Shown: positions 1 through 64,000 of the stretch, one piece after another | Layout of the letters: each line of letters starts with the position of its first letter | How positions within the stretch are numbered: the first letter of the stretch is position 1 | From: Bdellovibrionales bacterium CG10_big_fil_rev_8_21_14_0_10_45_34 | Lineage (GTDB): Bacteria > Bdellovibrionota > Bdellovibrionia > Bdellovibrionales > 1-14-0-10-45-34 | Assembly: GCA_002778785.1 (NCBI GenBank) | Contig: PEZS01000016.1 | Location: forward strand, 241,106 to 305,105 | Length of the DNA: 64,000 nucleotides | Direction: 5' to 3' | The notes under the pieces: model-generated | Database searches by the model: none | Told to the model about the DNA's origin: nothing | Seen by the model: only the letters and a program-made list of their open reading frames with translations | Made by a program: the position numbers and the translations under genes

Positions 1-2
1 TT

Positions 3-62
3 GCTCAAGTTAACGAAGCGATCTGTTCGCAAATCAAAGATTCTAAGTACCGACACATTTAA
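3..62 (+). CDS. 3' end of an unidentified gene (partial)
   Basis: An open frame runs from the window edge to a TAA at 60-62 and encodes about 19 residues ending in SKYRHI. It may be the C-terminus of a plus-strand gene that starts outside the window. It is too short to identify and could be chance. Confidence 0.3.
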   Translation, partial: AQVNEAICSQIKDSKYRHI

Positions 63-182
63 GCTTTAGTAGGTACCATTCTCGTTTAAGTAAGCATCAC
101 GGCATTTGATAATGAACCTGGAACACTTTTCATCAGAAAGCTGGCACTTCGCAGTTTTTTCCCCGAGTAAACGCGTTCTGCT

Positions 183-590
183 CTATCGATCTTGCCAGCC
201 TATTGCGTAAAGCCAATCCGACGTGGGTTCGATCAGTTTGCGCTTTTGAAGGTCGAACAGACCAAAAGTAAATTCCGCTTCTGTAAAAACAATTCCCTCT
301 AAGTCTACAATTTTTTGCGAAACAAAGCCTATTCGTTTTCTATGATCCTTACACGTCGTCACAATTGTGTATCGATTTCTCAGAGTCAGTTCTTTTTTGA
401 ATTGCAACTGGACTGCCAAAATCACCGGGCCAATCTTTTCTTTTTGAACTCTGTCATAAGAATAACCTCGCGAGGTAATCAAGTCCCAACGAGCTTCCTC
501 AAGCAAAGTAAGATAAACCGCATTGTTGACATGACCGTAGCCATCAAGATGCTTTTCTAAAATAGTGATCTCGTAGCGATGCTGGAACAT
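183..590 (-). CDS. Acyl-CoA thioesterase, hotdog (4HBT) family
   Basis: This 135-residue protein looks like a single-domain hotdog thioesterase that hydrolyses acyl-CoA thioesters. The family signature DGYGHVNNAVYL sits near residues 13-24 and is followed by LLEEARWD; the Asp and the His-Val-Asn-Asn stretch are the usual active-site helix landmarks of YbgC/FadM-type enzymes. The start at 590 is preferred because GGAG lies about 8 nt upstream; an upstream in-frame start at 698 would add 36 residues unlike the family. The length fits. The substrate cannot be inferred. Confidence 0.75.
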   Translation of the reverse strand: MFQHRYEITILEKHLDGYGHVNNAVYLTLLEEARWDLITSRGYSYDRVQKEKIGPVILAVQLQFKKELTLRNRYTIVTTCKDHRKRIGFVSQKIVDLEGIVFTEAEFTFGLFDLQKRKLIEPTSDWLYAIGWQDR

Positions 591-865
591 AACTTGATCT
601 CCAAAGACTAGTAAACCTATGCCATTCTGTCCTACATGTGGTACCCAATCCGAAGGGTACCAAGTCCTCGAAGAAGTACCAATCGCTTTCAAGCTCATGA
701 GGTAATTTTCGGTCGAAGTGAAAGCCGCAAAAAGAGTTTGTTCTTAAGGGGAGTCAAGAGGGGGAGTCTGCCAGCCCCAACTCCCCCACAAGCCAAACAT
801 CGCGGTAAAAGCTTTTCGTTGATACCGAAGGCCCGTCTGCTTTACCATATAAAGAGGGGGAGCAG
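591..865. other. Intergenic region with a GC-rich hairpin at 760-787
   Basis: This region between the divergent thioesterase and the sucA-side operon holds an 8-bp perfect inverted repeat, GGGGGAGT at 760-767 and ACTCCCCC at 780-787, with a 12-nt loop. No T-tract follows, so it is not a standard terminator; a leader structure is possible. No clear promoter was picked out. Confidence 0.4.
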
Positions 866-1375
866 ATGAAGTTAGGCAGTCTTTCGCTTTCTGCTAAAAT
901 CTTAAGCTCAATATTGATATTGCTTACAGCCTTTTCAGGCTATCTAGCTGTTTCTGACGTCACGTTGAGGCCAGCAAAAAATAAAAAAGAGACCACTAGC
1001 TTAGTTTACCCAGAAACCCAAGATCAGTGGCTCAAGCTTATCAACGAAATCAAGTCCCCTGAAACTTCTTATTCACAAAAACACAAATTGGTTGAATTTC
1101 TCATTGGCCGTCCAACGGGCAGGTCGAAGTGGGCATTGGTCGAGGCACTTCCCTATTGCTCCGACCCCGAGATTCAGTCCCATATCACAGCAAGATTGAG
1201 ACTCTACAATCCGGATGGTCCAGTACTTAGGGCCGATGATATTCAACCCGTCAAAGAAAGTAAGATTGCCATTTGGCAAGATTGGCAGAAAGAACTTGTA
1301 CCGGAGCCGTTCGCTAGTCCTGAACAAAAACCCACCAACACTACAAAAGCTTTAGGAAAGAGGGTTGAGGATTAA
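866..1375 (+). CDS. Hypothetical membrane-anchored protein upstream of sucA
   Basis: This 169-residue protein is not a family I recognise. Residues 9-28 form one hydrophobic segment (an uncleaved anchor or a signal peptide). The rest is soluble and fairly polar and ends in a Pro/Thr/Lys-rich tail. The start has a strong Shine-Dalgarno (AGAGGGGGAG just upstream of the ATG). It lies 149 bp before sucA on the same strand, so it may be co-transcribed, but nothing in the protein links it to the dehydrogenase complex. Confidence 0.6.
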   Translation: MKLGSLSLSAKILSSILILLTAFSGYLAVSDVTLRPAKNKKETTSLVYPETQDQWLKLINEIKSPETSYSQKHKLVEFLIGRPTGRSKWALVEALPYCSDPEIQSHITARLRLYNPDGPVLRADDIQPVKESKIAIWQDWQKELVPEPFASPEQKPTNTTKALGKRVED

Positions 1376-1524
1376 TCGGCAACGCACCTAGCAAGACGAA
1401 CAGAGCTTGAAATATTCCCCTGAAATTCATACTTTATCATCACTCTAAAATGACCGATTCATCCAGTGAGTGTCTTTAAAATGAGTTTAACCAGCATAGA
1501 ACTATCACAAAAAGAGTTTTAACA

Positions 1525-4230
1525 ATGAATCGCGAAAATCTCGGCTATATCGAAGAGGCTTACGAAAACTTTAAAACCGACCCAAATAGCGTATCCGATG
1601 ATTGGCGTCGGTTTTTTCAGGGATTCGAGTTAGGGCTTTCGACAAAGTCAAATTCAGGGCCTCAAGGCCCTGTCGCACTTTTCACTCTCGCTGAGGCCTA
1701 CAGAAACTTTGGTCATCTCAAGGCAAACATCAATCCACTAAAAGCGCCAAGCGCCGAAGTCGCTCAACTGGACCCAAAAAATTTTGGTTTCAAAGATATT
1801 AATGGGACTGAGGTTTACGAAACCGAATTGGCGAACGGCTCCGGTAAAGCAACTCTTAAGCAAATCATCGAGCATCTTGAAAAAAAGTATTGCGGTACTC
1901 TCAGCGTCGAATTGGCCGGAGTTCTGCCTGATGAGAGAAAATGGTTTATCGACGAGATCGAACACAAAAGCGAGTCACTTGCAATTTCACCCGAAATGAA
2001 GAAGCAACTGCTAGGGCATCTCGTAAAGACTGACTCTTTTGAAAAATTCGTACATTCCTCTTTCGTTGGTGCGAAAAGATTTAGTATCGAAGGGGCAGAT
2101 TCTATTGTACCCATGTTGGAATGGGTTGTGGCAAACAGCCAGAAATATGATTTTACCCAATATGTATATGGGATGGCCCATCGCGGACGGCTCAATGTAC
2201 TCACTCATGTACTTGGCCAGCCTCTTGAGTTTATTTTTGCTCAGTTTGAGGGGCAAACTCTCTATGATACGCTAGATTATGATGGCGACGTGAAATACCA
2301 TTTGGGTTATCACTCAAAACGCCAAATCAATGAAACAGAGATCGGCTTAGATCTTGCGTTTAATCCAAGTCATCTTGAGGCAGTGGGCCCTATCGTGCTG
2401 GGCATAGTTCGCGCCAAGCAAGAGAAATTCGATGAACCAGAAGTCAAAAAACGTTTTCTACCACTTCTTATCCATGGCGACGCAGCCTTTATCGGCCAAG
2501 GAGTAGTGAGTGAATCTCTTCAGATGTTTCAGCTTCCCGCCTACCAAGTGGGCGGAACAATCCATGTTATTTTGAATAATCAAGTTGGTTTTACTACAGA
2601 CCCAAAAGATGCGCGAAGCACACCCCACCCCTCAGACTTGGCCCGATCGATTTTTTCTCCGGTCATTCATGTAAACGGGGACGATCTGGAGGCATGTGTG
2701 CGTGCAATTGACCTCGCTGTTCGTTACCGTCAGACGTTTCAAAAAGACGTCGTTATTAACCTGGTATGTTACCGCAGATTCGGGCACAACGAGGGGGATG
2801 AACCTGCGTTTACCCAGCCTCTGATGTATGAAAAAATTAGAAAGCATCCGACTCCACTTTCTATATACTCAAAGAAATTGATGGATTCTGGCATCGTTAC
2901 AGAAGCAGAAGTTAACGCCATGCTCACCCACCGCAACGCCGAGTTGCAGGCGGCGCTTGAGCGCGTCCGTGAAAAAACACCTAAGTTTAAGCCCAACGAC
3001 TTTCAAGGAGCGTGGGCTGAGCTAAGACGCGCAACAGAGATCGATTTTGAAAACTCACCGAAAACAGCGGTGAGTAAAAAGATTCTACAGGATGTTGGCA
3101 ATGCGATTGTTTCACCTCCTGAAGGGTTCAATGTTCACCCAAAGCTACAGCGCTTAGTTGCGCGCAGAGCAGACATGATAGCCGGGAAAGAAAAGGTGGA
3201 CTGGGGCATGGCAGAACTGCTCGCCTATGGAAGCCTCGTGCACGAAGAAATTTCAGTTCGTCTCACCGGACAAGACTGCGTGAGAGGAACTTTTTCACAT
3301 CGACACAGCGTCTACTTTGACACGAAAACGGGCAATTACTTTAACCCCTTCGACAACATCAAACCTGGCAAGGCCGAGTGCAGAATCTATAACAGCCTGC
3401 TTTCAGAGTTTGCGGCTATGGCCTTTGAATATGGAATTTCTATTACAGACCCCAAACGCCTCACTGTTTGGGAGGCACAGTTTGGAGACTTTGTAAATGG
3501 AGCGCAGATTATCATTGATCAGTTTTTGAGTGCGGGTGAAACAAAGTGGCTTCAAATGAGCGGCCTAGTGCTATTTCTCCCTCACGGCTATGAAGGACAA
3601 GGCCCCGAGCATTCGAGTGCCCGCCTTGAAAGGTTTTTGCAACTTTGTGCTCAGCAAAATATTCAAGTCGTCAATCTCACAACACCCGCACAAATATTTC
3701 ACTGCCTAAGAAGGCAAATGCACCGCGACTTTAGAAAGCCACTCATCGTTATGTCGCCGAAGTCACTTCTTAGACACCCGATGGCTGTTTCTTCCATTGA
3801 AGAATTCTCGTCTTCTAAGTTTGAAGAACTGCTAACAACTAATGATCAACACAAACCTAACGAAACTGAGCGAGTTATTTTTTGCTCCGGCAAACTTTAC
3901 TTTGAATTGTTAGAGCGCAGAGAACAGATCGGTGCGTCAAAAACAGAAATCGTTCGTGTTGAACAGCTCTATCCTTTCCCGGATAAGAAAATTAAGGACC
4001 ACATCAAATCCCTCAACAAGCTTAAAGACATTGTTTGGGCACAGGAAGAGCCGCACAACATGGGGGCGCGGTTCTTCGCAATGCCACGACTGAAAACCAT
4101 CGTTTCCGACTTAGGTCTAAGTGTTGAAGTTAAGTACTCGGGTCGAAAGAGAAAAGCCTCGCCGGCAACAGGCAATCCAAAGCAACATGCTAGAGAACAA
4201 GAAGCTGTGCTTTCGGGTTGTTTCGAGTAA
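1525..4230 (+). CDS. sucA: 2-oxoglutarate dehydrogenase E1 component
   Basis: This is the thiamine-diphosphate E1 subunit that decarboxylates 2-oxoglutarate in the TCA cycle and passes the succinyl group to the lipoyl arm of E2. At 901 residues it has the usual OdhA/SucA length. The N-terminal peripheral motif (GYIEEAYENFKTDP, DDWRRFFQGF) is intact. GMAHRGRLNVL near residue 215 and GDAAFIGQGVV near residue 318 match the TPP/Mg-binding landmarks. The C-terminal transketolase-like region has QEEPHNMGA. The Shine-Dalgarno before 1525 is weak. sucB follows after 51 bp. Confidence 0.95.
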   Translation: MNRENLGYIEEAYENFKTDPNSVSDDWRRFFQGFELGLSTKSNSGPQGPVALFTLAEAYRNFGHLKANINPLKAPSAEVAQLDPKNFGFKDINGTEVYETELANGSGKATLKQIIEHLEKKYCGTLSVELAGVLPDERKWFIDEIEHKSESLAISPEMKKQLLGHLVKTDSFEKFVHSSFVGAKRFSIEGADSIVPMLEWVVANSQKYDFTQYVYGMAHRGRLNVLTHVLGQPLEFIFAQFEGQTLYDTLDYDGDVKYHLGYHSKRQINETEIGLDLAFNPSHLEAVGPIVLGIVRAKQEKFDEPEVKKRFLPLLIHGDAAFIGQGVVSESLQMFQLPAYQVGGTIHVILNNQVGFTTDPKDARSTPHPSDLARSIFSPVIHVNGDDLEACVRAIDLAVRYRQTFQKDVVINLVCYRRFGHNEGDEPAFTQPLMYEKIRKHPTPLSIYSKKLMDSGIVTEAEVNAMLTHRNAELQAALERVREKTPKFKPNDFQGAWAELRRATEIDFENSPKTAVSKKILQDVGNAIVSPPEGFNVHPKLQRLVARRADMIAGKEKVDWGMAELLAYGSLVHEEISVRLTGQDCVRGTFSHRHSVYFDTKTGNYFNPFDNIKPGKAECRIYNSLLSEFAAMAFEYGISITDPKRLTVWEAQFGDFVNGAQIIIDQFLSAGETKWLQMSGLVLFLPHGYEGQGPEHSSARLERFLQLCAQQNIQVVNLTTPAQIFHCLRRQMHRDFRKPLIVMSPKSLLRHPMAVSSIEEFSSSKFEELLTTNDQHKPNETERVIFCSGKLYFELLERREQIGASKTEIVRVEQLYPFPDKKIKDHIKSLNKLKDIVWAQEEPHNMGARFFAMPRLKTIVSDLGLSVEVKYSGRKRKASPATGNPKQHAREQEAVLSGCFE

Positions 4231-4281
4231 AGCTTCCCATGCCTTTTTATGTGGGGTATTCTTGCAATCGAGGAGCCCCAT

Positions 4282-5547
4282 ATGAAAGTCGACGTATTGC
4301 TACCATCCCCAGGTGAATCTATTAACGAAGGAATTATTAGCGAATGGCTAAAGTCTGATGGCGACTATGTTGAAAAAGGCGAGGCGATTCTTTTAGTCGA
4401 TACAGATAAAGCAAATTTAGATGTTAAAGCCGAAGCCTCAGGCTCGTTAAAGACTTTCGCAAAAGCGGGAGATACTGTTGCAGTTGGCGCCAAGATTGCC
4501 GAAATTGACACCTCAGCTGTAGCCTCAAAAAAGGGACCTGAGAAAACTGCAGAAAAGACTAAAGAAACCTCAGCAACACAGCAAGCCAGTGCTCACAAAC
4601 AAGATACCCCGCTAAGTATGGCGCCATCACAACCGGCAGGTGGCAGTCTTGAAACTCTCAGCCCAGCAGTCAGGAAGATGGCTGTAGAAAAAAATATCGA
4701 TGTATCCTCGGTGACTGGAACCGGCAAAGGTGGCAGGCTTCTTAAAGAAGATCTTCTGAACCATAGCAATTCGTCCACTAAAATTGCGCCATCTGCGATG
4801 AGTACTCCGGCTTTAAAAATTCCAACACTTGCCGGTACTGGCACATCTGGAACTCAAAGAAGAGTGGCTATGTCGAATATTCGTAAGAGAATTGCTGAGA
4901 GGCTCTTGAGCTCTCAGCACTCAACAGCCACTCTCACTACTTTTAACGAAGTCGACATGAAGCCAGTCATGGATCTAAGAGCAAAGTACAAAGACGCCTT
5001 CAAAGAGCGCTACGGTGTTGGTCTTGGCTTCATGGGTTTTTTCGTAAAGGCTACTATTGAAGCACTAAAACAACTCCCTCAAGTCAATGCTTACATAGAC
5101 GGATCAGACATTCTCTATAATGACTATTACAATATCGGAGTTGCTGTTGGCACCGAGAAGGGGCTTGTGGTCCCTGTAATTAAAAATGCCGACCAACTCA
5201 CTCTTGCGGGAGTCGAAGTGGCCATTAGAGATTTTGCTGTAAAAGCTAAAGACGGAAAGCTCGGCGTCGATGATATGCAAGGTGGAACATTCACCATCAG
5301 CAATGGTGGCGTCTACGGTTCGCTAATGTCGACCCCAATTTTGAATCCGCCTCAAAGCGGTATATTGGGTATGCACAAAATTGAAGAGCGACCTGTTGTC
5401 ATTGCCGGCAAAGTGGAAGTTCGTCCGATGATGTATTTGGCGCTCTCTTACGATCATAGAATGATTGACGGTAAAGAAGCCGTGACCTTTTTAGTAAGAA
5501 TTAAAGAGTGCTTGGAAGATCCAGCGAGAATTTTGCTAGAAGTTTAA
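4282..5547 (+). CDS. sucB: Dihydrolipoamide succinyltransferase (E2 of 2-oxoglutarate dehydrogenase)
   Basis: This 421-residue E2 core transfers the succinyl group from the lipoyl arm to CoA. It has an N-terminal lipoyl domain with the lipoylated lysine in DTDKANLDV (about K43), then an Ala/Lys-rich linker. A peripheral-subunit-binding domain follows at about 128-162 ([15 protein letters not shown]). The C-terminal catalytic domain has [13 protein letters not shown] with the active-site His near 392. The start at 4282 is chosen because GAGGAG lies upstream and the lipoyl domain begins there; the frame is open to 4249. It lies directly downstream of sucA, which identifies it as SucB rather than AceF. 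Confidence 0.94.
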
Positions 5548-5699
5548 AGTATCGGAGAGCATTTTCGAACGAGCGCCTTTTTTGCCCTGAGGCCTGCCAA
5601 AGGGGTGAGTGTTTAGAAGAATTTGATATTTTTCGAACATCGATCAGAAACGAACAACGATTTGATTAAATCTAAAACAGAAATCTAAGAGAGTTAAAA

Positions 5700-7109
5700 A
5701 TGAGCCAAGAGTTTGATGTAGTTATTGTAGGAGCAGGCCCCGGTGGTTATGTCTGCGCGATTCGCGCGACCCAATTGGGATTGAAGACGGCAATTGTTGA
5801 AAAAGACCCCACGCTTGGTGGAACATGCCTTAACGTGGGCTGCATACCCTCTAAGGCTTTGTTGGAATCCAGCGAGTTTTTTCACCAAGCTACTCATTCG
5901 GCAAGCGATCATGGCGTTGAGGTTGCTGCTGTAAAGTTAAACCTTGCGAAAATGCTTAAGCGAAAAGAGAAGATTGTCAGCGATCTTACGGGCGGCATCT
6001 CCTTTTTGATGAAAAAAAATAAGGTCAAAGTTTTTACCGGTTTGGGCCGGTTTACTTCCGAGAATTCCTTGACTGTCGACAGCGGGAAGACTCAGACAAC
6101 TTTAAGTTTTAAAAACGCAGTTATCGCAACGGGTAGCACTCCTACCGCTTTGCCTTTTGCTCCCTTCAACGGAAAAACCATAGTTTCCTCAACAGAAGCA
6201 CTCTCGTTTGAGCAAGTGCCAAGATCTCTTGTTGTAGTTGGAGGCGGGTATATAGGTCTTGAACTCGGATCTGTTTGGAGTCGACTAGGCAGCGAAGTGC
6301 ATGTGCTGGAGTTTGGCGATAGAACATGCGGCCCAATGGATCGCGATATGAGTAAGAAGCTTGAGCAGCTATTGGCAAAACAAGGCTTGAAGATTCGTTT
6401 AAAGACGAAAGTTACCGGCGTCGCTGAAGATAAAAAGACTAAGAAAGTCACGGTTGAAGCAGAAGACTTAAACTCTGGAGAAAAAATTGTTCTTAACGCC
6501 GATAAAGTGCTCGTGAGTATAGGGCGTCGACCTTTCACAGAAAATTTGTCTCTCGAGAGCGTCGGAGTCAAAACAGATGAACGTGGTTTTTTACCTGTGA
6601 ATGATCATTACCAAACTAATGTTTCTCATATCTACGCCGTCGGAGACGTTATTGGCGGAGCGATGCTCGCTCACAAAGCCGAAGAAGAAGGCGTTGCTGT
6701 TGCAGAGATCATCGCAGGTCAAGCTGGGCATGTTAATTACAACACCGTACCAAGTGTTATCTACACACATCCAGAAGTAGCGTCTGTTGGTTTAAGCGAG
6801 GAAGCCGCAAAAGCTAAAGGACTTGAGATCAACATCGGAAAGTTCAATCTCTCTGCCAATGGTCGAGCGAAAGCCCTGGGGCAGACCGATGGATTCGTAA
6901 AAATAATTGCCGACAAAAAGACGGACCGCATTTTGGGCGTGCATATTATTGCGGGAAGAGCCAGTGAGATGATTGCTGAGGCGGTTATCGCGATGGAGTT
7001 TTACTCTAGCAGCGAAGATTTGGCGAAAAGCTTTCATGCACACCCAACTCTTGCCGAAGCTGTCCGTGAAGCTGCTTTAGATGTTCTTGGGAATCTCCGT
7101 CAGTCTTAA
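5700..7109 (+). CDS. lpdA: Dihydrolipoyl dehydrogenase (E3)
   Basis: This 469-residue FAD/NAD flavoprotein reoxidises dihydrolipoyl groups of the E2 subunit. FAD-binding GAGPGGY is at the N-terminus. The redox-active disulphide motif GGTCLNVGCIPSK lies near 40-52. The NAD Rossmann motif GGGYIGLELGS is central, and the C-terminal HAHPTLAE carries the catalytic His of the partner active site. It lies 152 bp after sucB on the same strand, completing a sucA-sucB-lpdA order. It may also serve other lipoyl complexes. Confidence 0.95.
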   Translation: MSQEFDVVIVGAGPGGYVCAIRATQLGLKTAIVEKDPTLGGTCLNVGCIPSKALLESSEFFHQATHSASDHGVEVAAVKLNLAKMLKRKEKIVSDLTGGISFLMKKNKVKVFTGLGRFTSENSLTVDSGKTQTTLSFKNAVIATGSTPTALPFAPFNGKTIVSSTEALSFEQVPRSLVVVGGGYIGLELGSVWSRLGSEVHVLEFGDRTCGPMDRDMSKKLEQLLAKQGLKIRLKTKVTGVAEDKKTKKVTVEAEDLNSGEKIVLNADKVLVSIGRRPFTENLSLESVGVKTDERGFLPVNDHYQTNVSHIYAVGDVIGGAMLAHKAEEEGVAVAEIIAGQAGHVNYNTVPSVIYTHPEVASVGLSEEAAKAKGLEINIGKFNLSANGRAKALGQTDGFVKIIADKKTDRILGVHIIAGRASEMIAEAVIAMEFYSSSEDLAKSFHAHPTLAEAVREAALDVLGNLRQS

Positions 7110-7218
7110 CAAAAATGCGTATCTACTAGCAGTTCACATTTGAGTTTACTTACGGAGTTCATACAAGTCCCCGTTCCTGTGACTTATCGACAGTTTTTTG
7201 AAATTCCTGCGTGACTAA

Positions 7219-7974
7219 TTATTTGAGCACTTTGCGGGCTTGCCTAACAAGTTTTCCAAGTTCGGGAGTGGGCATAGCCTTCAAGTAGGCAAACAATTGT
7301 GCTTTAAGTTCTTTTTGAAACTGCAATAGCCTTTGATACGTTTCTTGCGGCCTGATGCTCTTGTCTAAAGCAAAATCACAAGCTTCTAATCTAAGAATCG
7401 TCCCTGCGACTGAAGCAAACATGTTCTCAGTATTTACGCCTCCGTCAACTTCGTTCCCTGATTCAATCAGATCTTTTATCTCAAATTCCGAGAACCGCTC
7501 AAAAAGCCACATAAGATCATAAAGATCCTTTTCACTACAGCGGCTCACAAGTGTAGCCGCTTTCATCTTGAATATTGTTTTTAGATCAGCAATTTTGATA
7601 CTTCCGACGTCGCTAAAACTTCCGACTGCAAACAATCTTTCATCTAAAACCACTTGGGCTGTAAAATCGTGCTTGCGTAAAGACCAGGTCGAGTCATAAA
7701 AAAAGGCCGACTCACGCTCAGAGATCAATATTGCGCCTAATTCGGTAAGTGAGCCTACAGCCTTAACGGTCGCAATTTGCGCTTTTTCAGATTTAGTAAA
7801 AAGATCGAGATCATCGGATCTTCTGTGACCTGCATAGAAACCAGAAAGAGCGGTCCCGCCGACCAACACCGTATCATAAATTCTTTTGCTAAAAACGTGT
7901 TCAAGCGCTGCAAAAAGCTGAGCCGGAAGAGTTTTTTTTGCAAGATCTAAGCTTGGTTCTGGATTTCGTTCCAT
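7219..7974 (-). CDS. AbiEii/AbiGii-type nucleotidyltransferase (putative toxin)
   Basis: This 251-residue protein has the hallmarks of the AbiEii/MNT nucleotidyltransferase superfamily: GGTALSGFYAG near residues 39-49, then RSDDLDLF with two metal-binding Asp residues, and a later KIADLKTIFKMKAA segment. Family members act as toxins that nucleotidylate RNA or other targets. It overlaps the preceding HTH gene by 28 nt, so the two are translationally linked. The partner is an HTH protein, not the usual AbiEi antitoxin, so this is a variant arrangement. Toxicity is inferred from the family only. Confidence 0.75.
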   Translation of the reverse strand: MERNPEPSLDLAKKTLPAQLFAALEHVFSKRIYDTVLVGGTALSGFYAGHRRSDDLDLFTKSEKAQIATVKAVGSLTELGAILISERESAFFYDSTWSLRKHDFTAQVVLDERLFAVGSFSDVGSIKIADLKTIFKMKAATLVSRCSEKDLYDLMWLFERFSEFEIKDLIESGNEVDGGVNTENMFASVAGTILRLEACDFALDKSIRPQETYQRLLQFQKELKAQLFAYLKAMPTPELGKLVRQARKVLK

Positions 7975-8420
7975 ACTATTTCTAACGTCCTTCTTCTAGC
8001 TGGGTGAATGATTTTCTTGTACTTCGGAAACTGGTGGATGATTTGTTTACCCACAATTTTTTCAGACGCGAACAGTCCGAAAACTTGTACCAATCTGGCG
8101 AAAGCTTCTGGGCGTCCCACAACTAAACCACGAGAGAATCCCTCAATATCTGGGTAGAGTTTGTCCCACAAGAGTTGAACTTCCATTTTTTTCTTTAGCT
8201 TTTTTTCATCAACTACCGGGAGCGGATTTGAAAGCGTCTCCATAGAAACACCCAACGACTTTGCCAAACGCTCATGTGTTTTCGCTAAGACATCAACACA
8301 ATGCGATTTTTGATTCCACCATTTGCTCACTGCCTGACGGCTCAGGCCAGCCCTTACGGCGATATCAGATTGCCGCAAACCCTTGATCTTCGCGAGTGCT
8401 TTTAACGTGGCAAGGTTCAT
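7947..8420 (-). CDS. HTH (Xre-like) protein, putative antitoxin or regulator of the AbiEii-like partner
   Basis: This is a 157-residue protein. Its N-terminus (residues about 1-60) is a Cro/C1-type helix-turn-helix: LRQSDIAVRAGLSRQAVSKW is a clear HTH with GLSRQAVSKW as recognition helix. Residues 75-157 form an unknown alpha-helical domain. It is the first gene of the two-gene unit, as antitoxins usually are. An 18-bp inverted repeat 30 bp upstream is a likely autoregulatory operator. Its role as antitoxin is inferred from position. Confidence 0.7.
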   Translation of the reverse strand: MNLATLKALAKIKGLRQSDIAVRAGLSRQAVSKWWNQKSHCVDVLAKTHERLAKSLGVSMETLSNPLPVVDEKKLKKKMEVQLLWDKLYPDIEGFSRGLVVGRPEAFARLVQVFGLFASEKIVGKQIIHQFPKYKKIIHPARRRTLEIVWNEIQNQA

Positions 8421-8449
8421 ATCTTAAGTGTGCCATAAAATTCCGTGGC

Positions 8450-8467
8450 TGTCCACCTGAGTGGACA
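8450..8467. promoter_or_regulatory. Inverted repeat, probable operator of the HTH/AbiEii pair
   Basis: TGTCCAC-CTGA-GTGGACA is a perfect 7-bp inverted repeat 30 bp upstream of the HTH gene. It is flanked by A/T-rich DNA (8468-8510) with TATAAT- and TATACT-like hexamers on the minus strand. This is the layout expected for repressor autoregulation. Confidence 0.55.
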
Positions 8468-8603
8468 TAAATTATAAATAGTATAGTATTATTAAATAGT
8501 TAACATTTTTGAATAATAGCCTTGAAGCGACAACGGCCGTTTTTTTGTAATTCTCGAGCGCTCAGGGAGGGTGCTTTGGCGTCATGCATCCGAAAAAGGG
8601 AGC

Positions 8604-8631
8604 AGGCACTTCTAGGTAGGCACTTCTAGGT
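8604..8631. repeat. 14-bp tandem direct repeat at a gene end
   Basis: AGGCACTTCTAGGT occurs twice in perfect tandem (8604-8617 and 8618-8631). The second copy contains the stop codon of the minus-strand methyltransferase gene, so the duplication made its present 3' boundary. Confidence 0.8.
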
Positions 8632-9456
8632 GCAGAAACTGTGGGCATCTTTTGAAGTTTTTAATATCGTCTTCGCCTCGCTGGAATCTGACACCTTTTC
8701 AAATTCCAAAAAAAGATGATTTTCGAGAAGTACTTTCGGTGAAATCGAGTAGCGAAAAAGCTCTTTCGAAAAACTTCTGTCGATCTGCGGATTGGCCCTT
8801 CGAAAGCGAGCGGCAGCTCGAAAGTTACTCCAACAAATTAAAGGATATAAAAACAAAAACAAAATGGCAGCGGTGTGATTGACACGAGTAGAATGTATTT
8901 TCCGCAGCTCTAGACCGCTTAACTTGCCAAAAAATCTGAGTTTAAAAAAGCCGACTAAGAATGCGTGTCCAAAATAAATGCATTCATTTGGTGCAAACCA
9001 AATTGTATCCACTTCATTTGGAGGCAGCAGTTTTGAGAAAGACTCACTCTCGCCGAGAAGGTAGCTGAAGCGTGACTTAAGGTTCGACGCATTGGGTGTA
9101 GTGAGCAAGAGCCGGCCCCCAAACTTTAGGACTCTCGAAAACTCTTCAAAGACTTTTACCTGATCACTCAGATGCTCAATTCCTTCTTGGCAAATCCAGA
9201 AATCGACGGAATCTGAGTCTAAAGGCAAACCATCAGAGATATCAGCTTTCTGACAAGAAATGTCCTCTAAGCGAAAAAACTCAGGAAATAGATCATAAGG
9301 TAAAACGCAAGCCCCAGCCTTTGCTAAATACTCAGAGGTAACTCCATTGCCTGCAGGTGCATCAACGACCGTTTTATTTTTAAGGCTTTCTCTATTTTCA
9401 CTAACCCAAGAAGCCACAATGTCCTTAATTTCTTTTGATCCAAAAAAGCGCATCAA
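8626..9456 (-). CDS. Class I SAM-dependent methyltransferase
   Basis: This 276-residue protein has a Rossmann methyltransferase fold. Motif I is VVDAPAGNGVTSEYLAKAG near residues 30-48, the acidic motif II/III region lies around 75-90 (QKADISDG), and WICQEGIEHLSD matches the post-III strand of Methyltransf_11 enzymes. GGRLLLTTPNASNL is the typical motif V strand. The C-terminal 100 residues include a hydrophobic stretch (AAILFLFLYPLICW). The substrate is unknown; small-molecule, lipid or glycan methylation is most likely. Confidence 0.75.
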   Translation of the reverse strand: MMRFFGSKEIKDIVASWVSENRESLKNKTVVDAPAGNGVTSEYLAKAGACVLPYDLFPEFFRLEDISCQKADISDGLPLDSDSVDFWICQEGIEHLSDQVKVFEEFSRVLKFGGRLLLTTPNASNLKSRFSYLLGESESFSKLLPPNEVDTIWFAPNECIYFGHAFLVGFFKLRFFGKLSGLELRKIHSTRVNHTAAILFLFLYPLICWSNFRAAARFRRANPQIDRSFSKELFRYSISPKVLLENHLFLEFEKVSDSSEAKTILKTSKDAHSFCT

Positions 9457-9480
9457 AATGCCTTTCTCATGAAAGTGACT

Positions 9481-10845
9481 TCACCCGAGAGTAAATTCAT
9501 CGCCCATATGAGGGATGATACAGTTCCAACCAAGTTCTCTTCGCAGTGCCGATGAAAGTTCTTGCGAAGAGTCGTATTCTCCATGAGTGATAAGGCAGCG
9601 CTTTGGAGGCACACCTTCTATTTGCTTTGCCCACTTTAAAAGCTCCCGTTGATCTGCATGAGCAGAAAGCCCTTGAAGGCATGCGACTTCTGCTTTTATC
9701 TCAATCATTTCTCCGTGAATTTTCACTGACTTTTCACCCTGGTTCAAAAGACGATCACCTCGAGTTCCAGCAGCCTGATATCCCGTAAAAAGAATCAGGT
9801 TCTTTGAGCTTCTACCAAATGAACGCATATGATGGAGCACTCGCCCGCCTGTGGCCATCCCGCTAGCAGACACTATAACTTTTGGCTCCGTATTTTTTGA
9901 CAACGCTCTCGACTGGTCCTGGGAGTTTATATAGGTTGCTATCGAAAAGATCTCTCTTGCTTGCTCCTTTGTGAGGCGGTGCTCGGAGCTACAGCTCTCA
10001 TAGAGTTCCGTCACATCCCGGGCCATGGGGCTATCAACATAAACTCGATAGCCACCAAGCTTTCCAGCAGTTTTGAGTCGATACAATAGATGGAGCAGTT
10101 TTTGCGCTCTTCCGACTGCAAAAGAGGGTATCAGCACGGTTCCTCCGCGCGTGAGCGTCGAAACCACGAACTGCTCCATTTCCGCAAGTGGGTCAATGCT
10201 TCCATGAAGTCTATTGCCATACGTTGATTCTATAACCACAACCTCTGCCGATGGGATTGGCTCTGGTGTATAGAGAATGGAATCATCGAATCTACCAATG
10301 TCACCAGAGAAAATCGCAGAGTTTGGCCCGCAAGTAGCTCGAACAGAAGCCGCTCCCAAGATGTGTCCGGCGCGGAAGTACTGAAACTCTAAATCGCCTG
10401 CTACTGCAACACTTTGATGAAAGTTAACGGGTTCAAAACGAGACAAGGCTCTGATTGCATCAGCCTCAGTGTACAGAGCCTCTGCGGGGTGATGTTTCGA
10501 AAAACCTTTTTCATTGGCGTATCGTGCTTCTTCTTCCATCAAAGAGCCAGCATCTGGAAGGAGAATTTCACAGACTTTGAGTGTCGCGTGGGTTACGAAG
10601 ATGCGCCCTTCGAATCCCAATTTTACAAGTCTTGGTATATATCCTGAATGATCGAGATGCGCATGCGTAAGAATAACAGCATCTATTTTTTTCGGATCAA
10701 AGGCCGGCTCTCGCCAGTTCATAAGGCGCAAATCTTTAAGCCCCTGAAACAAACCACAGTCAACGAGCACCTGCGCCTTTGAAGTTTCAATAAGATACTT
10801 CGAACCCGTGACCGTTCCCGCCGCCCCAATTATTTTTAACTTCAC
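9481..10845 (-). CDS. Beta-CASP metallo-beta-lactamase-fold RNase-like hydrolase
   Basis: This 454-residue enzyme has the zinc-binding motif THAHLDHSGYIPRL (about 57-70). The beta-CASP motifs follow: ESTYGNR, SFAVGRAQKLLHLL, SASGMATGGRVLHH and, near the end, SAHADQRELLKW. This order matches the YSH1/CPSF73-like RNA-processing family (MBL-fold RNA exonuclease/endonuclease). It starts at a standard MKLKIIGAAGTVTGS N-terminus. It probably cleaves RNA; the exact substrate is unknown. Confidence 0.85.
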   Translation of the reverse strand: MKLKIIGAAGTVTGSKYLIETSKAQVLVDCGLFQGLKDLRLMNWREPAFDPKKIDAVILTHAHLDHSGYIPRLVKLGFEGRIFVTHATLKVCEILLPDAGSLMEEEARYANEKGFSKHHPAEALYTEADAIRALSRFEPVNFHQSVAVAGDLEFQYFRAGHILGAASVRATCGPNSAIFSGDIGRFDDSILYTPEPIPSAEVVVIESTYGNRLHGSIDPLAEMEQFVVSTLTRGGTVLIPSFAVGRAQKLLHLLYRLKTAGKLGGYRVYVDSPMARDVTELYESCSSEHRLTKEQAREIFSIATYINSQDQSRALSKNTEPKVIVSASGMATGGRVLHHMRSFGRSSKNLILFTGYQAAGTRGDRLLNQGEKSVKIHGEMIEIKAEVACLQGLSAHADQRELLKWAKQIEGVPPKRCLITHGEYDSSQELSSALRRELGWNCIIPHMGDEFTLG

Positions 10846-10973
10846 TGCTCGCCCCTTTTCGCCCCAGCAAACTTGTGTCTAGTAGTACTAGTCTATAGGG
10901 CCAGAGTCTCTTCATGAAAGACCTATCGCAAATTCCCTGAGAATTTCTTGGCTTCATGACTCGCCGCTTGATT

Positions 10974-11480
10974 TCATTGATTTGGAATTCGTAGTTGAGG
11001 AGCAGCGGGAGTGAGCTGCCAAATGGAAGGGTCTTCTTTGATGGATTGACTAAAAGAAGGATAGTCGACAAATGAAGCTTTAGAGCCCTTCAGAATCACA
11101 ATATCTGCCGTCGACTTTCGCCTATCTCTAAGCTCTTCATAGCAATAAATTCTTGGCCGATTAGCCAAAGTTGGGGCTACCAGTTTATTCGTAGAAACAA
11201 GTAATGCTGGCGTTGCCAATTCATTTACAGAAACAGTCGAAGCTGGGGCTGCAATGTTATTTAAAGAGACACCCGAAGCTCGGTTGGTAATTTCATTTGT
11301 TGAAACTTCCCAAGATGGACCTGCTAGGTTGTTTACAGAAACAATGCCTTCGATAAGAATAAAGGCAACATTAGGTACCTGGTGCCTATACACCACGGGC
11401 ATGTTCCTTTTTATTTCGACCGGTGGCCACCGACGGAGAATCTTTTGAAGCTCGCCAGTTGTATGCCCAATAAAATACAT
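10974..11480 (-). CDS. Degenerate cyclic-nucleotide-binding-like protein with five 12-residue repeats
   Basis: This is a 168-residue protein. Residues 1-46 (ending VPNVAFILIEGIV) resemble the first half of a CRP-type beta-roll. Residues 107-142 (PRIYCYEELRDR, ADIVILKGSKASFVDYPSF) resemble the second half. Between them, residues 47-106 are exactly five 12-residue repeats of the form VS-x-N-x-[LI]-x-x-[PR]-[AST]. There is no C-terminal HTH. It lies just downstream of an FNR-like gene on the same strand, so it may be a decayed or repurposed paralogue. The function is unknown; it could be a ligand sensor or a repeat-scaffold protein. Confidence 0.6.
   Translation of the reverse strand: MYFIGHTTGELQKILRRWPPVEIKRNMPVVYRHQVPNVAFILIEGIVSVNNLAGPSWEVSTNEITNRASGVSLNNIAAPASTVSVNELATPALLVSTNKLVAPTLANRPRIYCYEELRDRRKSTADIVILKGSKASFVDYPSFSQSIKEDPSIWQLTPAAPQLRIPNQ
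11163..11342 (-). repeat. Five 36-bp in-frame repeats (12-residue units)
   Basis: Coding repeats of 36 bp starting at V47, V59, V71, V83 and V95 of the 10974-11480 product. The protein phase is exact, while the DNA copies have diverged, so the repeats are old or selected at protein level. Confidence 0.85.
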
Positions 11481-11511
11481 TCTTCGAACTTATCGTAAAA
11501 GTTAGCACGAT

Positions 11512-11531
11512 ACCCTGATGAAAATCAGGGT
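11512..11531. terminator. GAAA-tetraloop hairpin between two minus-strand genes
   Basis: ACCCTGAT-GAAA-ATCAGGGT is a perfect 8-bp stem closed by a GNRA tetraloop. It is downstream of the FNR-like gene (minus strand) and upstream of the repeat protein. It lacks a strong U-tract, so it may stabilise a 3' end rather than terminate. Confidence 0.45.
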
Positions 11532-11583
11532 CACTGTTGGGGCGTGCCTTCATTTGGTCGAACTACCGCAAAAGCAATTTGGC

Positions 11584-12324
11584 CTATGTTAAATTGGCGT
11601 ACTCTTCTATTTTTGGAACGTTCAAAAGAAATAGAGTCTTATTTTTCTCTTCAACGAGTCCTTCGCTTTTAAACTCAGATATAAGCCGAATGAGATTTTC
11701 TGTTGCCGCGCCCACTATGGACGCCATTTCTTCCCGTGTAAGGTGAAGCGAAATTTTGATTTTACCGTCGACGCTCTCGCCGTAGGTTTCCTTCATGAGT
11801 AGTAAAAACTCCGAGAACCTCTCCCTTACAGACTTCTGGGCGAGGCTCGCCAGTCGACTCTCGGCCTCCCCCATTTGCTGACTCAATCTATCAATGACAT
11901 TCATACAAAAAGTGGGATTCTCAGCAAACAACTTGGTAATTGTACTTTTGCTGATAAAACACACCTGGGCGTCTTCGATAACCGTCGCAGAAGCACTGTA
12001 CGGAGAATCCACAAACAAACTTCTGTGCCCGAGCAAATCACCTGGTTTGGCAATTCTGACAATAGTCTCTTTACCTTCTGCCGAAGCTTTTGTGAGCTTC
12101 ACCTTCCCGCTACTGACGCAAAAAAGGCCAAAAGGGGGATTGCCTTCTAAAAATAGGGTTTGCCCCTTCTTGTAGAAATTTGTGTTCTTTCCGAAACTAA
12201 GATCAATGTAGTCTTTCTCTCGAAGTTCGCAAAACACACTTTCATTCTGGGCAGAACATTGGCTACAGTCGATGTCGTTTCTTTTCACGGTATTGGTGGG
12301 TTTTGTTGGATTCAGGGGTTTCAT
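11584..12324 (-). CDS. FNR/CRP-family transcriptional regulator
   Basis: This 246-residue regulator has an N-terminal Cys cluster (CSQC then Cys eight residues later, about C20, C23, C32) and another Cys near 130 (DAQVCF). It also has a CRP-type beta-roll (GQTLFLEGNPPFGLFCVSSG) and a C-terminal winged helix with TREEMASIVGAATENLIRLI. In the recognition helix, Glu and Arg are spaced as in FNR (E-x3-R), which read TTGAT half-sites; the FNR Ser is replaced by Ile. It lies downstream of a CBS gene and beside the cbb3 oxidase genes, so an oxygen-responsive role, probably with an Fe-S cluster, is likely but inferred. Confidence 0.8.
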   Translation of the reverse strand: MKPLNPTKPTNTVKRNDIDCSQCSAQNESVFCELREKDYIDLSFGKNTNFYKKGQTLFLEGNPPFGLFCVSSGKVKLTKASAEGKETIVRIAKPGDLLGHRSLFVDSPYSASATVIEDAQVCFISKSTITKLFAENPTFCMNVIDRLSQQMGEAESRLASLAQKSVRERFSEFLLLMKETYGESVDGKIKISLHLTREEMASIVGAATENLIRLISEFKSEGLVEEKNKTLFLLNVPKIEEYANLT

Positions 12325-12361
12325 GGGATTCCTTCGTCGCGTGCCCCGAAGGTACCATTTT

Positions 12362-12778
12362 CTAGCTCGACTTCACATCAGATTTCAGCAGCTTGGCACA
12401 AGCTGCCAGCGCGTCAATCCAAGTAAAAATCCCCACAAGTTTCGAACTATCAACCACTAAAATGCAGCTGTAATGCATCTCTGCCATTACAGTGAGCGCC
12501 TCGTCTAGCGGAGAGTTAGGCGGCAAGGTATAGGGCTCCGGGGTGTAGGCGTCTTCAACCAATACTTTTTCTAAGTCGACCCCCTTTAAGGACTCAACAA
12601 GTTGAATGTCCCTCTCGGTCAAAACACCAACCAATTGGCCCCCTTCAAGTACAGGCAGATGTTTAACGCGGTACTGCCTCATAAACTCAAGAGCTTTGGC
12701 CAAAGTTTGTACGGAGTTAATGGAGTGGGGCGATGGAGTCATGAACACTTCAATTGACGGAATATTAGACATAAACAA
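12362..12778 (-). CDS. Tandem CBS-domain protein
   Basis: This 138-residue protein consists of two CBS domains: residues about 10-65 (VFMTPSPHSINSVQTLAKAL, RVKHLPVLEGGQLVGVLTERDI) and 70-130 (EPYTLPPNSPLDEALTVMAE, SCILVVDSSKLVGIFTWIDAL). Stand-alone CBS pairs bind adenine nucleotides and sense energy state. It precedes the FNR-like gene by 37 bp on the same strand, so the two probably form an operon, divergent from the cco genes. Confidence 0.85.
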   Translation of the reverse strand: MFMSNIPSIEVFMTPSPHSINSVQTLAKALEFMRQYRVKHLPVLEGGQLVGVLTERDIQLVESLKGVDLEKVLVEDAYTPEPYTLPPNSPLDEALTVMAEMHYSCILVVDSSKLVGIFTWIDALAACAKLLKSDVKSS

Positions 12779-12840
12779 ACCTCCCGGTGGAAGACTAGAC
12801 CAATTCTTCGCTAGAACATCAAAAAAGTGTTCTCATAAAT

Positions 12841-12854
12841 ATGATAATTATCAA
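12841..12854. promoter_or_regulatory. FNR-type box in the cco/CBS-FNR divergent region
   Basis: ATGATAATTATCAA matches the FNR consensus TTGAT-N4-ATCAA at all but the first base. It lies 63-76 bp upstream of the CBS gene start and 107-120 bp upstream of the first cco-side small ORF. It could control both directions. A second inverted repeat, AGAACA-N9-TGTTCT (12813-12833), is nearby. Confidence 0.6.
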
Positions 12855-12959
12855 TTTTTATATTTCGTTTTATCATTCTTTGTAAGAGTGACATAAATTA
12901 GTCTAAAATTCACCGTAAGGCCTGATTTTTAGCTTTTCAGTTCAACAGGAGCGTTCAGC

Positions 12960-13070
12960 ATGTGTCCAATATGTATTATTACTGCAATTTCTGTCGGTAT
13001 TGGCGCGCCAGTGGGAGTCTTTTGGTTTTGTAAACGCTCGAAAAAGTCTTCTACAAAGACCAGTCGTTAG
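12960..13070 (+). CDS. Small membrane protein (36 aa) upstream of ccoI
   Basis: ATG at 12960 follows CAGGAG by 8 nt. The product begins MCPIC (a CxxC), has one hydrophobic segment to about residue 24 and a basic tail (CKRSKKSSTKTSR). It ends 10 bp before ccoI. It resembles no family I can name. A small single-span protein with paired cysteines at a copper/heme oxidase locus could help in metal or redox handling; that is inference. Confidence 0.5.
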   Translation: MCPICIITAISVGIGAPVGVFWFCKRSKKSSTKTSR

Positions 13071-13080
13071 ATTTTCTGCT

Positions 13081-15207
13081 ATGGAACCAACAACAACTAA
13101 ACCTCATACCTTTCTTGTTGATGGCATGCACTGCGCAAACTGTCTGCGAAAAATTCGTAGTGAATTTGTGTCAGATTCTACTTTGACAGATCTACGCATC
13201 GATATCGGCAGAAGGACACTAAGGGTCACTCCATTAGAAGGTTTTAAACCCGAATTTTTCAAAGAAAGAGTTCACAAGTTAGGATTTGAAATTAAAGAAG
13301 CTCAAAACGACACGGAACTCGAGACCAGAATCCGTGCCGAAAACAAGCGGTTTCTGTACCGCTTGGGAGTTACCGCAGCCTCCACGGGAAACCTCATGCT
13401 TGTGTCGTTCGCCCTGTATTCGGGGGCCGCTGAAACTGAGTGGGCCCATTCACTTGAATGGCTTAGCTTCGCTCTATTTTTGCCGGTTTTGCTATATGGG
13501 GCCTATCCGTTTTTTGTGAGTTCCTATCAGAGCTTAAAAGCCAAACGACCTTCGATTGATTTGCCTTTGAGTATTGCAATTTTGGGCGGCAGCATTCTCA
13601 GCACCTATCATCTCGTCGAACAAAATGGACAGATTTACTTTGATTCGCTCTCAATGATTGTGCTCCTCATACTTTCGACTCGCTATTTGGTATTCAAGGT
13701 CCATCAAAACTACCTTGCGCCCATGTCGATTACCGATGTCTTCAATCAAAAGCAGTACGTTGTATTGAAAGGTGATTCGAAGTCTCAGGTTGATCGCGAT
13801 AATATACAAATAGACGATCGAATCCTCCTTTCAAAAAATGACACCTTACCGGTTGATGCACGATTGGTTTCAACTCATGCTGAGATTGACAACTCCGCTC
13901 TTACCGGAGAATCGCTTCCACAAACTATTGAGCGCGGAGAGCGAATTTACGCTGGGGCAAGAGTGTTGTCGTCATCGATCGAGACAAAAGCATTGTCAAC
14001 ATGCAAGACTTCCCGCCTCAACTTTCTCATTGAAAGTGTCAATAAAGGGCTCCAAAGCCGCTCAAAATGGGTTGCTCTTTCGGATCGGGCGGCATCTTAT
14101 TTTTCAGTAAGCATCGTGATAGCGAGCATCGCTGTCATCTTAACGTTTTGGACCCAAGATCTAACTGAAGGTTTTAATCGAGCTCTCGCACTACTCGTAG
14201 TTGCATGCCCTTGTGCTCTTGGCATTGTAACGCCGTTAGCGCTGAGTTTGTCGTTTCGTAGAGCTCTGAATTTAGGTTTGCTTGTTAAGGATCATGACTT
14301 TTTTGAAAAGCTCCAAAGCTGCCATTACGCCGTTTTTGACAAGACAGGAACACTTACAAGTGCTCAGAACTTTGATGTTCACTGGCTTCCAAGGCCACCA
14401 AGCTTCGTCGAAGCTTCTGTGATCTTTGCACTCGAGTCGAAGTCTGATCATCCTATCGCTACTGCAATTCGCAGAAACTGCAGCAAAATGTATGGTGTCT
14501 TCGAGGAACTACCAGAAGTCGAAGATTTTCAGGAGTTACCGTCTGTTGGAGTTGAAGGTGTTGTGAACGGAAAAAACTACTCCGTAAGAAAGAGTTACAT
14601 TGAGGGAGTACAGAAAATCACTTTCTCTGAAAACACCAATCCAGTTCTCACCGCCACTATACACGCTGAAATTCCCGACAATTACCAAAACATTTGCCAT
14701 CAGCTGCGAGAAGCCGGCTTACAGGTGATGCTTCTGTCGGGTGACTCCCAAGCAGAAACGCAAAGAACCGCGAAGCTACTTGGCATTAAAGAAAATTTCG
14801 CAATTGCAGAGTGCACTCCAGAAAGCAAAGCTGAGTTTATTCAAGACCTCAGTAGATCTAGCAAAGGCGTCTTATTTGTTGGAGATGGTCACAACGACAC
14901 GCTCGCTATGTCGCGAGCCACCGTCGCCATTTCAGTTTTTGCCGGAATGGAGACCGCCTTTAAGGCTTCCCAGGCTTATTTTTTGAAGCCAGGACTCACC
15001 TCACTCCTTCCGGCTCTGAACTATACGAACACCTTAGTTCGGGTACTCAAACGGAATTTGGCAGCTTCGTTTATCTACAACCTCACTTTTGGAACATTTG
15101 CGCTTCTTGGCTTCATTACACCGTTGGTGGCAGCAATCCTAATGCCCGTCAGCTCACTAAGTTTGATTCTGCACACCGTGTTCTCTCTCAACTGGAGCAA
15201 GAAATAA
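13081..15207 (+). CDS. ccoI: Cation-transporting P-type ATPase CcoI/FixI (cbb3 oxidase copper supply)
   Basis: This 708-residue P1B-ATPase exports Cu(I) across the inner membrane for assembly of the cbb3 oxidase. It has an N-terminal heavy-metal domain with GMHCANC near residue 16 and a membrane CPC motif (VVACPCAL). The phosphorylation motif is FDKTGTLT, and the hinge is GDGHNDTLAM. The C-terminal membrane pair is present. The ATG at 13081 is chosen because the HMA domain begins there; the frame stays open further upstream. Directly followed by ccoS (1 bp gap). Confidence 0.9.
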   Translation: MEPTTTKPHTFLVDGMHCANCLRKIRSEFVSDSTLTDLRIDIGRRTLRVTPLEGFKPEFFKERVHKLGFEIKEAQNDTELETRIRAENKRFLYRLGVTAASTGNLMLVSFALYSGAAETEWAHSLEWLSFALFLPVLLYGAYPFFVSSYQSLKAKRPSIDLPLSIAILGGSILSTYHLVEQNGQIYFDSLSMIVLLILSTRYLVFKVHQNYLAPMSITDVFNQKQYVVLKGDSKSQVDRDNIQIDDRILLSKNDTLPVDARLVSTHAEIDNSALTGESLPQTIERGERIYAGARVLSSSIETKALSTCKTSRLNFLIESVNKGLQSRSKWVALSDRAASYFSVSIVIASIAVILTFWTQDLTEGFNRALALLVVACPCALGIVTPLALSLSFRRALNLGLLVKDHDFFEKLQSCHYAVFDKTGTLTSAQNFDVHWLPRPPSFVEASVIFALESKSDHPIATAIRRNCSKMYGVFEELPEVEDFQELPSVGVEGVVNGKNYSVRKSYIEGVQKITFSENTNPVLTATIHAEIPDNYQNICHQLREAGLQVMLLSGDSQAETQRTAKLLGIKENFAIAECTPESKAEFIQDLSRSSKGVLFVGDGHNDTLAMSRATVAISVFAGMETAFKASQAYFLKPGLTSLLPALNYTNTLVRVLKRNLAASFIYNLTFGTFALLGFITPLVAAILMPVSSLSLILHTVFSLNWSKK

Positions 15208-15208
15208 A

Positions 15209-15376
15209 ATGAATATTCTTTTACTGACAATTCCCGTTTCGATTGGCCTTGCCGCTATTTTCGTGATTCTTTTTGTAAAAGCTGTAAAGAGCGACCAGTT
15301 TGAGGATTTAGAAACTCCCGCGCTTAATATATTGATTGAGGACGAAGCCTTGCCGAAGAATGATAAAATCGTTTAA
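15209..15376 (+). CDS. ccoS: cbb3-type oxidase assembly protein CcoS
   Basis: A 55-residue single-span protein with hydrophobic residues 2-24, then KAVKSDQFEDLETPALNIL. The conserved pattern (short N-terminal TM, then a K-S/G-Q-F/Y-D/E-D-L/x-P stretch) is typical of CcoS, which is needed for cofactor insertion into cbb3 oxidase. The position, 1 bp after ccoI, supports this. Confidence 0.85.
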   Translation: MNILLLTIPVSIGLAAIFVILFVKAVKSDQFEDLETPALNILIEDEALPKNDKIV

Positions 15377-15516
15377 TTGGTTGTTATCTTCGAATGGGAG
15401 AACAAAAGTTCAAAGATCGAGGTAAATGAATTCTTGAGAAAAGACAGAAAAGAACAAAGAACTAAATTGATACGATTCAGTAAATACGAAATAGACAAAA
15501 ACAACGAGGGCATTTA

Positions 15517-17808
15517 ATGAACAACAAATCGTACTACGACAACCAAATTGTGGTGTGGTTTCTCTATGCAACAATAAGCTGGGGAATTACCGCATTTCTT
15601 GTGGGCCTGTTAGCAGCTCTTCAACTTGGCTTCTGGCAACTCAACTTTGACCTACAGTGGCTCACATTTGGGCGCCTCAGGCCACTTCATACCAACGCTG
15701 CCATTTTTGCTTTTGCGGGAAATGCCATTTTCGCCGGCATCTACCATTCGACTCAAAGACTTTGTAAAATAAGAATGTTTTCAGATATTTTGAGCCGAAT
15801 TCATTTTTGGGGATGGCAGCTCATAATTATTTCGGCAGCTATCACCCTCCCTCTGGGCTTTTCACAAAGCAAGGAGTACGCAGAGCTTGAGTGGCCAATT
15901 GATATTGCCATCGCTGTCATTTGGGTTGTATTCGCAGTAAACTTTTTCATGACGCTAGCGAGACGACGCGAAAAGCACATGTACGTGGCAATTTGGTTTT
16001 ACATCGCGACAATTATAACAGTCGCAGTTCTACATATCTTTAACTCAATTGAGATTCCAGTTAGTTTTTTGCAGAGTTACCCCGTTTACGCAGGCATTCA
16101 AGATGCAATGGTTCAATGGTGGTACGGTCACAACGCGGTTGCATTCTTTCTAACGACGCCCTTTCTTGGACTCATGTATTACTACATACCGAAGGCTGCG
16201 AATCGACCAATTTATTCTTACCGACTTTCGATCATTCACTTCTGGGCGTTGATATTTATCTATATCTGGGCCGGGCCACACCACCTCTTGAACACTTCAC
16301 TTCCTGACTGGGCGCAAACCCTTGGCATGGTCTTCAGTTTAATGCTCTGGGCGCCAAGTTGGGGCGGAATGATCAACGGGTTACTTACTCTAAGAGGAGC
16401 GTGGCATCTGCTTCGTACGAGTGCGGTCATTAAGTTTTTGGTAGCAGCAGTAACATTTTACGGGATGACGACATTCGAAGGGCCACTTCTCTCTATTAAA
16501 TCCGTGAGTTCGCTTGCCCATTATACCGACTGGATCATTGCCCACGTCCATGGCGGAGCCTTGGGCTGGAATGGATTTTTGACTTTTGGAATGATTTATT
16601 ACATAGCTCCAAAACTGTTTGGCACCAAACTCTATAGTGAAAAGTTGGCAACTGCGCATTTTTGGATCGGGCTTACAGGCATTGTCGTTTATTACCTCTC
16701 TATGTGGGCCGCTGGAATCACTCAAGGCCTTATGTGGCGGGCGATTGGCGAAGACGGACGCCTTGTTTATCCTGACTTTGTTGAAACGGTAACTCGCATA
16801 GTGCCGCTCTATCATGTTCGCGCCCTTGGCGGACTGCTTTTCATAGTGGGCGCGCTCATCATGGTCTATAACATCTCGAAAACCATCCGAGGCAGAGCCA
16901 TCGTTGATGATAAGATTCCAGAACCGTTTGAAAAGAGAAACGTTGCGCACAAACCAGACGTGGGCCACCGTAAACTTGAAGGCATGGGGCTTGCATTTAG
17001 CATCCTAGCGTTTATGGCGATTGCAGTTGGGTCTGTCATTGAAATCATCCCGACGCTGTCGATGCATCGCTACTTAGCAACAGATAAAATGGCTCTTCCT
17101 TACACACCCCTAGAATTGGCAGGACGAGATATCTACATCAAAGAAGGATGTTATGTTTGTCACTCTCAGATGATCCGAAAGCTTCCTTTTGATGCTCTTA
17201 GGTTTGGCCCACCTTCTACAATAGAAGACTCCATGTATGATCGACCATTTCAGTGGGGATCGAAGCGCACCGGCCCAGATTTAGCGAGAGTCGGTAAGAA
17301 GTATCCTGATCTTTGGCACTACCGACATATGAAGAATCCTAGAGAGGTTATTAATAACTCCATCATGCCGAACTACCCTTGGCTACTTACCCAGAACACT
17401 GACTTCTACTCTCTAAGGCGAAAACTCTCCGTCATGAAGACTCTTGGCGTACCCTATGACGATGAAACAGTAGCCAATGCCGACATCGTTGCCGAAAAAC
17501 AAGCTGAAGTGATTGCACAAGGTCTAAGAGAGCAAGGGGTCGTCGACGATCGGCTGGAACAAAGAGAAATCGTAGCGATGATTGCCTATTTGCAAGCGCT
17601 CGGCCACAAAGTCGTAGATAAGGAGGAGTCCAGCGAAGAAGAATCTTCTGATGCAGATGAAGAAGAATCTTCTGATGCAGATACCGGCTTAGATAATGAT
17701 ACCAGTGTCGATCCAGACTCAAATCCTGAGACCCGAATTGATACTGATATTACAGCTGGTCCCCCGACTGCTGAAATTACTGGCAGAGATTCTGAGGAGA
17801 TACCATGA
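15517..17808 (+). CDS. ccoNO: Fused cbb3 cytochrome oxidase subunits I and II (CcoN-CcoO)
   Basis: This 763-residue protein fuses the catalytic haem-copper subunit CcoN (residues about 1-470, many TM segments; His-rich motifs such as QWWYGHNAVAFF and IIAHVHGGALGWNG) to the membrane-anchored monohaem cytochrome CcoO (about 500-690; haem motif CYVCH at 545-549, MPNYPWL as the Met-ligand region). It ends in an acidic Ser/Asp/Glu tail of about 65 residues. It reduces O2 at the inner membrane. It overlaps ccoQ by 4 nt. Fused NO subunits are known in some lineages but are not the textbook arrangement. Confidence 0.93.
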   Translation: MNNKSYYDNQIVVWFLYATISWGITAFLVGLLAALQLGFWQLNFDLQWLTFGRLRPLHTNAAIFAFAGNAIFAGIYHSTQRLCKIRMFSDILSRIHFWGWQLIIISAAITLPLGFSQSKEYAELEWPIDIAIAVIWVVFAVNFFMTLARRREKHMYVAIWFYIATIITVAVLHIFNSIEIPVSFLQSYPVYAGIQDAMVQWWYGHNAVAFFLTTPFLGLMYYYIPKAANRPIYSYRLSIIHFWALIFIYIWAGPHHLLNTSLPDWAQTLGMVFSLMLWAPSWGGMINGLLTLRGAWHLLRTSAVIKFLVAAVTFYGMTTFEGPLLSIKSVSSLAHYTDWIIAHVHGGALGWNGFLTFGMIYYIAPKLFGTKLYSEKLATAHFWIGLTGIVVYYLSMWAAGITQGLMWRAIGEDGRLVYPDFVETVTRIVPLYHVRALGGLLFIVGALIMVYNISKTIRGRAIVDDKIPEPFEKRNVAHKPDVGHRKLEGMGLAFSILAFMAIAVGSVIEIIPTLSMHRYLATDKMALPYTPLELAGRDIYIKEGCYVCHSQMIRKLPFDALRFGPPSTIEDSMYDRPFQWGSKRTGPDLARVGKKYPDLWHYRHMKNPREVINNSIMPNYPWLLTQNTDFYSLRRKLSVMKTLGVPYDDETVANADIVAEKQAEVIAQGLREQGVVDDRLEQREIVAMIAYLQALGHKVVDKEESSEEESSDADEEESSDADTGLDNDTSVDPDSNPETRIDTDITAGPPTAEITGRDSEEIP
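17635..17682 (+). repeat. 24-bp exact tandem duplication in the ccoNO acidic tail
   Basis: Two identical 24-bp units (17635-17658, 17659-17682) each encode EEESSDAD. The frame is kept. The C-terminal acidic tail has been lengthened recently by this duplication. Confidence 0.9.
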
Positions 17809-17990
17809 AAAAAGAGGCCCTCAGTCAATTTCAAAACCCCGAGCTTGTACTTTTGGCTTTTTTACTTTTTCTCATTACGTTCTTGGCTCTCACCTATTTT
17901 GTTATGCGTAAGGGCTCCAAAGAATACTACCAAAAACTTTCGCAGTTACCGCTATTCGATGAAAAAGGTGGAGGCCAAAATGTCCGATGA
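17805..17990 (+). CDS. ccoQ: cbb3 oxidase small subunit CcoQ
   Basis: A 61-residue single-span protein (hydrophobic 13-35) followed by RKGSKEYYQKLSQLPLFDEK, typical of CcoQ/FixQ. It overlaps the ccoNO stop by 4 nt and ccoP by 11 nt, showing tight coupling. It stabilises the NOP complex. Confidence 0.85.
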   Translation: MKKEALSQFQNPELVLLAFLLFLITFLALTYFVMRKGSKEYYQKLSQLPLFDEKGGGQNVR

Positions 17991-18570
17991 CACAAAAGAA
18001 TCTAATTCTGTAGAGAACGTTCCGGGCGAGATTATTCAAGGGCATGAATATGACGGCATTCAGGAGCTAGACAATCCGCTGCCTAGATGGTGGCTAGTCA
18101 CTTTTTACGGAACAATCGTCTTCAGTATATTCTATTATGGATACTACGAACTCTTTGGTGGCCCATCACACGACGCTTTGTTTCAATCAGAAATGATGAT
18201 TATTGAAGAGAGACAACCAGCACTTACCGATGTTTCATCAGAAGATTTCGACAGTTTGGATGTTAATAGCTTACTCGCCGATAGCGAGAGTATGCTAGCT
18301 GCTAAAGACCATTTTTTAACAAAATGTGCCGCTTGCCACGGTCAAAATGGCGAAGGACTGGTGGGCCCCAACCTCACTGACAAGTATTGGATACATTCTA
18401 AGGGGGGTATAGCAGCTATCGTAGAAGCCATTCGAGTGGGCTACCCCGAAAAAGGAATGCCCCCTTGGGGAGAACTCATTCCACCGGAGCTTCATGTATA
18501 TATTTCGGCGTATGTTTTAAATCTACCAGCGGCAGAAGGCAAGCCTCCACAAGGTGACCTTATCGAATAA
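17980..18570 (+). CDS. ccoP: cbb3 oxidase cytochrome subunit CcoP, monohaem form
   Basis: This 196-residue protein has an N-terminal region with EYDGIQELDNPLPRWWLVTFYGTI, the canonical CcoP start before its TM helix. It has a single c-haem motif CAACH at 116-120, with the Met ligand in GYPEKGMPPWG. Standard CcoP is about 300 residues with two CxxCH motifs; the second is absent here. The start at 17980 has GGAGG upstream. It passes electrons from the donor cytochrome to CcoO and the active site. Confidence 0.9.
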   Translation: MSDDTKESNSVENVPGEIIQGHEYDGIQELDNPLPRWWLVTFYGTIVFSIFYYGYYELFGGPSHDALFQSEMMIIEERQPALTDVSSEDFDSLDVNSLLADSESMLAAKDHFLTKCAACHGQNGEGLVGPNLTDKYWIHSKGGIAAIVEAIRVGYPEKGMPPWGELIPPELHVYISAYVLNLPAAEGKPPQGDLIE

Positions 18571-18605
18571 AGGTAGGCCTCCAAAAGGTGAATTGATCGT
18601 ATAGG
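18538..18605 (+). repeat. Degenerate 34-bp tandem duplication at the ccoP 3' end
   Basis: The last codons of ccoP (GKPPQGDLIE, 18538 onward) are repeated 34 bp later as a diverged copy that would read GRPPKGELIV and ends TAG. The copy is out of frame with ccoP and untranslated. It now supplies the ccoG leader, including AGGAG. Confidence 0.65.
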
Positions 18606-18616
18606 AGAAAGTAGCC

Positions 18617-20086
18617 TTGGTAAAAAGCAAACTTGAATTGCCAACCGATAGGCCCGCGAGCTTTGAAGAAAGTGGACACCGCGCTTATATATACCCAGCA
18701 GATGTCTCTGGCTTTTTTCGTAGATATCGAACGGTTTTCTACACCCTACTTGTTATTGTTTTTCTTGTGCTTCCTTGGACAAACTACGACGGGCAACAAA
18801 CACTTTTTTTGGATTTAGCAAAAAGGAAGTTTACATTTTTCGGTAACACTTTTTGGGCCCACGATGGCCCCCTCATAGTGTTCCCTCTCTTGATTGCCGT
18901 TTTTTTGCTGACTTTTATAACGTCGCTGTTTGGTAGAGTCTGGTGTGGTTGGGCTTGCCCCCAAACTGTGTTTATCGACTTTTTCTTTCGGCGCATTGAA
19001 AGATGGATTGAGGGATCCCATTTAGAAAGACGAAAACTAGATTTGGCACCTATGTCATTGAGAAAGGTCTCAAAAAAAGCAGTGAAGTGGGGTTTATTTG
19101 CCGTTATCAGTTCGCACATTGCCCATAGTTTTACGGCGTATTTTGTAGGAGCTCAAAATCTTGTATGGACAACTCTCGCACCGCCCTCCGAAGCCTGGGA
19201 ACTGTTTCTCTTTGTGCAAGTTCTCACTGCAATTCTTCTGTTTAACTTTGGATGGTTTCGAGAACAGTTTTGCATCATTATGTGCCCTTACGGTCGCCTG
19301 CAATCAGTACTGATCGGTCAAAACACCTTGAACGTCTCCTACGATGAGTCGCGGGGTGAACCGCGCAAAGGTGCTGCCGACCCCCACGCGGATTGCGTTA
19401 ACTGCTACCGATGTGTGAGTGTATGCCCCACTGGCGTCGACATTCGGCGAGGTCTGCAGCTTGAATGCATTGCGTGCACTGCCTGTATGGATGCCTGCGA
19501 CGAAGTCATGGTCAAAATTAACAAGCCTCGAGGTTTAATTAGGTATATGGCATTTGACGGCTTTAAGTTTGGAGCGCGCAGTGCCGTTTACCTTGGAATC
19601 ATTGCGCTTTTGATCGGCGGTCTCAGCTACGCTCTCATCAACAGAAAACCACTCGACTTTAAAATAATCAGAGCAAAGGACTCTCCTTATACAATGGTGC
19701 AAGAAGGCGGCGAAGATTATGTGCTCAATCACTTTAGAGTTCATATTTCAAATCAAAGTCAAAAAGTCATTGAGATTGATTCTGTAGCCGTCGCGCCAGT
19801 GAGTCCTGACTCCGCCGGTTCGCAAGTGCCCAATATCCAAAAGAACACTGGAGAGTTTAATAACGGTAGCTCGGGCACCTTATTGGCAAATAGAATCAAA
19901 ATAATCACGGCCACTCTTCCTTCAAAGCTTGACCCAGGAAAAGACTCTTGGCACCACGTGTTTGTACGGGCACCTCTTAGAAGCTTTAAAAACTCAAAAC
20001 TTGATATACAGATATCCCTTAAAGCAGATGGTGTTCTTGACGATACCCTTGTCAAACCAATTAACCTCGCGCTTCTTGGTCCTTGA
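18617..20086 (+). CDS. ccoG: cbb3 oxidase accessory protein CcoG (FixG/RdxA), polyferredoxin
   Basis: This 489-residue inner-membrane protein has several TM helices, then GRVWCGWACPQTVFIDFFFR. Two 4Fe-4S ferredoxin motifs follow (CVNCYRCVSVCPTG and CIACTACMDACD), and a C-terminal immunoglobulin-like periplasmic domain ends the protein. CcoG is involved in copper reduction for cbb3 biogenesis. The start appears to be TTG at 18617 with AGGAG 9 nt upstream; no ATG occurs near the N-terminus. It is the last gene of the cco cluster. Confidence 0.92.
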   Translation: MVKSKLELPTDRPASFEESGHRAYIYPADVSGFFRRYRTVFYTLLVIVFLVLPWTNYDGQQTLFLDLAKRKFTFFGNTFWAHDGPLIVFPLLIAVFLLTFITSLFGRVWCGWACPQTVFIDFFFRRIERWIEGSHLERRKLDLAPMSLRKVSKKAVKWGLFAVISSHIAHSFTAYFVGAQNLVWTTLAPPSEAWELFLFVQVLTAILLFNFGWFREQFCIIMCPYGRLQSVLIGQNTLNVSYDESRGEPRKGAADPHADCVNCYRCVSVCPTGVDIRRGLQLECIACTACMDACDEVMVKINKPRGLIRYMAFDGFKFGARSAVYLGIIALLIGGLSYALINRKPLDFKIIRAKDSPYTMVQEGGEDYVLNHFRVHISNQSQKVIEIDSVAVAPVSPDSAGSQVPNIQKNTGEFNNGSSGTLLANRIKIITATLPSKLDPGKDSWHHVFVRAPLRSFKNSKLDIQISLKADGVLDDTLVKPINLALLGP

Positions 20087-20199
20087 ACTGTTTTCTTAAG
20101 CCAAGAAAAAACAAAGGTCCAAAAGCACAATCACCACCTTGACCACCATAGCCATAAGGTAGAATCATTGGTTGGATACTGTATTTAGAGGGTAACTTT

Positions 20200-20799
20200 A
20201 TGAAACTTCGACTCATCGCCATAGTTATAGCATTTCCAGTAATCTGCCCATTCGGCAAGGCTTTCTCTGCAGACAGCAGAACAACTGTTGTTACACCAAA
20301 AGTTTGCCTCCTAGAATCGGTGAAGAGTAAAGAGCAATTCAAAATCAGTTTTGAAGGCAGTTTGACTTCTCGTAACTTCCATCCGTACTACAATGATGCA
20401 TGCCATGAGAGGATGGCCCATCCGTATATGCGTGGGACTGAAGAAAATTTGAAAATTCTCTTCAATGACAATGAATTTACCTTTTACTCGGGAAGTAGTT
20501 CCATTGGGGGATGTGGGCCTGAAGCGTGCTTTAAATATTTTATTGTCGACTTCTTATTTTCAGATCCTCAGTCCTGTTTTTCCTGGTCGTACAGTTACGA
20601 GATTAACAATCTTGCAAGGGTAAGAATAACCCTAGGTAAGTTCCCTACTGGGGAGTTGTTTGCCCCGCTATCAAGTATCGCCTGGAGCACGGATTTAAAA
20701 ACAATTGAATTGCTAGAATTTAATGTTGTGACATCCGAGTATAAAGTTGTCGCCAAAGGTGTTGGGGAGACCCCCTGCACCGGTAACAACTTCAAATAG
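20200..20799 (+). CDS. Secreted hypothetical protein with six mature cysteines
   Basis: This 199-residue protein has an N-terminal signal peptide (MKLRLIAIVIAFPVICPFG, likely cleavage after AFSA at about 24). The mature part has Cys residues in VCLLES, DACHERM, GGCGPEACFKY, QSCFSWS and TPCTGN, suggesting disulphides. GAGGG lies before the ATG. I do not recognise a domain. It stands alone between ccoG and a convergent methyltransferase. Confidence 0.6.
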   Translation: MKLRLIAIVIAFPVICPFGKAFSADSRTTVVTPKVCLLESVKSKEQFKISFEGSLTSRNFHPYYNDACHERMAHPYMRGTEENLKILFNDNEFTFYSGSSSIGGCGPEACFKYFIVDFLFSDPQSCFSWSYSYEINNLARVRITLGKFPTGELFAPLSSIAWSTDLKTIELLEFNVVTSEYKVVAKGVGETPCTGNNFK

Positions 20800-20823
20800 A
20801 ATCGGTAAGCCTATTAGCTTTGA

Positions 20824-21060
20824 CTAGCGCACTTTCTGTGCAAGACACATAACTTCTTCTCCGACTCCCGCTTCGGGCCCAATTCTGAGAAAGGGTGTAT
20901 GTTTAAACCAGCAGTAAAAAACGAGAAGAGGCTTTAACAACTTGTATTCAAAAACTTTCGGAATCGGCTGAACATCGATTACCTCTTGAATGGTTGATTT
21001 CAAACTGGGTGTGCTTTCAATAACATCTTGGGCAGATCGTAAGACAGATGGTCTAGCCAT
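20824..21060 (-). pseudogene. Frameshifted C-terminal part of the adjacent methyltransferase
   Basis: This 78-residue frame (ending GVGEEVMCLAQKVR, the kind of strand that closes class I methyltransferases) lies in a different frame directly after the 21053-21985 gene. Reading upstream in this frame gives GGAGWQFLETHMARPS, which continues naturally from the upstream gene at a run of seven C (21087-21093) beside six A (21095-21100). One gene of about 387 residues has probably been split by a one-base change, or a slippery site joins them. Confidence 0.55.
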
Positions 21061-21985
21061 ATGGGTTTCGAGAAACTGCCAGCCTGCCCCCCCTAAAAAA
21101 TTGCTTTAGATCATAGATGTAATACTTCTTAAGAATAAACCCTAACTTTTCAAGTTTGTTCCTTAAACTCATCGGATCAAAATAGTTCACGTGATTAATC
21201 AATAGCTCGCCCGCAACTTTGTGTTTCTTCCAACGAAAAAAAAGTTGCCATCCATCTTGCTTGCCGTTCGGAGTGATAAAGTAAAGATAGCCACCTGGCA
21301 CAAGCAAGTCCGCAAGATTTTCTAATACTCTTCTCGGCTCATTCACATGTTCCAAAATGTCTCTCGCTATAACTAAATCAAATTTCTGCCTAGGCTTTAT
21401 GCTGACATTCTCTACAGAAGTACATAGGGATTCAAAACCATGAACGGTTGATGTTGCATCCAAGATCTCGTCAACGATATCTAAACAAGTGAACTTGGCT
21501 TTAGGAAACACGTACTGAATACCTTTTAAGAAGTATCCGTCCCCGGAACCCACTTCAAGAACTCTCACTGGGTCTATTCTCGATAGCTTAAGTGTAAAGC
21601 CTAGGGCCACGCCCTTTCTGAAGGCTCGAAAGAATCCTCTTTTACGTGAGGCAGAAGTCTCGCCACTTTGCTGAAGTCTATACAGGGCGAGGCATCCTGT
21701 TTGCACGGCTGCATCTGGTAATTTGGGATCGATCTGCATGGATTCGCAAGTCGTACATTTGACCAAACGAGTGCGCTCTAGGTCCCAGTAATCCGACTCT
21801 GCAACTTGCTCGCAGCTCATGGCCCCACATATTCCACAGGGTTCCGTGCGTTCAACGACGTCGCCTTCAATTGACGGGTAATGCGAGCGAAATTTAGTAA
21901 AGAGAAAAGTCAGTGGTTGCAGCATACAACCCAGATATACATTTGGTGACTCTGTCTTTACAAAGCATTTTCTTCTACTATGCAA
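21053..21985 (-). CDS. Zinc-ribbon class I SAM methyltransferase, probably truncated by frameshift
   Basis: This is a 310-residue product. The N-terminus has a Cys pattern CGICG ... CTTC (about 49-80) like the zinc-binding region of sugar or glycan C-methyltransferases. Motif I is VLEVGSGDGYFLKGI, CLDIVDEI follows, and DILEHVNEPRRVLENLADLL is the Methyltransf_23 signature; GGYLYFITPNG is present. The reading frame stops just after a homopolymer tract at 21087-21100, and the missing C-terminal residues continue in another frame to 20824. The true start is probably at MLQPLTFL (about residue 21). Confidence 0.65.
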   Translation of the reverse strand: MHSRRKCFVKTESPNVYLGCMLQPLTFLFTKFRSHYPSIEGDVVERTEPCGICGAMSCEQVAESDYWDLERTRLVKCTTCESMQIDPKLPDAAVQTGCLALYRLQQSGETSASRKRGFFRAFRKGVALGFTLKLSRIDPVRVLEVGSGDGYFLKGIQYVFPKAKFTCLDIVDEILDATSTVHGFESLCTSVENVSIKPRQKFDLVIARDILEHVNEPRRVLENLADLLVPGGYLYFITPNGKQDGWQLFFRWKKHKVAGELLINHVNYFDPMSLRNKLEKLGFILKKYYIYDLKQFFRGGRLAVSRNPYG

Positions 21986-22096
21986 CGCCCAAAACCCCCA
22001 TGAACCCTAGAGAGCAACAAATGAATGTCACATTTTAATGAAACCAGGTTCATCCTCACGTGCTCTAAAACTAGGTCATCGTTACATTCTCTAAAG

Positions 22097-23980
22097 CTAA
22101 GACATCTTCACATGCTCGAGAAGCTTTTCAGCGACCAAACGGTTGAATCCCCGTATTTCACAAAGCCGCTCAACAGTTGCCAAGCGGATCTCTTCGATCG
22201 AAGAAAATTCTCTAAGTAGTGCCCTCTTTCTTTTCTCTCCCAGGCCAAAAACTTGATCGAGTTGGCTTTCAAATAGAGTGGATTCTCGCAGCTTGCGATG
22301 ATAATTGATGGCAAATCGATGTGCCTCATCGCGAATTCCGACCAAGATCCTATAAGCTTCTGAGTTTTCACGAAAGGTCACTGGGTTTTCCCTGCCGGGT
22401 ACAAAAAATCTCTCTACCGTTACTTCTACTTCTTCTGACCGAAAAGAGCGCTTTGTACGAGCTTTCGCCAAGGAAACTACGGGGTACTGAAGTCCCAACT
22501 CCTTCATAACAGCCACCGCAATAGAAAGCTGACCCTTGCCCCCGTCAATTACAACGAGATCCGGCTCAGGATATTCATCGTGCCTCATTCTGCGTGTGAG
22601 CACTTCCTTCATGTTTTCGTAGTCGTTATTACCAACCCCACTTCGCATCTTATAGCGACGATACTCATCTTTGTTTGCCGCACCATCTTGAAAAACAACC
22701 TGACTTGCTACGCTCTCTCCGCCGTGAAAATGGGAGATGTCATAGCATTCCACGCGAGATGGTCGTCTTGGCAAAGAAAGTTTCATTTGAATTTCTTGTA
22801 ACGCTTTATCCTTGAGTTCACTCTTTGTGAGATGGTTTTTGAACTCCTCTTGCGCAAAAAGTTCCACTTGAGAGATCAGCTTAGCACCTTCGGCATCAGT
22901 TGGAAGGCGCACGAGTACATCTCGGCCCGCTCTGTATTTTAGCACATCTCTCAGTAACTTCCGTAGGTCGTTGCCAATCTCAAGCGGAATAAGCACTTCG
23001 ATGGGTACGATATTGTCTTCGTAATACTGATTGAGATAAGAAACAAACCAATCACGAATTTCGTTCTCACCATCTGACACTTCAACCGATGCCAAAAACT
23101 GAGAGCGCTTGGTGAGCAACCTTCCCGACCGAATATGATACGCCACCACGCTGACTCCGCGATCGTCACCATAGAAGCCAAACACGTCTCTATCGTCGCC
23201 AGAGATGCCCTCGATGTCTGCCTGCCTATCAAGAATTGCCTCGAGAGAGACGAGAGTGTCGCGGAGCCGCGCGGCCTCTTCAAACTTCTCTTCTTTGGCT
23301 TTTTCTTTCATATCTCGATTTAGTGAGCCTAACAAAGCCGTCTTTTCAGCTCTTAAAAACATAAGCGCATCGTTAGCATCTTTTTGATATTCCTTTTCAG
23401 AAACAAGGTTTACACATGGGGCCTTACATCGACCAATTTGATGTGTCATGCACGGACGCTTTCGGGTATTCATAAATCCGTCGGTGCAGTCACGAATCTT
23501 AAACGTGCGATTTAAAAATTTGATGGCTTCAAAAACATCTCGGCCACTGGTAAAGGGGCCAAAATAAATCCCCCCATCTCTTTGAACCCTTCTTGCCAAA
23601 TAAAACCTTGGGAACTTATCCGCTGCCGATAATTTGATATAAGGGTAGGCTTTATCGTCGCGCAGGCGGACGTTGTACTTTGGCCTGTGTTTTTTGATCA
23701 TAGAGGCTTCGAGTAAAAACGCCTCTACTTCATTAGGAGTGGTCAGGTACTGAATAGTTTCAATGTTTTGAACAAGCAGACGGGTCTTAGGGCTAAGGTC
23801 TTTGCTACCTGAAAAATAGCTTCGCACCCTGGCCCGAAGATCTTTGGCCTTCCCGACGTAAATGATTTTTTCAGCGTGATCTTTCATTAAATACACGCCC
23901 GACACGAGTGGGAAGGTCCTTACGACTTCCTTCAGTGCTTCTATCTTAGCAGCAATGTCGCCTGTAGCTTTTTTCTTCAC
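22097..23980 (-). CDS. uvrC: UvrABC excinuclease subunit C
   Basis: This 627-residue nuclease makes both incisions around bulky DNA lesions together with UvrB. The N-terminal GIY-YIG domain (GVYLMKDHAEKIIYVGKAKDLRARV) is followed by a Cys-rich region (CTDGFMNTRKRPCMTHQIGRCKAPC) and a UVR domain near 210 (EKFEEAARLRDTL). The RNase H-like domain (ECYDISHFHG ... VVIDGGKGQL) and C-terminal helix-hairpin-helix repeats (LGEKRKRALL, IRGFNRLVAEKLL) complete it. It lies 47 bp downstream of uvrB on the same strand, an unusual but sensible repair cluster. Confidence 0.95.
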   Translation of the reverse strand: MKKKATGDIAAKIEALKEVVRTFPLVSGVYLMKDHAEKIIYVGKAKDLRARVRSYFSGSKDLSPKTRLLVQNIETIQYLTTPNEVEAFLLEASMIKKHRPKYNVRLRDDKAYPYIKLSAADKFPRFYLARRVQRDGGIYFGPFTSGRDVFEAIKFLNRTFKIRDCTDGFMNTRKRPCMTHQIGRCKAPCVNLVSEKEYQKDANDALMFLRAEKTALLGSLNRDMKEKAKEEKFEEAARLRDTLVSLEAILDRQADIEGISGDDRDVFGFYGDDRGVSVVAYHIRSGRLLTKRSQFLASVEVSDGENEIRDWFVSYLNQYYEDNIVPIEVLIPLEIGNDLRKLLRDVLKYRAGRDVLVRLPTDAEGAKLISQVELFAQEEFKNHLTKSELKDKALQEIQMKLSLPRRPSRVECYDISHFHGGESVASQVVFQDGAANKDEYRRYKMRSGVGNNDYENMKEVLTRRMRHDEYPEPDLVVIDGGKGQLSIAVAVMKELGLQYPVVSLAKARTKRSFRSEEVEVTVERFFVPGRENPVTFRENSEAYRILVGIRDEAHRFAINYHRKLRESTLFESQLDQVFGLGEKRKRALLREFSSIEEIRLATVERLCEIRGFNRLVAEKLLEHVKMS

Positions 23981-24027
23981 CGCTTCACCCTAGCACTGTC
24001 AACGGTACCCCGTCGACACTTGAAGGA

Positions 24028-26163
24028 TTAGTCTTGGCCGCCGGGGACGATTTTAAGTTCGAGGTCTATGATCTGAAGGCGTTTGATTTCGTCACGGACG
24101 CGAGCGGCTTCTTCGAATTCTAGCTCCTCCGAAAGCTTCTTCATTTTCTTTCTTAGCTGCGCAATTTGCTTGGCGATTCCCCCTGGCTTGTCTTTTATCT
24201 CTCGCACAGCGCGAATAAAATCATCGGATGCCATACCGGGCGTATAGGCAAAGCCAGATGATTCGCCGCCCTTCTTTTTACCAGAACTATCTGCTAGAGG
24301 TTTCCACCCCTGCCAAACAGGATCACCCTCATCACCAATTGTTTCTTCAAAAGTTTCCAGAAGTCCTCTGGGGATTCGCTTCTGAATAGTTTTTGGAGTT
24401 ATACCGTGCTCTTCATTGTAGGCAATCTGCCGATCACGCCTTCTTTGCGTTTCTTGAGTTGCCTTATCGATCGAATTTGTAACAACGTCTGCATAAAGAA
24501 TAACTCTTCCGTTTACATTTCTCGCTGCGCGCCCAATAGTCTGAATGAGAGATCTTTCTGAGCGCAAAAAGCCCTCTTTATCAGCATCAGTAATAGCAAC
24601 CAAACTCACTTCCGGGATATCAAGACCCTCTCGAAGCAAGTTGATTCCGATGAGAACATCAAAAACACCCAGCCTGAGATCTCTAATGATTGTAGATCTC
24701 TCCATTGTGTCGATCTCACTGTGAAGGTACTTGACCTTGACCCCTAAACCCGAGAAGTACTCAGTCAAATCCTCAGCGCTGCGTTTGGTGAGCGTTGTTA
24801 CTAGCACTCGCTCTTTCTTGCCAACGCGATCCCTAATCTCTTTAAGTAAATCGTCCACTTGAAACTTAGCAGGCCGCATTTCTACTATAGGATCAACAAG
24901 ACCCGTCGGACGAATAATTTGCTCGACAATTAATCCCGAACTCTTTTCAAGCTCATAGGTGCCAGGAGTAGCCGAAACATACACGGCTTGGTTTATCAAG
25001 CCCTCAAACTCTTGAAAGTTAAGTGGTCTGTTATCAAGTGCACTCGGAAGTCTAAACCCGTGCTCAACCAAAGTGGTTTTTCTTGCCCGATCGCCTCGAT
25101 ACATCGCACCGAGCTGAGGCACCGTTACATGGCTCTCGTCAATGAAGCATAAAAAACTTTTGGGGAAGTATTCAAGCAACGTTGGTGGTGCCGCACCAGG
25201 TGGCCGGCCAGTAAAGTGCCTAGAGTAGTTCTCGACTCCGTAGCAAAAGCCCAAGTTTTCCATCATTTCGATGTCATAGTAAGTGCGCTGTTCGATTCTC
25301 TGGGCCTCAAGAAGTTTCATCTCTGACTGAAATTTATTGATTTGCTCTCTGAGCTCTTCTTGAATTTGCTGAATGGCAGCTTTTGTTTTCTCTTCTGTGT
25401 TGACGTAATGACTTCCAGGGAAGATCCCTATCGCATCAACCTGCTTAAGAACTTTGCCCCGAATAGGGTCAACCCACGAGATACTATCTACGTAGTCACC
25501 AAAAAACTCCACTCGCACGACTTTTTCTTCTTCATACGGCGGAAAGACTTCTACAACATCACCCCTTACACGAAACGTTCCCCGGTGAAAGTCGAAGTCC
25601 TTTCTCTCGTAGAGTATTCGCACAAGTTCTCGTAAGAAATGATCTCTGCGAAGTGCCTCATTCACTCGAAGATTAATCATCATACCTTCGTAGGCTTCGG
25701 GACTACCTAGACCATAGATACAAGAGACACTACTGACGATCAAAACATCGTTTCTTTCAAAAAGACTTCGGGTGGCGGAGTGCCTCATGCGATCAATCTG
25801 CTCGTTAATAGCTGAGTCTTTTTCGATGAAAGTATCTGTAGATGGAATATAGGCTTCTGGCTGATAGTAATCGTAGTAGCTCACGAAGTATTCGACAGCG
25901 TTTTGAGGGAAAAGCTCTCGAAACTCTGTATAGAGCTGCGCAGCCAATGTCTTGTTGTGGGCAAGCACAAGCGTTGGCACATTCATCTTTTCGATAAGAT
26001 TGGCCATTGTGAACGTTTTGCCCGAGCCCGTGACTCCCAAAAGCACTTGATGCCGGGCGCCCTCTTCGATATTAGCAAAAAGTTGCTCAATAGCTTTTGG
26101 CTGATCGCCGGATGGCTGAAACTCACTTATAAGTTTAAAGTTTCCTACTTTTGAACTTCCCAA
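24028..26163 (-). CDS. uvrB: UvrABC excinuclease subunit B
   Basis: This 711-residue DNA helicase-like protein loads at damage and recruits UvrC. Walker A is [13 protein letters not shown] (about 43-55), the damage-probing beta-hairpin is [12 protein letters not shown], and DESH is the Walker [15 protein letters not shown] and QTIGRAARN are helicase motifs V and VI. The C-terminal UVR domain is [16 protein letters not shown]. Its 5' end overlaps the cysS stop by 19 nt, so cysS-uvrB-uvrC reads as one minus-strand unit. Confidence 0.95.
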
Positions 26164-27644
26164 TGGGTTCCTTCTGGGCTGTCATGAACGGCGATTCCTA
26201 GTCGCGCAAGCTCGTCTCTTAGAGTATCACTCTCTTTAAAATTTTTCTCAAGACGAGCCACACGTCTGCGCTCCACCAACTCATCAATTTGTGATCTCTG
26301 AAGACTCATTGTTTCTAAGAGTTTATCATCAAGAATGCTAAGAAACTCTCGACTCGGTTCTTGATAGAGTGCCATGCGCTCACCATGACCTCTTACGAAG
26401 AGTGAGTAAAGCTCGCTGATCTCTCTTGTCTCATCTGTCACTTTTTGGCCTCTACGAAACTTCGAATTGAAAAGCCTCGTCGCCTCAAAGATTCTTGCTA
26501 AAACTTCTGGTGTGTTAAAATCATCATCAAGCGCCTCTTTAATCTTTCCGGTAAATTCTATGAGCGTGGCCTTGTACGCTTTTGATCCCTCTGATTTTGG
26601 CGCCAAAGTTTCAAGCTTTTTAAGAGGTGGACCCTGCTCGCCAGAATCTCTCGCAAAGACAGATTCAGCCAGACAAAGTGCCGAATAGACTCTTGCCAAT
26701 GCGGAGATGCAATTTTTGATCTGCGCCTCTGAAGCATCAGCTGGCGATCGATAGTGAGATTGCAAAATCATTAACTTCAAGATCTCTGGATGGTACCTAT
26801 GCATAAAGCCACGAGCGGTAATGATATTACCCAAAGACTTAGACATTTTCATTTGAGCAAAGTTAATGAAGTTGTTGTGCATCCAGTAGCGAACAAAAGG
26901 CTTGTGCGTACACCCTTCACTTTGCGCAATTTCATTTTCGTGATGCGGAAAGATCAAATCAATGCCGCCGCCATGAATATCAATCGTTTCACCAAGAAGC
27001 GCCTTGGACATCGCTGAACATTCAATGTGCCAACCAGGCCTTCCATCGCCCCATGGCGAAGACCACTTGGGCTCACCCGGTTTTGCCGGCTTCCATAATG
27101 AAAAGTCTAGTGGATCTTTTTTATAGCTGCCAATTTCTACTCGCGAGCCCGACCGCAGATCGTCGATAGACTTCCCGCTGAGCTTTCCGTACCCATCAAA
27201 GCTTCGCACCGAATAGAGCACTTCGCCTTCGGCCACATAGGCATTGCCATTTTCGATGAGCTTTTCGATCATTTCGATAATTGCATCTATGTGCTGCGTG
27301 ACTCGAGGATTCAGATCATGCTTTCTGAGTTTGAGCTGGGCAAAGTCTTTTTCAAACTCAGCAATAAAGTGTTCAGCTACTTCTGCCGCATCACGGCTGT
27401 CTTTGTTTGCTCTATCAATGATTTTATCGTCAACATCCGTGTAATTGTAAACGTACGTCACTTTGTAGCCTGATTCTTCTAACCAATTGCGTACAAGGTT
27501 AAAAAATATCGGACCTCGAAAGTTGCCAATATGAAGCAAATCGTAAACCGTCGGCCCACAGACATACATTGTCACTTCATTGCTTTTTATTGGTACAAAC
27601 TCTTCTTTTTTTCTCGTAGCCGTGTTGGTGATTCGAAGTGCCAT
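26145..27644 (-). CDS. cysS: Cysteinyl-tRNA synthetase
   Basis: This class I synthetase, about 499 residues, charges tRNA-Cys. The N-terminal [16 protein letters not shown] contains the zinc Cys and the HIGH-like motif. GWHIECSAM supplies another zinc ligand, and [21 protein letters not shown] is diagnostic. KMSKSLGN is the KMSKS loop. The start is placed at MALRITNT; an upstream TTG at 27680 is possible. Neither has a well-spaced Shine-Dalgarno. It overlaps uvrB downstream. Confidence 0.94.
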
Positions 27645-27894
27645 GCTCCCATTTCTTACAAAGGTAACCTCACTAGGCAATCGAAAAGTAGCAGTCTAAG
27701 TCGTTAGAGATCCCCGAACAGTATAAGGTGAGGTTTTTGCAAACCGCTTTAATAGAGTTTCTTAAAGCGGCGTTTGAGAACAAATAAGAATAGCTAAGGA
27801 TGAAGGGTTCTAGTTAATTTCTAGCGGCGCTTGGCTCAGCTTCGCTAAGCCAAAGTCTGCTGGATGTAGCGAAAAGACTCTGCTTTTTTAAAGT
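27645..27894. other. Intergenic region upstream of cysS with two inverted repeats
   Basis: The region contains CCGCTTTAA / TTAAAGCGG (27744-27770, 9-bp stem) and an AGCCAA/TTGGCT stem-loop around 27832-27855 near the 3' end of the next gene. No consensus promoter was identified with confidence. Confidence 0.4.
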
Positions 27895-28299
27895 TTATCG
27901 CCCACGCCCGTCTGCTGTGATCCCACAATCGTAGACCCATTTGCCATCTGGTGCGTCGCTAGGCGGCGCGCCTGGTCCGTAGTTGATCTTCACAAACTTC
28001 CCTTTTGCTGCGAGTTGCCCGGCTACATAGGTGCGCCATCCCCTCGTTCCCATGTTAAAGGTGTATTTAACCCACTCTTCACCGCTCGGTAGCGTGCCTT
28101 CTTCTTTTCGAACGGAAAGAATTTCGCCCATTTTAGATGCGTCCTCTAGTGTGCGGGCATCGCATCTTAAAAGAGCAGAAGCATATTCTAGTTGCTCGTA
28201 AGTTGCCGGTGTAACCTGATCATCGCCGTTTCTCTCACCCGCGCTGGCTCCAATTGCCAAGGAAAACAAAACCCCAGCCAAAATAGTTACTTTGTTCAC
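27895..28299 (-). CDS. Small secreted hypothetical protein
   Basis: A 134-residue protein with a signal peptide (MNKVTILAGVLFSLAIGASA) and a mature region containing two Cys (LLRCDART and VYDCGITADG) that may form a disulphide. The C-terminal half (GTRGWRTYVAGQLAAKGKFVKINYG) looks like a compact alpha/beta domain. I do not recognise the family. It sits downstream of another secreted-protein gene on the same strand. Confidence 0.6.
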   Translation of the reverse strand: MNKVTILAGVLFSLAIGASAGERNGDDQVTPATYEQLEYASALLRCDARTLEDASKMGEILSVRKEEGTLPSGEEWVKYTFNMGTRGWRTYVAGQLAAKGKFVKINYGPGAPPSDAPDGKWVYDCGITADGRGR

Positions 28300-28336
28300 T
28301 CGATTTCCCCTTCATTTCGTTTAAGAGATTGATAAT

Positions 28337-28762
28337 TTAGATGCAATTTCCTTTTTCCGCAGATTCCATAAGCCGCTGAGTTGATTCAGTCGATAGTTTG
28401 ACGAATTTGATTTTTGTTCGCCCGACAGTCGCATCGCCTTTCAGAACTCCATAATCCGTATTGAAGTTGTTAAGAACTAACTCTTTTTGGCCATCAATTT
28501 CGAAGATAAACTCTTTATCGCTGATTTTAAGAGCCGTCGAAATCAAACAAGCCGCCAATTCAGTCGTGTTAGTATTGAAGACAGCGAGTCGAGCGCCCGC
28601 GCCACTTATTCCTTCTTCTTCGGTTCCGCTTATGCATACAGCAGGATACATGACACCCGTATCCAAAAGTTGATAACAGCCATCGAAACTGCTGGCGTTC
28701 GCGTTGCCTACGTTGGCAATAGCCGAAGTGAAAAAAGCGAAGAAAACAAATACGAATTTCAT
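28337..28762 (-). CDS. Small secreted hypothetical protein
   Basis: A 141-residue protein starting MKFVFVFFAFFTSAIANVGNANA, a clear signal peptide. The start at 28762 is chosen because AAAGGGGG lies upstream and the signal peptide begins there; the frame is open to 28864. The mature part has Cys in DGCYQLL, PAVCISG, AACLIS and KGNCI, and a beta-rich pattern. No family recognised. It lies 37 bp upstream of the next secreted-protein gene. Confidence 0.6.
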   Translation of the reverse strand: MKFVFVFFAFFTSAIANVGNANASSFDGCYQLLDTGVMYPAVCISGTEEEGISGAGARLAVFNTNTTELAACLISTALKISDKEFIFEIDGQKELVLNNFNTDYGVLKGDATVGRTKIKFVKLSTESTQRLMESAEKGNCI

Positions 28763-28864
28763 AGAACCCCCTTTGTGATGTTCGGCTGGTTTTAGCTGCG
28801 CTGTAAGCCAGCGATCAAACCAATAACCCTGTTTGAAATATTTATATGGCCCGTCGTGAGCCAC

Positions 28865-29010
28865 ACACCTACGCGGGTAAGGCGTATCTCAGCGGATTAA
28901 CTAGACGTAGCCTAGCCATTCTATCGATCCCTAAGACTTACTTTAGCGCGCGAAGGGGCTCGCTCACCGGACCGATAGGGGCCTTTAAGCCGTTGTTGTC
29001 GTGCTTCCCT
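28865..29010. repeat. Noncoding remnant duplicating the 3' end of gltX
   Basis: GCGAAGGGGCTCGCTCACCG (28950-28970 region) resembles GCGAAGGAGCTCACTCACCG at 29031-29052, which encodes the gltX C-terminus (PVSELLRRAG). The remnant would read GPVSEPLRA on the minus strand. It appears to be a decayed duplication. Confidence 0.45.
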
Positions 29011-30483
29011 TTAGCTCATCACGCCAGCGCGGCGAAGGAGCTCACTCACCGGAATCAAAGGCACGAGCAGCTTCAACTCTGCGCCTTGAGGCTTACCGAT
29101 CACAAAAACACGAAGAGGTTGAAAGAGCTGCTTTCCTTTAACGCCAGCCTCTTTTTGCAAGGTGGCTTGGAGTTCGTTGAAATCTTGCTCTGACAAATAT
29201 GTGGTCTGCGCCTTATCGGCACCGCCGTGGGCCTGAACTCTTTGCTCAAGTAGAGAAGTCCACACAGAGAGTACCTTTTCCGTAGTAGGCCAGCTCAAAA
29301 CTTCTTTTCCTTCTTGTGAAACTTGAAACTCATTTGGATCAAACGGTCTCAGCAGTTCGACAACGTCGGCGAGCGTCTCCATAGCGGGCTTAAAAACCGG
29401 CATTGCTCTTAAAATCCAATCAGGATTTGCAAATGAAAGAGTCAGCTCACTCGGCACATAATCAAGATAGTCGAGAATTCTTTGCCAAAGCTCCACATCT
29501 GGCAAGGCTCGCAAATGCTGGGCATTCATCCATTTTAGCTTCACTTCATCAAACACAGCAGGTGAAGAATGAAAGCGAGCCGGATCAAAACTTTGAATCA
29601 TCTCTTCTTCAGTCAAGATTTCTTTGCCATCGCGGTGCGACCAACCAAGTAGGCAAATAAAGTTTTTAAGAGCCTCGGGTAGATAGCCCTGTCGACGGTA
29701 CTCGTCACAGCTCGTGGCCCCGTGCCTTTTACTGAGTTTTTGCTTATCAGCGCCTAAAATTATAGAAAGGTGTCCAAAAACAGGTGGCACAAAACCAAAG
29801 GCTTCATACAGCATAAGCTGCCGAACGGTGTTACTCAGGTGCTCTTCTCCGCGAAGAACATGGGTGATGCCCATAAGTGCGTCGTCCACAACGCAGCAAA
29901 AGTTATAGACTGGCATTCCGTCAGAGCGAAGAATCACGAAGTCTCCTACCATCCCTTCCGGAAAGTCTACATTGCCTCTTACCATATCATTGAAGCCATA
30001 GGCTTTATTGACGTCGACTTTAAATCGAATCGTTGCTTTCTCACCTTTTGAAAGTCGTTCTTGCGCTTCTTGAAAGGTGAGATTTCTGTGTGTTCCGTCG
30101 TAATGGGGAGCCTTATTTTCTGCGACAGCTTTTTCTTTTTTCACAGTCAGTTCTTCTTCGGTGCAGAAGCAGTAAAACGCTTTTCCGGATTTGACCAACT
30201 CGACAGCTTTTTGTTGGTAGATTTCTTTTCGCTCACTTTGCCTATAAGGACCATTTGGTCCGCCAACCTCAACGCCCTCATCCCAGTTAAGCCCTAGCCA
30301 ACGCAAATCGGAGAGTTGCATGTTCATGGCTACGTCGGTGCTCCGCGCTTGATCAGTATCTTCAACGCGTAGGAGAAACTGGCCGTTATTATTTCGAGCA
30401 AAGAGGAAGTTGTAGAGCGCCGTGCGAGCGCCGCCAACGTGAAGGTATCCGGTAGGGCTTGGAGCAAATCGAACTCGTGTCAT
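29011..30483 (-). CDS. gltX: Glutamyl-tRNA synthetase
   Basis: This 490-residue class I synthetase charges tRNA-Glu (and possibly tRNA-Gln where no GlnRS exists). The N-terminal RFAPSPTGYLHVGGARTALYN carries the HIGH-like motif, FCTEEEL lies in the insertion domain, and KLSKRHGA is the KMSKS loop. The C-terminal anticodon-binding helices are complete. The ATG at 30483 begins the canonical MTRVRFAPSPTG. It is preceded by tandem repeats. Confidence 0.95.
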   Translation of the reverse strand: MTRVRFAPSPTGYLHVGGARTALYNFLFARNNNGQFLLRVEDTDQARSTDVAMNMQLSDLRWLGLNWDEGVEVGGPNGPYRQSERKEIYQQKAVELVKSGKAFYCFCTEEELTVKKEKAVAENKAPHYDGTHRNLTFQEAQERLSKGEKATIRFKVDVNKAYGFNDMVRGNVDFPEGMVGDFVILRSDGMPVYNFCCVVDDALMGITHVLRGEEHLSNTVRQLMLYEAFGFVPPVFGHLSIILGADKQKLSKRHGATSCDEYRRQGYLPEALKNFICLLGWSHRDGKEILTEEEMIQSFDPARFHSSPAVFDEVKLKWMNAQHLRALPDVELWQRILDYLDYVPSELTLSFANPDWILRAMPVFKPAMETLADVVELLRPFDPNEFQVSQEGKEVLSWPTTEKVLSVWTSLLEQRVQAHGGADKAQTTYLSEQDFNELQATLQKEAGVKGKQLFQPLRVFVIGKPQGAELKLLVPLIPVSELLRRAGVMS

Positions 30484-30526
30484 GTTTAGTTGATACTACG
30501 CTTTTACGAGCAGAAGCAACGACGTA

Positions 30527-30762
30527 GAAGTGAGTCCCTAGCGAAGCGTAGGGCTTGATTCTACCAGGCGCGACGACATAAGTACTTAGTAAGCGGCTGG
30601 TGTGGGTTTTTACCAGGCGCGAAGTGAGTCCTAGCGAAGCGTAGGGTTTGATTCTACTAGGCGCGACGACATAAGTACTTAGTAAGCGGCTGGTGTGAGT
30701 TTTTACCAGGCGCGAGGTGAGTCCCTAGCGAAGCGTAGGGTTTGATTCTACTAGGCGCGACG
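30527..30762. repeat. Tandem repeat, about 94-bp unit, 2.5 copies
   Basis: Copies start at 30527, 30621 and 30714, the third truncated near 30762. Each unit contains CCTAGCGAAGCGTAGGG, TTCTAC[CT]AGGCGCGACGAC and AGTACTTAGTAAGCGGCTGG. An inverted, partial copy (AAGCCCTACGCTTTGCTAG) lies at 30812-30830 at the 3' end of the carD-like gene. The array separates gltX from that gene. It looks like a noncoding intergenic repeat family. Confidence 0.8.
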
Positions 30763-30826
30763 ACGATGCTGTATGTTTAATACAGCGAGGAGGATGCAAC
30801 GACGTAGAGTCAAGCCCTACGCTTTG

Positions 30827-31678
30827 CTAGAAGCCGAAGATTTCGCGGACTTCCTTCTCCATACTCTCCTCATGCTCGCGAGTGGCCAAAGCCAGCTCCT
30901 TTATAAGAAGAGTGCGGGCGGTATCGAGCATTTTTCGCTCTCCAAAGCTGAGGTCTTTATCGACTTTGAGTAAAAAGAGATCCCTGAGAACTTCGGCAAT
31001 TTCAAAAACAGAACCTGTTTTGATTTTTTCCATGTATTCACGGTAACGTCGATTCCAAGTTTGGTTGTCGATTTTGATATCCGTTTTCTTGAGAATATCT
31101 AAAACTTCGCCAGCTTCTTGCTTAGAGATGATTCTTCTAAGACCTACGCTTCTGACGTTACTCATCGGAACCATGATTTTCATACCGGTTTCAGAGATGC
31201 GGATTAGATAAAACGTCTGCTGACTGCCCATGATTTCTTTGCGTTCTATACCGACAACTTCCCCGACACCATGCCCTGGATAAACGGCATGATCGCCAAT
31301 CTCAAAATGGATTGCGACTTCTTGAACTTTTACGGACGTCGATGTCACAGTTTTCAAGGCAACTCCTACTTGAGTGTGTTTATAGGACCAAGCTCGGGGC
31401 GCTGGCGTTACTGCTGCGGGCGCGGGAGCCACCTGTGGGCGCCTGGCTAATGCAGCGGCAGCTGAAGCGGCTCGCGCGGCTGGAACTCTCGAAACTGGCC
31501 CCTTAACGGCACTCAGGGCGGCATTTGATTCTATTTTTTTCACGGTCACCTTTTTTTTAGAAGGTTTTAAAGGCGAACCCTTGACCGCTCTGATCAGTGT
31601 TTTACCTTTGCCAACGACTTTCGTCTTTTTCGAGGTTTTGCCCCCATTCATAGGGAGCGAACTTAACACTTTTGACAC
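30827..31678 (-). CDS. CarD-family transcriptional regulator with basic N-terminal tail
   Basis: This is a 283-residue protein. Residues about 1-115 are Lys-, Ala- and Pro-rich and low in complexity, like histone-H1-type tails. Residues about 122-283 are the CarD/CdnL domain: an RNA polymerase-interacting Tudor-like part (IGDHAVYPGHGVGEVVGIE) followed by the helical DNA-binding part (EVLRDLFLLKVDKDLSFGERKMLDTARTLL). CarD-type proteins stabilise open promoter complexes at rRNA and other promoters. The long tail is beyond the usual about 160 residues. The start is unambiguous only if the tail is real; codon pattern supports it. Confidence 0.85.
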   Translation of the reverse strand: MSKVLSSLPMNGGKTSKKTKVVGKGKTLIRAVKGSPLKPSKKKVTVKKIESNAALSAVKGPVSRVPAARAASAAAALARRPQVAPAPAAVTPAPRAWSYKHTQVGVALKTVTSTSVKVQEVAIHFEIGDHAVYPGHGVGEVVGIERKEIMGSQQTFYLIRISETGMKIMVPMSNVRSVGLRRIISKQEAGEVLDILKKTDIKIDNQTWNRRYREYMEKIKTGSVFEIAEVLRDLFLLKVDKDLSFGERKMLDTARTLLIKELALATREHEESMEKEVREIFGF

Positions 31679-31847
31679 AGTCGATCAACGAAACTTTGTC
31701 TGAATCTTGCAGCATATGCCAAAAAATGCAGAGTTTAAGAAGTAAATTCACTAGCAACTGCATCTTTTAATTAAAAATTGACTCAAAGCGGCAGATGAGT
31801 CTCGAGAATTTCTAGAAATTCATGCTCTGAAGTTTTCGAGAACTAAG
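31679..31847. other. Intergenic region between carD-like gene and recG with a 16-bp palindrome
   Basis: GAATTTCTAGAAATTC (31806-31821) is a perfect palindrome about 27 bp downstream of the recG stop. It may be a protein-binding site or a weak 3' structure. Confidence 0.35.
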
Positions 31848-33950
31848 TTAAGAAATATCCCCTAACTCCCAACCTCGTAGCTTCGAGAGCTCTTTTTTGA
31901 GAGTTTGTAATTGAGAGGATTTAGTTGGATCAGCCGTCGACTCCACTAAGGCGAAAGCCGACTCTTTGGCTTTCATCAAGATCTCTTGATCGCGAATTAT
32001 ATGAGCCATTTGAAAGCCACCGAGCCCTGACTGACGGTGGCCAAGGAACTCCCCTGGGCCCCTGAGTTCAAGGTCCGCCTCCGCCACTTTAAAGCCATCA
32101 TCGCTTTGCTCAAGAACTCTCACTCGGTCGATGGCCTCTTGCGAAACCGCGTGACCGAGACTCAGAATGCAAAAACTCTGGTGGCTACCACGACCGACGC
32201 GCCCCCTTAGTTGATGAAGCTGAGAAAGCCCGAAGCGTTCGGAGTGCTCGATCCAAATGATGTTGGCGTTAGGTACATCCACTCCTACCTCAATCACCGT
32301 CGTACTTACCAGCAGACTCAGTGCACCGGCGCGAAAACTCTCCATCACTTCACGTTTTTCTTTAGCAGACATCCGCCCATGTAGAAGTCCTACTTGAAAA
32401 GGTTGGAATTTTTCTCTTAACAGTTCACATTGCGTTGCTGCATTTTTGAGATCCAGCTTTTCACTTTCTTCCACAAGCGGATAGACCACGTATGCTTGCC
32501 GGCTTTTTTCTAATTGCTTGCGTACAAAATCCTCGACCTGTGGGCGCTTCGATTCAAAGGCAACCCTTGTTTGAATTGGCTTACGTCCGTGGGGTTTTTC
32601 TCTGATAGAAGAAACATCTAAGTCTCCGTAAACTGTCATCGCTAGTGTTCTTGGAATCGGTGTAGCCGACATAATTAAGTTGTGAGGCTGCTCACCTTTG
32701 TCTTTCAAAACCTTTCTTTGAGTAACCCCGAAGCGGTGCTGCTCATCGATGATCACAAGTCCTAATTTTTGAAATTCCACTCCCTCTTGAATGAGAGCAT
32801 GAGTGCCAATGCATACAGAAAACTCACCCGATTTGAGTTGAGCCTGAACCTGTTGTTTTTCGTTAGAGGTTTGCCCCCCGACTAAAAGTCCGATGCGGGC
32901 AGACTCTATCGGCAAAGTCTTTAATGCATTTTGGTAAAGTTGTTCTGCCAATATTTCTGTCGGAGCCATAATAGCGACCTGAAAGCCGTTTTCTACCGCA
33001 ACGAGTGCTGCCATAAATGCAACCAAGGTTTTGCCAGATCCGACATCCCCCTGGAGAAGTCGGTTCATCGGGGAATTTTTAGAAAGATCTTTGAGAATTT
33101 CTTCAAAGGCCCTGATCTGCCCCGTCGTGGGCTGAAAGCTTAGTTGTGATTTAAACTTTTCAACGAGAGTCAACTTCGGGCTCAGCTCATAAGCCTCTAA
33201 GCGAAGCAAATTCCGTTTTTTCGTGGCCCAAAAAATCTCTAGCCGGAAGAACTCATCGAAAATAAGCCGAATCTGGCCCGGGGAACGAAACCGGGCATAA
33301 AGCTCAGCCTGCCCCGCATGTGGCTCATGAATGTCTTTTAAGGCTTCGTGCAGTCCGATCAAACTATGCTGATGGCGAATGTGAACAGGCAAGTGGTCTT
33401 TAACGTTGTTCTTTACAGCCTCTAAAGTGGTCGCAATGATTTTTCGCAGTCGCTGAGGAGATAAACCCTCAATTTCAACGTAGATGGGAACGACCCCTGA
33501 CTCCTCAGTTTCTTGTGATTCTGTTTCGATGGGCCTGAGATCGGGGTGATGAAACTCGAGAGTATTACGATAGACCTGCGGCTTCCCAGACACCCTCACC
33601 ATTGTGCCCGGCTGAAACCTATCTGAGAATCCCTTAAAGGGAATGCGAAAGTATTTGCAAGCAATCAGTCCGGAATCATCTTTGATAACTATCGTAACAA
33701 CTTTGCGCCGCGAACGACCTAGGGTACTTGTGCTTACTTTGACAACTGAGGCCTTCAGGCTAACGAGTTCACCGCTATTGAGCGAAGTAATGCTTCTGGC
33801 GACCCTTCGATCTTCGAAAGCTCGAGGGTAAAAATGGAGCAGGTCTTGAACACAATAAATGCCTCGACCCTCAAACAACTTGGCGATGCCTGGGCCCACT
33901 CCCTTCACGTATTGGATACTTGTGTCAAACCATAGCTCGCCCGCTGCCAT
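31848..33950 (-). CDS. recG: ATP-dependent DNA helicase RecG
   Basis: This 700-residue monomeric helicase reverses stalled forks and processes Holliday junctions. The N-terminal wedge/OB domain (GELVSLKASVVKV) is followed by Walker A LLQGDVGSGKTLVAF, DEQHRFG (Walker B), SATPIPRTLAM, and helicase motifs ATVIEVGVDVPN and QLRGRVGRG. The length is normal. It is a single minus-strand gene, divergent from the HD-GYP gene 58 bp away. Confidence 0.95.
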   Translation of the reverse strand: MAAGELWFDTSIQYVKGVGPGIAKLFEGRGIYCVQDLLHFYPRAFEDRRVARSITSLNSGELVSLKASVVKVSTSTLGRSRRKVVTIVIKDDSGLIACKYFRIPFKGFSDRFQPGTMVRVSGKPQVYRNTLEFHHPDLRPIETESQETEESGVVPIYVEIEGLSPQRLRKIIATTLEAVKNNVKDHLPVHIRHQHSLIGLHEALKDIHEPHAGQAELYARFRSPGQIRLIFDEFFRLEIFWATKKRNLLRLEAYELSPKLTLVEKFKSQLSFQPTTGQIRAFEEILKDLSKNSPMNRLLQGDVGSGKTLVAFMAALVAVENGFQVAIMAPTEILAEQLYQNALKTLPIESARIGLLVGGQTSNEKQQVQAQLKSGEFSVCIGTHALIQEGVEFQKLGLVIIDEQHRFGVTQRKVLKDKGEQPHNLIMSATPIPRTLAMTVYGDLDVSSIREKPHGRKPIQTRVAFESKRPQVEDFVRKQLEKSRQAYVVYPLVEESEKLDLKNAATQCELLREKFQPFQVGLLHGRMSAKEKREVMESFRAGALSLLVSTTVIEVGVDVPNANIIWIEHSERFGLSQLHQLRGRVGRGSHQSFCILSLGHAVSQEAIDRVRVLEQSDDGFKVAEADLELRGPGEFLGHRQSGLGGFQMAHIIRDQEILMKAKESAFALVESTADPTKSSQLQTLKKELSKLRGWELGDIS

Positions 33951-34008
33951 AAAAAGCCCCGCTTAACCCTAGACATCTGATCAATCGACCGTCAGACTTA
34001 AAGGGTCT

Positions 34009-34971
34009 ATGTCTAAAGAGGAACGCTACTTTAAAATTCGAATAAACTCAATTCATCCCGATTTCACAACGACTTTCGATTTGTTTGTGTTTATCAACAA
34101 TCATCACGTCCTTTATTTGCGGGCCGGCGATAAGATGGACAAGGCTAAGCTGCAGACTTTTGTAAATAGGGGCACGGATGTGTTCTATGTGCGCGAAGGT
34201 GAACGGCACCTTTATAAAGCGTACGTTCATGATTGTTTGAACAAGAACTCCATCTCACCTGAGCGAAAAGCTAAGCTTCTAAGAGAAAGCTCCATGTCTC
34301 TTGTCGAGGAGCTATTTGAAAGCCCCAATTTGGCTGAGGCCCTGAGCCACACAAAAGAAGTTGTCGAGCAATTTATCGACTTCATGAACAGCGAAGCAGA
34401 AGCCTTTGTTGAGCTCATTGGGCTTTCGAGTCACGACTTTTACACTTACAATCACAGTTTAGATGTCAGCATTTATTCGCTCGGCCTTGCTCAGTCGGCC
34501 GGATACACCGATCACAATGAACTTATGCAAATAGGAACAGGCGGACTTCTTCACGATATTGGAAAGCGCTACGTTGATACGAGTATTATCTGTAAAAAAG
34601 GTGCGCTCACAGACGAGGAGTGGGAGCAAATGAAAATGCATCCTACTTGGGGCCTACAAATTGTCAGCGAATTCGCGCATGTGAACGATGCCGTAAAAGC
34701 CTGCGTCTTTGAACATCATGAAAATTTTCTTGGTAACGGTTATCCACGTGGTATACGCGGAGAAGAAATACACCCAATGGCGCGCATAGTGGCCATATCC
34801 GATACCTATGATGCGTTAACCACAAAACGTAGTTACAACGATCCAATGCCGCCAACTCAAGCACTGAATCTTATGAAGGATCGCCTCAAGGCGCGCTTCG
34901 ACCCAGTTCTGCTTGAAGCTTTTTATTCAGTGCTTTTTAAAATGAACAACGGCGACTCGATCGCCGGTTAG
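34009..34971 (+). CDS. HD-GYP domain protein, putative cyclic-di-GMP phosphodiesterase
   Basis: This is a 320-residue protein. The N-terminal 120 residues are a DUF3391-like sensory region of the kind found before HD-GYP domains. The catalytic part has YNHSLDVSIYSLGL, GGLLHDIGKRYVD (HD pair), HPTWGLQIV, CVFEHHENFLGNGYPRG (HH-E and GYP motif) and ISDTYDALTT. The metal ligands are all present, so activity is likely. It overlaps the 3' end of a convergent lipoprotein gene by 45 nt. Confidence 0.85.
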   Translation: MSKEERYFKIRINSIHPDFTTTFDLFVFINNHHVLYLRAGDKMDKAKLQTFVNRGTDVFYVREGERHLYKAYVHDCLNKNSISPERKAKLLRESSMSLVEELFESPNLAEALSHTKEVVEQFIDFMNSEAEAFVELIGLSSHDFYTYNHSLDVSIYSLGLAQSAGYTDHNELMQIGTGGLLHDIGKRYVDTSIICKKGALTDEEWEQMKMHPTWGLQIVSEFAHVNDAVKACVFEHHENFLGNGYPRGIRGEEIHPMARIVAISDTYDALTTKRSYNDPMPPTQALNLMKDRLKARFDPVLLEAFYSVLFKMNNGDSIAG

Positions 34972-35649
34972 AAATACCTTTCGGAGTATACGCCTCATGT
35001 TCTCGGGGCTTGTGTTCCAGCTACGCGCGGCTGTCTCTAAATGCAAACTGAGCGCTTCATCGTCTTCATCTTGAAGGGCATTTTGCACTAACCTGATATC
35101 CACTCCGTAAAGCCTCTCAGCAAAGTCAATGACATCGGATTCGGTGCGCGACCTGCTCTTTGCAATTTTGTTCCAATCATTCAAAGTTCGAGCTGCGCGT
35201 AGGGCTACATCTTCGCTCAGCTGATAGCGAAGGGCATATTCCTTTGCAGCGGCACCAATAACTTCTTCTTCTCGGCTGCCTTCAGTCGCAAGCACATCGC
35301 GCGAAAAAGCATCGCTGTATTCGTTGACTGCTCTGCCCGTAAAAAACTCATAGAAAACTCCATTGAAGCCAAAATTACCGTATGCTTCTACAAAGTATCC
35401 CAAATCTGTATCAAACACGGTGGCAAGCACGGGTGGATTTGACCAATTTGCTTGGTAACTGGGATCATCCCACCATATAGCTTTGTCTTTGCCCTTAGAA
35501 TCTAAGTATGTGCAGCCAGGCTTTAGCTTTCCGCACGTGTTTCCAAAGACATCATGCCACTGATGGGAGAATGCGACGCTTCCCGAGTCGGAATTGCAAC
35601 CAAGCAACATGAATGAAACACAAGAAGCAACTAGAACCCTAGACAACAT
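34927..35649 (-). CDS. Hypothetical lipoprotein
   Basis: A 240-residue protein with a lipoprotein signal peptide (MLSRVLVASCVSFMLLGC, lipobox LLGC, lipidated Cys about 18). The mature N-terminal part has GNTCGKLKPGCTYLD, and the C-terminal half is alpha-helical (ALRAARTLNDWNKIAK, ERLYGVDIRLVQNAL). No family recognised. Its promoter region carries a 13-copy heptamer repeat, so expression may vary between cells. The 3' end overlaps the convergent HD-GYP gene. Confidence 0.7.
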   Translation of the reverse strand: MLSRVLVASCVSFMLLGCNSDSGSVAFSHQWHDVFGNTCGKLKPGCTYLDSKGKDKAIWWDDPSYQANWSNPPVLATVFDTDLGYFVEAYGNFGFNGVFYEFFTGRAVNEYSDAFSRDVLATEGSREEEVIGAAAKEYALRYQLSEDVALRAARTLNDWNKIAKSRSRTESDVIDFAERLYGVDIRLVQNALQDEDDEALSLHLETAARSWNTSPENMRRILRKVFLTGDRVAVVHFKKH

Positions 35650-35690
35650 GACCTACCCCCTACAATCAAGCCTGGAGTTTAGAATAACCC

Positions 35691-35784
35691 GATTCAAGAT
35701 TCAAGATTCAAGATTCAAGATTCAAGATTCAAGATTCAAGATTCAAGATTCAAGATTCAAGATTCAAGATTCAAGATTCAAGAT
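35691..35784. repeat. Perfect GATTCAA heptamer array, 13 copies
   Basis: GATTCAA is repeated without error from 35691 to 35781 plus three further bases. It ends 42 bp upstream of the lipoprotein start codon. On the coding strand each unit reads TTGAATC, a -35-like hexamer every 7 bp, and TATTCT follows just downstream of the array. Confidence 0.95.
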
Positions 35785-35817
35785 AGCTCATCTTTAGATT
35801 GACGATATGCCAATAAA

Positions 35818-35880
35818 GTACGGAGTCACTTGTGGGACTAGCCGCATTAGACGCAGCTAGTCCCACAAGTGACTCCGTAC
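35818..35880. terminator. Very long perfect hairpin (25-bp stem, 13-nt loop)
   Basis: A 25-bp arm beginning GTACGGAGTCACTTGTGGGA (35818-35842) is perfectly complemented at 35856-35880. It lies 1 bp after the stop of the minus-strand phasin-like gene, so it is probably its terminator or 3' stabiliser. The U-tract is weak and the stem is unusually long and exact. Confidence 0.6.
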
Positions 35881-35881
35881 C

Positions 35882-36259
35882 TTATTCGTCCTTTTTTGGA
35901 AGTATTTCGATTTCAGCGCTGATTTTAAATTTGTGGGTCTCCGCGAATTTTGAAGCTTCTTTGACAAGGTCAATTTTACTGAGCATTTGAGTGAGCTCAC
36001 GACTTACGCGATTTACAATTTCTTCTTTACTCTTATTTGCACCTTGAAGAACAAGGCTAAGCACTTCACGTGGAAGCTTGAACTCACCCAGTTGCTTTCT
36101 TATGGCTTCTTCGGTCAAAAAGGCAGCGCCCACTCCCACGGTAAAAAGCTTTTTTAGCCCTTCCGCTATCGACGGTCCACGGCCCTCACCAAGGCCTTCG
36201 GAGGCCTCCACATTGCCGCCGGCATTGTCATTTTCATCAAATGGGTCTCGCTGTGACAT
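35882..36259 (-). CDS. Phasin-superfamily (PhaI-like) protein
   Basis: This 125-residue protein has an acidic, disordered N-terminus (about 1-30) followed by VGVGAAFLTEEAIRKQLGEFKLPREVL and KSKEEIVNRVSRELTQMLSKID, an amphipathic helical pattern seen in phasin-like proteins. Such proteins coat polyhydroxyalkanoate granules or act as chaperone-like helices. No PHA genes are seen nearby, so the granule role is uncertain. Confidence 0.6.
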   Translation of the reverse strand: MSQRDPFDENDNAGGNVEASEGLGEGRGPSIAEGLKKLFTVGVGAAFLTEEAIRKQLGEFKLPREVLSLVLQGANKSKEEIVNRVSRELTQMLSKIDLVKEASKFAETHKFKISAEIEILPKKDE

Positions 36260-36348
36260 AACAATCTCTTTCTGCGTACTTCCTAAGAAACAATCCTAAG
36301 CAACACTTCATAGGCACTGAGTCGCGGTAAAATTCACCACGTAAATAT

Positions 36349-36780
36349 TTAGCCCCCGTAGAGTTCACTGACTCGCTTGTGATAGGCGCTCATCATATTT
36401 GGTAGATTCACTTGAATCAAAGCCTTTGCAATGGGGCCCGGCACAAAGGTTTTAAAGGTTGCTTCAACAGTGTAGGTTGCCCTCGTCTTTCCGGCTTCGT
36501 CTTGAAGCTTCCACGATCCTGAAGAAGTTTTAAAAAGATCACCTTCAGCAAAGCTCCATGTGATTGAATCTGGCGGACTCTCAACCATCCACATCTGATA
36601 AGAAAAACTTTTAACCATATTAATTTGATATTCTACAAGCGCCTTGTTGCCATCGCGCCTTATCACTTTGCATGACTTCACTTCACTTAAAAATTCAGAA
36701 TACTTTTCATAATCATGTATAACGGTGAAGAACTGATCCATTTTACAATTGAATAACTCAGTAGTTGAAGCGCTTGCCAT
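36349..36780 (-). CDS. SRPBCC (COQ10/START-like) lipid-binding protein
   Basis: A 143-residue single-domain protein. The pattern FTVIHDYEKYSEFLSEVKSCKVI near 18-40, then the beta-strand series VEYQINMVKSFSYQMWM, and the long C-terminal helix (PGPIAKALIQVNLPNMMSAYHKRV) match the Polyketide_cyc/COQ10 family of hydrophobic-ligand carriers. In respiring bacteria these are related to RatA/UbiQ-binding proteins. The ligand is not deducible. Confidence 0.75.
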   Translation of the reverse strand: MASASTTELFNCKMDQFFTVIHDYEKYSEFLSEVKSCKVIRRDGNKALVEYQINMVKSFSYQMWMVESPPDSITWSFAEGDLFKTSSGSWKLQDEAGKTRATYTVEATFKTFVPGPIAKALIQVNLPNMMSAYHKRVSELYGG

Positions 36781-36871
36781 AACTTCCTCTTTCCTCTTGC
36801 ACTTGAGGACAAATTAAATCTCTATTCAACGACATTCTATGTGTTTTCTCTAGATCCCGACAATCTTCAAA

Positions 36872-37165
36872 TTACTTTTTTTTAAATAGTGCGTCCGCTT
36901 GTGCCAACAAATCCATTGGTTTTGAGGCACCCCCTGAAGTCATCTGTGCTGTAGGCTCGAAGTGATCACAAAAATTAGCTCGGTCCTTCTCTTTTACCAA
37001 CTCCGCAGACGACTCACGACACTCATGATACGAGTTCGGATCGTACAAAGAGCAGTTTAAGCAAACTCTCAGATCCGCCCCACACTTCGGGCAGTCCTCA
37101 GACCTTCCTACAGCCCCAAGAACTGGCATGGTATGCTGACACTGAAAGCATTTAATATTCATCAA
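36872..37165 (-). CDS. Small zinc-ribbon protein
   Basis: A 97-residue protein with four Cys pairs or singles: CFQC (6-9), CPKC (25-28), CLNC (35-38), then Cys in YHECRES and NFCDHFE. At least two zinc sites are possible. It overlaps glpX upstream by 4 nt (ATGA type), so it is translated with glpX. The function is unknown; a zinc-binding adaptor is plausible. Confidence 0.65.
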   Translation of the reverse strand: MMNIKCFQCQHTMPVLGAVGRSEDCPKCGADLRVCLNCSLYDPNSYHECRESSAELVKEKDRANFCDHFEPTAQMTSGGASKPMDLLAQADALFKKK

Positions 37166-38121
37166 AAATTCTTCTTGTGTAGATTGTGGTAGGCCTCAAT
37201 CACACGCACGGTTTGGGTCTTTGACCTCATGACGATAGAATGCGTCCTCGCCTTGGACCCAGCATCGAACCGAACCCCCCTGATAAGAGGTCCATCCGTC
37301 ACTCCGGTCGCAACAAACATCACTGAACCTGTCGCTAATTCTTCTAACGTGAATACTTTATCGGGGTCGGAAACTCCCATTTTTAAAGCTCTTTGTCGCT
37401 CTTGATCGTTACGAAATTTTAATCTTCCTTGAAAGTCACCGCCTAAGCATTTGAGCGCTGCTGCGGAGATTACTCCTTCGGGTGCGCCCCCAACTCCAAG
37501 TAGAAGATCTATTCCAGTCTCGCCCCAAGCAGTTGCGATCGCGGCAGAAACATCTCCATCGCCTATTAGTCGTATGCGAGCCCCCAGCTTACGAACCTTT
37601 ACGATTAAATCTTCGTGCCGTGGTCGATCAAGAATCATAACGGTCACTTCATTGACGGCTTTATTTAAACACTGAGCGACTGTTTCAATCGTCTCTTCGA
37701 GAGGCGCATCAAGACTCACTCTTCCTCTGCACTGCGGGCCTACGGCAATCTTGTCCATATAGGTATCTGGCGCATGTAAAAAACCACCCTGCTCTGCGCA
37801 GGCGATTACGGCAGTCGCACCAAAGCCGCCGTTTGCAGTGATTGTCGTACCCTCTAAGGGGTCTAATGCGATGTCAATCTTTGGAACGTCCTGCGTTCGC
37901 CTACCAACTTTCTCGCCAATGAAAAGCATAGGAGCTTCGTCTCTCTCTCCCTCTCCGATAACGACGGTTCCATCGATTTGCACCGAATCAAAGGCTTTCC
38001 TCATAGCATCCACTGCGGCCTGATCGGCGGCCTTTTCGTCTCCGCGACCCACAAACTCAGCGGCAGCTAAAGCAGCTGCCTCTGTGATTCTCACAAACTC
38101 CAATGCTAAGTTTCGATCCAT
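37162..38121 (-). CDS. glpX: Class II fructose-1,6-bisphosphatase
   Basis: This 319-residue enzyme hydrolyses fructose-1,6-bisphosphate in gluconeogenesis. Its metal-binding motifs are GEGERDEAPML (about 57-67) and DIALDPLEGTT (about 83-93), followed by LLLGVGGAPEGVISAAAL, the class II (GlpX) signature. The length is normal. It is followed by a 4-nt overlapping zinc-ribbon gene and preceded 9 bp away by a PilZ-domain gene on the same strand. Confidence 0.93.
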   Translation of the reverse strand: MDRNLALEFVRITEAAALAAAEFVGRGDEKAADQAAVDAMRKAFDSVQIDGTVVIGEGERDEAPMLFIGEKVGRRTQDVPKIDIALDPLEGTTITANGGFGATAVIACAEQGGFLHAPDTYMDKIAVGPQCRGRVSLDAPLEETIETVAQCLNKAVNEVTVMILDRPRHEDLIVKVRKLGARIRLIGDGDVSAAIATAWGETGIDLLLGVGGAPEGVISAAALKCLGGDFQGRLKFRNDQERQRALKMGVSDPDKVFTLEELATGSVMFVATGVTDGPLIRGVRFDAGSKARTHSIVMRSKTQTVRVIEAYHNLHKKNF

Positions 38122-38130
38122 AAATTCTCC

Positions 38131-38859
38131 TCAGGCTTTTAAAGAACTATCGTGGCACTTTAGTGTTTCAACAAGTAAGCTGATGATCTCTCTTTCATCG
38201 GGAATCTGCTCCAGCAATTCTATCACTCTCCTAACAAAGCTTGCTTCTGGCATCGTAGACCCTCGCGTCTCGACGGTTACATAGTGAGTGTAATCTTCCG
38301 TGGCTCGTGTCAAGTCTGCGCGGCTTGTTGCTAGCGTCAATTTCGCATTTTCGAAATTCAATGTTCCATAATCGAACTCAACCACGAACCTTCTAATCGC
38401 TTTGTCTTGTAGCCAAACAAACACGTTGGTATCGCCAGGTCCGTGAAACCAGTGTGTAAAATCTTGCTCCGGAGCATAAAACTGAGGGCTCACAAAACGA
38501 GTCTGTAAGCCTCGGCTCCTCATTTCGAAATAACAAGAAAGCAACTTGTGTGCTTCAGCACCTAACTGTGTAAATTCGAAGGCGATGGCATCTTCTGTCG
38601 TGCGAACAACCCTGCCCTCGAACTCGCCCAATCCGAGACCGAGAAACTCAAGGCCAAATTTGATAGGCCTACCATCTCGCCTTACAATCTCGGAGTGAAT
38701 GGCCGCCACCCGCCGGATGCAAAGTCCCTTAAGACTGATGTCTAGAATGGGAGTCGGACCCAATCCTTCGAATAGAAAACTCACATCGGCAAGCCTGTCA
38801 GTTTCTTCTGGGTTCGCTGGCAAATAAATTCTCGGAAACCGCCTTTTTTCTTTAGACAT
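38131..38859 (-). CDS. PilZ-domain protein (putative c-di-GMP receptor)
   Basis: A 242-residue protein starting MSKEKRRFPRIYLPA: RRFPR fits the PilZ RxxxR c-di-GMP motif, and DISLKGLCIRR fits the D-x-S-x-x-G element. The C-terminal 130 residues are of unknown fold. It lies 9 bp upstream of glpX, so c-di-GMP might influence co-expressed functions, but nothing direct is shown. Together with the HD-GYP protein it gives two c-di-GMP-linked genes within 5 kb. Confidence 0.75.
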   Translation of the reverse strand: MSKEKRRFPRIYLPANPEETDRLADVSFLFEGLGPTPILDISLKGLCIRRVAAIHSEIVRRDGRPIKFGLEFLGLGLGEFEGRVVRTTEDAIAFEFTQLGAEAHKLLSCYFEMRSRGLQTRFVSPQFYAPEQDFTHWFHGPGDTNVFVWLQDKAIRRFVVEFDYGTLNFENAKLTLATSRADLTRATEDYTHYVTVETRGSTMPEASFVRRVIELLEQIPDEREIISLLVETLKCHDSSLKA

Positions 38860-39054
38860 GATTTAACCCACCTCAAATCGGTATTCCACTCCGGCCGAGT
38901 GAGGATGTCACCTTAATTTCATGCGAAGCGTTGAAAGCAAGTGTCGCTGTATTGGGCTGCTACTGGGTGCCAAGCAAGGCAAGGCATTGAAATCAAGCTA
39001 GGTTGTGTACTTGAAATCCCTGGGATAATCTATCAGTTCGGAGAAAACCCTTTT

Positions 39055-39627
39055 ATGAATCATCAGCTCTCGCGCTGGAAACGCTCTCTACCAAACTGGC
39101 TCACACTTTTTCGCGTGGTGCTTGTAGCGCCCATTATCGTTTTGCTACTAAGGGATCAGATTGTCACAAACTGGATATGTGCCGGGCTATTTATACTCGC
39201 CTCACTGACCGATTACATAGATGGTTATTTGGCCAGAAAAATGGACGTTGTTAGCAACTTCGGAAAACTCATGGATCCAGTTGCAGATAAAATTTTGGTC
39301 AGTGCGACGCTAGTAATGCTGATCCCCACCGGAAGACTTGAAGCAATTATGGTGGTTATTCTAATAAGTCGGGATGTTTTTATTGATGGTCTTCGTGCGC
39401 TCGCCGGGAGTCAGGGTATCATTATCAGTGCCGGCAAGATTGGAAAGTGGAAGACAGCCACACAAATGGTGGGTATTCCCGCTATTTTACTTCAAGATAT
39501 CGGTAGTCTACCGGTCAGCAAAATTGGCTACTGGGTGCTCTGGTTTAGTGTGGTATTGAGTATAGTTTCTGGCATCAAGTACTATCTGACCTATTTACGT
39601 AAGGCTCCCATCGACTTTATGAATTAG
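39055..39627 (+). CDS. pgsA: CDP-diacylglycerol-glycerol-3-phosphate phosphatidyltransferase
   Basis: This 190-residue membrane enzyme makes phosphatidylglycerolphosphate. The CDP-alcohol phosphotransferase motif is complete: DYIDGYLARK followed by GKLMDPVADKI, giving D-x2-D-G-x2-A-R-x8-G-x3-D-x3-D. The N-terminus LPNWLTLFRVVLV is typical of PgsA. The ATG at 39055 is preferred over the upstream open frame (to 38941) because the family starts there; GGAG lies 11 nt upstream. It is the last intact host gene before the element. Confidence 0.92.
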   Translation: MNHQLSRWKRSLPNWLTLFRVVLVAPIIVLLLRDQIVTNWICAGLFILASLTDYIDGYLARKMDVVSNFGKLMDPVADKILVSATLVMLIPTGRLEAIMVVILISRDVFIDGLRALAGSQGIIISAGKIGKWKTATQMVGIPAILLQDIGSLPVSKIGYWVLWFSVVLSIVSGIKYYLTYLRKAPIDFMN

Positions 39628-39748
39628 GTTGGGGGTCCGTGCAACACGGTGCCCCTCGAATGGGCTTTGAATAAGTGCCGAAGGAGTTGCCGCGCCTTAG
39701 CTCCGCGAGGGATCATGACCATGTGTGGGTAGCGCGAAAGAGAACAAG

Positions 39749-39778
39749 TTGACAGTTCTTACTCAAGGCAATTATGTT
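39749..39778 (+). promoter_or_regulatory. tRNA-Gly promoter
   Basis: TTGACA (39749-39754), an 18-bp spacer and TATGTT (39773-39778), then a C-rich discriminator. It lies 22 bp before the host tRNA 5' half. After insertion it should transcribe that half and probably the element's own tRNA-Gly 200 bp downstream. Confidence 0.7.
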
Positions 39779-39799
39779 CGGTCCTCACGCATACTATTT

Positions 39800-39839
39800 G
39801 CGGGTGTAGCTCAGTTGATAGAGCGTCGCCTTGCCAAGG
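39800..39839 (+). pseudogene. 5' half of the host tRNA-Gly(GCC), split by the element
   Basis: Acceptor strand GCGGGTG, D-arm (GCTC..GAGC), anticodon strand TCGCC (39826-39830) and loop TTGCCAA (39831-39837) are intact. After the shared core ending at 39839 the sequence leaves the tRNA: the anticodon stem does not close correctly, and no CACCCGC acceptor partner follows. The missing half is at 60557-60603. Confidence 0.9.
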
Positions 39840-39851
39840 AGACGGTCTATC
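39829..39851. other. attL: core plus left element arm
   Basis: Core CCTTGCCAAGG followed by element arm AGACGGTCTATC (39840-39851). Joined to the right-end arm GATAGACCGTCT it would form the 35-bp perfectly palindromic attP (17-bp arms around a central C). Confidence 0.85.
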
Positions 39852-39980
39852 AACTTTTGAGTAGTAGACTAATGGAGAGTTTGGTTAGAGATTTTATGAG
39901 TTTAGTGGATTGTTACTTTGAGAAAATCGGCATCTCAAAAAGCCAAAACTGGCTAAGTGGCAAAAGCTGCGCTTTTAAGC

Positions 39981-40056
39981 GCGGGAGTAGCTCAGTTGAT
40001 AGAGCGCTGCCTTGCCAAGGCAGAGGTCGCGGGTTTGAATCCCGTCTCCCGCTCCA
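39981..40056 (+). tRNA. tRNA-Gly(GCC) carried by the element
   Basis: A complete cloverleaf. Acceptor GCGGGAG/CTCCCGC, D-stem GCTC/GAGC, anticodon stem CTGCC/GGCAG, loop TTGCCAA with anticodon GCC at 40014-40016, T-stem GCGGG/CCCGT (one G-T wobble), discriminator T and encoded CCA. A T-rich run (40059-40071) follows. It differs from the split host tRNA in acceptor, anticodon and T stems, so it is not a duplicate of it. It has no strong promoter of its own that I can see. Confidence 0.95.
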
Positions 40057-40104
40057 ATTTTCTTTTTTTAAATTAGAAAGTTTGAGTTCTGAATCGAGGG
40101 TCGC

Positions 40105-40323
40105 ATGAACAGCGATCCGAAAGTTGTTCCCTTCTTCAAAGGGAAAGTAAATCCCAAATACGCAAATGTTTCTGATTCCCTGAAGTGGGCTATCCCTATG
40201 ATGGAAGCTCAAGACAGCCCTGAAGTTCAAGCTGGCCACAAAGCTTCGGAAGAGCGAGCCCGCGCAATGCGAGCCGAAAAAGAGCGGGCAAAACTCAAAG
40301 CCTCATTCAAAGTTATTTCTTAG
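40105..40323 (+). CDS. Small hypothetical protein downstream of the element tRNA
   Basis: A 72-residue, Ala/Lys/Glu-rich product with a C-terminal helix (KASEERARAMRAEKERAKLKASF). GAGGG lies upstream of the ATG. It starts 49 bp after the tRNA and overlaps the convergent integrase gene by 11 nt. The position next to the integrase is where excision-factor genes often lie, but the sequence shows no HTH and I cannot assign it. Confidence 0.4.
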   Translation: MNSDPKVVPFFKGKVNPKYANVSDSLKWAIPMMEAQDSPEVQAGHKASEERARAMRAEKERAKLKASFKVIS

Positions 40324-41611
40324 CAAAAGCCTTCAAAAACTGATTCGAGACTTGATTGATGTACTTTTCGGTCGTCCTGAATGAACTGTGCAAACAGCAC
40401 TTCTGCAGGAAGTATGGATTCCCCAAATACCAATCATGCAGATGGAGCGCACCGATGGTCGCATAGCTATGCTTCCATGCGTGAGGGTGCAGAAACTTGA
40501 AATCGCAATCTTTAGCAATCTGTCGCCACCACTTCATAACGGTGTCAGGATGGCAATCAAGCAAACGATCTTTCGGGGCAATGTTCTTTTTGAGGAAACG
40601 AGCGACATCCACCAATATCTTGGGTGACGGCTGAACCATTGGTAACTGGATTCGTTCGCCTGAAGTTGTCTTAGTTGCGTCCTCAAAAACGAGAGCACCT
40701 TTTTCCCCACGGCTCCAGCCAGAAACGATATTGTCCTTCAAATCAAAGTTCGGCACGTCGTCATCGGGGTGCAAACATTCCGCATTCAAGCCCAGTAAGT
40801 TCCCACGACGGAGGCCCGTGCAGACTCCGAAGAAAATCGCATAGGCTTTCTTTTTCATCTCCAGATTATCTTTGTAAGCCTTGTCGATGGCATCCTTGAT
40901 GTCATTCAACTCGTCCTCAGTGTAGGTCTCTTTCGTGCGGACACCTGTCACATCCTCACCACGGCGACGGGCTTGTTTCTTCTGTTCAAGGGTCATCTTG
41001 ATATCGAGAGTATAAAAGTCGTCTTGACCAATATAGCCCGAATCCAAAAGAAACCGCATATACTCATTAAACGGTGTCGTGATTGAGCTGTAGGTGTTGT
41101 GCGAATATTTCTTTCCGCTCAGGGTCTTGGCCATCATCACATGAGTGCGAGCTTTTGCTTTGAAGTTTTTAAAATCCTTCGGGTGATTGCATCCGTTGCC
41201 TAAGAAGAACGGCATCCAAAATCGCTTCATCCAACCTTTGTAGGCAAACGGAATACTGTGCGTACTTTTGAAGGCAACGAACTCATCCAGGTTGTCCTCA
41301 AAGTTGAACTCTTTGCTCTTGAGATCGAGCTTCTCTTGAATCTTGTATTTCGGCAGAGCGTATTTATCTTTAAGCTCTTCATACAAACGGTGCTTCAACG
41401 CTTGAAAATGATTATCCTGATTCGCTGCGGCCTTTTTCAATTTGTGAGCACGAAGATACTCATTGATCTGTTTTAAGGTGGGTTGAACTTTGGAGCTGAT
41501 TTGCACTTGCGCACCATTCGGAGGACGAATGGCGACACGCAGGGAATCAAACTTCTTCCCAGCTCGCCACATTGGATAAATACCCTGGATGGTACTTCTG
41601 CCTTTTGCCAT
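40313..41611 (-). CDS. Tyrosine recombinase (integrase) of the element
   Basis: This 432-residue integrase has an N-terminal arm-binding and core-binding region and a C-terminal catalytic domain. Arg I lies in TGLRRGNLLGL. The box II motif reads HPHAWKHSYAT, where the usual second Arg of H-x-x-R is Lys. The nucleophile is the Tyr in RTTEKYINQV. It starts MAKGRSTIQG with GGAG upstream. It is transcribed toward the left end, next to attL and the tRNA-Gly. It should recombine the palindromic attP with the tRNA-Gly anticodon stem-loop. Confidence 0.9.
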   Translation of the reverse strand: MAKGRSTIQGIYPMWRAGKKFDSLRVAIRPPNGAQVQISSKVQPTLKQINEYLRAHKLKKAAANQDNHFQALKHRLYEELKDKYALPKYKIQEKLDLKSKEFNFEDNLDEFVAFKSTHSIPFAYKGWMKRFWMPFFLGNGCNHPKDFKNFKAKARTHVMMAKTLSGKKYSHNTYSSITTPFNEYMRFLLDSGYIGQDDFYTLDIKMTLEQKKQARRRGEDVTGVRTKETYTEDELNDIKDAIDKAYKDNLEMKKKAYAIFFGVCTGLRRGNLLGLNAECLHPDDDVPNFDLKDNIVSGWSRGEKGALVFEDATKTTSGERIQLPMVQPSPKILVDVARFLKKNIAPKDRLLDCHPDTVMKWWRQIAKDCDFKFLHPHAWKHSYATIGALHLHDWYLGNPYFLQKCCLHSSFRTTEKYINQVSNQFLKAFAKK

Positions 41612-41698
41612 AAACTCCTTGGATAGTCCTTGTGCCGCGTTCCTTTCAAAAGATCAACGCTTATACGCACTTGGCTTATCGGGAATTGGCAGAAAAAC

Positions 41699-41720
41699 TT
41701 GAGTAGTAACGGTCTATCCA
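41699..41720. promoter_or_regulatory. Possible integrase arm-type site
   Basis: TTGAGTAGTA (41699-41708) directly followed by ACGGTCTATCCA (41709-41720). The first string recurs at 39857-39866. ACGGTCTATC recurs at the left end (39842-39851), and the 12-mer recurs as its complement at the right end (60543-60554). It lies upstream of the integrase gene. Confidence 0.5.
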
Positions 41721-41762
41721 GTTTCTTCTATCACTTGTAGGCTATCCCGTGATGCCTGGTCT

Positions 41763-41806
41763 GTATAAAAGTTGACTTTATTTTCAAAAAATGTCAGCAT
41801 TTATAC
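41763..41806. promoter_or_regulatory. Operator-like inverted repeat of the abiE operon
   Basis: GTATAAAAGTTGAC (41763-41776) and GTCAGCATTTATAC (41793-41806) form a 14-bp inverted repeat with 12 matches, ending 4 bp before the abiEi ATG. AbiEi antitoxins are known to autoregulate through inverted repeats in their promoters. Confidence 0.65.
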
Positions 41807-41810
41807 CATT

Positions 41811-42377
41811 ATGACGAAGCTACCAAAAGCCCTTCAGAAAGGGCCCTTTACCTATAAACAAGCCTTGGCCTCTGGACTCAACTTGAGATCGGTCCGGCAA
41901 CTTGTCGCTGAGGAGCAATGCTACACCGTTGCCAAAGGCGTCTATATGCCAACGAATGTAGAGTACAATGAAGAAAACCAATTCAGGGCGGCCACTCTCA
42001 TCGTGGGACAGCCTTCGGCCATTTGTTTAGTCTCTGCACTTTCGGTGTACGGACTTACCGATACCATTCCACGCAAAACATGGATCACAGTACCCGCAAC
42101 GAAGCGGACTCAAGTTTCAAGCCTTAAAGTTTTGCGACAGAGCGATCCTCAATGGGACATCGGGATTGAAAAGAAAAATGGCTACACGATAACTTCCGTT
42201 GAGCGCACCCTTGTTGAATCTTTCTGCTATAAAAATATGATTGGCAGCACCGTCCCTATCGAAGCCCTGCGAGAAGCCGTCAGAAAAAAACTAACGACTC
42301 CTTCTAAAATACTCGATATGGCAAAAAAAATGAAAGTCGTTCACCGAATACTTCCGTACTTAGAGGCAATGGCATGA
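41811..42377 (+). CDS. abiEi: AbiEi antitoxin (type IV toxin-antitoxin, abortive infection)
   Basis: A 188-residue protein with an N-terminal winged helix (FTYKQALASGLNLRSVRQLV, then VAKGVYMP) and a C-terminal antitoxin domain (SAICLVSALSVYGLTDTIPRKTWITVPA, SVERTLVESF), the order found in AbiEi. The ATG at 41811 matches the family N-terminus; a TTG further upstream would lie inside the operator. It overlaps the toxin gene by 4 nt. It represses its own promoter and neutralises AbiEii; both roles are family knowledge. Confidence 0.88.
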   Translation: MTKLPKALQKGPFTYKQALASGLNLRSVRQLVAEEQCYTVAKGVYMPTNVEYNEENQFRAATLIVGQPSAICLVSALSVYGLTDTIPRKTWITVPATKRTQVSSLKVLRQSDPQWDIGIEKKNGYTITSVERTLVESFCYKNMIGSTVPIEALREAVRKKLTTPSKILDMAKKMKVVHRILPYLEAMA

Positions 42378-43228
42378 GCAAGATGATTTCTCCTGAAAAA
42401 ATTCAACTGGAACTCAACAAACTCGCCAAAGCTTCAAAAACTCTTTCGGTGAATGACCTTCGCATGATTTTGGCCTTGGAGCGTGTGATCGCCCGCGTAG
42501 AGAATCACAAAAAACTCTCAAAGCATTTTGTTTTCAAGGGTGGGTTTGTTTTGCTTAAAACTGTCAATTCAGATCGCTTCACTCGTGATGTGGATGCGCT
42601 TGCCATCGGCCTTTCTCGCAAACAAGTCCCTGACCTTGTGGAAGATGCTTTGTCTCAAGATCTGCAGGATGGGCTTTGGTTCGGCGACGTCAAGACCAGC
42701 GATCTTGTAAATCAAGGGCCGTATGGCGGCTACACTTTCAACGCAGCTTTCACTATCGGCAAAGCCCCATCGGTTAAAGATCCAAAAATCAAAAAATTTT
42801 CCAGAATCCGTATTGACGTGGGATTTGGTGACGCGCTGGATTCGGTGCCAGAAAAACAATCCATGCCGTCTATTCTTGCGAGCGAAGAACCTGTCACTTG
42901 GTCGATCTATCCATTTGAGTTTATCTTTGCCGAAAAAATGGAAGCCTTGTTTTCTCGTGGCAGCAATAACTCCCGATCAAAAGACATCTACGATATGCAG
43001 CTCATCTTTGGAAAAATCAAAGACAAGAAATTGCTTCGCAAGGCCATTCAAAAAACTTTTGAAAACCGCAAGACTCCAATCCCTGAATCGTTCTGGGCAA
43101 CCGCCCAAGAGTTTGAATTGGCCGTTTTAAAAAAGGCCTGGGGTTCGGTTGAGCTATCAACTGGCGAAGAACCGTTCGATGATGTCTGGGAAAAGTTTTT
43201 GACGGTCTTGCGTTCTTTGGAGTCTTAA
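42374..43228 (+). CDS. abiEii: AbiEii nucleotidyltransferase toxin
   Basis: This 284-residue protein has the AbiEii motifs: HFVFKGGFVLLK (GG pair, about 53-64), RFTRDVDALAIG (metal-binding Asp pair), IRIDVGFGD, and IYPFEFIFAEKMEALFSRG with RSKDIYDMQLI. It blocks growth when unchecked, giving abortive infection. Coupled to abiEi by an ATGA overlap. It is only distantly like the chromosomal AbiEii-like protein at 7.2-8.0 kb. Confidence 0.9.
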   Translation: MSKMISPEKIQLELNKLAKASKTLSVNDLRMILALERVIARVENHKKLSKHFVFKGGFVLLKTVNSDRFTRDVDALAIGLSRKQVPDLVEDALSQDLQDGLWFGDVKTSDLVNQGPYGGYTFNAAFTIGKAPSVKDPKIKKFSRIRIDVGFGDALDSVPEKQSMPSILASEEPVTWSIYPFEFIFAEKMEALFSRGSNNSRSKDIYDMQLIFGKIKDKKLLRKAIQKTFENRKTPIPESFWATAQEFELAVLKKAWGSVELSTGEEPFDDVWEKFLTVLRSLES

Positions 43229-43529
43229 AAGGATTATTTCGGTCCTCGGCGCCGATTTTTTTTAATTCTCAAACTCACCGAGGTAAAATACGAATGCTGA
43301 TTTTTAATAATCCCATTTTCAATTTTTAATAAAACACCCGTTAAAGCGAGTCTCACAGAGCCGACCATGCGCACTTAAACGGCCTTGGCTCGCCCGTGGT
43401 CGCATTTTTGGAGGCCAATCCCTGCTTGGCACCACCTCAGGCAATGCCGTGGCTTTAAAACAAAAACATTAAATTATTAAAAATCACTATGCGCATCGGA
43501 AACTTCGCAACAGCGGTCACTTTTAAACA
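43229..43529. other. Intergenic region with three TTTTTAATAA motifs
   Basis: This region between convergent abiEii and the zeta-like gene holds TTTTTAATAA at 43301-43310 and 43323-43332 and its complement at 43474-43483. The same motif recurs at 53.9-55.3 kb. No gene or clear terminator found. Confidence 0.5.
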
Positions 43530-46406
43530 TTACTTTCCTAAGAACAACTCACTACAACTCTTGCCAGCCGCGCCCGATGGCTTAGAAGACTTCGCAGGAA
43601 CTGAGGTAACTGGAATAACTGGCGCCTCAGCTTTTAGTCTTGCGGCAACGCCATAATTTGAATCACGGTAAATTTCTGCGCTATGAACGCCTGTCAAACC
43701 ATTGCCGTCTCGGATCTGTTTTGCGATTGCATCCATACGAATTTGCAAAACCTCTTGGATACGTTGTGAGTTAACTTCTTGGCGACCTACCCGCATCACC
43801 TGGGCCAATACCTGAACCCCAAGTTTAAAAAAGTCAGCTCTGCTGACTGTCTTTCGCAAGTTATCCAACATTGCGGGACCGTAATACAGTAACAGAGCCG
43901 GATCGCCTTTGAAGCCTGTCGCAGAAAACTCGCGTTCTAAAGTCATTCGATCATTCGCTGGGAGTTTTTGTAGGGCTTGAAACAACTCTTCACCGTCAGC
44001 CGCTGTTTGACAACGAAACATCAGGCCAACGCGAGTCATCCAAAGAGCGCGGCTGCTATCAGGCATTATGCTTGAACTTCTTTGACGAAGGAACTCTTGA
44101 TAAGTTGCCTTTATTGATTCTTCTGAATTTGTCATGCCCTCGATGCCGGTCATCGCCGTTCTAATTCCAGCATAGGTCGGTTCTGTCAATACCAGCGAGC
44201 CATTGATGTTGTCTTGCCCACGGGCGGCAGCGATTTTTAGAATTGAAGTCGCCAAGTAAAAGTCCCGCGCGTCTTTTGAGCGATTGGCATGTTCTTTCAA
44301 AAGTCTGGCTGGAGCTTCGCCCTGAGCAAGTTGTGCAAGGTTAAATTCTTTTTCAAAACTGTTAACGACCATCTGTCTTTGAAATTCATCGAGACGCTGA
44401 TAGGTCGGCGAGATGAATGGATAAAGTCTTAGCAGTTCAGACATGACACGTTGATGGTTTGTCTCCTGAATGCCCGATGATTTTTTAAGGTACGAAATTG
44501 CGGCTTCCGATTTTCCGATATTATTAAAAATTAAAAACGAAAACAATGCGTCTCGCATAGACGGATTGAATGCCACTCGCCGAACAAGTTTTGAAATTTC
44601 TAAGAACGACTCTCGGCTCAGCCGAATATTTTCGGGCTGTCCGTGAACGAAGCCATCGTAATCGCCCGCGATAAGCCGTTTGAACAACAACAAGGCGGCG
44701 ATGGTGCGATCAAACTCAGGATACGGCTTATTGAACAACGACGTGGCTAAGGATTGCTCCAAAGCCTGGGGCACTGATCCAACTTGCTTCGGATAGGTCG
44801 CTTCATTTTTAGAACCGAGCCAGCCAAGCTCAGGAGTCAGAGTCACTCGTTCGGTGGTGGATACCAACTTGGCGGCGATAGCTTCAGGTGTGGCAACCAC
44901 GCCTTCTGTTAACAGAATCAATTCTGGATAGGATTCCAAGACTACGCGAATCAACTCTTGATCCGTGACGCTTTCAACACGTCGATAGAGGTCTCTTAAC
45001 TTACGAGTACGGCTTTCGTATTTTCTTTGGATCGCAGGAATCTCTAATCCTCTCACCAAGCGCAGCGGTCCGCGTTTGTAACCCATGTTTTCAAATTTCT
45101 TTGTTGGGTCCGAATCAAAACGAGGATCTTTCGTAAGTTGCAAAGCAACCGCTTCTGTTTCTGGATCAAGTCCAACATCTCTAACTAAAACAACAGGAAC
45201 TTGCTTTGTTAGCGCGGATTGAACAATGCCTGCGTCTCTTGCTTCTCCTCGCAAAGCAACGACCTCGATTTTCTGTTTGAGTTCGTTATCCGAAAAAATT
45301 GAATCAACGGCACCATCGGCACCAATGACGACTGAATCCTTGCGATTTGGATTTTTGGCAAGTTCTGCGGAAATCCAGTCCCGTGCGCGACCGACGCCTT
45401 CTTGATGGGTCAAAATAAACAGCGTATCGGAACTATATGTTGAAGTAATTTGATCGATGTATGACTTCAAGAGAGAAAAGTCCTCATATCCAAGGCGTCC
45501 ATATCCAGCGAGAACGACGGTTCGTCGGTGACTTTTTGCCAAAGAAAATAGCTCAGCAGAAGATGACAAGGTAATATCAGTTGGCTTCGGGACAGCCAAA
45601 CCCAGTTGTCCTGTAAGATCGAAGTGTGTCGGCACTTTTTTGCCGCGAATCTGAACTGATTTAACGGCCGGAGAAATTCCATTCTCGATTTCCAAAGTTA
45701 AGTCTGCATAAGCAGATAAGTATTCAACTGACTCTCGAACGCCAGAAGACATTTTAATAACAAGATCTTTCGGCACAAACCGTCCAGTTACTTTGCCCCT
45801 TGCTTCCACTCGCTGAAGCAAAATTTCTTCAGGAGCATTGACCGAAATAATTGAAATCGCATACTCGGGGTGCGATTGTCGGATGCGACGAAATTCAGAA
45901 ACCCACCAGTCTTTTCCTAAAAGTGTTCCATCGACAATGATGTTCTTTTTTGAACGTAGAGCCTGCTCAAAGAGTTGCTCCTGAATATGCCCTGATTCAC
46001 GGTGAACAAGTGACGCTGCATCTTCGGGCTTCGTTTGCTTAAGGTCTTTGTATTCGGGAATATCCTCTTTGATTGCATCTGGATCGATCCAGATGAACCT
46101 TGATACATCCAACAGGTCGAGCTTTTCTAAGGCCGACGCAACAAATGATTTTCCTGCTCCTGCGGGGCCGGCGGTAAAAATCAGGCGTGGCCTTTCATCT
46201 GACGAGCCAGCTTGCATTCTAACGTCGACAATTTTTTTATGGAGCGCTGCTCTTAATGGAAGGTAAGTAAATTGCCATTGACCCGTTTGGGTTGCGAATT
46301 GAGATGCAGTATCTTGCGCATCAGCAGCAAACGAAAAAGCAGAAGACAGCACGATAAGTGCGAAGAGAAAGTGTCTTGTGTGCTTTTTTAAAACTGCCAA
46401 AGCCAT
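43530..46406 (-). CDS. Exported zeta-toxin-domain multidomain protein
   Basis: This is a 958-residue protein. A signal peptide spans about 1-28 (HFLFALIVLSSAFSFAADA). A zeta/PezT-type kinase domain follows at about 70-240: Walker A GPAGAGKS at 80-87, IDPDAIKEDIPEY, and KNIIVDGTLLGKD. A Rossmann-like segment at about 285-430 (RTVVLAGYGRLGY) comes next. A large helical region (about 470-900) is shared with the upstream gene product. It ends in SCSELFLGK. Zeta toxins phosphorylate UDP-N-acetylglucosamine-type precursors; export suggests action in periplasm or in another cell. It lies 11 bp after the paralogue gene. Confidence 0.75.
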   Translation of the reverse strand: MALAVLKKHTRHFLFALIVLSSAFSFAADAQDTASQFATQTGQWQFTYLPLRAALHKKIVDVRMQAGSSDERPRLIFTAGPAGAGKSFVASALEKLDLLDVSRFIWIDPDAIKEDIPEYKDLKQTKPEDAASLVHRESGHIQEQLFEQALRSKKNIIVDGTLLGKDWWVSEFRRIRQSHPEYAISIISVNAPEEILLQRVEARGKVTGRFVPKDLVIKMSSGVRESVEYLSAYADLTLEIENGISPAVKSVQIRGKKVPTHFDLTGQLGLAVPKPTDITLSSSAELFSLAKSHRRTVVLAGYGRLGYEDFSLLKSYIDQITSTYSSDTLFILTHQEGVGRARDWISAELAKNPNRKDSVVIGADGAVDSIFSDNELKQKIEVVALRGEARDAGIVQSALTKQVPVVLVRDVGLDPETEAVALQLTKDPRFDSDPTKKFENMGYKRGPLRLVRGLEIPAIQRKYESRTRKLRDLYRRVESVTDQELIRVVLESYPELILLTEGVVATPEAIAAKLVSTTERVTLTPELGWLGSKNEATYPKQVGSVPQALEQSLATSLFNKPYPEFDRTIAALLLFKRLIAGDYDGFVHGQPENIRLSRESFLEISKLVRRVAFNPSMRDALFSFLIFNNIGKSEAAISYLKKSSGIQETNHQRVMSELLRLYPFISPTYQRLDEFQRQMVVNSFEKEFNLAQLAQGEAPARLLKEHANRSKDARDFYLATSILKIAAARGQDNINGSLVLTEPTYAGIRTAMTGIEGMTNSEESIKATYQEFLRQRSSSIMPDSSRALWMTRVGLMFRCQTAADGEELFQALQKLPANDRMTLEREFSATGFKGDPALLLYYGPAMLDNLRKTVSRADFFKLGVQVLAQVMRVGRQEVNSQRIQEVLQIRMDAIAKQIRDGNGLTGVHSAEIYRDSNYGVAARLKAEAPVIPVTSVPAKSSKPSGAAGKSCSELFLGK

Positions 46407-46417
46407 AAACTAACTTC

Positions 46418-48742
46418 CTATCTTGAAATCGCGGCTAAATGATCCGCTACGTTCATAAAGAAGATTCCCGCCATGCTTTGATCAACATGCACAAAAGGAT
46501 TCCACGGATTTCTTCCATCAACCACGACGCGAGAAGGGATCGGAAGAACTTGAAGTCCTAATTGACCGGTTAAAGCACGTTGCCATGTTAGCGGTGTTTT
46601 ACCGAAGCGCGCGTCGTTGGCGCCGGTCATATCCCATTTTGTATAAATCTGGAGAACTTGGGTTGATTGAGTTTGGTTAAGTTGAAAATATCTGGCTCCG
46701 GCAGAACCTAAAATAGCGCTGGCGTTATTTGGAGAATCAATTCCGGCAGCAACAATCGTCGAAATTTTATTTTGAACTGGCACTTCGCCGATAGCCGACA
46801 ACACTCTTAAATCTTGGTCAGGAGTCGATTTTGCGCTGTTGAGTTGAGACGATGCTTTGATGGGATAAAGAGCGTCGCCGCCTGTGTCCACTGTGATAAT
46901 CGTATCCACTCCTCGGAGCTGTTGGTTCAAGGAATTAAGTTGTCCAACCAAAGTGCCGTTCTGGCGATCCATGACCAAAAACATTGGCACTTCGTCACTC
47001 GGAAGATTTTCGAGAAACCTTCCGCTTCCAGTTGTTTGCGGCAAAATTCTATAAGTGCCATTAACAACTTCTCCGCCATGCTGTGATACGGTTCTATCTT
47101 CGCCATCACGTCCATTGAGGCCTTGAGAAGCCGTCTTTTCGGTTCTCACTGAAGCGACGTAGACAAGTTCTTTACCGGCATTTTTCAAAAGTAAGCCAAG
47201 TTGCGCTGCCTGAATTCCATCTGAACCGCCACCAATTCCGATAACAGCAACACGATGGCCAGGAATCTCTGACAAGCTATTCAGGGGTGTGAATTTAGCT
47301 GAGTCAATAACTTGGCGATCAACTAATTTTGCTTCGCCATCTTTCGCAACAAGATCAATTTCAAATTTCTTAGTAACTAACTGCTCTGGAGTTTTTCCGG
47401 CCTCAGCGATTTTTGAAATCAAAAGCGTGAAGACGCCATCGCCGTTGCGCCCTTTAATTGTGACCCTCGCTTCTTGATAAAGTTGCGCAAGAGTCGTAAG
47501 GCCCAATTGAATGCCTGCATGCTCACTTAAAACTGTCGGATTTGCCTTTGAATAAGCGAGAATATTTGAAAGCAAAGCTGGCGAATAATAAAGAAGAGTT
47601 CCATATCCGTCGCCGGTGCCGTTGATGTTCATTTCTTTAACTAAGATAGCTTTTGTATTTTGAGGAAGGCCATCAAATGCCGCTGTAATTCTTGATGCCG
47701 TATTGGTGTCTGATACGCGCATCATAGTTAACAAGCGGGTCAATGCGCGTTCTCGTGGAACTTCAACTCGCAATCCAAAAGGACGTCCTTTTTCAGATAA
47801 GAAATAGTTGTAAACATCGACTTCAGATCGGCCCTGAGCCAGTCCTTCGATAGCTTTAATGCCGAGCTTGAATCCGTCATAAGTCGGATTCGACATGACG
47901 ACCGAGCCTTCCCAGTTAACATGGCCCGCAGCTCCGCCAATGTCTGCGACGGCGTGGAGTAAATAGAAATCCAGACTTTCTTTATCTAAGCCCTTTAAGC
48001 CAGAAAGACTTGCGGCAAGGTTTTCACCCTGAATGAACTGGCCGATGTTAAATTTCGGTCTCAAGCCTCGAATCATTTTCTGCTGAGTTGCAGGAGACAA
48101 TCGAGCAAAACTTGGCGAAAGGTCCGGATGATTTTCTAAGGCAATAAGTAAGAGGTTATCGTGATCGACGTCTTTAATGCCCGCGCGTTTTTCAATTTCG
48201 CCGACGATTGATTTGATTTTCCCAAGATCGTTGATCACCATGTACGTAATCATGGCGTCAATATCTTCCGGAGTTTTGAGGATTGAGCGAGTGTAAGATC
48301 GGAGTTCATTAAAATTCTCACGGGTCATTTTAACTGCCGCGTTCTGCGGCTTTGTGAAAGCGTCGTAGTTGCCCTCAAGAATCCATTTGATAAGCAAGAT
48401 TCCAGTCGCAGTTCGATCAAACTCAATATGTTTTTCGCCGAAGATTTTCTCGGAAAGAGACTGAACTTTGTCCGAATTTGCTTTGCCTTCTGGCGTGGCG
48501 TTTACTTTTCCGGTCAGCCACGCGAGTTCAGGGTATTGAACCAACGACATTCGTACGACTTCAATGGGATCGCTTGAGGCAAAAAACTTTCTGACAAACG
48601 ACTTCGGATTTGTAGGCATAGCCTTTTCGCTTCGGGCGCCAGCATTCAGGAAAAGATCCTGGCAGGATATAGCCGCGTGGGCGTGTGGGAGGCTAAGTTG
48701 CAATGACAAAAAAAGGATAGCAACTGTTGAACTTTTAGACAT
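46418..48742 (-). CDS. Exported protein with DUF1152-like domain, paralogue of the zeta-like protein
   Basis: This is a 774-residue protein. Signal peptide MSKSSTVAILFLSLQL..HAHA (about 1-23), then SCQDLFLNAG. The helical region at about 50-420 aligns with the downstream protein (YPELAWLTG, FDRTATGILLIKWILEGNYDAF, GSVVMSNPTYDGFKLGIKAIEG). A C-terminal DUF1152-like Rossmann domain at about 500-760 has GIGGGSDGIQAAQLGLLLKN and VDTGGDALYP. The start at 48742 has GGGAG upstream and begins the signal peptide. It is the first gene of a two-gene unit. Confidence 0.7.
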   Translation of the reverse strand: MSKSSTVAILFLSLQLSLPHAHAAISCQDLFLNAGARSEKAMPTNPKSFVRKFFASSDPIEVVRMSLVQYPELAWLTGKVNATPEGKANSDKVQSLSEKIFGEKHIEFDRTATGILLIKWILEGNYDAFTKPQNAAVKMTRENFNELRSYTRSILKTPEDIDAMITYMVINDLGKIKSIVGEIEKRAGIKDVDHDNLLLIALENHPDLSPSFARLSPATQQKMIRGLRPKFNIGQFIQGENLAASLSGLKGLDKESLDFYLLHAVADIGGAAGHVNWEGSVVMSNPTYDGFKLGIKAIEGLAQGRSEVDVYNYFLSEKGRPFGLRVEVPRERALTRLLTMMRVSDTNTASRITAAFDGLPQNTKAILVKEMNINGTGDGYGTLLYYSPALLSNILAYSKANPTVLSEHAGIQLGLTTLAQLYQEARVTIKGRNGDGVFTLLISKIAEAGKTPEQLVTKKFEIDLVAKDGEAKLVDRQVIDSAKFTPLNSLSEIPGHRVAVIGIGGGSDGIQAAQLGLLLKNAGKELVYVASVRTEKTASQGLNGRDGEDRTVSQHGGEVVNGTYRILPQTTGSGRFLENLPSDEVPMFLVMDRQNGTLVGQLNSLNQQLRGVDTIITVDTGGDALYPIKASSQLNSAKSTPDQDLRVLSAIGEVPVQNKISTIVAAGIDSPNNASAILGSAGARYFQLNQTQSTQVLQIYTKWDMTGANDARFGKTPLTWQRALTGQLGLQVLPIPSRVVVDGRNPWNPFVHVDQSMAGIFFMNVADHLAAISR

Positions 48743-49152
48743 ATGAAACTCCCATACTTGCTCCTGATGCCTGGGATTACAACTCACCGCTCCTTGGTCG
48801 CATTTATCCATGAGTCAATACGGCGTCTACCACACTTGCCCAGAATTGAACAGCGACCGTCATCGCTTGCCTTGCGGCCTTACGCAAAGCTCACTGTTCA
48901 TTTAAAAACCTCGCCTCGGCTTGCTCCAAGCCCCCATAAGGGGCAACTGGAGCAGAAGACGAGTTTCAGCAAGTTGATCCATTTATTTGCTCGGCCTTAA
49001 GCCGACAATCCTCAGTTATTTGCCTTTTTTTATTTAGGTCTTCTTTCAGAAGACTGTACCCCGGGGATACCCCATTCAGCCCAGAATGGCTGATCTCTGG
49101 GGACTTTAGGAAAAATCCATTTATAGACCGTGACCATTAAAAGGGAGGGTCT
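48743..49152. other. Intergenic region between divergent exported-protein and HTH genes
   Basis: It holds inverted repeats GCCCC-CATAA-GGGGC (about 48929-48945) and TCGGC-CTTAA-GCCGA (about 48990-49004), a dyad around 49068-49102, and two copies of ATCCATTTAT (48977-48986, 49115-49124). The second copy is 29 bp before the HTH gene start. This is probably a divergent promoter region; an origin cannot be excluded. Confidence 0.5.
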
Positions 49153-50031
49153 ATGAATGAACAAATTAAGAAACCACGGGAACTACTGCTTTACTACACA
49201 CCAGTCTATAACGTCGTTATTCAAAATTGGCTGTTTAGCCTTGTTGAAAGAACGTTGATCACATTGTTTGCCAGCTATCAAAAGAATGGCTGCGAGTTGA
49301 GCCGCGAAGTTCTTAAAAGACATTGTGAGTGCGGGCCATACCACCTTGAACGCGCGGTTAAGCGACTTGAGTTCATGGGGATAATTGCAGTCCAGCGTGG
49401 CGGTAAGCGAAGCTACAATCCGCCACGACGTGATACCAACCGTTATTTTTTCCAAAACGATCCATATAGCTGGCGAGTGACCAAGGAACTTCAAGACCGC
49501 ATTGCCGAAGAAACTGCGCAGTTGGGTAAAGCGCCACGAACTTTCACACATCAGGGCTACGCCGATAAAAAGGCTTTGGATTACGCCTTTGGACACTCCG
49601 TTCCGGCCTACGCGTGCGGTAAAAAAGGACGGCGGAAACTAAATCAGGCACGACAAAGCGTGGAGAATACCGCCGAAGTTCAAGGGCCGACGACCGACGA
49701 AACAAAGTGGACCAGCAAATCCCAAAAAATTACCGCTGATGACGTACGGTTCAGTTATGTCGCCAGAGAATACTACCGCTACATTGACGATATGAAAACC
49801 GCCGGTGAGTTTTCCGATCACGGCTTTTCAAGCCATCAACTAACCTACTTTGAACGGCTCTATGCCGTTTTCATGGAACGCAGAAAACGGCCCCACAGTG
49901 AAGACGACGTTAAACTTTTTAATAAAATCGCGGACTGGCTCAATGAGAACAAATCAAACTTGGAAATATCAAACGAGCTTGGGCGTTTGGATCAGAAAAT
50001 TAAAAAAGATGGCAGCGAAACGGAGAAATAG
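49153..50031 (+). CDS. Winged-helix DNA-binding protein of the element
   Basis: This 292-residue protein has an N-terminal winged helix-turn-helix (about 15-85: ERTLITLFASYQKNGCELSREVLKRHCECGPYHLERAVKRLEFMGIIAV). The C-terminal half is Lys/Arg-rich with a helical segment ADWLNENKSNLEISNELGRL. The layout resembles plasmid replication-control or phage replication proteins, but no replication motif is seen. GGGAGG precedes the ATG. A 106-bp-like spacing does not apply: the next gene starts 2 bp later, so they are coupled. Confidence 0.55.
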   Translation: MNEQIKKPRELLLYYTPVYNVVIQNWLFSLVERTLITLFASYQKNGCELSREVLKRHCECGPYHLERAVKRLEFMGIIAVQRGGKRSYNPPRRDTNRYFFQNDPYSWRVTKELQDRIAEETAQLGKAPRTFTHQGYADKKALDYAFGHSVPAYACGKKGRRKLNQARQSVENTAEVQGPTTDETKWTSKSQKITADDVRFSYVAREYYRYIDDMKTAGEFSDHGFSSHQLTYFERLYAVFMERRKRPHSEDDVKLFNKIADWLNENKSNLEISNELGRLDQKIKKDGSETEK

Positions 50032-50033
50032 AA

Positions 50034-50366
50034 ATGGAACCCATCAAACTATCCAAGCTAACAAAAGCAGAACTTAAACATAGGCAAGTTCAACCTGTGG
50101 ACGTTGTAAGCTACACGATCCAACTTCTTAACGACCGCTACCCTAAAGTGGAATTGATCGGCGGTCACTGTAAGCTACCGCACGGCCGCGTCGTTCAAAA
50201 AATGGAATGGCACTTGTTCAATGAATGGTGCCGTGCCGAGGAACAATTCAATGTGGAAAAAAAGAATTGGGTCAAAATTGAAGATGAGTTTTACGACGTG
50301 GAAGAAATAGTAATCAAGTTCGCGGCGGCAAAAATTGAAATTGAAAACGACCTTTTAAAAAAATGA
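50034..50366 (+). CDS. Small element protein, paralogue of the 54.2-kb gene
   Basis: This 110-residue protein is of unknown function. It aligns along its length with the product of 54246-54566: KLSKLTKAEL / KLTGLTKGQL, QPVDVVSYT / RPVNVEDYT, YPKVELIGG / FPEVKLLGS, WVKIEDEFYDVEEIV / WVEIDGDFYDVDAVV. It starts 2 bp after the upstream winged-helix gene. Two diverged copies in one element suggest a family specific to such elements. Confidence 0.6.
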   Translation: MEPIKLSKLTKAELKHRQVQPVDVVSYTIQLLNDRYPKVELIGGHCKLPHGRVVQKMEWHLFNEWCRAEEQFNVEKKNWVKIEDEFYDVEEIVIKFAAAKIEIENDLLKK

Positions 50367-50411
50367 ACAAGGGGGCTGAAACGCGACTCCGCGAAAGGAA
50401 GAAACGGAGCT

Positions 50412-50528
50412 TTGTTCCGTGATATTCAATCAGGGGTAGTCATCGTCGGTGTCTTGTTTTTTCTTCTTTTGTTTTTTGGATATGGAATCCTCAAACCCGA
50501 AGCCAAGACCCAGAATGAATGCTATTAA
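50412..50528 (+). CDS. Possible small membrane protein (38 aa)
   Basis: From a TTG at 50412 the frame encodes one hydrophobic helix (VVIVGVLFFLLLFFGYGIL) and a short polar tail. GGAAG lies about 10 nt upstream. The fully hydrophobic segment suggests a real single-span peptide, but the start codon is weak and there is no family match. Confidence 0.3.
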   Translation: MFRDIQSGVVIVGVLFFLLLFFGYGILKPEAKTQNECY

Positions 50529-50594
50529 AACCCACCAAATTGAAACCTCCACTTTATCCCCCTTGCTCGTCCCTTAAATAGATTCCGAGGGATT

Positions 50595-50798
50595 CTAAGG
50601 CCACCAAAGGTCTACGAGGCCAATAAGCCACCACAGAAGCCCTGAAACAGCCAGCATTGCCAGTGCCGGCAGTCCACCCCCAAGCCACAGCCACCCAAGG
50701 CCACCGAATAGGGTTCCAAGCCAATAGATGGCCAACCATTCAATAACGATGGTTTTAACTTTTCGCGGTCGGCCCGCCGTTGGTCGAGTCTGCTTCAT
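50595..50798 (-). CDS. Small two-span membrane protein with a GRPRK tail
   Basis: A 67-residue protein with a basic N-terminus (TRPTAGRPRKVK) and two Trp/Gly/Leu-rich hydrophobic segments (about 18-37, 41-64). It is divergent from the winged-helix gene at 50855, and the two share an inverted repeat. There is no strong Shine-Dalgarno. Function unknown. Confidence 0.4.
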   Translation of the reverse strand: MKQTRPTAGRPRKVKTIVIEWLAIYWLGTLFGGLGWLWLGGGLPALAMLAVSGLLWWLIGLVDLWWP

Positions 50799-50843
50799 GT
50801 AGAGTAAATGGATTGCTCGCGCGACTGATCCATTTACTTCTAC
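50799..50843. promoter_or_regulatory. Inverted repeat between divergent element genes
   Basis: GTAGAGTAAATGGAT (50799-50813) and ATCCATTTACTTCTAC (50828-50843) are complementary except for one inserted base. They fill the space between the divergent 50798 and 50855 genes, as a shared operator would. Confidence 0.5.
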
Positions 50844-50854
50844 GGAGGTCAGTT

Positions 50855-51259
50855 ATGGAACTTGAACACATGAACATTATTTTGCTGAACAAAAAATTTC
50901 TGTCCGAGGTCGGACTTAGGCTTTTAATTTATGCCCAACTTGCCCGTGAGGTCTCGGGCATAGGTAACGAAAAACGAATCGTATTTCTAAGCCGTCGCCG
51001 CATCTGCAAAAGGCTTTCAATATCAATGGGCGCCTGCCGTTCGGCCATCCGGCAACTCATCGGCTACGGCTTTATCATTATGTGCGACAGTCGTGGGAAT
51101 AAGATCGAAGATTTCTCTTCTAATTATATTTTCATCAATCCAAAAGAAAAGCTCAATCACGATAAGATCAAATCTATTTTAGATTTGATCGAGAAGTCCA
51201 AACAGACAAGCGCGGGATCGGTGGATGATCGCGCGGTTGGACTGTTTGACGATATTTAG
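50855..51259 (+). CDS. Winged-helix protein of the element
   Basis: A 134-residue protein with a winged helix around residues 10-80 (LRLLIYAQLAREVSG ... RRRICKRLSISMGACRSAIRQLIGYGFIIMC). The ATG at 50855 has GGAGG 6 nt upstream. It is similar in architecture to the N-terminus of the 49153 product. It may be a regulator acting at the inverted repeat just upstream. Confidence 0.55.
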   Translation: MELEHMNIILLNKKFLSEVGLRLLIYAQLAREVSGIGNEKRIVFLSRRRICKRLSISMGACRSAIRQLIGYGFIIMCDSRGNKIEDFSSNYIFINPKEKLNHDKIKSILDLIEKSKQTSAGSVDDRAVGLFDDI

Positions 51260-51283
51260 GAGAGGTGGAGATACATAAAGTAT

Positions 51284-51305
51284 ATCCAGAATAATTATTC
51301 TGGAT
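51284..51305. promoter_or_regulatory. 22-bp perfect palindrome
   Basis: The arm ATCCAGAATAA (51284-51294) is followed directly by its complement (51295-51305). There is no loop and no T-run, so a dimeric protein site is more likely than a terminator. Confidence 0.5.
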
Positions 51306-51423
51306 TGCTATTAGGTGCGCGTGTCGTTTGATGACCGTGGAGCGTTGGTAAATCCATTTAACTTTGAAAGATGCAGTTCAATTTTTGTAATTGCGTCTCG
51401 AAAAAAAAGAAAGGAGCATTTTT

Positions 51424-51645
51424 ATGAGCTTAAAAGAAAAGATAAACTGGTATCCGTTCGTTGAATTGCCTGACTACAAAATCCGTTACCTCATTCGTGA
51501 TTCAGCAAAAGACCCTATCGCGGTTCTACGATTTGATGACGACGGAACACCTCATCTAAGGTATCTCAAGCCCATACCGCCGGGCCTTGAGATACCTATT
51601 CTGGACTTTGTGAATGACAGCCGAAAACTTCTTTTCGAACATTAG
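51424..51645 (+). CDS. Small hypothetical element protein
   Basis: A 73-residue protein of mixed composition (INWYPFVELPDYKIRYLIRDS ... FVNDSRKLLFEH). The ATG at 51424 has AAAGGAG 9 nt upstream. It converges on the 51642 gene, with a 4-nt overlap of their stops. The upstream region has ATCCATTTA (51352-51360). No family recognised. Confidence 0.45.
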   Translation: MSLKEKINWYPFVELPDYKIRYLIRDSAKDPIAVLRFDDDGTPHLRYLKPIPPGLEIPILDFVNDSRKLLFEH

Positions 51646-52220
51646 CTTGCATAGTGTTCTTTAACTTCACGACCAACAGCCAGGAAGCACCAGTTTACAA
51701 ACTCTTCGTCAACTTCACGCATGATCACCGGCAGAAACGGCATCTCGATCCATTGTTTTTCTTTAGCCTCCGACCACTGACCCGCCGTCAACTGGGTGTG
51801 TCGCTCAACTGCCATGTTCGTCAAAAAACTACGGGCGAGGTAATAATCGTCCTTTCCGATTTTGGGCATGAGTTCGTGGTAGCGGTGCGGGAACAGGCTT
51901 TTAGCCGCGACCTTAATTTCCTCCATGTTGGGCTTTCTTGGAAACAGCTCCTTGATATGAAAGTCGTGTCGCATAGGATTGTAGCCGTTCTTTTTAATAT
52001 CAAGTTCACGGTAGCGAGTTTCAATTTCGTGGTCGGACAGATGGACATAGTGAATATGGGGCTTGATCCAAGTTTTGACTGCAAACCCAATGTGCTTGAT
52101 GATTCCCACAATCAACGTTTTCAAAGCGACCGCCACACAGATCATCAGCCATGCGCCTCCGATCATTGGAACCGCGACCATCAGTAACCCTGGTATTGCT
52201 ATTAGTAATGTCGCTATCAT
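51642..52220 (-). CDS. Hypothetical membrane-anchored element protein
   Basis: A 192-residue protein with a hydrophobic N-terminus (about 1-50, two spans: TLLIAIPGLLMVAVPMIGGAWLMICVAVAL is the core pattern, split here by residues 18-22). A soluble charged region follows with Arg/Glu/Lys-rich helices. The start at 52220 follows GGAGG 6 nt upstream. It is the last gene of an XRE-lipoprotein-76aa-192aa unit. Function unknown. Confidence 0.5.
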   Translation of the reverse strand: MIATLLIAIPGLLMVAVPMIGGAWLMICVAVALKTLIVGIIKHIGFAVKTWIKPHIHYVHLSDHEIETRYRELDIKKNGYNPMRHDFHIKELFPRKPNMEEIKVAAKSLFPHRYHELMPKIGKDDYYLARSFLTNMAVERHTQLTAGQWSEAKEKQWIEMPFLPVIMREVDEEFVNWCFLAVGREVKEHYAS

Positions 52221-52247
52221 AAAATCCTCCGTTCCTATCGCAGGCAA

Positions 52248-52478
52248 CTAAACCCGCTTTTTTGCTTCCCTGATTTCGTGGTCTTCAATTTCGCGGGCGA
52301 CCTGCATCACATCTTTGCGGATTTCTTTCATGATGAGGCCCAGTCCATACCAGAGATCGAGTTCATCCAGTTCCATTAGTTGATCGTCTTGCTGATTTTC
52401 AAGAAGGTGCTCAAGGGATTTAAGCTTGAAGCAACATTCTCGAAGTTTCACATAGTCTGGTTTCTTTGATTGTTTCAT
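52248..52478 (-). CDS. Small coiled-coil-like element protein
   Basis: A 76-residue, mostly helical, charged protein (LRECCFKLKSLEHLLENQQ, MQVAREIEDHEIREAKKRV). A GTG start 15 bp upstream is possible. It lies between the lipoprotein gene and the membrane-protein gene in one unit. No family recognised. Confidence 0.45.
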   Translation of the reverse strand: MKQSKKPDYVKLRECCFKLKSLEHLLENQQDDQLMELDELDLWYGLGLIMKEIRKDVMQVAREIEDHEIREAKKRV

Positions 52479-52493
52479 ACCTTTGGCCCTCAC

Positions 52494-53261
52494 TTATCGG
52501 TGCGTGTAAAGCGTTGCCGATTCAATTTTGACGTTCGCATCTGTTCCTACTGGCAACGAAACCGTGAAAGATGGAGTGTCGGTGTTGTATCCGAAATATC
52601 CAGAGAACGAATTGCCTGTGGGCTTAGAAATTGTAGCCGACCAAAAAGCAACATTCTGGTAATAGATTTTGCTTACTGCCGAAAAATAAACTGGATACTC
52701 CGTAACATTCATTCCGTCGTAATAGCCGTGAACCATGAGCGTTAAAGTAGAATCCGAAGAAATAATGTTATTGCCTGCGACCAAATTCACCGAAGACTGG
52801 TTGATGTCACCCGTAGTTGAATCAACCGTGATTTGCGTCCCGCCGGCTCCGCTACAAGTCAGCGCGGTATAGCCGGAACAATACGGCTGATTTTCCGTGG
52901 TGGAAGGGATGAATGTTCCTCCCACATTGGCGCAGGCATTTTGGTGCGAACCGCTCGCACTACCTCCACCATTGACATAAAAGTCAACTCCGCTCAGGCG
53001 ACAAATATCGGCGGTATTGATCATGTTCGTTGAATGCCAAACCCCGCCCGCATTTGAACAAGCCACTGAGTTAGAAGGCACGGCATAATTAGAAAGCAAA
53101 GCATTGTTTTTCACACATTGGTTGCCGGAACTGCCTGTCGACAAGTTTTCAAATGTGGCACTCCCTGATGGGCTGGCGCCTCCGTCGCTGTTTTCTCCGC
53201 CACCACTTCCTCCGCAGGCGGTCAAACCAAAAACCAATAAAACTAAAATTGAAAGCCTCAT
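52494..53261 (-). CDS. Hypothetical lipoprotein of the element
   Basis: A 255-residue protein with a lipoprotein signal peptide (MRLSILVLLVFGLTAC, lipobox LTAC, Cys about 16), then a Gly/Ser-rich spacer. The mature protein has recurring Cys-containing segments with ANAGG-like patterns (NSVACSNAGGVW, QNACANVGGTF, TALTCSGAGG), so a short repeated disulphide motif is likely. The C-terminal half is beta-rich. It lies 10 bp downstream of the XRE gene. Surface role unknown. Confidence 0.65.
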   Translation of the reverse strand: MRLSILVLLVFGLTACGGSGGGENSDGGASPSGSATFENLSTGSSGNQCVKNNALLSNYAVPSNSVACSNAGGVWHSTNMINTADICRLSGVDFYVNGGGSASGSHQNACANVGGTFIPSTTENQPYCSGYTALTCSGAGGTQITVDSTTGDINQSSVNLVAGNNIISSDSTLTLMVHGYYDGMNVTEYPVYFSAVSKIYYQNVAFWSATISKPTGNSFSGYFGYNTDTPSFTVSLPVGTDANVKIESATLYTHR

Positions 53262-53271
53262 AAATACCTCC

Positions 53272-53586
53272 TCAGGATTTGTTTTTTATTTTTTTGACCT
53301 TAATTTCAAAAGACCCAGAGAATAGTTCCGCCATCAATTCACCGATGAACTCACTTTTCTGCGAAGGCTCCTCCTGTCCGTAGAGCAAATAGAAAAGTGA
53401 TACATGCAGAGACCGCGCGACCGCCATCACCGTTGAAATATCCCGCGGCTGACGATTGCTCCTCATGTGTGAGATCGTTGACAGCGGGACACCCGAAGAG
53501 AATGACAGTTCTTTGAGCGACAGCCCTTGCTCATTCATCAGCCGAATCAAAGTCGGCCCCATTTTTACCTCCAGCTTTTTATCCAT
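53272..53586 (-). CDS. XRE-family HTH regulator
   Basis: A 104-residue Cro/C1-type regulator. The HTH at about 12-65 reads RLMNEQGLSLKELSFSSGVP then STISHMRSNRQPRDISTVMAVARSL. The start at 53586 has GGAG 10 nt upstream; an in-frame ATG at 53706 lacks one and gives an unlikely N-terminus. It is the first gene of a four-gene unit and probably autoregulates it. Confidence 0.7.
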   Translation of the reverse strand: MDKKLEVKMGPTLIRLMNEQGLSLKELSFSSGVPLSTISHMRSNRQPRDISTVMAVARSLHVSLFYLLYGQEEPSQKSEFIGELMAELFSGSFEIKVKKIKNKS

Positions 53587-54245
53587 CGTGGTCACTCCGT
53601 TCTTATCGTGAGCGAGTGAGCCGAAGTTCATGTCCTTTTCCCCAGAGAAAAACTTTTCTCTCTTGCGGCTACGAGGCAATGAACTTTCAAACTCACAAAC
53701 GCCCATGAATAGATCCTGTCGCGCTTGGTTTTACTTGTACGCGCAAAAATAAAAAATCATTGCAAATCACCATAAGCGCTTGAGATCGCTGGCCGTGGAG
53801 CGCACCGTTTTGGGAACGGCGCAGTTCTTGATCGTTGGTTGCGCAAATCGCTGACGGGACGACTTCTCTAAAGAACAATTTTTTTCGTTAAAAATGCTGG
53901 TCGCAGAAATTATTAAAAATGCCGATGGGTGGCCGATTTTTAATAATTTGGACGATTGTTTTAAACGGCGTTAAATAGGCACAGGAAATCTCGGCATTGG
54001 CTGACCCACTTATGTTCGCCGAAAACTCCGCTACGGGCTTTCTGGAGCCGTTTAAAGCCATGCGGTTAGTTGAGGTCTGGGGTAGCTTGGACTTCGGTTT
54101 TAATAATTCGCATTTAATAATCGGCGTTGTAATAGCACAGGGTTATAAAAAACGCGGGAACGTCACAGGTCACTACGGCCAAAAAAATAAAAGCACCCAT
54201 TGTTCAGGTGCTTCATTAAGTTTGTTCCATTTCAAGACATTTCAT
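53587..54245. other. 659-bp noncoding region rich in TTTTAATAA motifs
   Basis: It contains TTATTAAAAA (53910-53919), TTTTTAATAA (53937-53946), TTTTAATAAT (54098-54107) and TTTAATAAT (54113-54121), all next to CG-rich steps. The terminator of the downstream gene is at 54191-54213. The region could be a regulatory hub or an origin-like region. No convincing gene found. Confidence 0.5.
54191..54213 (-). terminator. Rho-independent terminator of the 54246-54566 gene
   Basis: On the minus strand, AAGCACC-TGAACAATG-GGTGCTT followed by TTATTTTTTT. It is nearly identical to the terminator at 54741-54765. Confidence 0.8.
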
Positions 54246-54566
54246 TTATAGGTCGTTATCAACATCAAAACCCGCGTCTTCCAGCGCGGACACTACGGCG
54301 TCCACGTCGTAAAAGTCGCCATCAATTTCTACCCAGCGTTTATCGGCCACGTTGTTACTTTTCTCATCGCAGCAGCAAAGGCGAAATGCGATAGGATCTA
54401 TTTCCCGAACAATTGTGCCGTGATCGCGGGTAAAACTTCCCAGTAACTTTACTTCTGGGAAACATTCGTTGATTGTCTCCTCCGTGTAGTCCTCAACATT
54501 CACCGGACGCACTTCTAAGTTATCCAGTTGGCCTTTTGTTAGGCCCGTTAGTTTGACTGTGTTCAT
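54246..54566 (-). CDS. Small acidic element protein, paralogue of the 50.0-kb gene
   Basis: A 106-residue protein, net acidic, homologous to the product of 50034-50366 along its length (shared KLT-LTK, RPV-V-DYT, PEVKLLGS, WVEIDGDFYDVDAVV). The ATG at 54566 has AAGGAG upstream. It has its own promoter region with the TTTTAATAA dyad and its own terminator, giving a monocistronic cassette like that of the next gene. Function unknown. Confidence 0.6.
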   Translation of the reverse strand: MNTVKLTGLTKGQLDNLEVRPVNVEDYTEETINECFPEVKLLGSFTRDHGTIVREIDPIAFRLCCCDEKSNNVADKRWVEIDGDFYDVDAVVSALEDAGFDVDNDL

Positions 54567-54659
54567 AACCTTACTCCTTTTCGTTTTAGTTTTGGCCCCC
54601 ACCGTGAGTGCCGTTATTTTCTAAATAGGAAATTTTTTGAGTAGGCAGGCTTCTTTCCG

Positions 54660-54689
54660 CCGTTTTAATAAAAATAATTATTAAAACGG
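54660..54689. promoter_or_regulatory. Perfect dyad of the TTTTAATAA motif
   Basis: CCGTTTTAATAA (54660-54671) and TTATTAAAACGG (54678-54689) are perfect complements with a 6-bp spacer, about 95 bp upstream of the 54566 start. The half-site TTATTAAAACGG recurs at 55278-55289 upstream of the next gene. Confidence 0.65.
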
Positions 54690-54740
54690 TTTTTTCCGTT
54701 CATCTTGTTTGGGTGGGCTGGACCGTTAAGCCAAAAAAAA

Positions 54741-54765
54741 GAAGCACCCATTGTTCGGGTGCTTC
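54741..54765 (-). terminator. Rho-independent terminator of the 54811-55179 gene
   Basis: On the minus strand, GAAGCACCC-GAACAAT-GGGTGCTTC followed by TTTTTTTT. It is almost the same as the terminator at 54191, differing at one base of the stem. Confidence 0.85.
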
Positions 54766-54810
54766 AGTCAATTTGTGTCATTGATTTAATCCTGATGAGT
54801 AGTGAGGTAA

Positions 54811-55179
54811 CTAAATGCGATGGCCTAAACCACGAAGAAACTCCGTAGCCTCGTCTTGGCTTTTGTGCTTGTGAATTAGAAAGCGGTCGCCCATTGTTGC
54901 GTCATGGTGGCCAATTTTCACTTCCCAATGGTCAACGCGGTCGTAAACTACGAAGCTTGCATCAAATGATAAGCTCAACAGCTTTTCTCCATTGCCCTCA
55001 ACAATTCTGCAAACTTTGTCACGGTCCCAACCGAAAGCTTTCGCGCTCATGGAGTAAATCCCTTTCGGGAAAACACGGTTCAAGTCTTTTGCAACCCATT
55101 GCCAATAGTCTTCGCCATATTCCTCCGCGTCCCAGTGGTTACTAAAAGCTAAAATTGGTTCCTCATTTTTATTGTTCAT
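54811..55179 (-). CDS. Small acidic element protein
   Basis: A 122-residue protein of unknown function (FSNHWDAEEYGEDYWQWVAKDL ... FVVYDRVDHWEVKIGHHDATMG is the general pattern, residues about 9-95). The ATG at 55179 follows GGACG 9 nt upstream. Its promoter region (55200-55290) resembles that of the neighbouring 106-aa gene, including CTATTTA-AAAA-TAACGG and TTATTAAAACGG, and its terminator is a near copy. It belongs to the methyltransferase block. Confidence 0.55.
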   Translation of the reverse strand: MNNKNEEPILAFSNHWDAEEYGEDYWQWVAKDLNRVFPKGIYSMSAKAFGWDRDKVCRIVEGNGEKLLSLSFDASFVVYDRVDHWEVKIGHHDATMGDRFLIHKHKSQDEATEFLRGLGHRI

Positions 55180-55325
55180 ACATTCGTCCTTTCGTTTTGT
55201 TATGGCCCTCACTACGAGAGCCGTTACTTTTTAAATAGCGGTTTTTTAGGCCAACCGGATTTTTTCTGACCATTTTTTTATTAAAACGGTGTTTCCGATT
55301 TATGATTTTTGAATAGTCCACTTTA

Positions 55326-56144
55326 TTAGCGGCCCATCAGTGCTTTTTTTTTAAACGCGACCAAACCACCTGGCAGCTCAATTCGTTTGCCATCACAGCT
55401 CAAGAGCTTATCCATCAGGTCTTGTCGTTCATTGGTGACTGTGTAGCCGTATTTTTCGCAGCTAAAATAGCGGCAAACGATATGCTTAATGCGGTCTTCG
55501 CCAAAATCTCTTACGAAATCGTCAAGAGTAAAGCCAGACATCAGGTCTGTGACGTAATCCAGCTGTTCGTCGTAGCTCATTTTTAGAAATACCTCATCGC
55601 CAACGATGGTTTGTTCATAGTCGTCGCGTGCCAGCTCATAGAGTTTTTTAAAAATGTCATCCACGTCGTCATTACGAAGTCCCAACTTTATGTCATCCCA
55701 TGAAATATCAGTAACTTCTTGAGCGCGGCAGTCTTCTTCCAATTCGTCAGCAAGATGTAGAGCAAGAGCTGATAAACCAAAGGCGCCTATGACCTTGTAG
55801 TAGTGGTCGGTCAAAATTAAGTCCGCCATGACATCACCATTACCGTCGTCATTGTCAGCGTCGTCTGCCGTGAAGTTCTCAATGAACATGCTGACTATTT
55901 CTTGTCCTTGATTTTCTGGGAGGTTCATTAGGTGGGCGATATTCAAACAAGTATTGTAGTGAGCATCGGTCCACCCATGGTCTTTCGCTATTTTTTGGAT
56001 TTTAGTCGCATGAACGACCAGGCTATCAACTTCACCTACGTTTCCGTCTTGAATTGCTTTGTCTATCGCTTTCCGCTCATCATGCTCACCCAGATATGAC
56101 GTCAAAAGAGCTTCTTCAAGCGGCTTGGTTTTTTTCTTGCTCAT
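55326..56144 (-). CDS. Acidic hypothetical protein coupled to the methyltransferase
   Basis: A 272-residue protein, rich in Asp and Glu (ENFTADDADNDDGNGDVMADLI, YLGEHDERKAID, ADELEEDCRAQEV) and mostly helical. The ATG at 56144 starts 1 nt after the methyltransferase stop, so the two are co-translated. No domain recognised. Strong acidity and linkage to a methyltransferase recall DNA-mimic or antirestriction accessory proteins, but that is speculation. Confidence 0.6.
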   Translation of the reverse strand: MSKKKTKPLEEALLTSYLGEHDERKAIDKAIQDGNVGEVDSLVVHATKIQKIAKDHGWTDAHYNTCLNIAHLMNLPENQGQEIVSMFIENFTADDADNDDGNGDVMADLILTDHYYKVIGAFGLSALALHLADELEEDCRAQEVTDISWDDIKLGLRNDDVDDIFKKLYELARDDYEQTIVGDEVFLKMSYDEQLDYVTDLMSGFTLDDFVRDFGEDRIKHIVCRYFSCEKYGYTVTNERQDLMDKLLSCDGKRIELPGGLVAFKKKALMGR

Positions 56145-56145
56145 A

Positions 56146-58260
56146 TCAAGCCGCCTTTCTTTTTTGGTTTTGTGTTTTTGATTTTCTGTAATTTTCCGTT
56201 TCCACAACCATGCCCAGTTGAGAAAGATAATCTAAACGCTCACCCAATAAATCACCGCCATATACAAAGATGACTGAGCCGAACATGGCTTGCTTTTTGT
56301 TGATGGTTTCATTGTGAATAAGGCGCTGTTTTAGAAAAACAATATGAGTGGCACCTTCGCAGAATCCACGGAACCATTTACTTTCTGGCGTCCATGCGGG
56401 AACCAAAGAGAAAATAGGTTGGCCGTTTTGTTTGTATTCCGCCGCCATTTTTTCCGCCCACGCTAATAATCCATTTTTATCGTTGTAAGGTGGATTGACA
56501 AAGACGCCATGGCCGCTACTGACTTCCCATGACTTTTTGAGAGCATTGTCTTTTTTGGTCAGTATTCTTTTAAACTTGTGAACCAAGTTTGCTTCCGAAC
56601 CGGTAGCCGCGTCCAGCTCAAGCGGATACACAAAGTTTAAAAAATCCACCAACCACTTAGGCGTCATCTGATGGTTTTTCTTGTCTTTGGTTTTCCAGCC
56701 TTCAATTGTTTCAAACAATTCTTTATCAGTAGAAGGCTCTACTTTAGTAAAAATAGGCGGCGGTGTAACTGAACCGCCTTTCACCAACGCCAATTTCTTT
56801 TTTGGAGTGCGGTTTGATTTTTCTACTAAGTCTTGCGTCCCGCCAGAAAAACGCGCACCTTTCATTTGCGGCTTTTGGTCTTGAGCGGCAGTTTCATTTG
56901 CCGCAACTTTTGGAGCCTTGGTCTTTTTGTTGGCTTTCAGCTTAGCTGTAACTTGTGGAGCTTTGCTCTTTTGGGTGGCTACGGCTTTCTTATTTTTTTG
57001 CGGTGGCGCTGGGTCAATTCTCTTTCCAGAGTTTTTAGTAACCCGCACGCCCTTATCCCACAATGTCAGTGAAACAAGGATTTCTTTGAATAGCTCACGG
57101 ATTACCGGAACTGGGACGGAGTTCCCCAGCTGTTTGTAACTTTCAGATGCAGACGCCGTGAGTTTGTAGTTGTCTGGAAAGCCTTGAAGCCTTGCGCATT
57201 CCCGTGGGGTGAGTTTGCGTAAGTGAACTTTTTTGGTATTTCCATCTTTATCCGTCAAATCATACACGCCACGGTTTTTAGGTGCGCTCTTTTCAAGGGG
57301 CACCGCCACAAGATTTTTTAGCAGTGATGATGTTGACCGCAAGATGGTGTGCGTGGGTTTAGCAGGGTCAATGATTTCAAAGCCAAAGTTATCGCCATTT
57401 TTGTCATAGCGGTCTTTTGCTTGAACCAGCGTATCTATTTGCTCTTGGCTAAGGAAATAGTTTTTGTGAACGGAGTTTTCTAAAATCTCACCACTTGCCG
57501 CCGCAAGAACGGTTGGCTTTGGAAAACTGAACGGAACATTCTCACGGAAAGCCACAATGAAAAGTCTTTCACGGGCTTGCGGCACACCATAGTGAGATGC
57601 TTTTATAACTTGGTGGTGAGTGTAGTAGCCACGGGAATGTAGTTCTTTAAGAACGGTTTTTAATCCACGGCCACCATTGGTGGTAGCCATGCCTTTTACA
57701 TTCTCAATGAAAAGAACACGGTGTTCCGGGTGGGCGTCCGCAATTCTAAAAACGTCATAGATAAGTTGCCCACGGTTATCTTTGAGACCTTTGCGTTTGC
57801 CTTGAGTAGAAAAAGATTGGCACGGTGTTGAAGCCGTCAACACGTCAAAGTTAGGCACCGTGTCCGCTTTAAGTTGAGTAATATCCCCAAATGGGCAATC
57901 ACCAAAGTTGTCCTGATAAGTGGCAATGCAGTGTTTATCAATTTCACTTGCGGCTACCACCTTAAATCCCGCTTGTTCAGCACCTAAACGGGTGCCGCCG
58001 ATTCCGGCGAACGCTTCAAAAATTGTGAGCGGTTGAACGTTGCCGCCATTTGGCTTTTTGTGTTTCACCCACCGCAATGCCTTGAACCAGCTTGCCGCTT
58101 GAGTGCGGGTGTTTTGGATTTGTTTAAAAATCCAATTCCGCACCTGATTAAAAAGTGCGGTCAGTATTAACACCCATTGCGCGGTATTAATTTTTGTTGG
58201 TGCTACCTGAGTAGCGGTTTTCTTTTTAGAACGGGACTTGGTTACAGTTTTTGATTTCAT
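56146..58260 (-). CDS. Fused DNA methyltransferase: cytosine-C5 plus adenine-N6 domains
   Basis: This is a 704-residue protein. An N-terminal basic extension (1-75) precedes a complete C5 methyltransferase (about 78-400): motif I FEAFAGIGGTRLG, motif IV TPCQSFSTQGKRKG with catalytic Cys, VI FIENVKG, VIII QARERLFIV, IX RKLTPRECARLQGFP, X QLGNSVPVPV. A Lys/Ala/Pro-rich linker (about 410-490) joins a phage Dam-like N6-adenine domain (about 520-690; MTPKWLVDFL, LDAATGSEANL, FVNPPYND). AGGAGG lies 6 nt upstream. Both active sites look intact. No restriction nuclease is recognisable beside it. Confidence 0.85.
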   Translation of the reverse strand: MKSKTVTKSRSKKKTATQVAPTKINTAQWVLILTALFNQVRNWIFKQIQNTRTQAASWFKALRWVKHKKPNGGNVQPLTIFEAFAGIGGTRLGAEQAGFKVVAASEIDKHCIATYQDNFGDCPFGDITQLKADTVPNFDVLTASTPCQSFSTQGKRKGLKDNRGQLIYDVFRIADAHPEHRVLFIENVKGMATTNGGRGLKTVLKELHSRGYYTHHQVIKASHYGVPQARERLFIVAFRENVPFSFPKPTVLAAASGEILENSVHKNYFLSQEQIDTLVQAKDRYDKNGDNFGFEIIDPAKPTHTILRSTSSLLKNLVAVPLEKSAPKNRGVYDLTDKDGNTKKVHLRKLTPRECARLQGFPDNYKLTASASESYKQLGNSVPVPVIRELFKEILVSLTLWDKGVRVTKNSGKRIDPAPPQKNKKAVATQKSKAPQVTAKLKANKKTKAPKVAANETAAQDQKPQMKGARFSGGTQDLVEKSNRTPKKKLALVKGGSVTPPPIFTKVEPSTDKELFETIEGWKTKDKKNHQMTPKWLVDFLNFVYPLELDAATGSEANLVHKFKRILTKKDNALKKSWEVSSGHGVFVNPPYNDKNGLLAWAEKMAAEYKQNGQPIFSLVPAWTPESKWFRGFCEGATHIVFLKQRLIHNETINKKQAMFGSVIFVYGGDLLGERLDYLSQLGMVVETENYRKSKTQNQKRKAA

Positions 58261-58292
58261 ATTTGCCTCCTAAGGGCAAAGTAAGAAATCGA

Positions 58293-58331
58293 GGCTGACG
58301 CACGGACGAGGCTTGGCTGACAGATGGCGGA
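58293..58331. repeat. 39-bp inverted-repeat copy A upstream of the methyltransferase
   Basis: This site and the complement of 60374-60412 match at 32 of 39 positions. It contains two GGCTGAC units, one in GGCTGACAGATGGC, about 20 bp apart. It lies 33-71 bp upstream of the methyltransferase start. Confidence 0.75.
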
Positions 58332-58455
58332 CAGCTAAAAAGGGAAAGGATTTCTGATGGTTGAAGACCACAGATCTTTTAAAAAAGAACATGCGCGAGA
58401 GCGCCTGTTCAATAAACTGTATTTAAAATGGCAAACCGCGATTGGCTAAGTGTGA

Positions 58456-60255
58456 TTAGCTCGCACGGTTTTTTGATTTTGGCGGGAGGGCCTTTGAGGT
58501 CTTGGTTTTATCGATGATTTTTTGAGCTTGCTTGTGATCAGAAAAATCATCTTCGCCCGGAATCCATGCTGTATTGATTCGATACATTCCGCGCTCAAGG
58601 CTAACGATAAACTTATTCCATAACGGATGACGGGCGAAAATATCGCTACTGACTTTCAGTGGAGTTTTGCGGGTGTCTCCCACGGAGGGATAGAGATCGA
58701 CAATCATGTCCGACGGGGTATCAGGATTTCCGCCTTCGTGCCGCGAATACAGCAATTTTACGGCAAGGGCTTGGTCTTCTGAAAAATTGCTGATCAGCCT
58801 CCCATCAAACTTCAATGATCGAAATCGGCTATCAAATGCGAACGGTGAGTTTTTAACTTTATATTCGGCAAGCCCCAGCTTTGCGATCTGACCATCGTTA
58901 AATCCTAAATTAAGTGTCGGTGAGGTGCGCTCCCCAGACAATTCCTCACTTTCAAGGCGGAGGAGTTTCGCCAATAACGCATTGGCATCCTTTGCTTGGC
59001 TCAAACGGCTCATAATCTCGTTAAGGGCTTTCTTGTTTTGGCGAGACACCTGAATAGTAATGTGATCAATCCATTGGCCATCCAAAGAGGAATTGAGTTC
59101 ACGATCAAAATTATTAAAAAAAGCTTCCTGCGCTTCAATCGCCTGCGCCCAATAATCTATGGCGTCGTTAAATGAGCGAGATTTATCGCCAATACTGTTT
59201 TGATAAAAATTGAGGCCGAAGACGGAGTGACCGGAAGGAAGTTTTTTGAGGAAAGGGGCGAGCTTGATTTGCGTCTGTCTTAAACAGCCCGTGTCCGTCT
59301 CAAACGCTACTGAAGCGATAAAAAATAAAATGTCGTCGATGGAGCCATAAGATGGCCCCTCCGTTGCGCTGACTGGTGGCGGATTAGATTCGTCATATTC
59401 AACATAGTCCACAGACATCGCGTGCTCTTCGCGTACTTGCTGGTCGATGTGAAAAAACGCTTTAAAGTCATCACCTTCCGGATCAAACGATTTTAATAGT
59501 AGTTCAGACAGGGATTTATAGATCCCATCAATCCCATTTTTTTGTAATGACTCGATAGCTACGCTTGTTGTTCCCAGTAAAAACTCAAACAGCTTTTCCC
59601 GCAATTGGCGAACGCCAACAGTTTGACCCTCAAGCACCACGCCCCATTCTTTTTCGCTAAATAAATCCCTATATCGGTACGGAGCTAAGTCATCGCATAT
59701 ATTCGCGGCTGGCGTATGCTCATCGCATTCAATTTCCGCTCCCATCAGGTCGTGAAATGACTGCGCTAAAAGAGTGCGGGGAATGAAGTGGTTGAAGCAA
59801 GAAAAAGAAAAGGGACTTTCCGTGTAGCCTTTTGAGACAAATTCTTCGCGGTGCTTTTTTAAAAAATCACGATACTTATTGAGAATAACGACCAGCTCTT
59901 GCTTTGAATAAAAAGGGGGCTGCGTTTGTTTGAGGTTGAGCGCTGTCGCGTATCGGACTTTCAGCTTTGGAAGTGGGCTGGAGAAGAAGTCCACCAATTG
60001 CTCTTTTGACAATACCGCCGCGGCTTCATCCAAATCTGGAAAGAAAAAAAGCTCTCCACTAAAACCATGTTGTTTTACCTGCGGAACCCAATAGTCAGGT
60101 TTTTGATCAGTCAGTTCGGCCGTTTCCCGCAAAACCAGTTCAACCCATGACGGTTCCAATTGATAAGCCTCGGCGATCCTTGCGGCCTCCGCAGAAATAA
60201 ACTCCTCGTAGCGAACGGCAAGTTCGTCATCTTTCAGCATCTCAAAAATATCCAT
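58456..60255 (-). CDS. Large hypothetical protein next to the methyltransferase
   Basis: A 599-residue soluble protein that I do not recognise. It has no signal peptide, no membrane span, and no visible P-loop, PD-ExK or HNH motif. Sequence marks include an acidic middle (DQQVREEHAMSVDYVEYDES) and a basic C-terminus (KTSKALPPKSKNRAS). It lies upstream of the methyltransferase on the same strand, with related 39-bp repeats before each gene, so shared regulation is likely. A defence or element-maintenance role is possible but unsupported. Confidence 0.6.
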   Translation of the reverse strand: MDIFEMLKDDELAVRYEEFISAEAARIAEAYQLEPSWVELVLRETAELTDQKPDYWVPQVKQHGFSGELFFFPDLDEAAAVLSKEQLVDFFSSPLPKLKVRYATALNLKQTQPPFYSKQELVVILNKYRDFLKKHREEFVSKGYTESPFSFSCFNHFIPRTLLAQSFHDLMGAEIECDEHTPAANICDDLAPYRYRDLFSEKEWGVVLEGQTVGVRQLREKLFEFLLGTTSVAIESLQKNGIDGIYKSLSELLLKSFDPEGDDFKAFFHIDQQVREEHAMSVDYVEYDESNPPPVSATEGPSYGSIDDILFFIASVAFETDTGCLRQTQIKLAPFLKKLPSGHSVFGLNFYQNSIGDKSRSFNDAIDYWAQAIEAQEAFFNNFDRELNSSLDGQWIDHITIQVSRQNKKALNEIMSRLSQAKDANALLAKLLRLESEELSGERTSPTLNLGFNDGQIAKLGLAEYKVKNSPFAFDSRFRSLKFDGRLISNFSEDQALAVKLLYSRHEGGNPDTPSDMIVDLYPSVGDTRKTPLKVSSDIFARHPLWNKFIVSLERGMYRINTAWIPGEDDFSDHKQAQKIIDKTKTSKALPPKSKNRAS

Positions 60256-60373
60256 ACCTTAAAAGTTTAAGCGAAGTACCCACCCCCTGTCGCGCAAGAC
60301 CGCTACCGCTTTGCGGATTTAGCCCCTTGGTCTTGTTCCGCGCATAAATCAAATCCCAACACCACAAAACCCA

Positions 60374-60412
60374 TCAGCCATCTGTCAGCCGTGCCTCGTC
60401 CGGCTGTCAGCT
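60374..60412. repeat. 39-bp inverted-repeat copy B near the element right end
   Basis: Inverted relative to copy A at 58293-58331 (32 of 39 identical). It lies 119-157 bp upstream of the 599-aa gene start and about 150 bp from attR. Confidence 0.75.
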
Positions 60413-60544
60413 TCGTTTTCCTATCCTGCCCCCATGGCCACCCGCTGGACCTAATGCGGTCCGCCAAGGCCTGAACCCAAAACCAAAGGCCGCACCCAGC
60501 CTTTTCGCCTGCCCCTTAATTTTCAGTATTTAGAGCAAAAAGTG

Positions 60545-60567
60545 GATAGACCGTCTCCTTGCCAAGG
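60545..60567. other. attR: right element arm plus core
   Basis: Element arm GATAGACCGTCT (60545-60556) followed by core CCTTGCCAAGG (60557-60567). The arm is the exact complement of the left arm at 39840-39851. Upstream bases also resemble the host tRNA D-arm/anticodon region (24 of 27 over 60541-60567). Confidence 0.85.
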
Positions 60568-60603
60568 CGAAGGCCGCCGGTTTGAGCCCGGTCACCCGCT
60601 CCA
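60557..60603 (+). pseudogene. 3' half of the host tRNA-Gly(GCC)
   Basis: It comprises loop TTGCCAA (60559-60565), stem GGCGA, T-arm GCCGG/CCGGT, acceptor CACCCGC, discriminator T and CCA (60601-60603). Joined to 39800-39839 it forms a 76-nt tRNA with perfect acceptor (GCGGGTG/CACCCGC) and anticodon stems (TCGCC/GGCGA). It has no promoter here. Confidence 0.9.
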
Positions 60604-60741
60604 ATTTACCAATAATTGAAATATGTCGCGTGGATGGGGGCATCTAATAATCCGCTAACCCATCGGAACTCTTTTGTTTTATGAATTGACACGCCAGAAA
60701 AAAGTACCTGCCTAGAAGGCTCTGTGGCAGGTTGTGTAGCT

Positions 60742-61728
60742 ATGAAAATAGCTCTTTTCCATGATAGTGTGTTACCTCCCAAAAACTATGGTGGCATTGA
60801 AAGAATAGTTGTTTCGTTGGCCCGAGAGTACACACGCCTTGGACACGAAGTGTTGCTCGTTTGCCGTGAAGGTAGCCAAATAAAAGACTACGAAACAATG
60901 ACTGTTCCCGCCGGCACGGAGCCACAAGAGCTCCCCACGGGAATTGACTTTTATCATAGTCATCAGCCTCTTCTAAAAAAACCTAAAACACCTTTTTTGG
61001 TTACGATTCACGGAAACGGTCACCCCCATGAAAAATACTTTGCTAACACAAATTTTTTGAGCGCGAGTCATGCCCGCAACCATAACGCCAGATTCTTCGT
61101 TTATAATGGTGTCGACCCAGATAGGTATCCTTTTACCGAAAAGAAACAAGATTACTTCGTGTTTTTAGCCCGAACAACTTGGCGTGTGAAGAACGTCAAA
61201 ACTGCTATTGCATGGGCTAATGATTTAGGCGTCAAGCTTGAGATCATGGGCGGCAGTGGAATCTCGAGACTCAACATTCACTACAACGGACTTGTTGATG
61301 AAGATCAAAAATTAAAACTACTTGCGGGAGCTCGAGCACTGATTTATCCGACGAACTGGGATGAGCCATGCGCCGCAGCTCCGCTAGAAGCGCTAGCTTG
61401 TGGAACGCCGGTCATTTCGACCGCCAATGGGTGTATGCCAGAGCTCCTACGAGACAACACGGGGGTGGTCTGCCACAACTACGACGAACTCATGTCTGCC
61501 GCAGAAGAAGTCTCAAAAATCTCCCCGCTCTCTTGCCGTAAATCGATTGAGAATTATTTTAGTCTTAAGAGGATGGCGCAAGATTACTTAAAGTTATTTG
61601 AGAAAATTCTCAATGAAGGCGAACTAGATCAGAAGCCAAAATACAAATTTAGTAAAAACTCCGCTAAAGCGCTATTTAAGCCAACCCTTTGGAACCGTAT
61701 CCAATACGGTTTTACTGGCAAGATATAA
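60742..61728 (+). CDS. Glycosyltransferase, GT4 family
   Basis: A 328-residue GT-B glycosyltransferase. The N-terminal MKIALFHDSVLPPKNYGGIERIV holds the acceptor-side GGIER motif, and the donor-side motif is EALACGTPVISTANGCMPELL. FVFLARTTWRVKNVKTAI is the usual link between domains. It probably transfers a sugar in surface glycan synthesis. The ATG at 60742 matches the family start. It is the first chromosomal gene past the element. Confidence 0.85.
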   Translation: MKIALFHDSVLPPKNYGGIERIVVSLAREYTRLGHEVLLVCREGSQIKDYETMTVPAGTEPQELPTGIDFYHSHQPLLKKPKTPFLVTIHGNGHPHEKYFANTNFLSASHARNHNARFFVYNGVDPDRYPFTEKKQDYFVFLARTTWRVKNVKTAIAWANDLGVKLEIMGGSGISRLNIHYNGLVDEDQKLKLLAGARALIYPTNWDEPCAAAPLEALACGTPVISTANGCMPELLRDNTGVVCHNYDELMSAAEEVSKISPLSCRKSIENYFSLKRMAQDYLKLFEKILNEGELDQKPKYKFSKNSAKALFKPTLWNRIQYGFTGKI

Positions 61729-61790
61729 ATCGAAAAGCAGACAAAGGGCTCCGAAACTACCTCATTTCGGTGGACACATTGCTTTAACAG

Positions 61791-62087
61791 CTATTGAACT
61801 AGAGTCGCCTTGGTACCCTCTTTAACTTTATAACCGGCGCTTTCGATAGCTTTTGCCACCGCAATCTCATCAAAAGCCGCACTCGCTTTATGGGTTACAA
61901 TGGCCGTATTTGTTTTATAGTCAGCCTTAACCGATTCGACAAATTCAAGTTCAGAGACTTTTTTCTCAATATTTGAAGAGCAACCGCCGCAGGTCATCCC
62001 TTCAACCTCGAATTTGTAGGTTTGGCCCGCCTGGCCGGGCGCCGAGACGCCAAAGCACATTAACAAAAAGAAAAAAAGCTTCCTCAT
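61791..62087 (-). CDS. Exported heavy-metal-associated (HMA) domain protein
   Basis: A 98-residue protein with a signal peptide (MRKLFFFLLMCFGVSAPGQA) and one HMA fold. The metal motif GMTCGGCSSNIEKKV (about 30-44) has the CxxC pair, and AVAKAIESAGYKV closes the fold. It should bind copper or zinc in the periplasm. It could deliver copper, for example to the cbb3 oxidase, but it is 40 kb away from those genes here. Confidence 0.85.
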   Translation of the reverse strand: MRKLFFFLLMCFGVSAPGQAGQTYKFEVEGMTCGGCSSNIEKKVSELEFVESVKADYKTNTAIVTHKASAAFDEIAVAKAIESAGYKVKEGTKATLVQ

Positions 62088-62382
62088 TCTATCGCCCTCA
62101 AATTGATTAAGTGTGACTGATTACTTGTAGGCTACTAAGTTAAACTCAAACTGCACCGAAATCAACGAAGCACAATCCTCAAAAGTTCATCCCCTGAGCT
62201 TTGATTAAGTGGACTAAGTAAAACTCTAACACCGAGATCGACAGGGCGTAGTCCTCAATAAATACAAGAATTCGAGCTTTGCGATTGCAGCCACTACATA
62301 AGGCGAGAATAAGATGATGCAGCGTCCCCAATTCACGTAGGGGTACTTCTGTCGTATGAGTTTCGCTAAGCTCCTACCTATT
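62088..62382. other. Intergenic region, nothing clear
   Basis: It lies between the divergent HMA gene and the luciferase-like gene. Two similar segments occur (TAAGTTAAACTC..ACCGAAATCAACG near 62140 and TAAGTAAAACTC..ACCGAGATCGACAG near 62215), a possible degenerate 73-bp duplication. No promoter assigned. Confidence 0.35.
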
Positions 62383-63606
62383 ATGAAACATCACATCTTT
62401 TTTTCTATATCCCAGACGCCTGTCGGTGGAGTTCTGCCCCCTGAAAATGAGATGTGGAATAACTTTTTCAGTCAAGTTATTGAAGCCGATAAACTGGGCT
62501 TTGAATCTGCCTGGATAGCGGAGGCTCATCTTTCTAGTGAGGTTCAGAAACAAAATAAGAACCCAGTTATACCCCATTGGCAAGGTGAGGTGGGGCTTAA
62601 CACGGATATCTTCCAGCTTGCCCGAGAGGTGTTTGCCCGCACAGAAAGAATCGAAGTTGGCTCGGCCATTTTAAATCTACTTTGTAACGGTGGACCAGTT
62701 GCACACGCTGAAAGATTGGCAACTTTTTTATCTCTTCATGGTTTGAACCCAAACGAAAAACGCAAACTGAATCTTGGGTTCGCAGCAGGTCGGTTCGATT
62801 TTAATAGCCGAGCCACCGGAGTTGTACCGAGAAATGGTCTAGAAGAAAGTTTTTGGCCCATCTACAAGAACAAGTTTTTTGAAGAAGCTACTGAAGTTTT
62901 CTTAAGGCTGTTTCAGGGGGAGACATTGTCCAGTCAAGACATCCCCCAACGAGTTATTACAAAAGACGATTTTTTGTCTGAAGGTGATTGGCAATCGTTT
63001 CGAATTTCAAATCCGCTCATTAGCGAGACTCATCAAGTAGAAAGAAGATGGGATTTTGAAAAGATTCAGATTGTGCCCAAGTCTTATCGGCGAGAGCTGT
63101 GCCAGCTCTATATTGGCACCCACAATCCACGACTTCAAACCTGGGCCAATGAGTTTGCCCCGGTACGCGTTTTTAATCTTTCTATCACTCAGCCAGAAAT
63201 CATCGATCAAACTCATGAACGAATGTTAAAGTCTTACAACCAAAACGGTGGCCCATGGCTTCGCGAATACATGCCAAGAACCACGTTCGTATTCGTACAC
63301 GCAGATAAAAAACTAACAGACAAACAAAATTCAGCAAGGGCTCACGAAAAGGCCGAGCTTGCCTTGAATGAGTATTGGAAAGCCCTCGAAGGGACAATCA
63401 ACTCCAACAAAGTGAAGTCTGCAGCAACAAATGCCCTAGTTGGTAATCCTCAAGAAGTTGCAAATCAGATATTAACGAGATTTCATCCATCTGATACCTT
63501 AATGTTATGGTTTGATTTTTTCAATCACGATTGTAGCGACGTCATTGAGATGATGGATGTTTATCAAAATCAAATTAGGCCCATGGTCGAAAGCAAGAAT
63601 AGGTGA
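62383..63606 (+). CDS. Luciferase-like (LLM class) flavin-dependent oxidoreductase
   Basis: A 407-residue protein of the bacterial luciferase superfamily. The N-terminal FESAWIAEAHL, EVGSAILNLLCNGGPVAHAERLATF and KLNLGFAAGRFDF are typical FMN-binding barrel strands (W-x-A-E-H and G-x-x-x-G elements). A long insertion follows at about 190-260. It would use reduced flavin and O2, or F420-like chemistry. The start may be at 62356 or 62383; the latter begins the conserved region. The substrate is unknown. Confidence 0.8.
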   Translation: MKHHIFFSISQTPVGGVLPPENEMWNNFFSQVIEADKLGFESAWIAEAHLSSEVQKQNKNPVIPHWQGEVGLNTDIFQLAREVFARTERIEVGSAILNLLCNGGPVAHAERLATFLSLHGLNPNEKRKLNLGFAAGRFDFNSRATGVVPRNGLEESFWPIYKNKFFEEATEVFLRLFQGETLSSQDIPQRVITKDDFLSEGDWQSFRISNPLISETHQVERRWDFEKIQIVPKSYRRELCQLYIGTHNPRLQTWANEFAPVRVFNLSITQPEIIDQTHERMLKSYNQNGGPWLREYMPRTTFVFVHADKKLTDKQNSARAHEKAELALNEYWKALEGTINSNKVKSAATNALVGNPQEVANQILTRFHPSDTLMLWFDFFNHDCSDVIEMMDVYQNQIRPMVESKNR

Positions 63607-63611
63607 ATGTT

Positions 63612-64000
63612 GTGCCCAAATTACTAGTTACGCGAAATGGTGTAAAAGAGTGCGAAATAGAATATTCTGTACATTGGTACGCTAAGACTCGTAGAGGAGA
63701 GATATCGTCTACTAACTCACACAGAGAAGACCCAGTCGTATACGGTAGAAGTACTTTTAAACCACTTATGATTAAAGCTTTGGTTGAAGATCTCGAGGAT
63801 CTTTCAATTGCACAAAAAGCAATCTGCGTTTCAAGTCATTCGGGAGATCGCGAGCATCTACAGTGTGCTCAGTCGGTACTTCCACATTCACTATGGGACC
63901 ACTTAAACACTCCCCCAAGCTTGCCACTTAAGCCCATCGTTCAAAAGCCCATTCGCCCAACAAAATGGTTTCATCCCTGCAGTGGCCAACACTCAGGCCT
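63612..64000 (+). CDS. Asparaginase II-like protein (partial, cut by window end)
   Basis: A GTG at 63612, with AGGTG just upstream, opens a frame of 129 codons to the window edge. STFKPLMIKALV, VSSHSGDREHLQCA and FHPCSGQHSG correspond to the SxxKPxQ, SHSGE-H and CSGKH motifs of the L-asparaginase II family (PF06089-type). It begins 5 bp after the luciferase-like gene, so they may be co-transcribed. The C-terminal part is missing. Confidence 0.7.
   Translation, partial: MPKLLVTRNGVKECEIEYSVHWYAKTRRGEISSTNSHREDPVVYGRSTFKPLMIKALVEDLEDLSIAQKAICVSSHSGDREHLQCAQSVLPHSLWDHLNTPPSLPLKPIVQKPIRPTKWFHPCSGQHSG

Follow-up and report, generated by a model that had tools for sequence, protein, structure and literature searches.

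An integrative element of Bdellovibrionales that splits the host tRNA-Gly(GCC) gene and carries a replacement tRNA of the same isoacceptor

The element described here very probably breaks the sole tRNA-Gly(GCC) gene of its host and carries a same-isoacceptor replacement behind the promoter of the broken gene; that the replacement is transcribed from there and needed by the cell is what we infer from the arrangement of the locus. The element lies in the window, i.e., the whole stretch of 64,000 nucleotides of a Bdellovibrionales genome that was analysed. The underlying principle, tRNA-dependent lysogeny, is already known from actinophages, where it was described in 2024. What is new is the phylum, an element in which phage structural genes were not detected, a compact arrangement expected to make use of the host's promoter, an attP that is palindromic, and the presence of rebuilding and replacing members within one integrase family.

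The Split tRNA-Gly Gene and the Carried tRNA

An earlier, sequence-only reading of this DNA had proposed that the host tRNA-Gly(GCC) gene lies in two halves 20.7 kb apart, with an overlap of only 11 exact bases from which the tRNA is not rebuilt. Both halves are indeed found, the cut falls in the anticodon loop, and ARAGORN calls no tRNA at either attL or attR of the window element (Table 1). The 11-bp core is exact in both halves, CCTTGCCAAGG, and comprises the anticodon loop and two stem bases on either side. The halves fused at this core give a perfect 76-nt tRNA-Gly(GCC), which agrees with the proposal that they once formed a single gene, and they match the rejoined gene with E = 5e-15 (5′ half) and 2e-22 (3′ half), so that the resemblance is not due to chance. 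The single tRNA that ARAGORN calls in the window is a complete tRNA-Gly(GCC), with a concordant Rfam tRNA match of 70.6 bits; it starts 141 bp inside the left end of the element and runs in the direction of the host gene, as had also been claimed, and is 85% identical to the rejoined host gene.

Table 1. Features of the element and its flanks (positions within the window)
Feature	Position	Strand	Basis or remark
pgsA-like host gene, conserved neighbour upstream of the tRNA site	38941..39627	+	gene order in relatives
Presumed promoter of host tRNA-Gly, left ahead of the 5′ half	39749..39778	+	TTGACA-18-TATGTT, 10/12 consensus
Host tRNA-Gly(GCC) 5′ half = attL	39800..39839	+	ends in 11-bp core (39829-39839)
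Integrated element, 20.7 kb	39840..60567	n/a	
attL inner arm AGACGGTCTATC, inverted copy of attR arm	39840..39851	+	deduced attP palindrome
Spacer, host half to replacement tRNA	39840..39980	+	
Replacement tRNA-Gly(GCC), complete	39981..40056	+	ARAGORN, Rfam; 98.7% identity to native tRNA-Gly of G041
Small protein, 72 aa, DVPDxLKWAIP-type motif, directly 3′ of replacement tRNA	40105..40323	+	
Tyrosine integrase, 432 aa	40313..41611	-	Pfam, PHROG, family alignment
attR inner arm GATAGACCGTCT	60545..60556	+	deduced attP palindrome
Host tRNA-Gly(GCC) 3′ half = attR	60557..60602	+	starts with 11-bp core (60557-60567)

The Attachment Site

The attP deduced for the window element, GATAGACCGTCTCCTTGCCAAGGAGACGGTCTATC, is a perfect 35-bp palindrome, the single-strand folding of which is far better than that of shuffled sequence (z -9.8). 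Its left arm and core are identical to the native D-arm/anticodon segment at 21 of 23 positions. The native segment is present in more than 20 genomes, and the attP form of the arm is restricted to the genome of the window (G000), the genome of the related locus L098 (G089) and a remnant in G046. The attP therefore resembles its target on the 5′ side only, from the D arm to the anticodon stem, and repeats this part in mirror image; the block held in common with the host gene in G050 and in the Val-GAC members described below likewise spans the D arm to the anticodon stem. Since such a block covers the 5′ side only, integration would be unable to replace the lost 3′ half, hence the need for a whole carried tRNA. 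The palindrome was considered as a general trait of the family and rejected, as it is perfect in the Gly element, imperfect in the Val-GAC members and not symmetric in the Val-UAC member of G050.

Sole-Copy Status and Glycine Codons

In the genome of the window (3.06 Mb in 16 contigs, 100% complete), an Rfam tRNA-family search counted 35 tRNA genes, which were typed by ARAGORN on the matching loci; the five weakest of these 35 matches are of the long type by length and have no locus of their own, one being typed as Ser in a neighbouring locus. A search for other GCC or UCC tRNA-Gly genes, suggested along with the sequence-only reading, yields the expected picture: the element's tRNA is the only intact GCC isoacceptor among the 35, the sole other tRNA-Gly is UCC, and no further tRNA-Gly(GCC) gene was found by direct search of the genome. 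GGC and GGU make up 407 of the 699 glycine codons in the chromosomal ORFs of the window. By the established rules of decoding, these two codons should be poorly served by a UCC tRNA, so that a functional GCC tRNA should be essential to the host.

Empty Sites and Source of the Carried tRNA

The order glpX-pgsA-tRNA-Gly(GCC) is kept in relatives of the same order (e.g., G001, G013, G015, G004 and G032), and a single intact tRNA-Gly(GCC) occupies the syntenic site in, for example, G001, G013, G015 and G032. The gap from pgsA to the tRNA is about 180 bp in G001 versus 173 bp in the window, and the rejoined host gene is 93% identical to the tRNA-Gly of several relatives. Empty-site relatives thus have one unbroken tRNA-Gly at this site, and none was found that holds both tRNAs there, an arrangement with which the earlier reading would have been incompatible. 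In G041, the divergent type of tRNA is the single native tRNA-Gly gene, under an apparent promoter of its own. Given the 98.7% match to this gene and the identity of the first 40 bases of the replacement with the host half in L098, the replacement looks as if it was taken from another lineage of the order; the native gene of G041 points to a donor lineage and leaves the earlier reading unrefuted.

Recurrence in Related Elements

The same layout was predicted to occur in independent related elements with other tRNAs, and it was found for Val-UAC and Val-GAC. Altogether, nine genomes with integrases of the same family contain ten pairs of a half and a complete tRNA, at three target tRNAs: Gly-GCC (the window and L098, in genome G089), Val-UAC (G050, G052, G105, G076 and G023) and Val-GAC (G103, G104 and G105). 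In G076, G104 and one G105 locus, the integrase lies off the stretch with the tRNA pair and is linked to it by genome and sequence similarity. Where the flanks are well preserved, the common layout consists of the host 5′ half, cut in the anticodon loop, followed by a spacer, a complete tRNA, a small ORF and a convergent integrase. At all ten loci, the isoacceptor that is carried matches the one that is broken, and its anticodon loop is identical to that of the host; the complete tRNA starts 178-204 bp after the start of the half and always has the orientation of the host gene. For nine of the ten loci, no intact isoacceptor other than the element's copy was found; the tenth, in G103, is accompanied by a second intact Val-GAC copy that itself stands at an element-type junction.

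Relatives of the integrase occur in 12 of 144 genomes of the class and in one further genome of the phylum; they are confined to this phylum in the collections searched, and searches of 50,697 phage records, of plasmids and of viral contigs found none. The related genomes are mostly assembled from metagenomes; several of these assemblies break off at the repeated tRNA, and several related contigs end next to the integrase. The L098 integrase, 97% identical to that of the window, sits in the same tRNA-Gly gene of a different host; it is frameshifted, so this copy may be immobile. In G050, the far half lies 18.9 kb away and the rejoined halves form a tRNA-Val(UAC). For the G052 element, a search of about 48 kb of downstream sequence revealed no far junction.

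Less regular arrangements also occur. Contig C74 of G103 contains tandem or decayed Val-GAC elements in L143 (about 368-607, 6479-6537) and L144 (14978-15229), with attP-like junctions followed by a replacement tRNA that has a different acceptor stem; one chimeric tRNA on this contig has mismatched acceptor strands, which suggests recombination through the replacement tRNA. On contig C65 of G108 (L155), a distance of 2.7 kb separates an intact tRNA-Val(UAC) from the small ORF and a piece of an integrase, and a tRNA fragment that starts in the D arm follows 14 kb on; this locus may be a remnant or a rebuilt member.

Rebuilding Relatives

G204, which belongs to another class, encodes an integrase 56% identical to that of the window. 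Next to it lie a homologue of the small ORF and an intact tRNA-Gly(GCC) with an apparent promoter. Three fragments identical to the 3′ part of this tRNA (query 16-79, 19-79 and 31-79) are located 19 to 31 kb away, an arrangement that reads as the classical rebuilt one, stacked. In the tree, the G204 integrase is grouped with those of the window and L098 with a support of 97/98. Because this rebuilding member groups with replacing ones, the strategy must have changed between rebuilding and replacing within one integrase family at one target, and the well-supported grouping opens the switch to study, both strategies being found at the same tRNA.

The tRNA-Gly sites of G046, G048 and G004 were considered as replacement cases and rejected, since they show ordinary remnants or rebuilt sites. 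Contig C118 of G048 (L073/L074) carries a classical island at the pgsA-tRNA site: the tRNA-Gly(GCC) is rebuilt, and a 3′ fragment lies at a distance of 19.4 kb.

Genes of the Element

The integrase matches Pfam Phage_integrase at 4e-4, which is below the gathering cut-off, and the PHROG integrase family at 9.5e-15; comparison of its profile with solved structures gave no match. K314, H408 and Y417, residues of the catalytic type, are invariant in the family alignment. Homologues of the small protein are encoded at the equivalent place in L098, G050, G052, G105, G023, G076 and G204. Since the protein is 100% identical between the window and L098 while the DNA differs at synonymous sites, the small ORF is a real gene. 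From its position, one might guess that its product is an excision or regulatory factor encoded on a transcript shared with the tRNA.

The element also encodes an AbiEi/AbiEii-like pair, zeta-toxin/DUF6829 proteins, a replication-initiator-like protein, a repressor-like HTH protein and C5 plus N6A methyltransferase, and no virion or conjugation genes were found among the larger element ORFs tested. The AbiEi/AbiEii-like pair (41772-43228, + strand) adjoins the integrase and is possibly a second stabilising module. Two large DUF6829 proteins with apparent signal peptides are encoded at 43530-48811 (- strand), the first of which also has a zeta-toxin-like kinase domain, and a 704-aa protein (56146-58260, - strand) consists of a C5-cytosine methyltransferase joined to a phage-type N6-adenine methyltransferase.

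Expression of the Replacement tRNA

In the proposed mechanism, the tyrosine integrase would act on the only tRNA-Gly(GCC) gene of the host by recombination in the anticodon loop, so that the carried tRNA comes to lie about 140 bp downstream of the host half with its promoter. The sequence-only reading had located the carried tRNA downstream of a stranded promoter-like site, and this site is the only + strand promoter-consensus match in 39600-40400. The host promoter would then read through the dead half and the spacer, and RNase P and other normal tRNA processing would release the replacement tRNA, which would sustain the cell until the original gene is regained by precise excision. In the integrated state, a damaged element tRNA would be lethal. 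The idea that the element rescues the loss it causes is supported by the sole copy, the rejoining of the halves, the empty sites and the recurrence; the host dependence envisaged with it would not be permanent, lasting only while the element is integrated, because precise excision would restore the host gene. A more specific version, which we hold only tentatively and at somewhat less than even chances, is that the carried tRNA and the small gene lack a promoter as long as the element is free and become active only once integration has put them behind the host tRNA promoter. If this is true, correct insertion would break an essential gene, activate the cure and signal the integrated state via the small protein.

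The replacement tRNA could instead be driven by a promoter inside the element, its place beside attL being incidental, as in mycobacteriophages that have their tRNA elsewhere. We regard this as unlikely but worth serious consideration: the Fionnbharth tRNA is under its own strong promoter, the AT-rich Val spacers contain loose -10-like strings, and a weak spacer promoter may escape a consensus scan. However, that scan leaves the spacer without a + strand promoter, no common promoter is kept between the L098 and window spacers, and the narrow range of distances and constant orientation at the ten loci weigh against incidental placement. It is extremely improbable that a half and a complete copy came together by accident, be it through one ordinary insertion after another or through faulty assembly. 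tRNA genes often harbour islands in tandem, and arrays are present in G204 and G103, yet ten pairs of one layout, in nine separately assembled genomes and at three different tRNAs, would have to be explained in this way; moreover, displaced fragments of the family start in the D arm, whereas the 5′ acceptor strand is complete in the replacement tRNAs. Phage tRNAs are generally thought to serve in codon supply or in escape from anticodon nucleases (discussed in PMC10865867), and the tRNA might be cargo of this kind, with the split of the host gene secondary; this is very improbable, as codon supply would not predict the match between carried and broken isoacceptor, down to the anticodon loop, at every locus.

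A boxA-like antitermination signal, TTCTTTGAAAATTGAATAG, was considered in the Val spacers, by comparison with the rRNA spacer of the same genome, and rejected, as the spacers of G076, of G023 and of the Val-GAC and Gly elements lack it. The string lies near the host half in the Val-UAC spacers of G050, G052 and G105 (L077 13650-13850, L078 and L146), which also contain TGGTAGA direct repeats, similar to a tRNA D arm and possibly serving the integrase as arm sites.

Replacement of a broken host tRNA by a carried one, the reading preferred here, would extend essential-tRNA replacement from temperate phages to an element family of Bdellovibrionota. Because attP must match just a few anticodon-loop bases, such elements could cross between hosts with diverged tRNAs, horizontally replacing an essential tRNA gene. 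Annotation tools that expect a rebuilt tRNA and one fragment will misread replacement sites.

Comparison with Known Systems

tRNA-dependent lysogeny was described in actinophages by Guerrero-Bustamante and Hatfull (2024; PMC10865867), for Fionnbharth (K4), cluster L, Cain (K6), Gaia (X) and BrutonGaster (CQ2). In these cases, cores of 8-17 bp do not rebuild the tRNA and the phage brings a tRNA of the same isotype, which experiments in mycobacteriophages showed to be required; the close relatives Boilgate, Ximenita and Omega rebuild the tRNA instead (PMC10865867). The reach of the phenomenon beyond actinophages was posed there as a question, with Lj965 of Lactobacillus johnsonii cited as a likely case (PMC10865867). 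The window element has in common with these phages a tyrosine integrase, a target in the anticodon region of a single-copy tRNA, a short core that does not rebuild it and a carried tRNA of the same isotype. Of the features of tRNA-dependent integration, the integrase, attB in a tRNA, the lack of rebuilding, the same-isoacceptor tRNA and the absence of a redundant host copy are present. The known systems are temperate phages, and in Fionnbharth, the best studied, the tRNA lies elsewhere in the genome with its own promoter. In contrast, the window element belongs to Bdellovibrionota and has its tRNA fixed downstream of the host promoter, beside attL, with a conserved small ORF following the tRNA, and its attP is palindromic; the ORFs scanned include no virion genes, and no relatives of the integrase were found in the phage records or viral contigs searched. 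Because no phage structural gene was detected among the larger ORFs, the element is not filed under lysogeny in the strict sense; it would rather work on the same principle, with expression of the tRNA and the need for it presumed.

Host tRNA genes replaced by phage-related sequences are reported for Sinorhizobium meliloti (PMC11476347). As in the window, the inserted DNA disables a host tRNA gene and supplies a similar isoacceptor closest to that of another lineage; the hosts are different, the sequences are phage-related, and the available part of that source describes no layout beside a host promoter. Classical tRNA islands (Islander, PMC4383910) resemble the window element in their tyrosine integrase, the anticodon-loop subsite and the displaced tRNA fragment at the far end, but they restore the tRNA from attP. 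An intact tRNA restored at one junction is absent from the window element and present in its relative G204.

Follow-up and report, generated by a model that had tools for sequence, protein, structure and literature searches.

A predicted orphan C5-cytosine and N6-adenine double methyltransferase in a tRNA-integrated element of Bdellovibrionota, with a probable role in self-protection

The window, a stretch of 64,000 nucleotides, is part of contig C16 in the 3.06-Mb genome of a predatory-type Bdellovibrionota bacterium. Its relevant features, together with the relatives of one of its genes, are listed in Table 1. An integrase lies beside tRNA-Gly and a 67-nt copy of the tRNA 3' part lies at 60541-60607; the methyltransferase gene is thus located inside an integrated element of approximately 20.5 kb which carries its own integrase and is bounded by the tRNA gene and its partial copy.

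Table 1. Features of the integrated element and members of the p599 family in related loci
Feature	Position	Strand	Remark
tRNA-Gly(GCC)	39981..40056	+	integration site, one att end
Tyrosine recombinase (integrase)	40313..41611	-	beside tRNA-Gly
AbiEi/AbiEii type IV toxin-antitoxin pair	41772..43228	+	cargo
Two DUF6829 proteins, one with Zeta-toxin domain	43530..48811	-	cargo
rep292, weakly O-like replication initiation protein	49153..50031	+	common to related elements
HTH protein, weak RP-C and helicase-loader matches	50780..51259	+	82% identical in sister element
CI-like HTH repressor	53272..53706	-	86% identical in sister element
Acidic ORF, 272 aa	ATG 56144 to 55326	-	not conserved with methyltransferase
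Predicted bifunctional DNA methyltransferase, 704 aa	56146..58260	-	profiles, alignments, structure model
p599, family of about 600 aa	58456..60255	-	upstream of methyltransferase
Partial copy of tRNA-Gly 3' part, 67 nt, 81%	60541..60607	+	other att end
p636 (p599 family, 636 aa), G045	L009 5882-7792		upstream of fusion methyltransferase
p594 (p599 family, 594 aa), G002	L156 2560-4344		beside stand-alone C5 methyltransferase
p676 (p599 family, 676 aa), G018	L154 4522-6552		one 298-aa gene, then PF01555 methyltransferase
Fifth member of p599 family, 446 aa	L155 2403-3742		cut by contig end

As it carries an integrase and its att repeats lie at a tRNA gene, the element is an integrative mobile element. 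ORF scans revealed no virion, relaxase or secretion genes in it and, as no relaxase or type IV secretion family occurs among its ORFs, it was not classed as an integrative conjugative element. As to a possible PICI-like phage satellite, an integrase and an HTH repressor are present, replication matches are weak (E 0.001-0.01) and no virion gene was found. In addition to the tabulated genes, a putative lipoprotein is encoded. The tandem DUF6829 proteins, one of which is fused to a Zeta-toxin/kinase domain, are possible defence cargo outside PADLOC.

Several repeats were observed in the element. A non-coding region of about 187 bp with inverted repeats (43301-43486) is 76% conserved in a sister element (G045:C23:126102-126288), where it directly precedes the integrase; in the window the AbiE genes intervene. 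Its motif AAATTATTAAAAATCACTATG, a possible operator, is found again in front of the CI-like repressor, at 53754 and 53907. Repeated upstream regions with a spacing of 551-600 nt (54182-54231/54733-54782 and 54678-54711/55278-55311) are found ahead of p118 and p133, which suggests that a small-gene slot was duplicated in tandem; p118 is a paralog of p110 (50034). A 58-nt inverted repeat (79%; 58274-58331/60374-60431) flanks p599 and lies upstream of the methyltransferase and p599 starts.

The methyltransferase ORF begins with an ATG at 58260, in front of which is a good ribosome-binding site, TTAGGAGGCAAATATG. Its product consists of an N-terminal helix (residues 26-64), a C5 domain (79-394), a linker (about 400-520) and a Dam domain (525-665). 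The C5 domain matches PF00145 with 276 bits against a cut-off of 22, and motifs I, IV, VI, VIII, IX and X are intact (FAGIGG 84-89, PCQ 146-148, ENV 186-188, QxRER 228-232, RECARLQG 353-360 and GNSV 379-382), with Cys147 within PCQ as the catalytic cysteine. On profile score and motifs this is a C5-cytosine DNA methyltransferase, and the alignment showed the motifs to be kept in the sole ortholog. M.HhaI aligned with the domain from end to end (187 bits) and also provided the best PDB matches of the AlphaFold model (mean pLDDT 73.5), in which two confident domains are separated by a disordered stretch (pLDDT below 50 at residues 411-516). The 39-residue helix ahead of the C5 domain is also present in the ortholog.

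The C-terminal domain was assigned to the phage Dam family (PF05869), based on a score of 56.7 bits (cut-off 28.1), NPPY at residues 589-592, and TP, D550, NPPY and R646, which in the alignment are invariant among divergent phage Dam proteins. It scored 49.6 bits with the NCBIfam equivalog phage_N6A_met (TIGR01712), below the cut-off of 97.05, and has a Trp (VPAWT) where the ortholog (VPARG) and many phage Dam proteins differ. Thus both domains and the motifs claimed by the first-pass annotation were borne out, as was its Lys/Pro/Ala linker, which over about residues 400-505 is basic (pI 10.7, 20% Lys). Its statement that no nuclease is recognisable also holds: scans against Pfam, NCBIfam and PADLOC recognised none among the ORFs of the window's element, and since the neighbouring genes match no nuclease there either, the enzyme was not classed as part of a type II restriction-modification system. 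The fusion is the only C5 methyltransferase found in the window's genome, and the same is true of its counterpart in the sister's genome; D12 matches elsewhere amount to a weak one in the former and none in the latter. As judged from sequence, the 704-aa protein is a real orphan (nuclease-free) double methyltransferase and is probably active.

One of the domains, most likely the low-scoring Dam domain, could instead be inactive, or be a non-specific or single-strand m6A enzyme such as M.EcoGII or M.EcoGIX; plasmids and prophages do encode m6A enzymes that act broadly or on single strands (PMC7736820), and the Dam domain reaches just 57 bits, compared with 184 in a phage fusion. This appears improbable, since none of the invariant positions, NPPY included, has been lost. 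Retention of these positions, together with 68% identity to the domain of the sister element, indicates that the Dam domain is under selection.

Fusions of C5 and m6A methyltransferases are already known as a kind of protein, and the view that the present one is unique was rejected, given phage P1 Dmt and phage C5+PF05869 fusions. P1 Dmt (YP_006537, 754 aa) resembles the window protein in that the C5 domain (PF00145) comes first and the m6A domain second in one polypeptide, and in being an orphan in a mobile element; it is annotated as a bifunctional methyltransferase which methylates GATC and perhaps C5-cytosine. However, its m6A domain is of the D12 type (PF02086), to which the window's PF05869 domain does not belong, its C5 domain is of another lineage (a 100/100 clade apart from the window's), and it is without the long basic linker. 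Closer in domain content are Enterobacter phage CobraSix gp41 (637 aa), Providencia phage PSTRCR_117lys QQK88382 (574 aa) and viral contigs L062/L063 (641 aa), in each of which a single ORF has the two Pfam families arranged as in the window protein; the Pfam check was made on L062, with CobraSix and PSTRCR_117lys aligning to L062/L063 over 93-99%. Unlike that of the window, their C5 domain is P1-Dmt-like, and the Lys/Ala/Pro linker is missing. In the tree, the L062 and CobraSix Dam domains lie apart from that of the window, but the long PSTRCR branch does not. In Edwardsiella phage eiAU, the C5 and PF05869 genes are adjacent, rather than one gene as in the window. Viral contigs searched directly with the window protein or with a two-row alignment yielded no relative. 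A viral C5 methyltransferase frame with three stop codons (L157:1001-1960) was also observed, and represents a decayed gene or another genetic code.

The window's C5 domain is sister to a stand-alone methyltransferase of another Bdellovibrionota genome (G002, L156:1266-2441), which has no Dam domain and is preceded by a p599-family gene; it is the probable pre-fusion form. In the C5 tree, the domains of the window and the sister (G045) group with this enzyme (99/100), and a separate clade (100/100) is made up of the phage fusions. A single clade for all fusions gave AU p-values of 0.038 (20 rows) and 0.068 (24 rows), so that one origin for all C5+Dam fusions is disfavoured rather than firmly excluded. 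Based on the tree and these tests, the window's fusion was probably assembled independently. Among relatives of solved structure, M.HhaI is closest to the C5 domain in both sequence and fold; it recognises GCGC and, in contrast to the window enzyme, stands alone within a restriction-modification system. With only about 32% identity, a shared GCGC target is not implied.

A pattern search of 84,980 species genomes returned one other copy of the fusion, 63% identical, in a Bdellovibrionota metagenome-assembled genome (L009). Among 368 genomes of the phylum, PF05869 occurs in a long frame only in these two copies (707 and 750 aa), the remaining frames being 155-343 aa. The search for the fusion in other islands therefore gave one positive: the sister copy lies inside an element of about 20.7 kb, which extends from tRNA-Met (C23:128222) to a 12-nt core copy at 107513 and carries a type III restriction-modification system and an SMC-like ATPase as cargo. 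Besides the methyltransferase, repressor and HTH protein, the two elements have in common a 201-aa protein (72%) and the replication protein (53%). This replication protein also occurs in further elements, near tmRNA in G058 and on contig C12 of the genome to which the window belongs. In the G018 element, an HTH repressor of the same type is accompanied by an integrase and a member of the p599 family. The 16-kb contig C12 (G000, L053) encodes a repressor and a type III restriction-modification system in addition to its related replication protein, and GGCC is strongly avoided on it (4/29).

The first-pass annotation had coupled the methyltransferase with the acidic protein encoded behind it. 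As it had stated, the 272-residue ORF does begin 1 nt past the methyltransferase stop. Its product has a pI of 4.6, a net charge of -25 and a structure model (pLDDT 39) too poor to be of use. Functional pairing was rejected: the gene-content comparison found no acidic gene in the sister element, and it is therefore not a conserved partner; neither was any homolog found among 140 genomes of the order. Most likely this ORF is an accessory gene or has no relation to the methyltransferase.

The recurrent neighbour of the methyltransferase is instead the upstream gene, p599. Members of this family lie upstream of a DNA methyltransferase in four Bdellovibrionota loci with three methyltransferase types. 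Its members are rare and highly divergent (about 20% identity); homology of p599 is at noise level in single-sequence comparison and visible only with the family profile. In leave-one-out profiles tested against 2000 shuffles, the five members scored 17-125 bits and every shuffle at most 12.5; the weakest was p599 itself (17.1 against 6.0 bits). On one reading of this arrangement, the p599 family would supply the effector of a restriction or defence system, and the host genome would be guarded by the methyltransferase. The association of p599, p636, p594 and p676 with three methyltransferase types is in keeping with such a system, as is the presence of other defence genes (AbiE, type III restriction-modification) in these elements. 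Nevertheless, searches of Pfam, NCBIfam and PADLOC gave no match to the family, and hence no nuclease, helicase or ATPase domain; no restriction endonuclease of matching type was found, and the divergence and rarity of the family also count against this reading, which is quite unlikely.

Mobile elements counter restriction by site loss and by solitary methyltransferases (PMC10359461). If the enzyme shields its element, the element should show selection by restriction which is relaxed at protected sites. The site analysis was post hoc, having been planned once tetramer counts were seen, and hexamer expectations were derived from an order-2 Markov model, which is noisy in 20 kb. Hexamer palindromes numbered 161 against 323 expected (0.50) in the window element and 93 against 303 (0.31) in the sister. 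The corresponding ratios of chromosomal windows were 0.85-1.03 in the window's genome (n=20) and 0.60-1.01 in the sister's (n=16). CTAG was absent from both elements (0/29 expected at 40057-60600 in the window, 0/27 in the sister), compared with 31-61 per 20-kb window in the window's own chromosome. Non-palindromic tetramers were barely affected in the elements.

TGATCA was the most spared hexamer across both elements, with 21 seen and 19.0 expected, while AGATCT, GGATCC and CGATCG together were seen 4 times against 27.9 expected (p=1e-5 for the split). It was spared in the cargo and core halves of each element, with no site common by descent. BglII and PvuI are insensitive to Dam methylation. 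BamHI is likewise not blocked by it, whereas BclI is (PMC5063382). Retention of TGATCA with depletion of the other GATC-core hexamers is thus the split expected from Dam methylation, and by pointing to GATC it argues against a non-specific Dam domain. In the elements without PF05869, which number only three, some on incomplete contigs, the pooled counts of 9/18.6 for TGATCA and 15/36.6 for the others gave no such split (p=0.42); taken singly, however, the G018 element does have it (p=0.03; TGATCA 6/6.2). GATC tetramers were avoided in no element, with or without a PF05869 Dam.

Hexamers with a GCGC core, the M.HhaI site, were also spared (38 seen, 37.8 expected; p=3e-4 against overall avoidance). 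The same was found in two elements without a C5 domain (contig C12 15/9.1, G018 8/10.5), for which reason GCGC was not accepted as the certain C5 target and is treated as a lead. Together with the TGATCA sparing in G018, this means that such sparing also occurs where the fusion is absent.

The first-pass annotation had offered either self-protection during transfer or regulatory modification. In the latter, sites in the element would be methylated to time replication, excision or packaging, as the P1 pac site needs Dam methylation. Packaging in Dam- hosts requires P1 Dmt (PMC12707154), the closest analogue in function, and the element does have a CI-like repressor and an O-like initiator. However, a P1-pac-like GATC cluster was found in neither element, the maximum in 200 bp being 5 (p=0.44) in the window and 4 (p=1.0) in the sister. 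Regulation also predicts nothing about which palindromes are spared, and a cis-regulatory role should fix specificity, yet the methyltransferase type varies across related elements (C5+Dam, C5 alone, PF01555). Regulatory modification is consequently regarded as unlikely.

Self-protection of a transferring element is the best-supported and likeliest role, because the methyltransferase lies in an integrated element and restriction avoidance is strong in both elements. The orphan bifunctional enzyme would probably mark the DNA of its element against type II restriction in the recipient. The N-terminal domain is predicted to make 5-methylcytosine, possibly at GCGC on the weak pattern above, and the C-terminal domain N6-methyladenine, probably at GATC. 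Methylation may take place in the donor or on establishment; type II enzymes of the recipient would then be unable to cut those sites which have not been lost by mutation.

The results indicate that C5 and N6-adenine methyltransferases have been joined more than once in mobile DNA, so a single gene covering two classes of restriction site is probably favoured. On these sequences the element appears to pair site purging with self-methylation, and the sites which it keeps would predict the specificity of its enzyme: m6A at GATC and perhaps m5C at GCGC. The findings point to a mobile-element family in predatory-type bacteria and to the p599 family, which recurs beside methyltransferases. Tentatively, these may be an undescribed family of satellite-like Bdellovibrionota integrative elements of about 20 kb with an exchangeable "methylation slot" (a new-family protein of about 600 aa plus a methyltransferase), one branch of which could have built, independently of phages, a single enzyme covering two restriction-target classes, leaving its footprint in the element sequence as protectable sites kept and unprotected ones purged.
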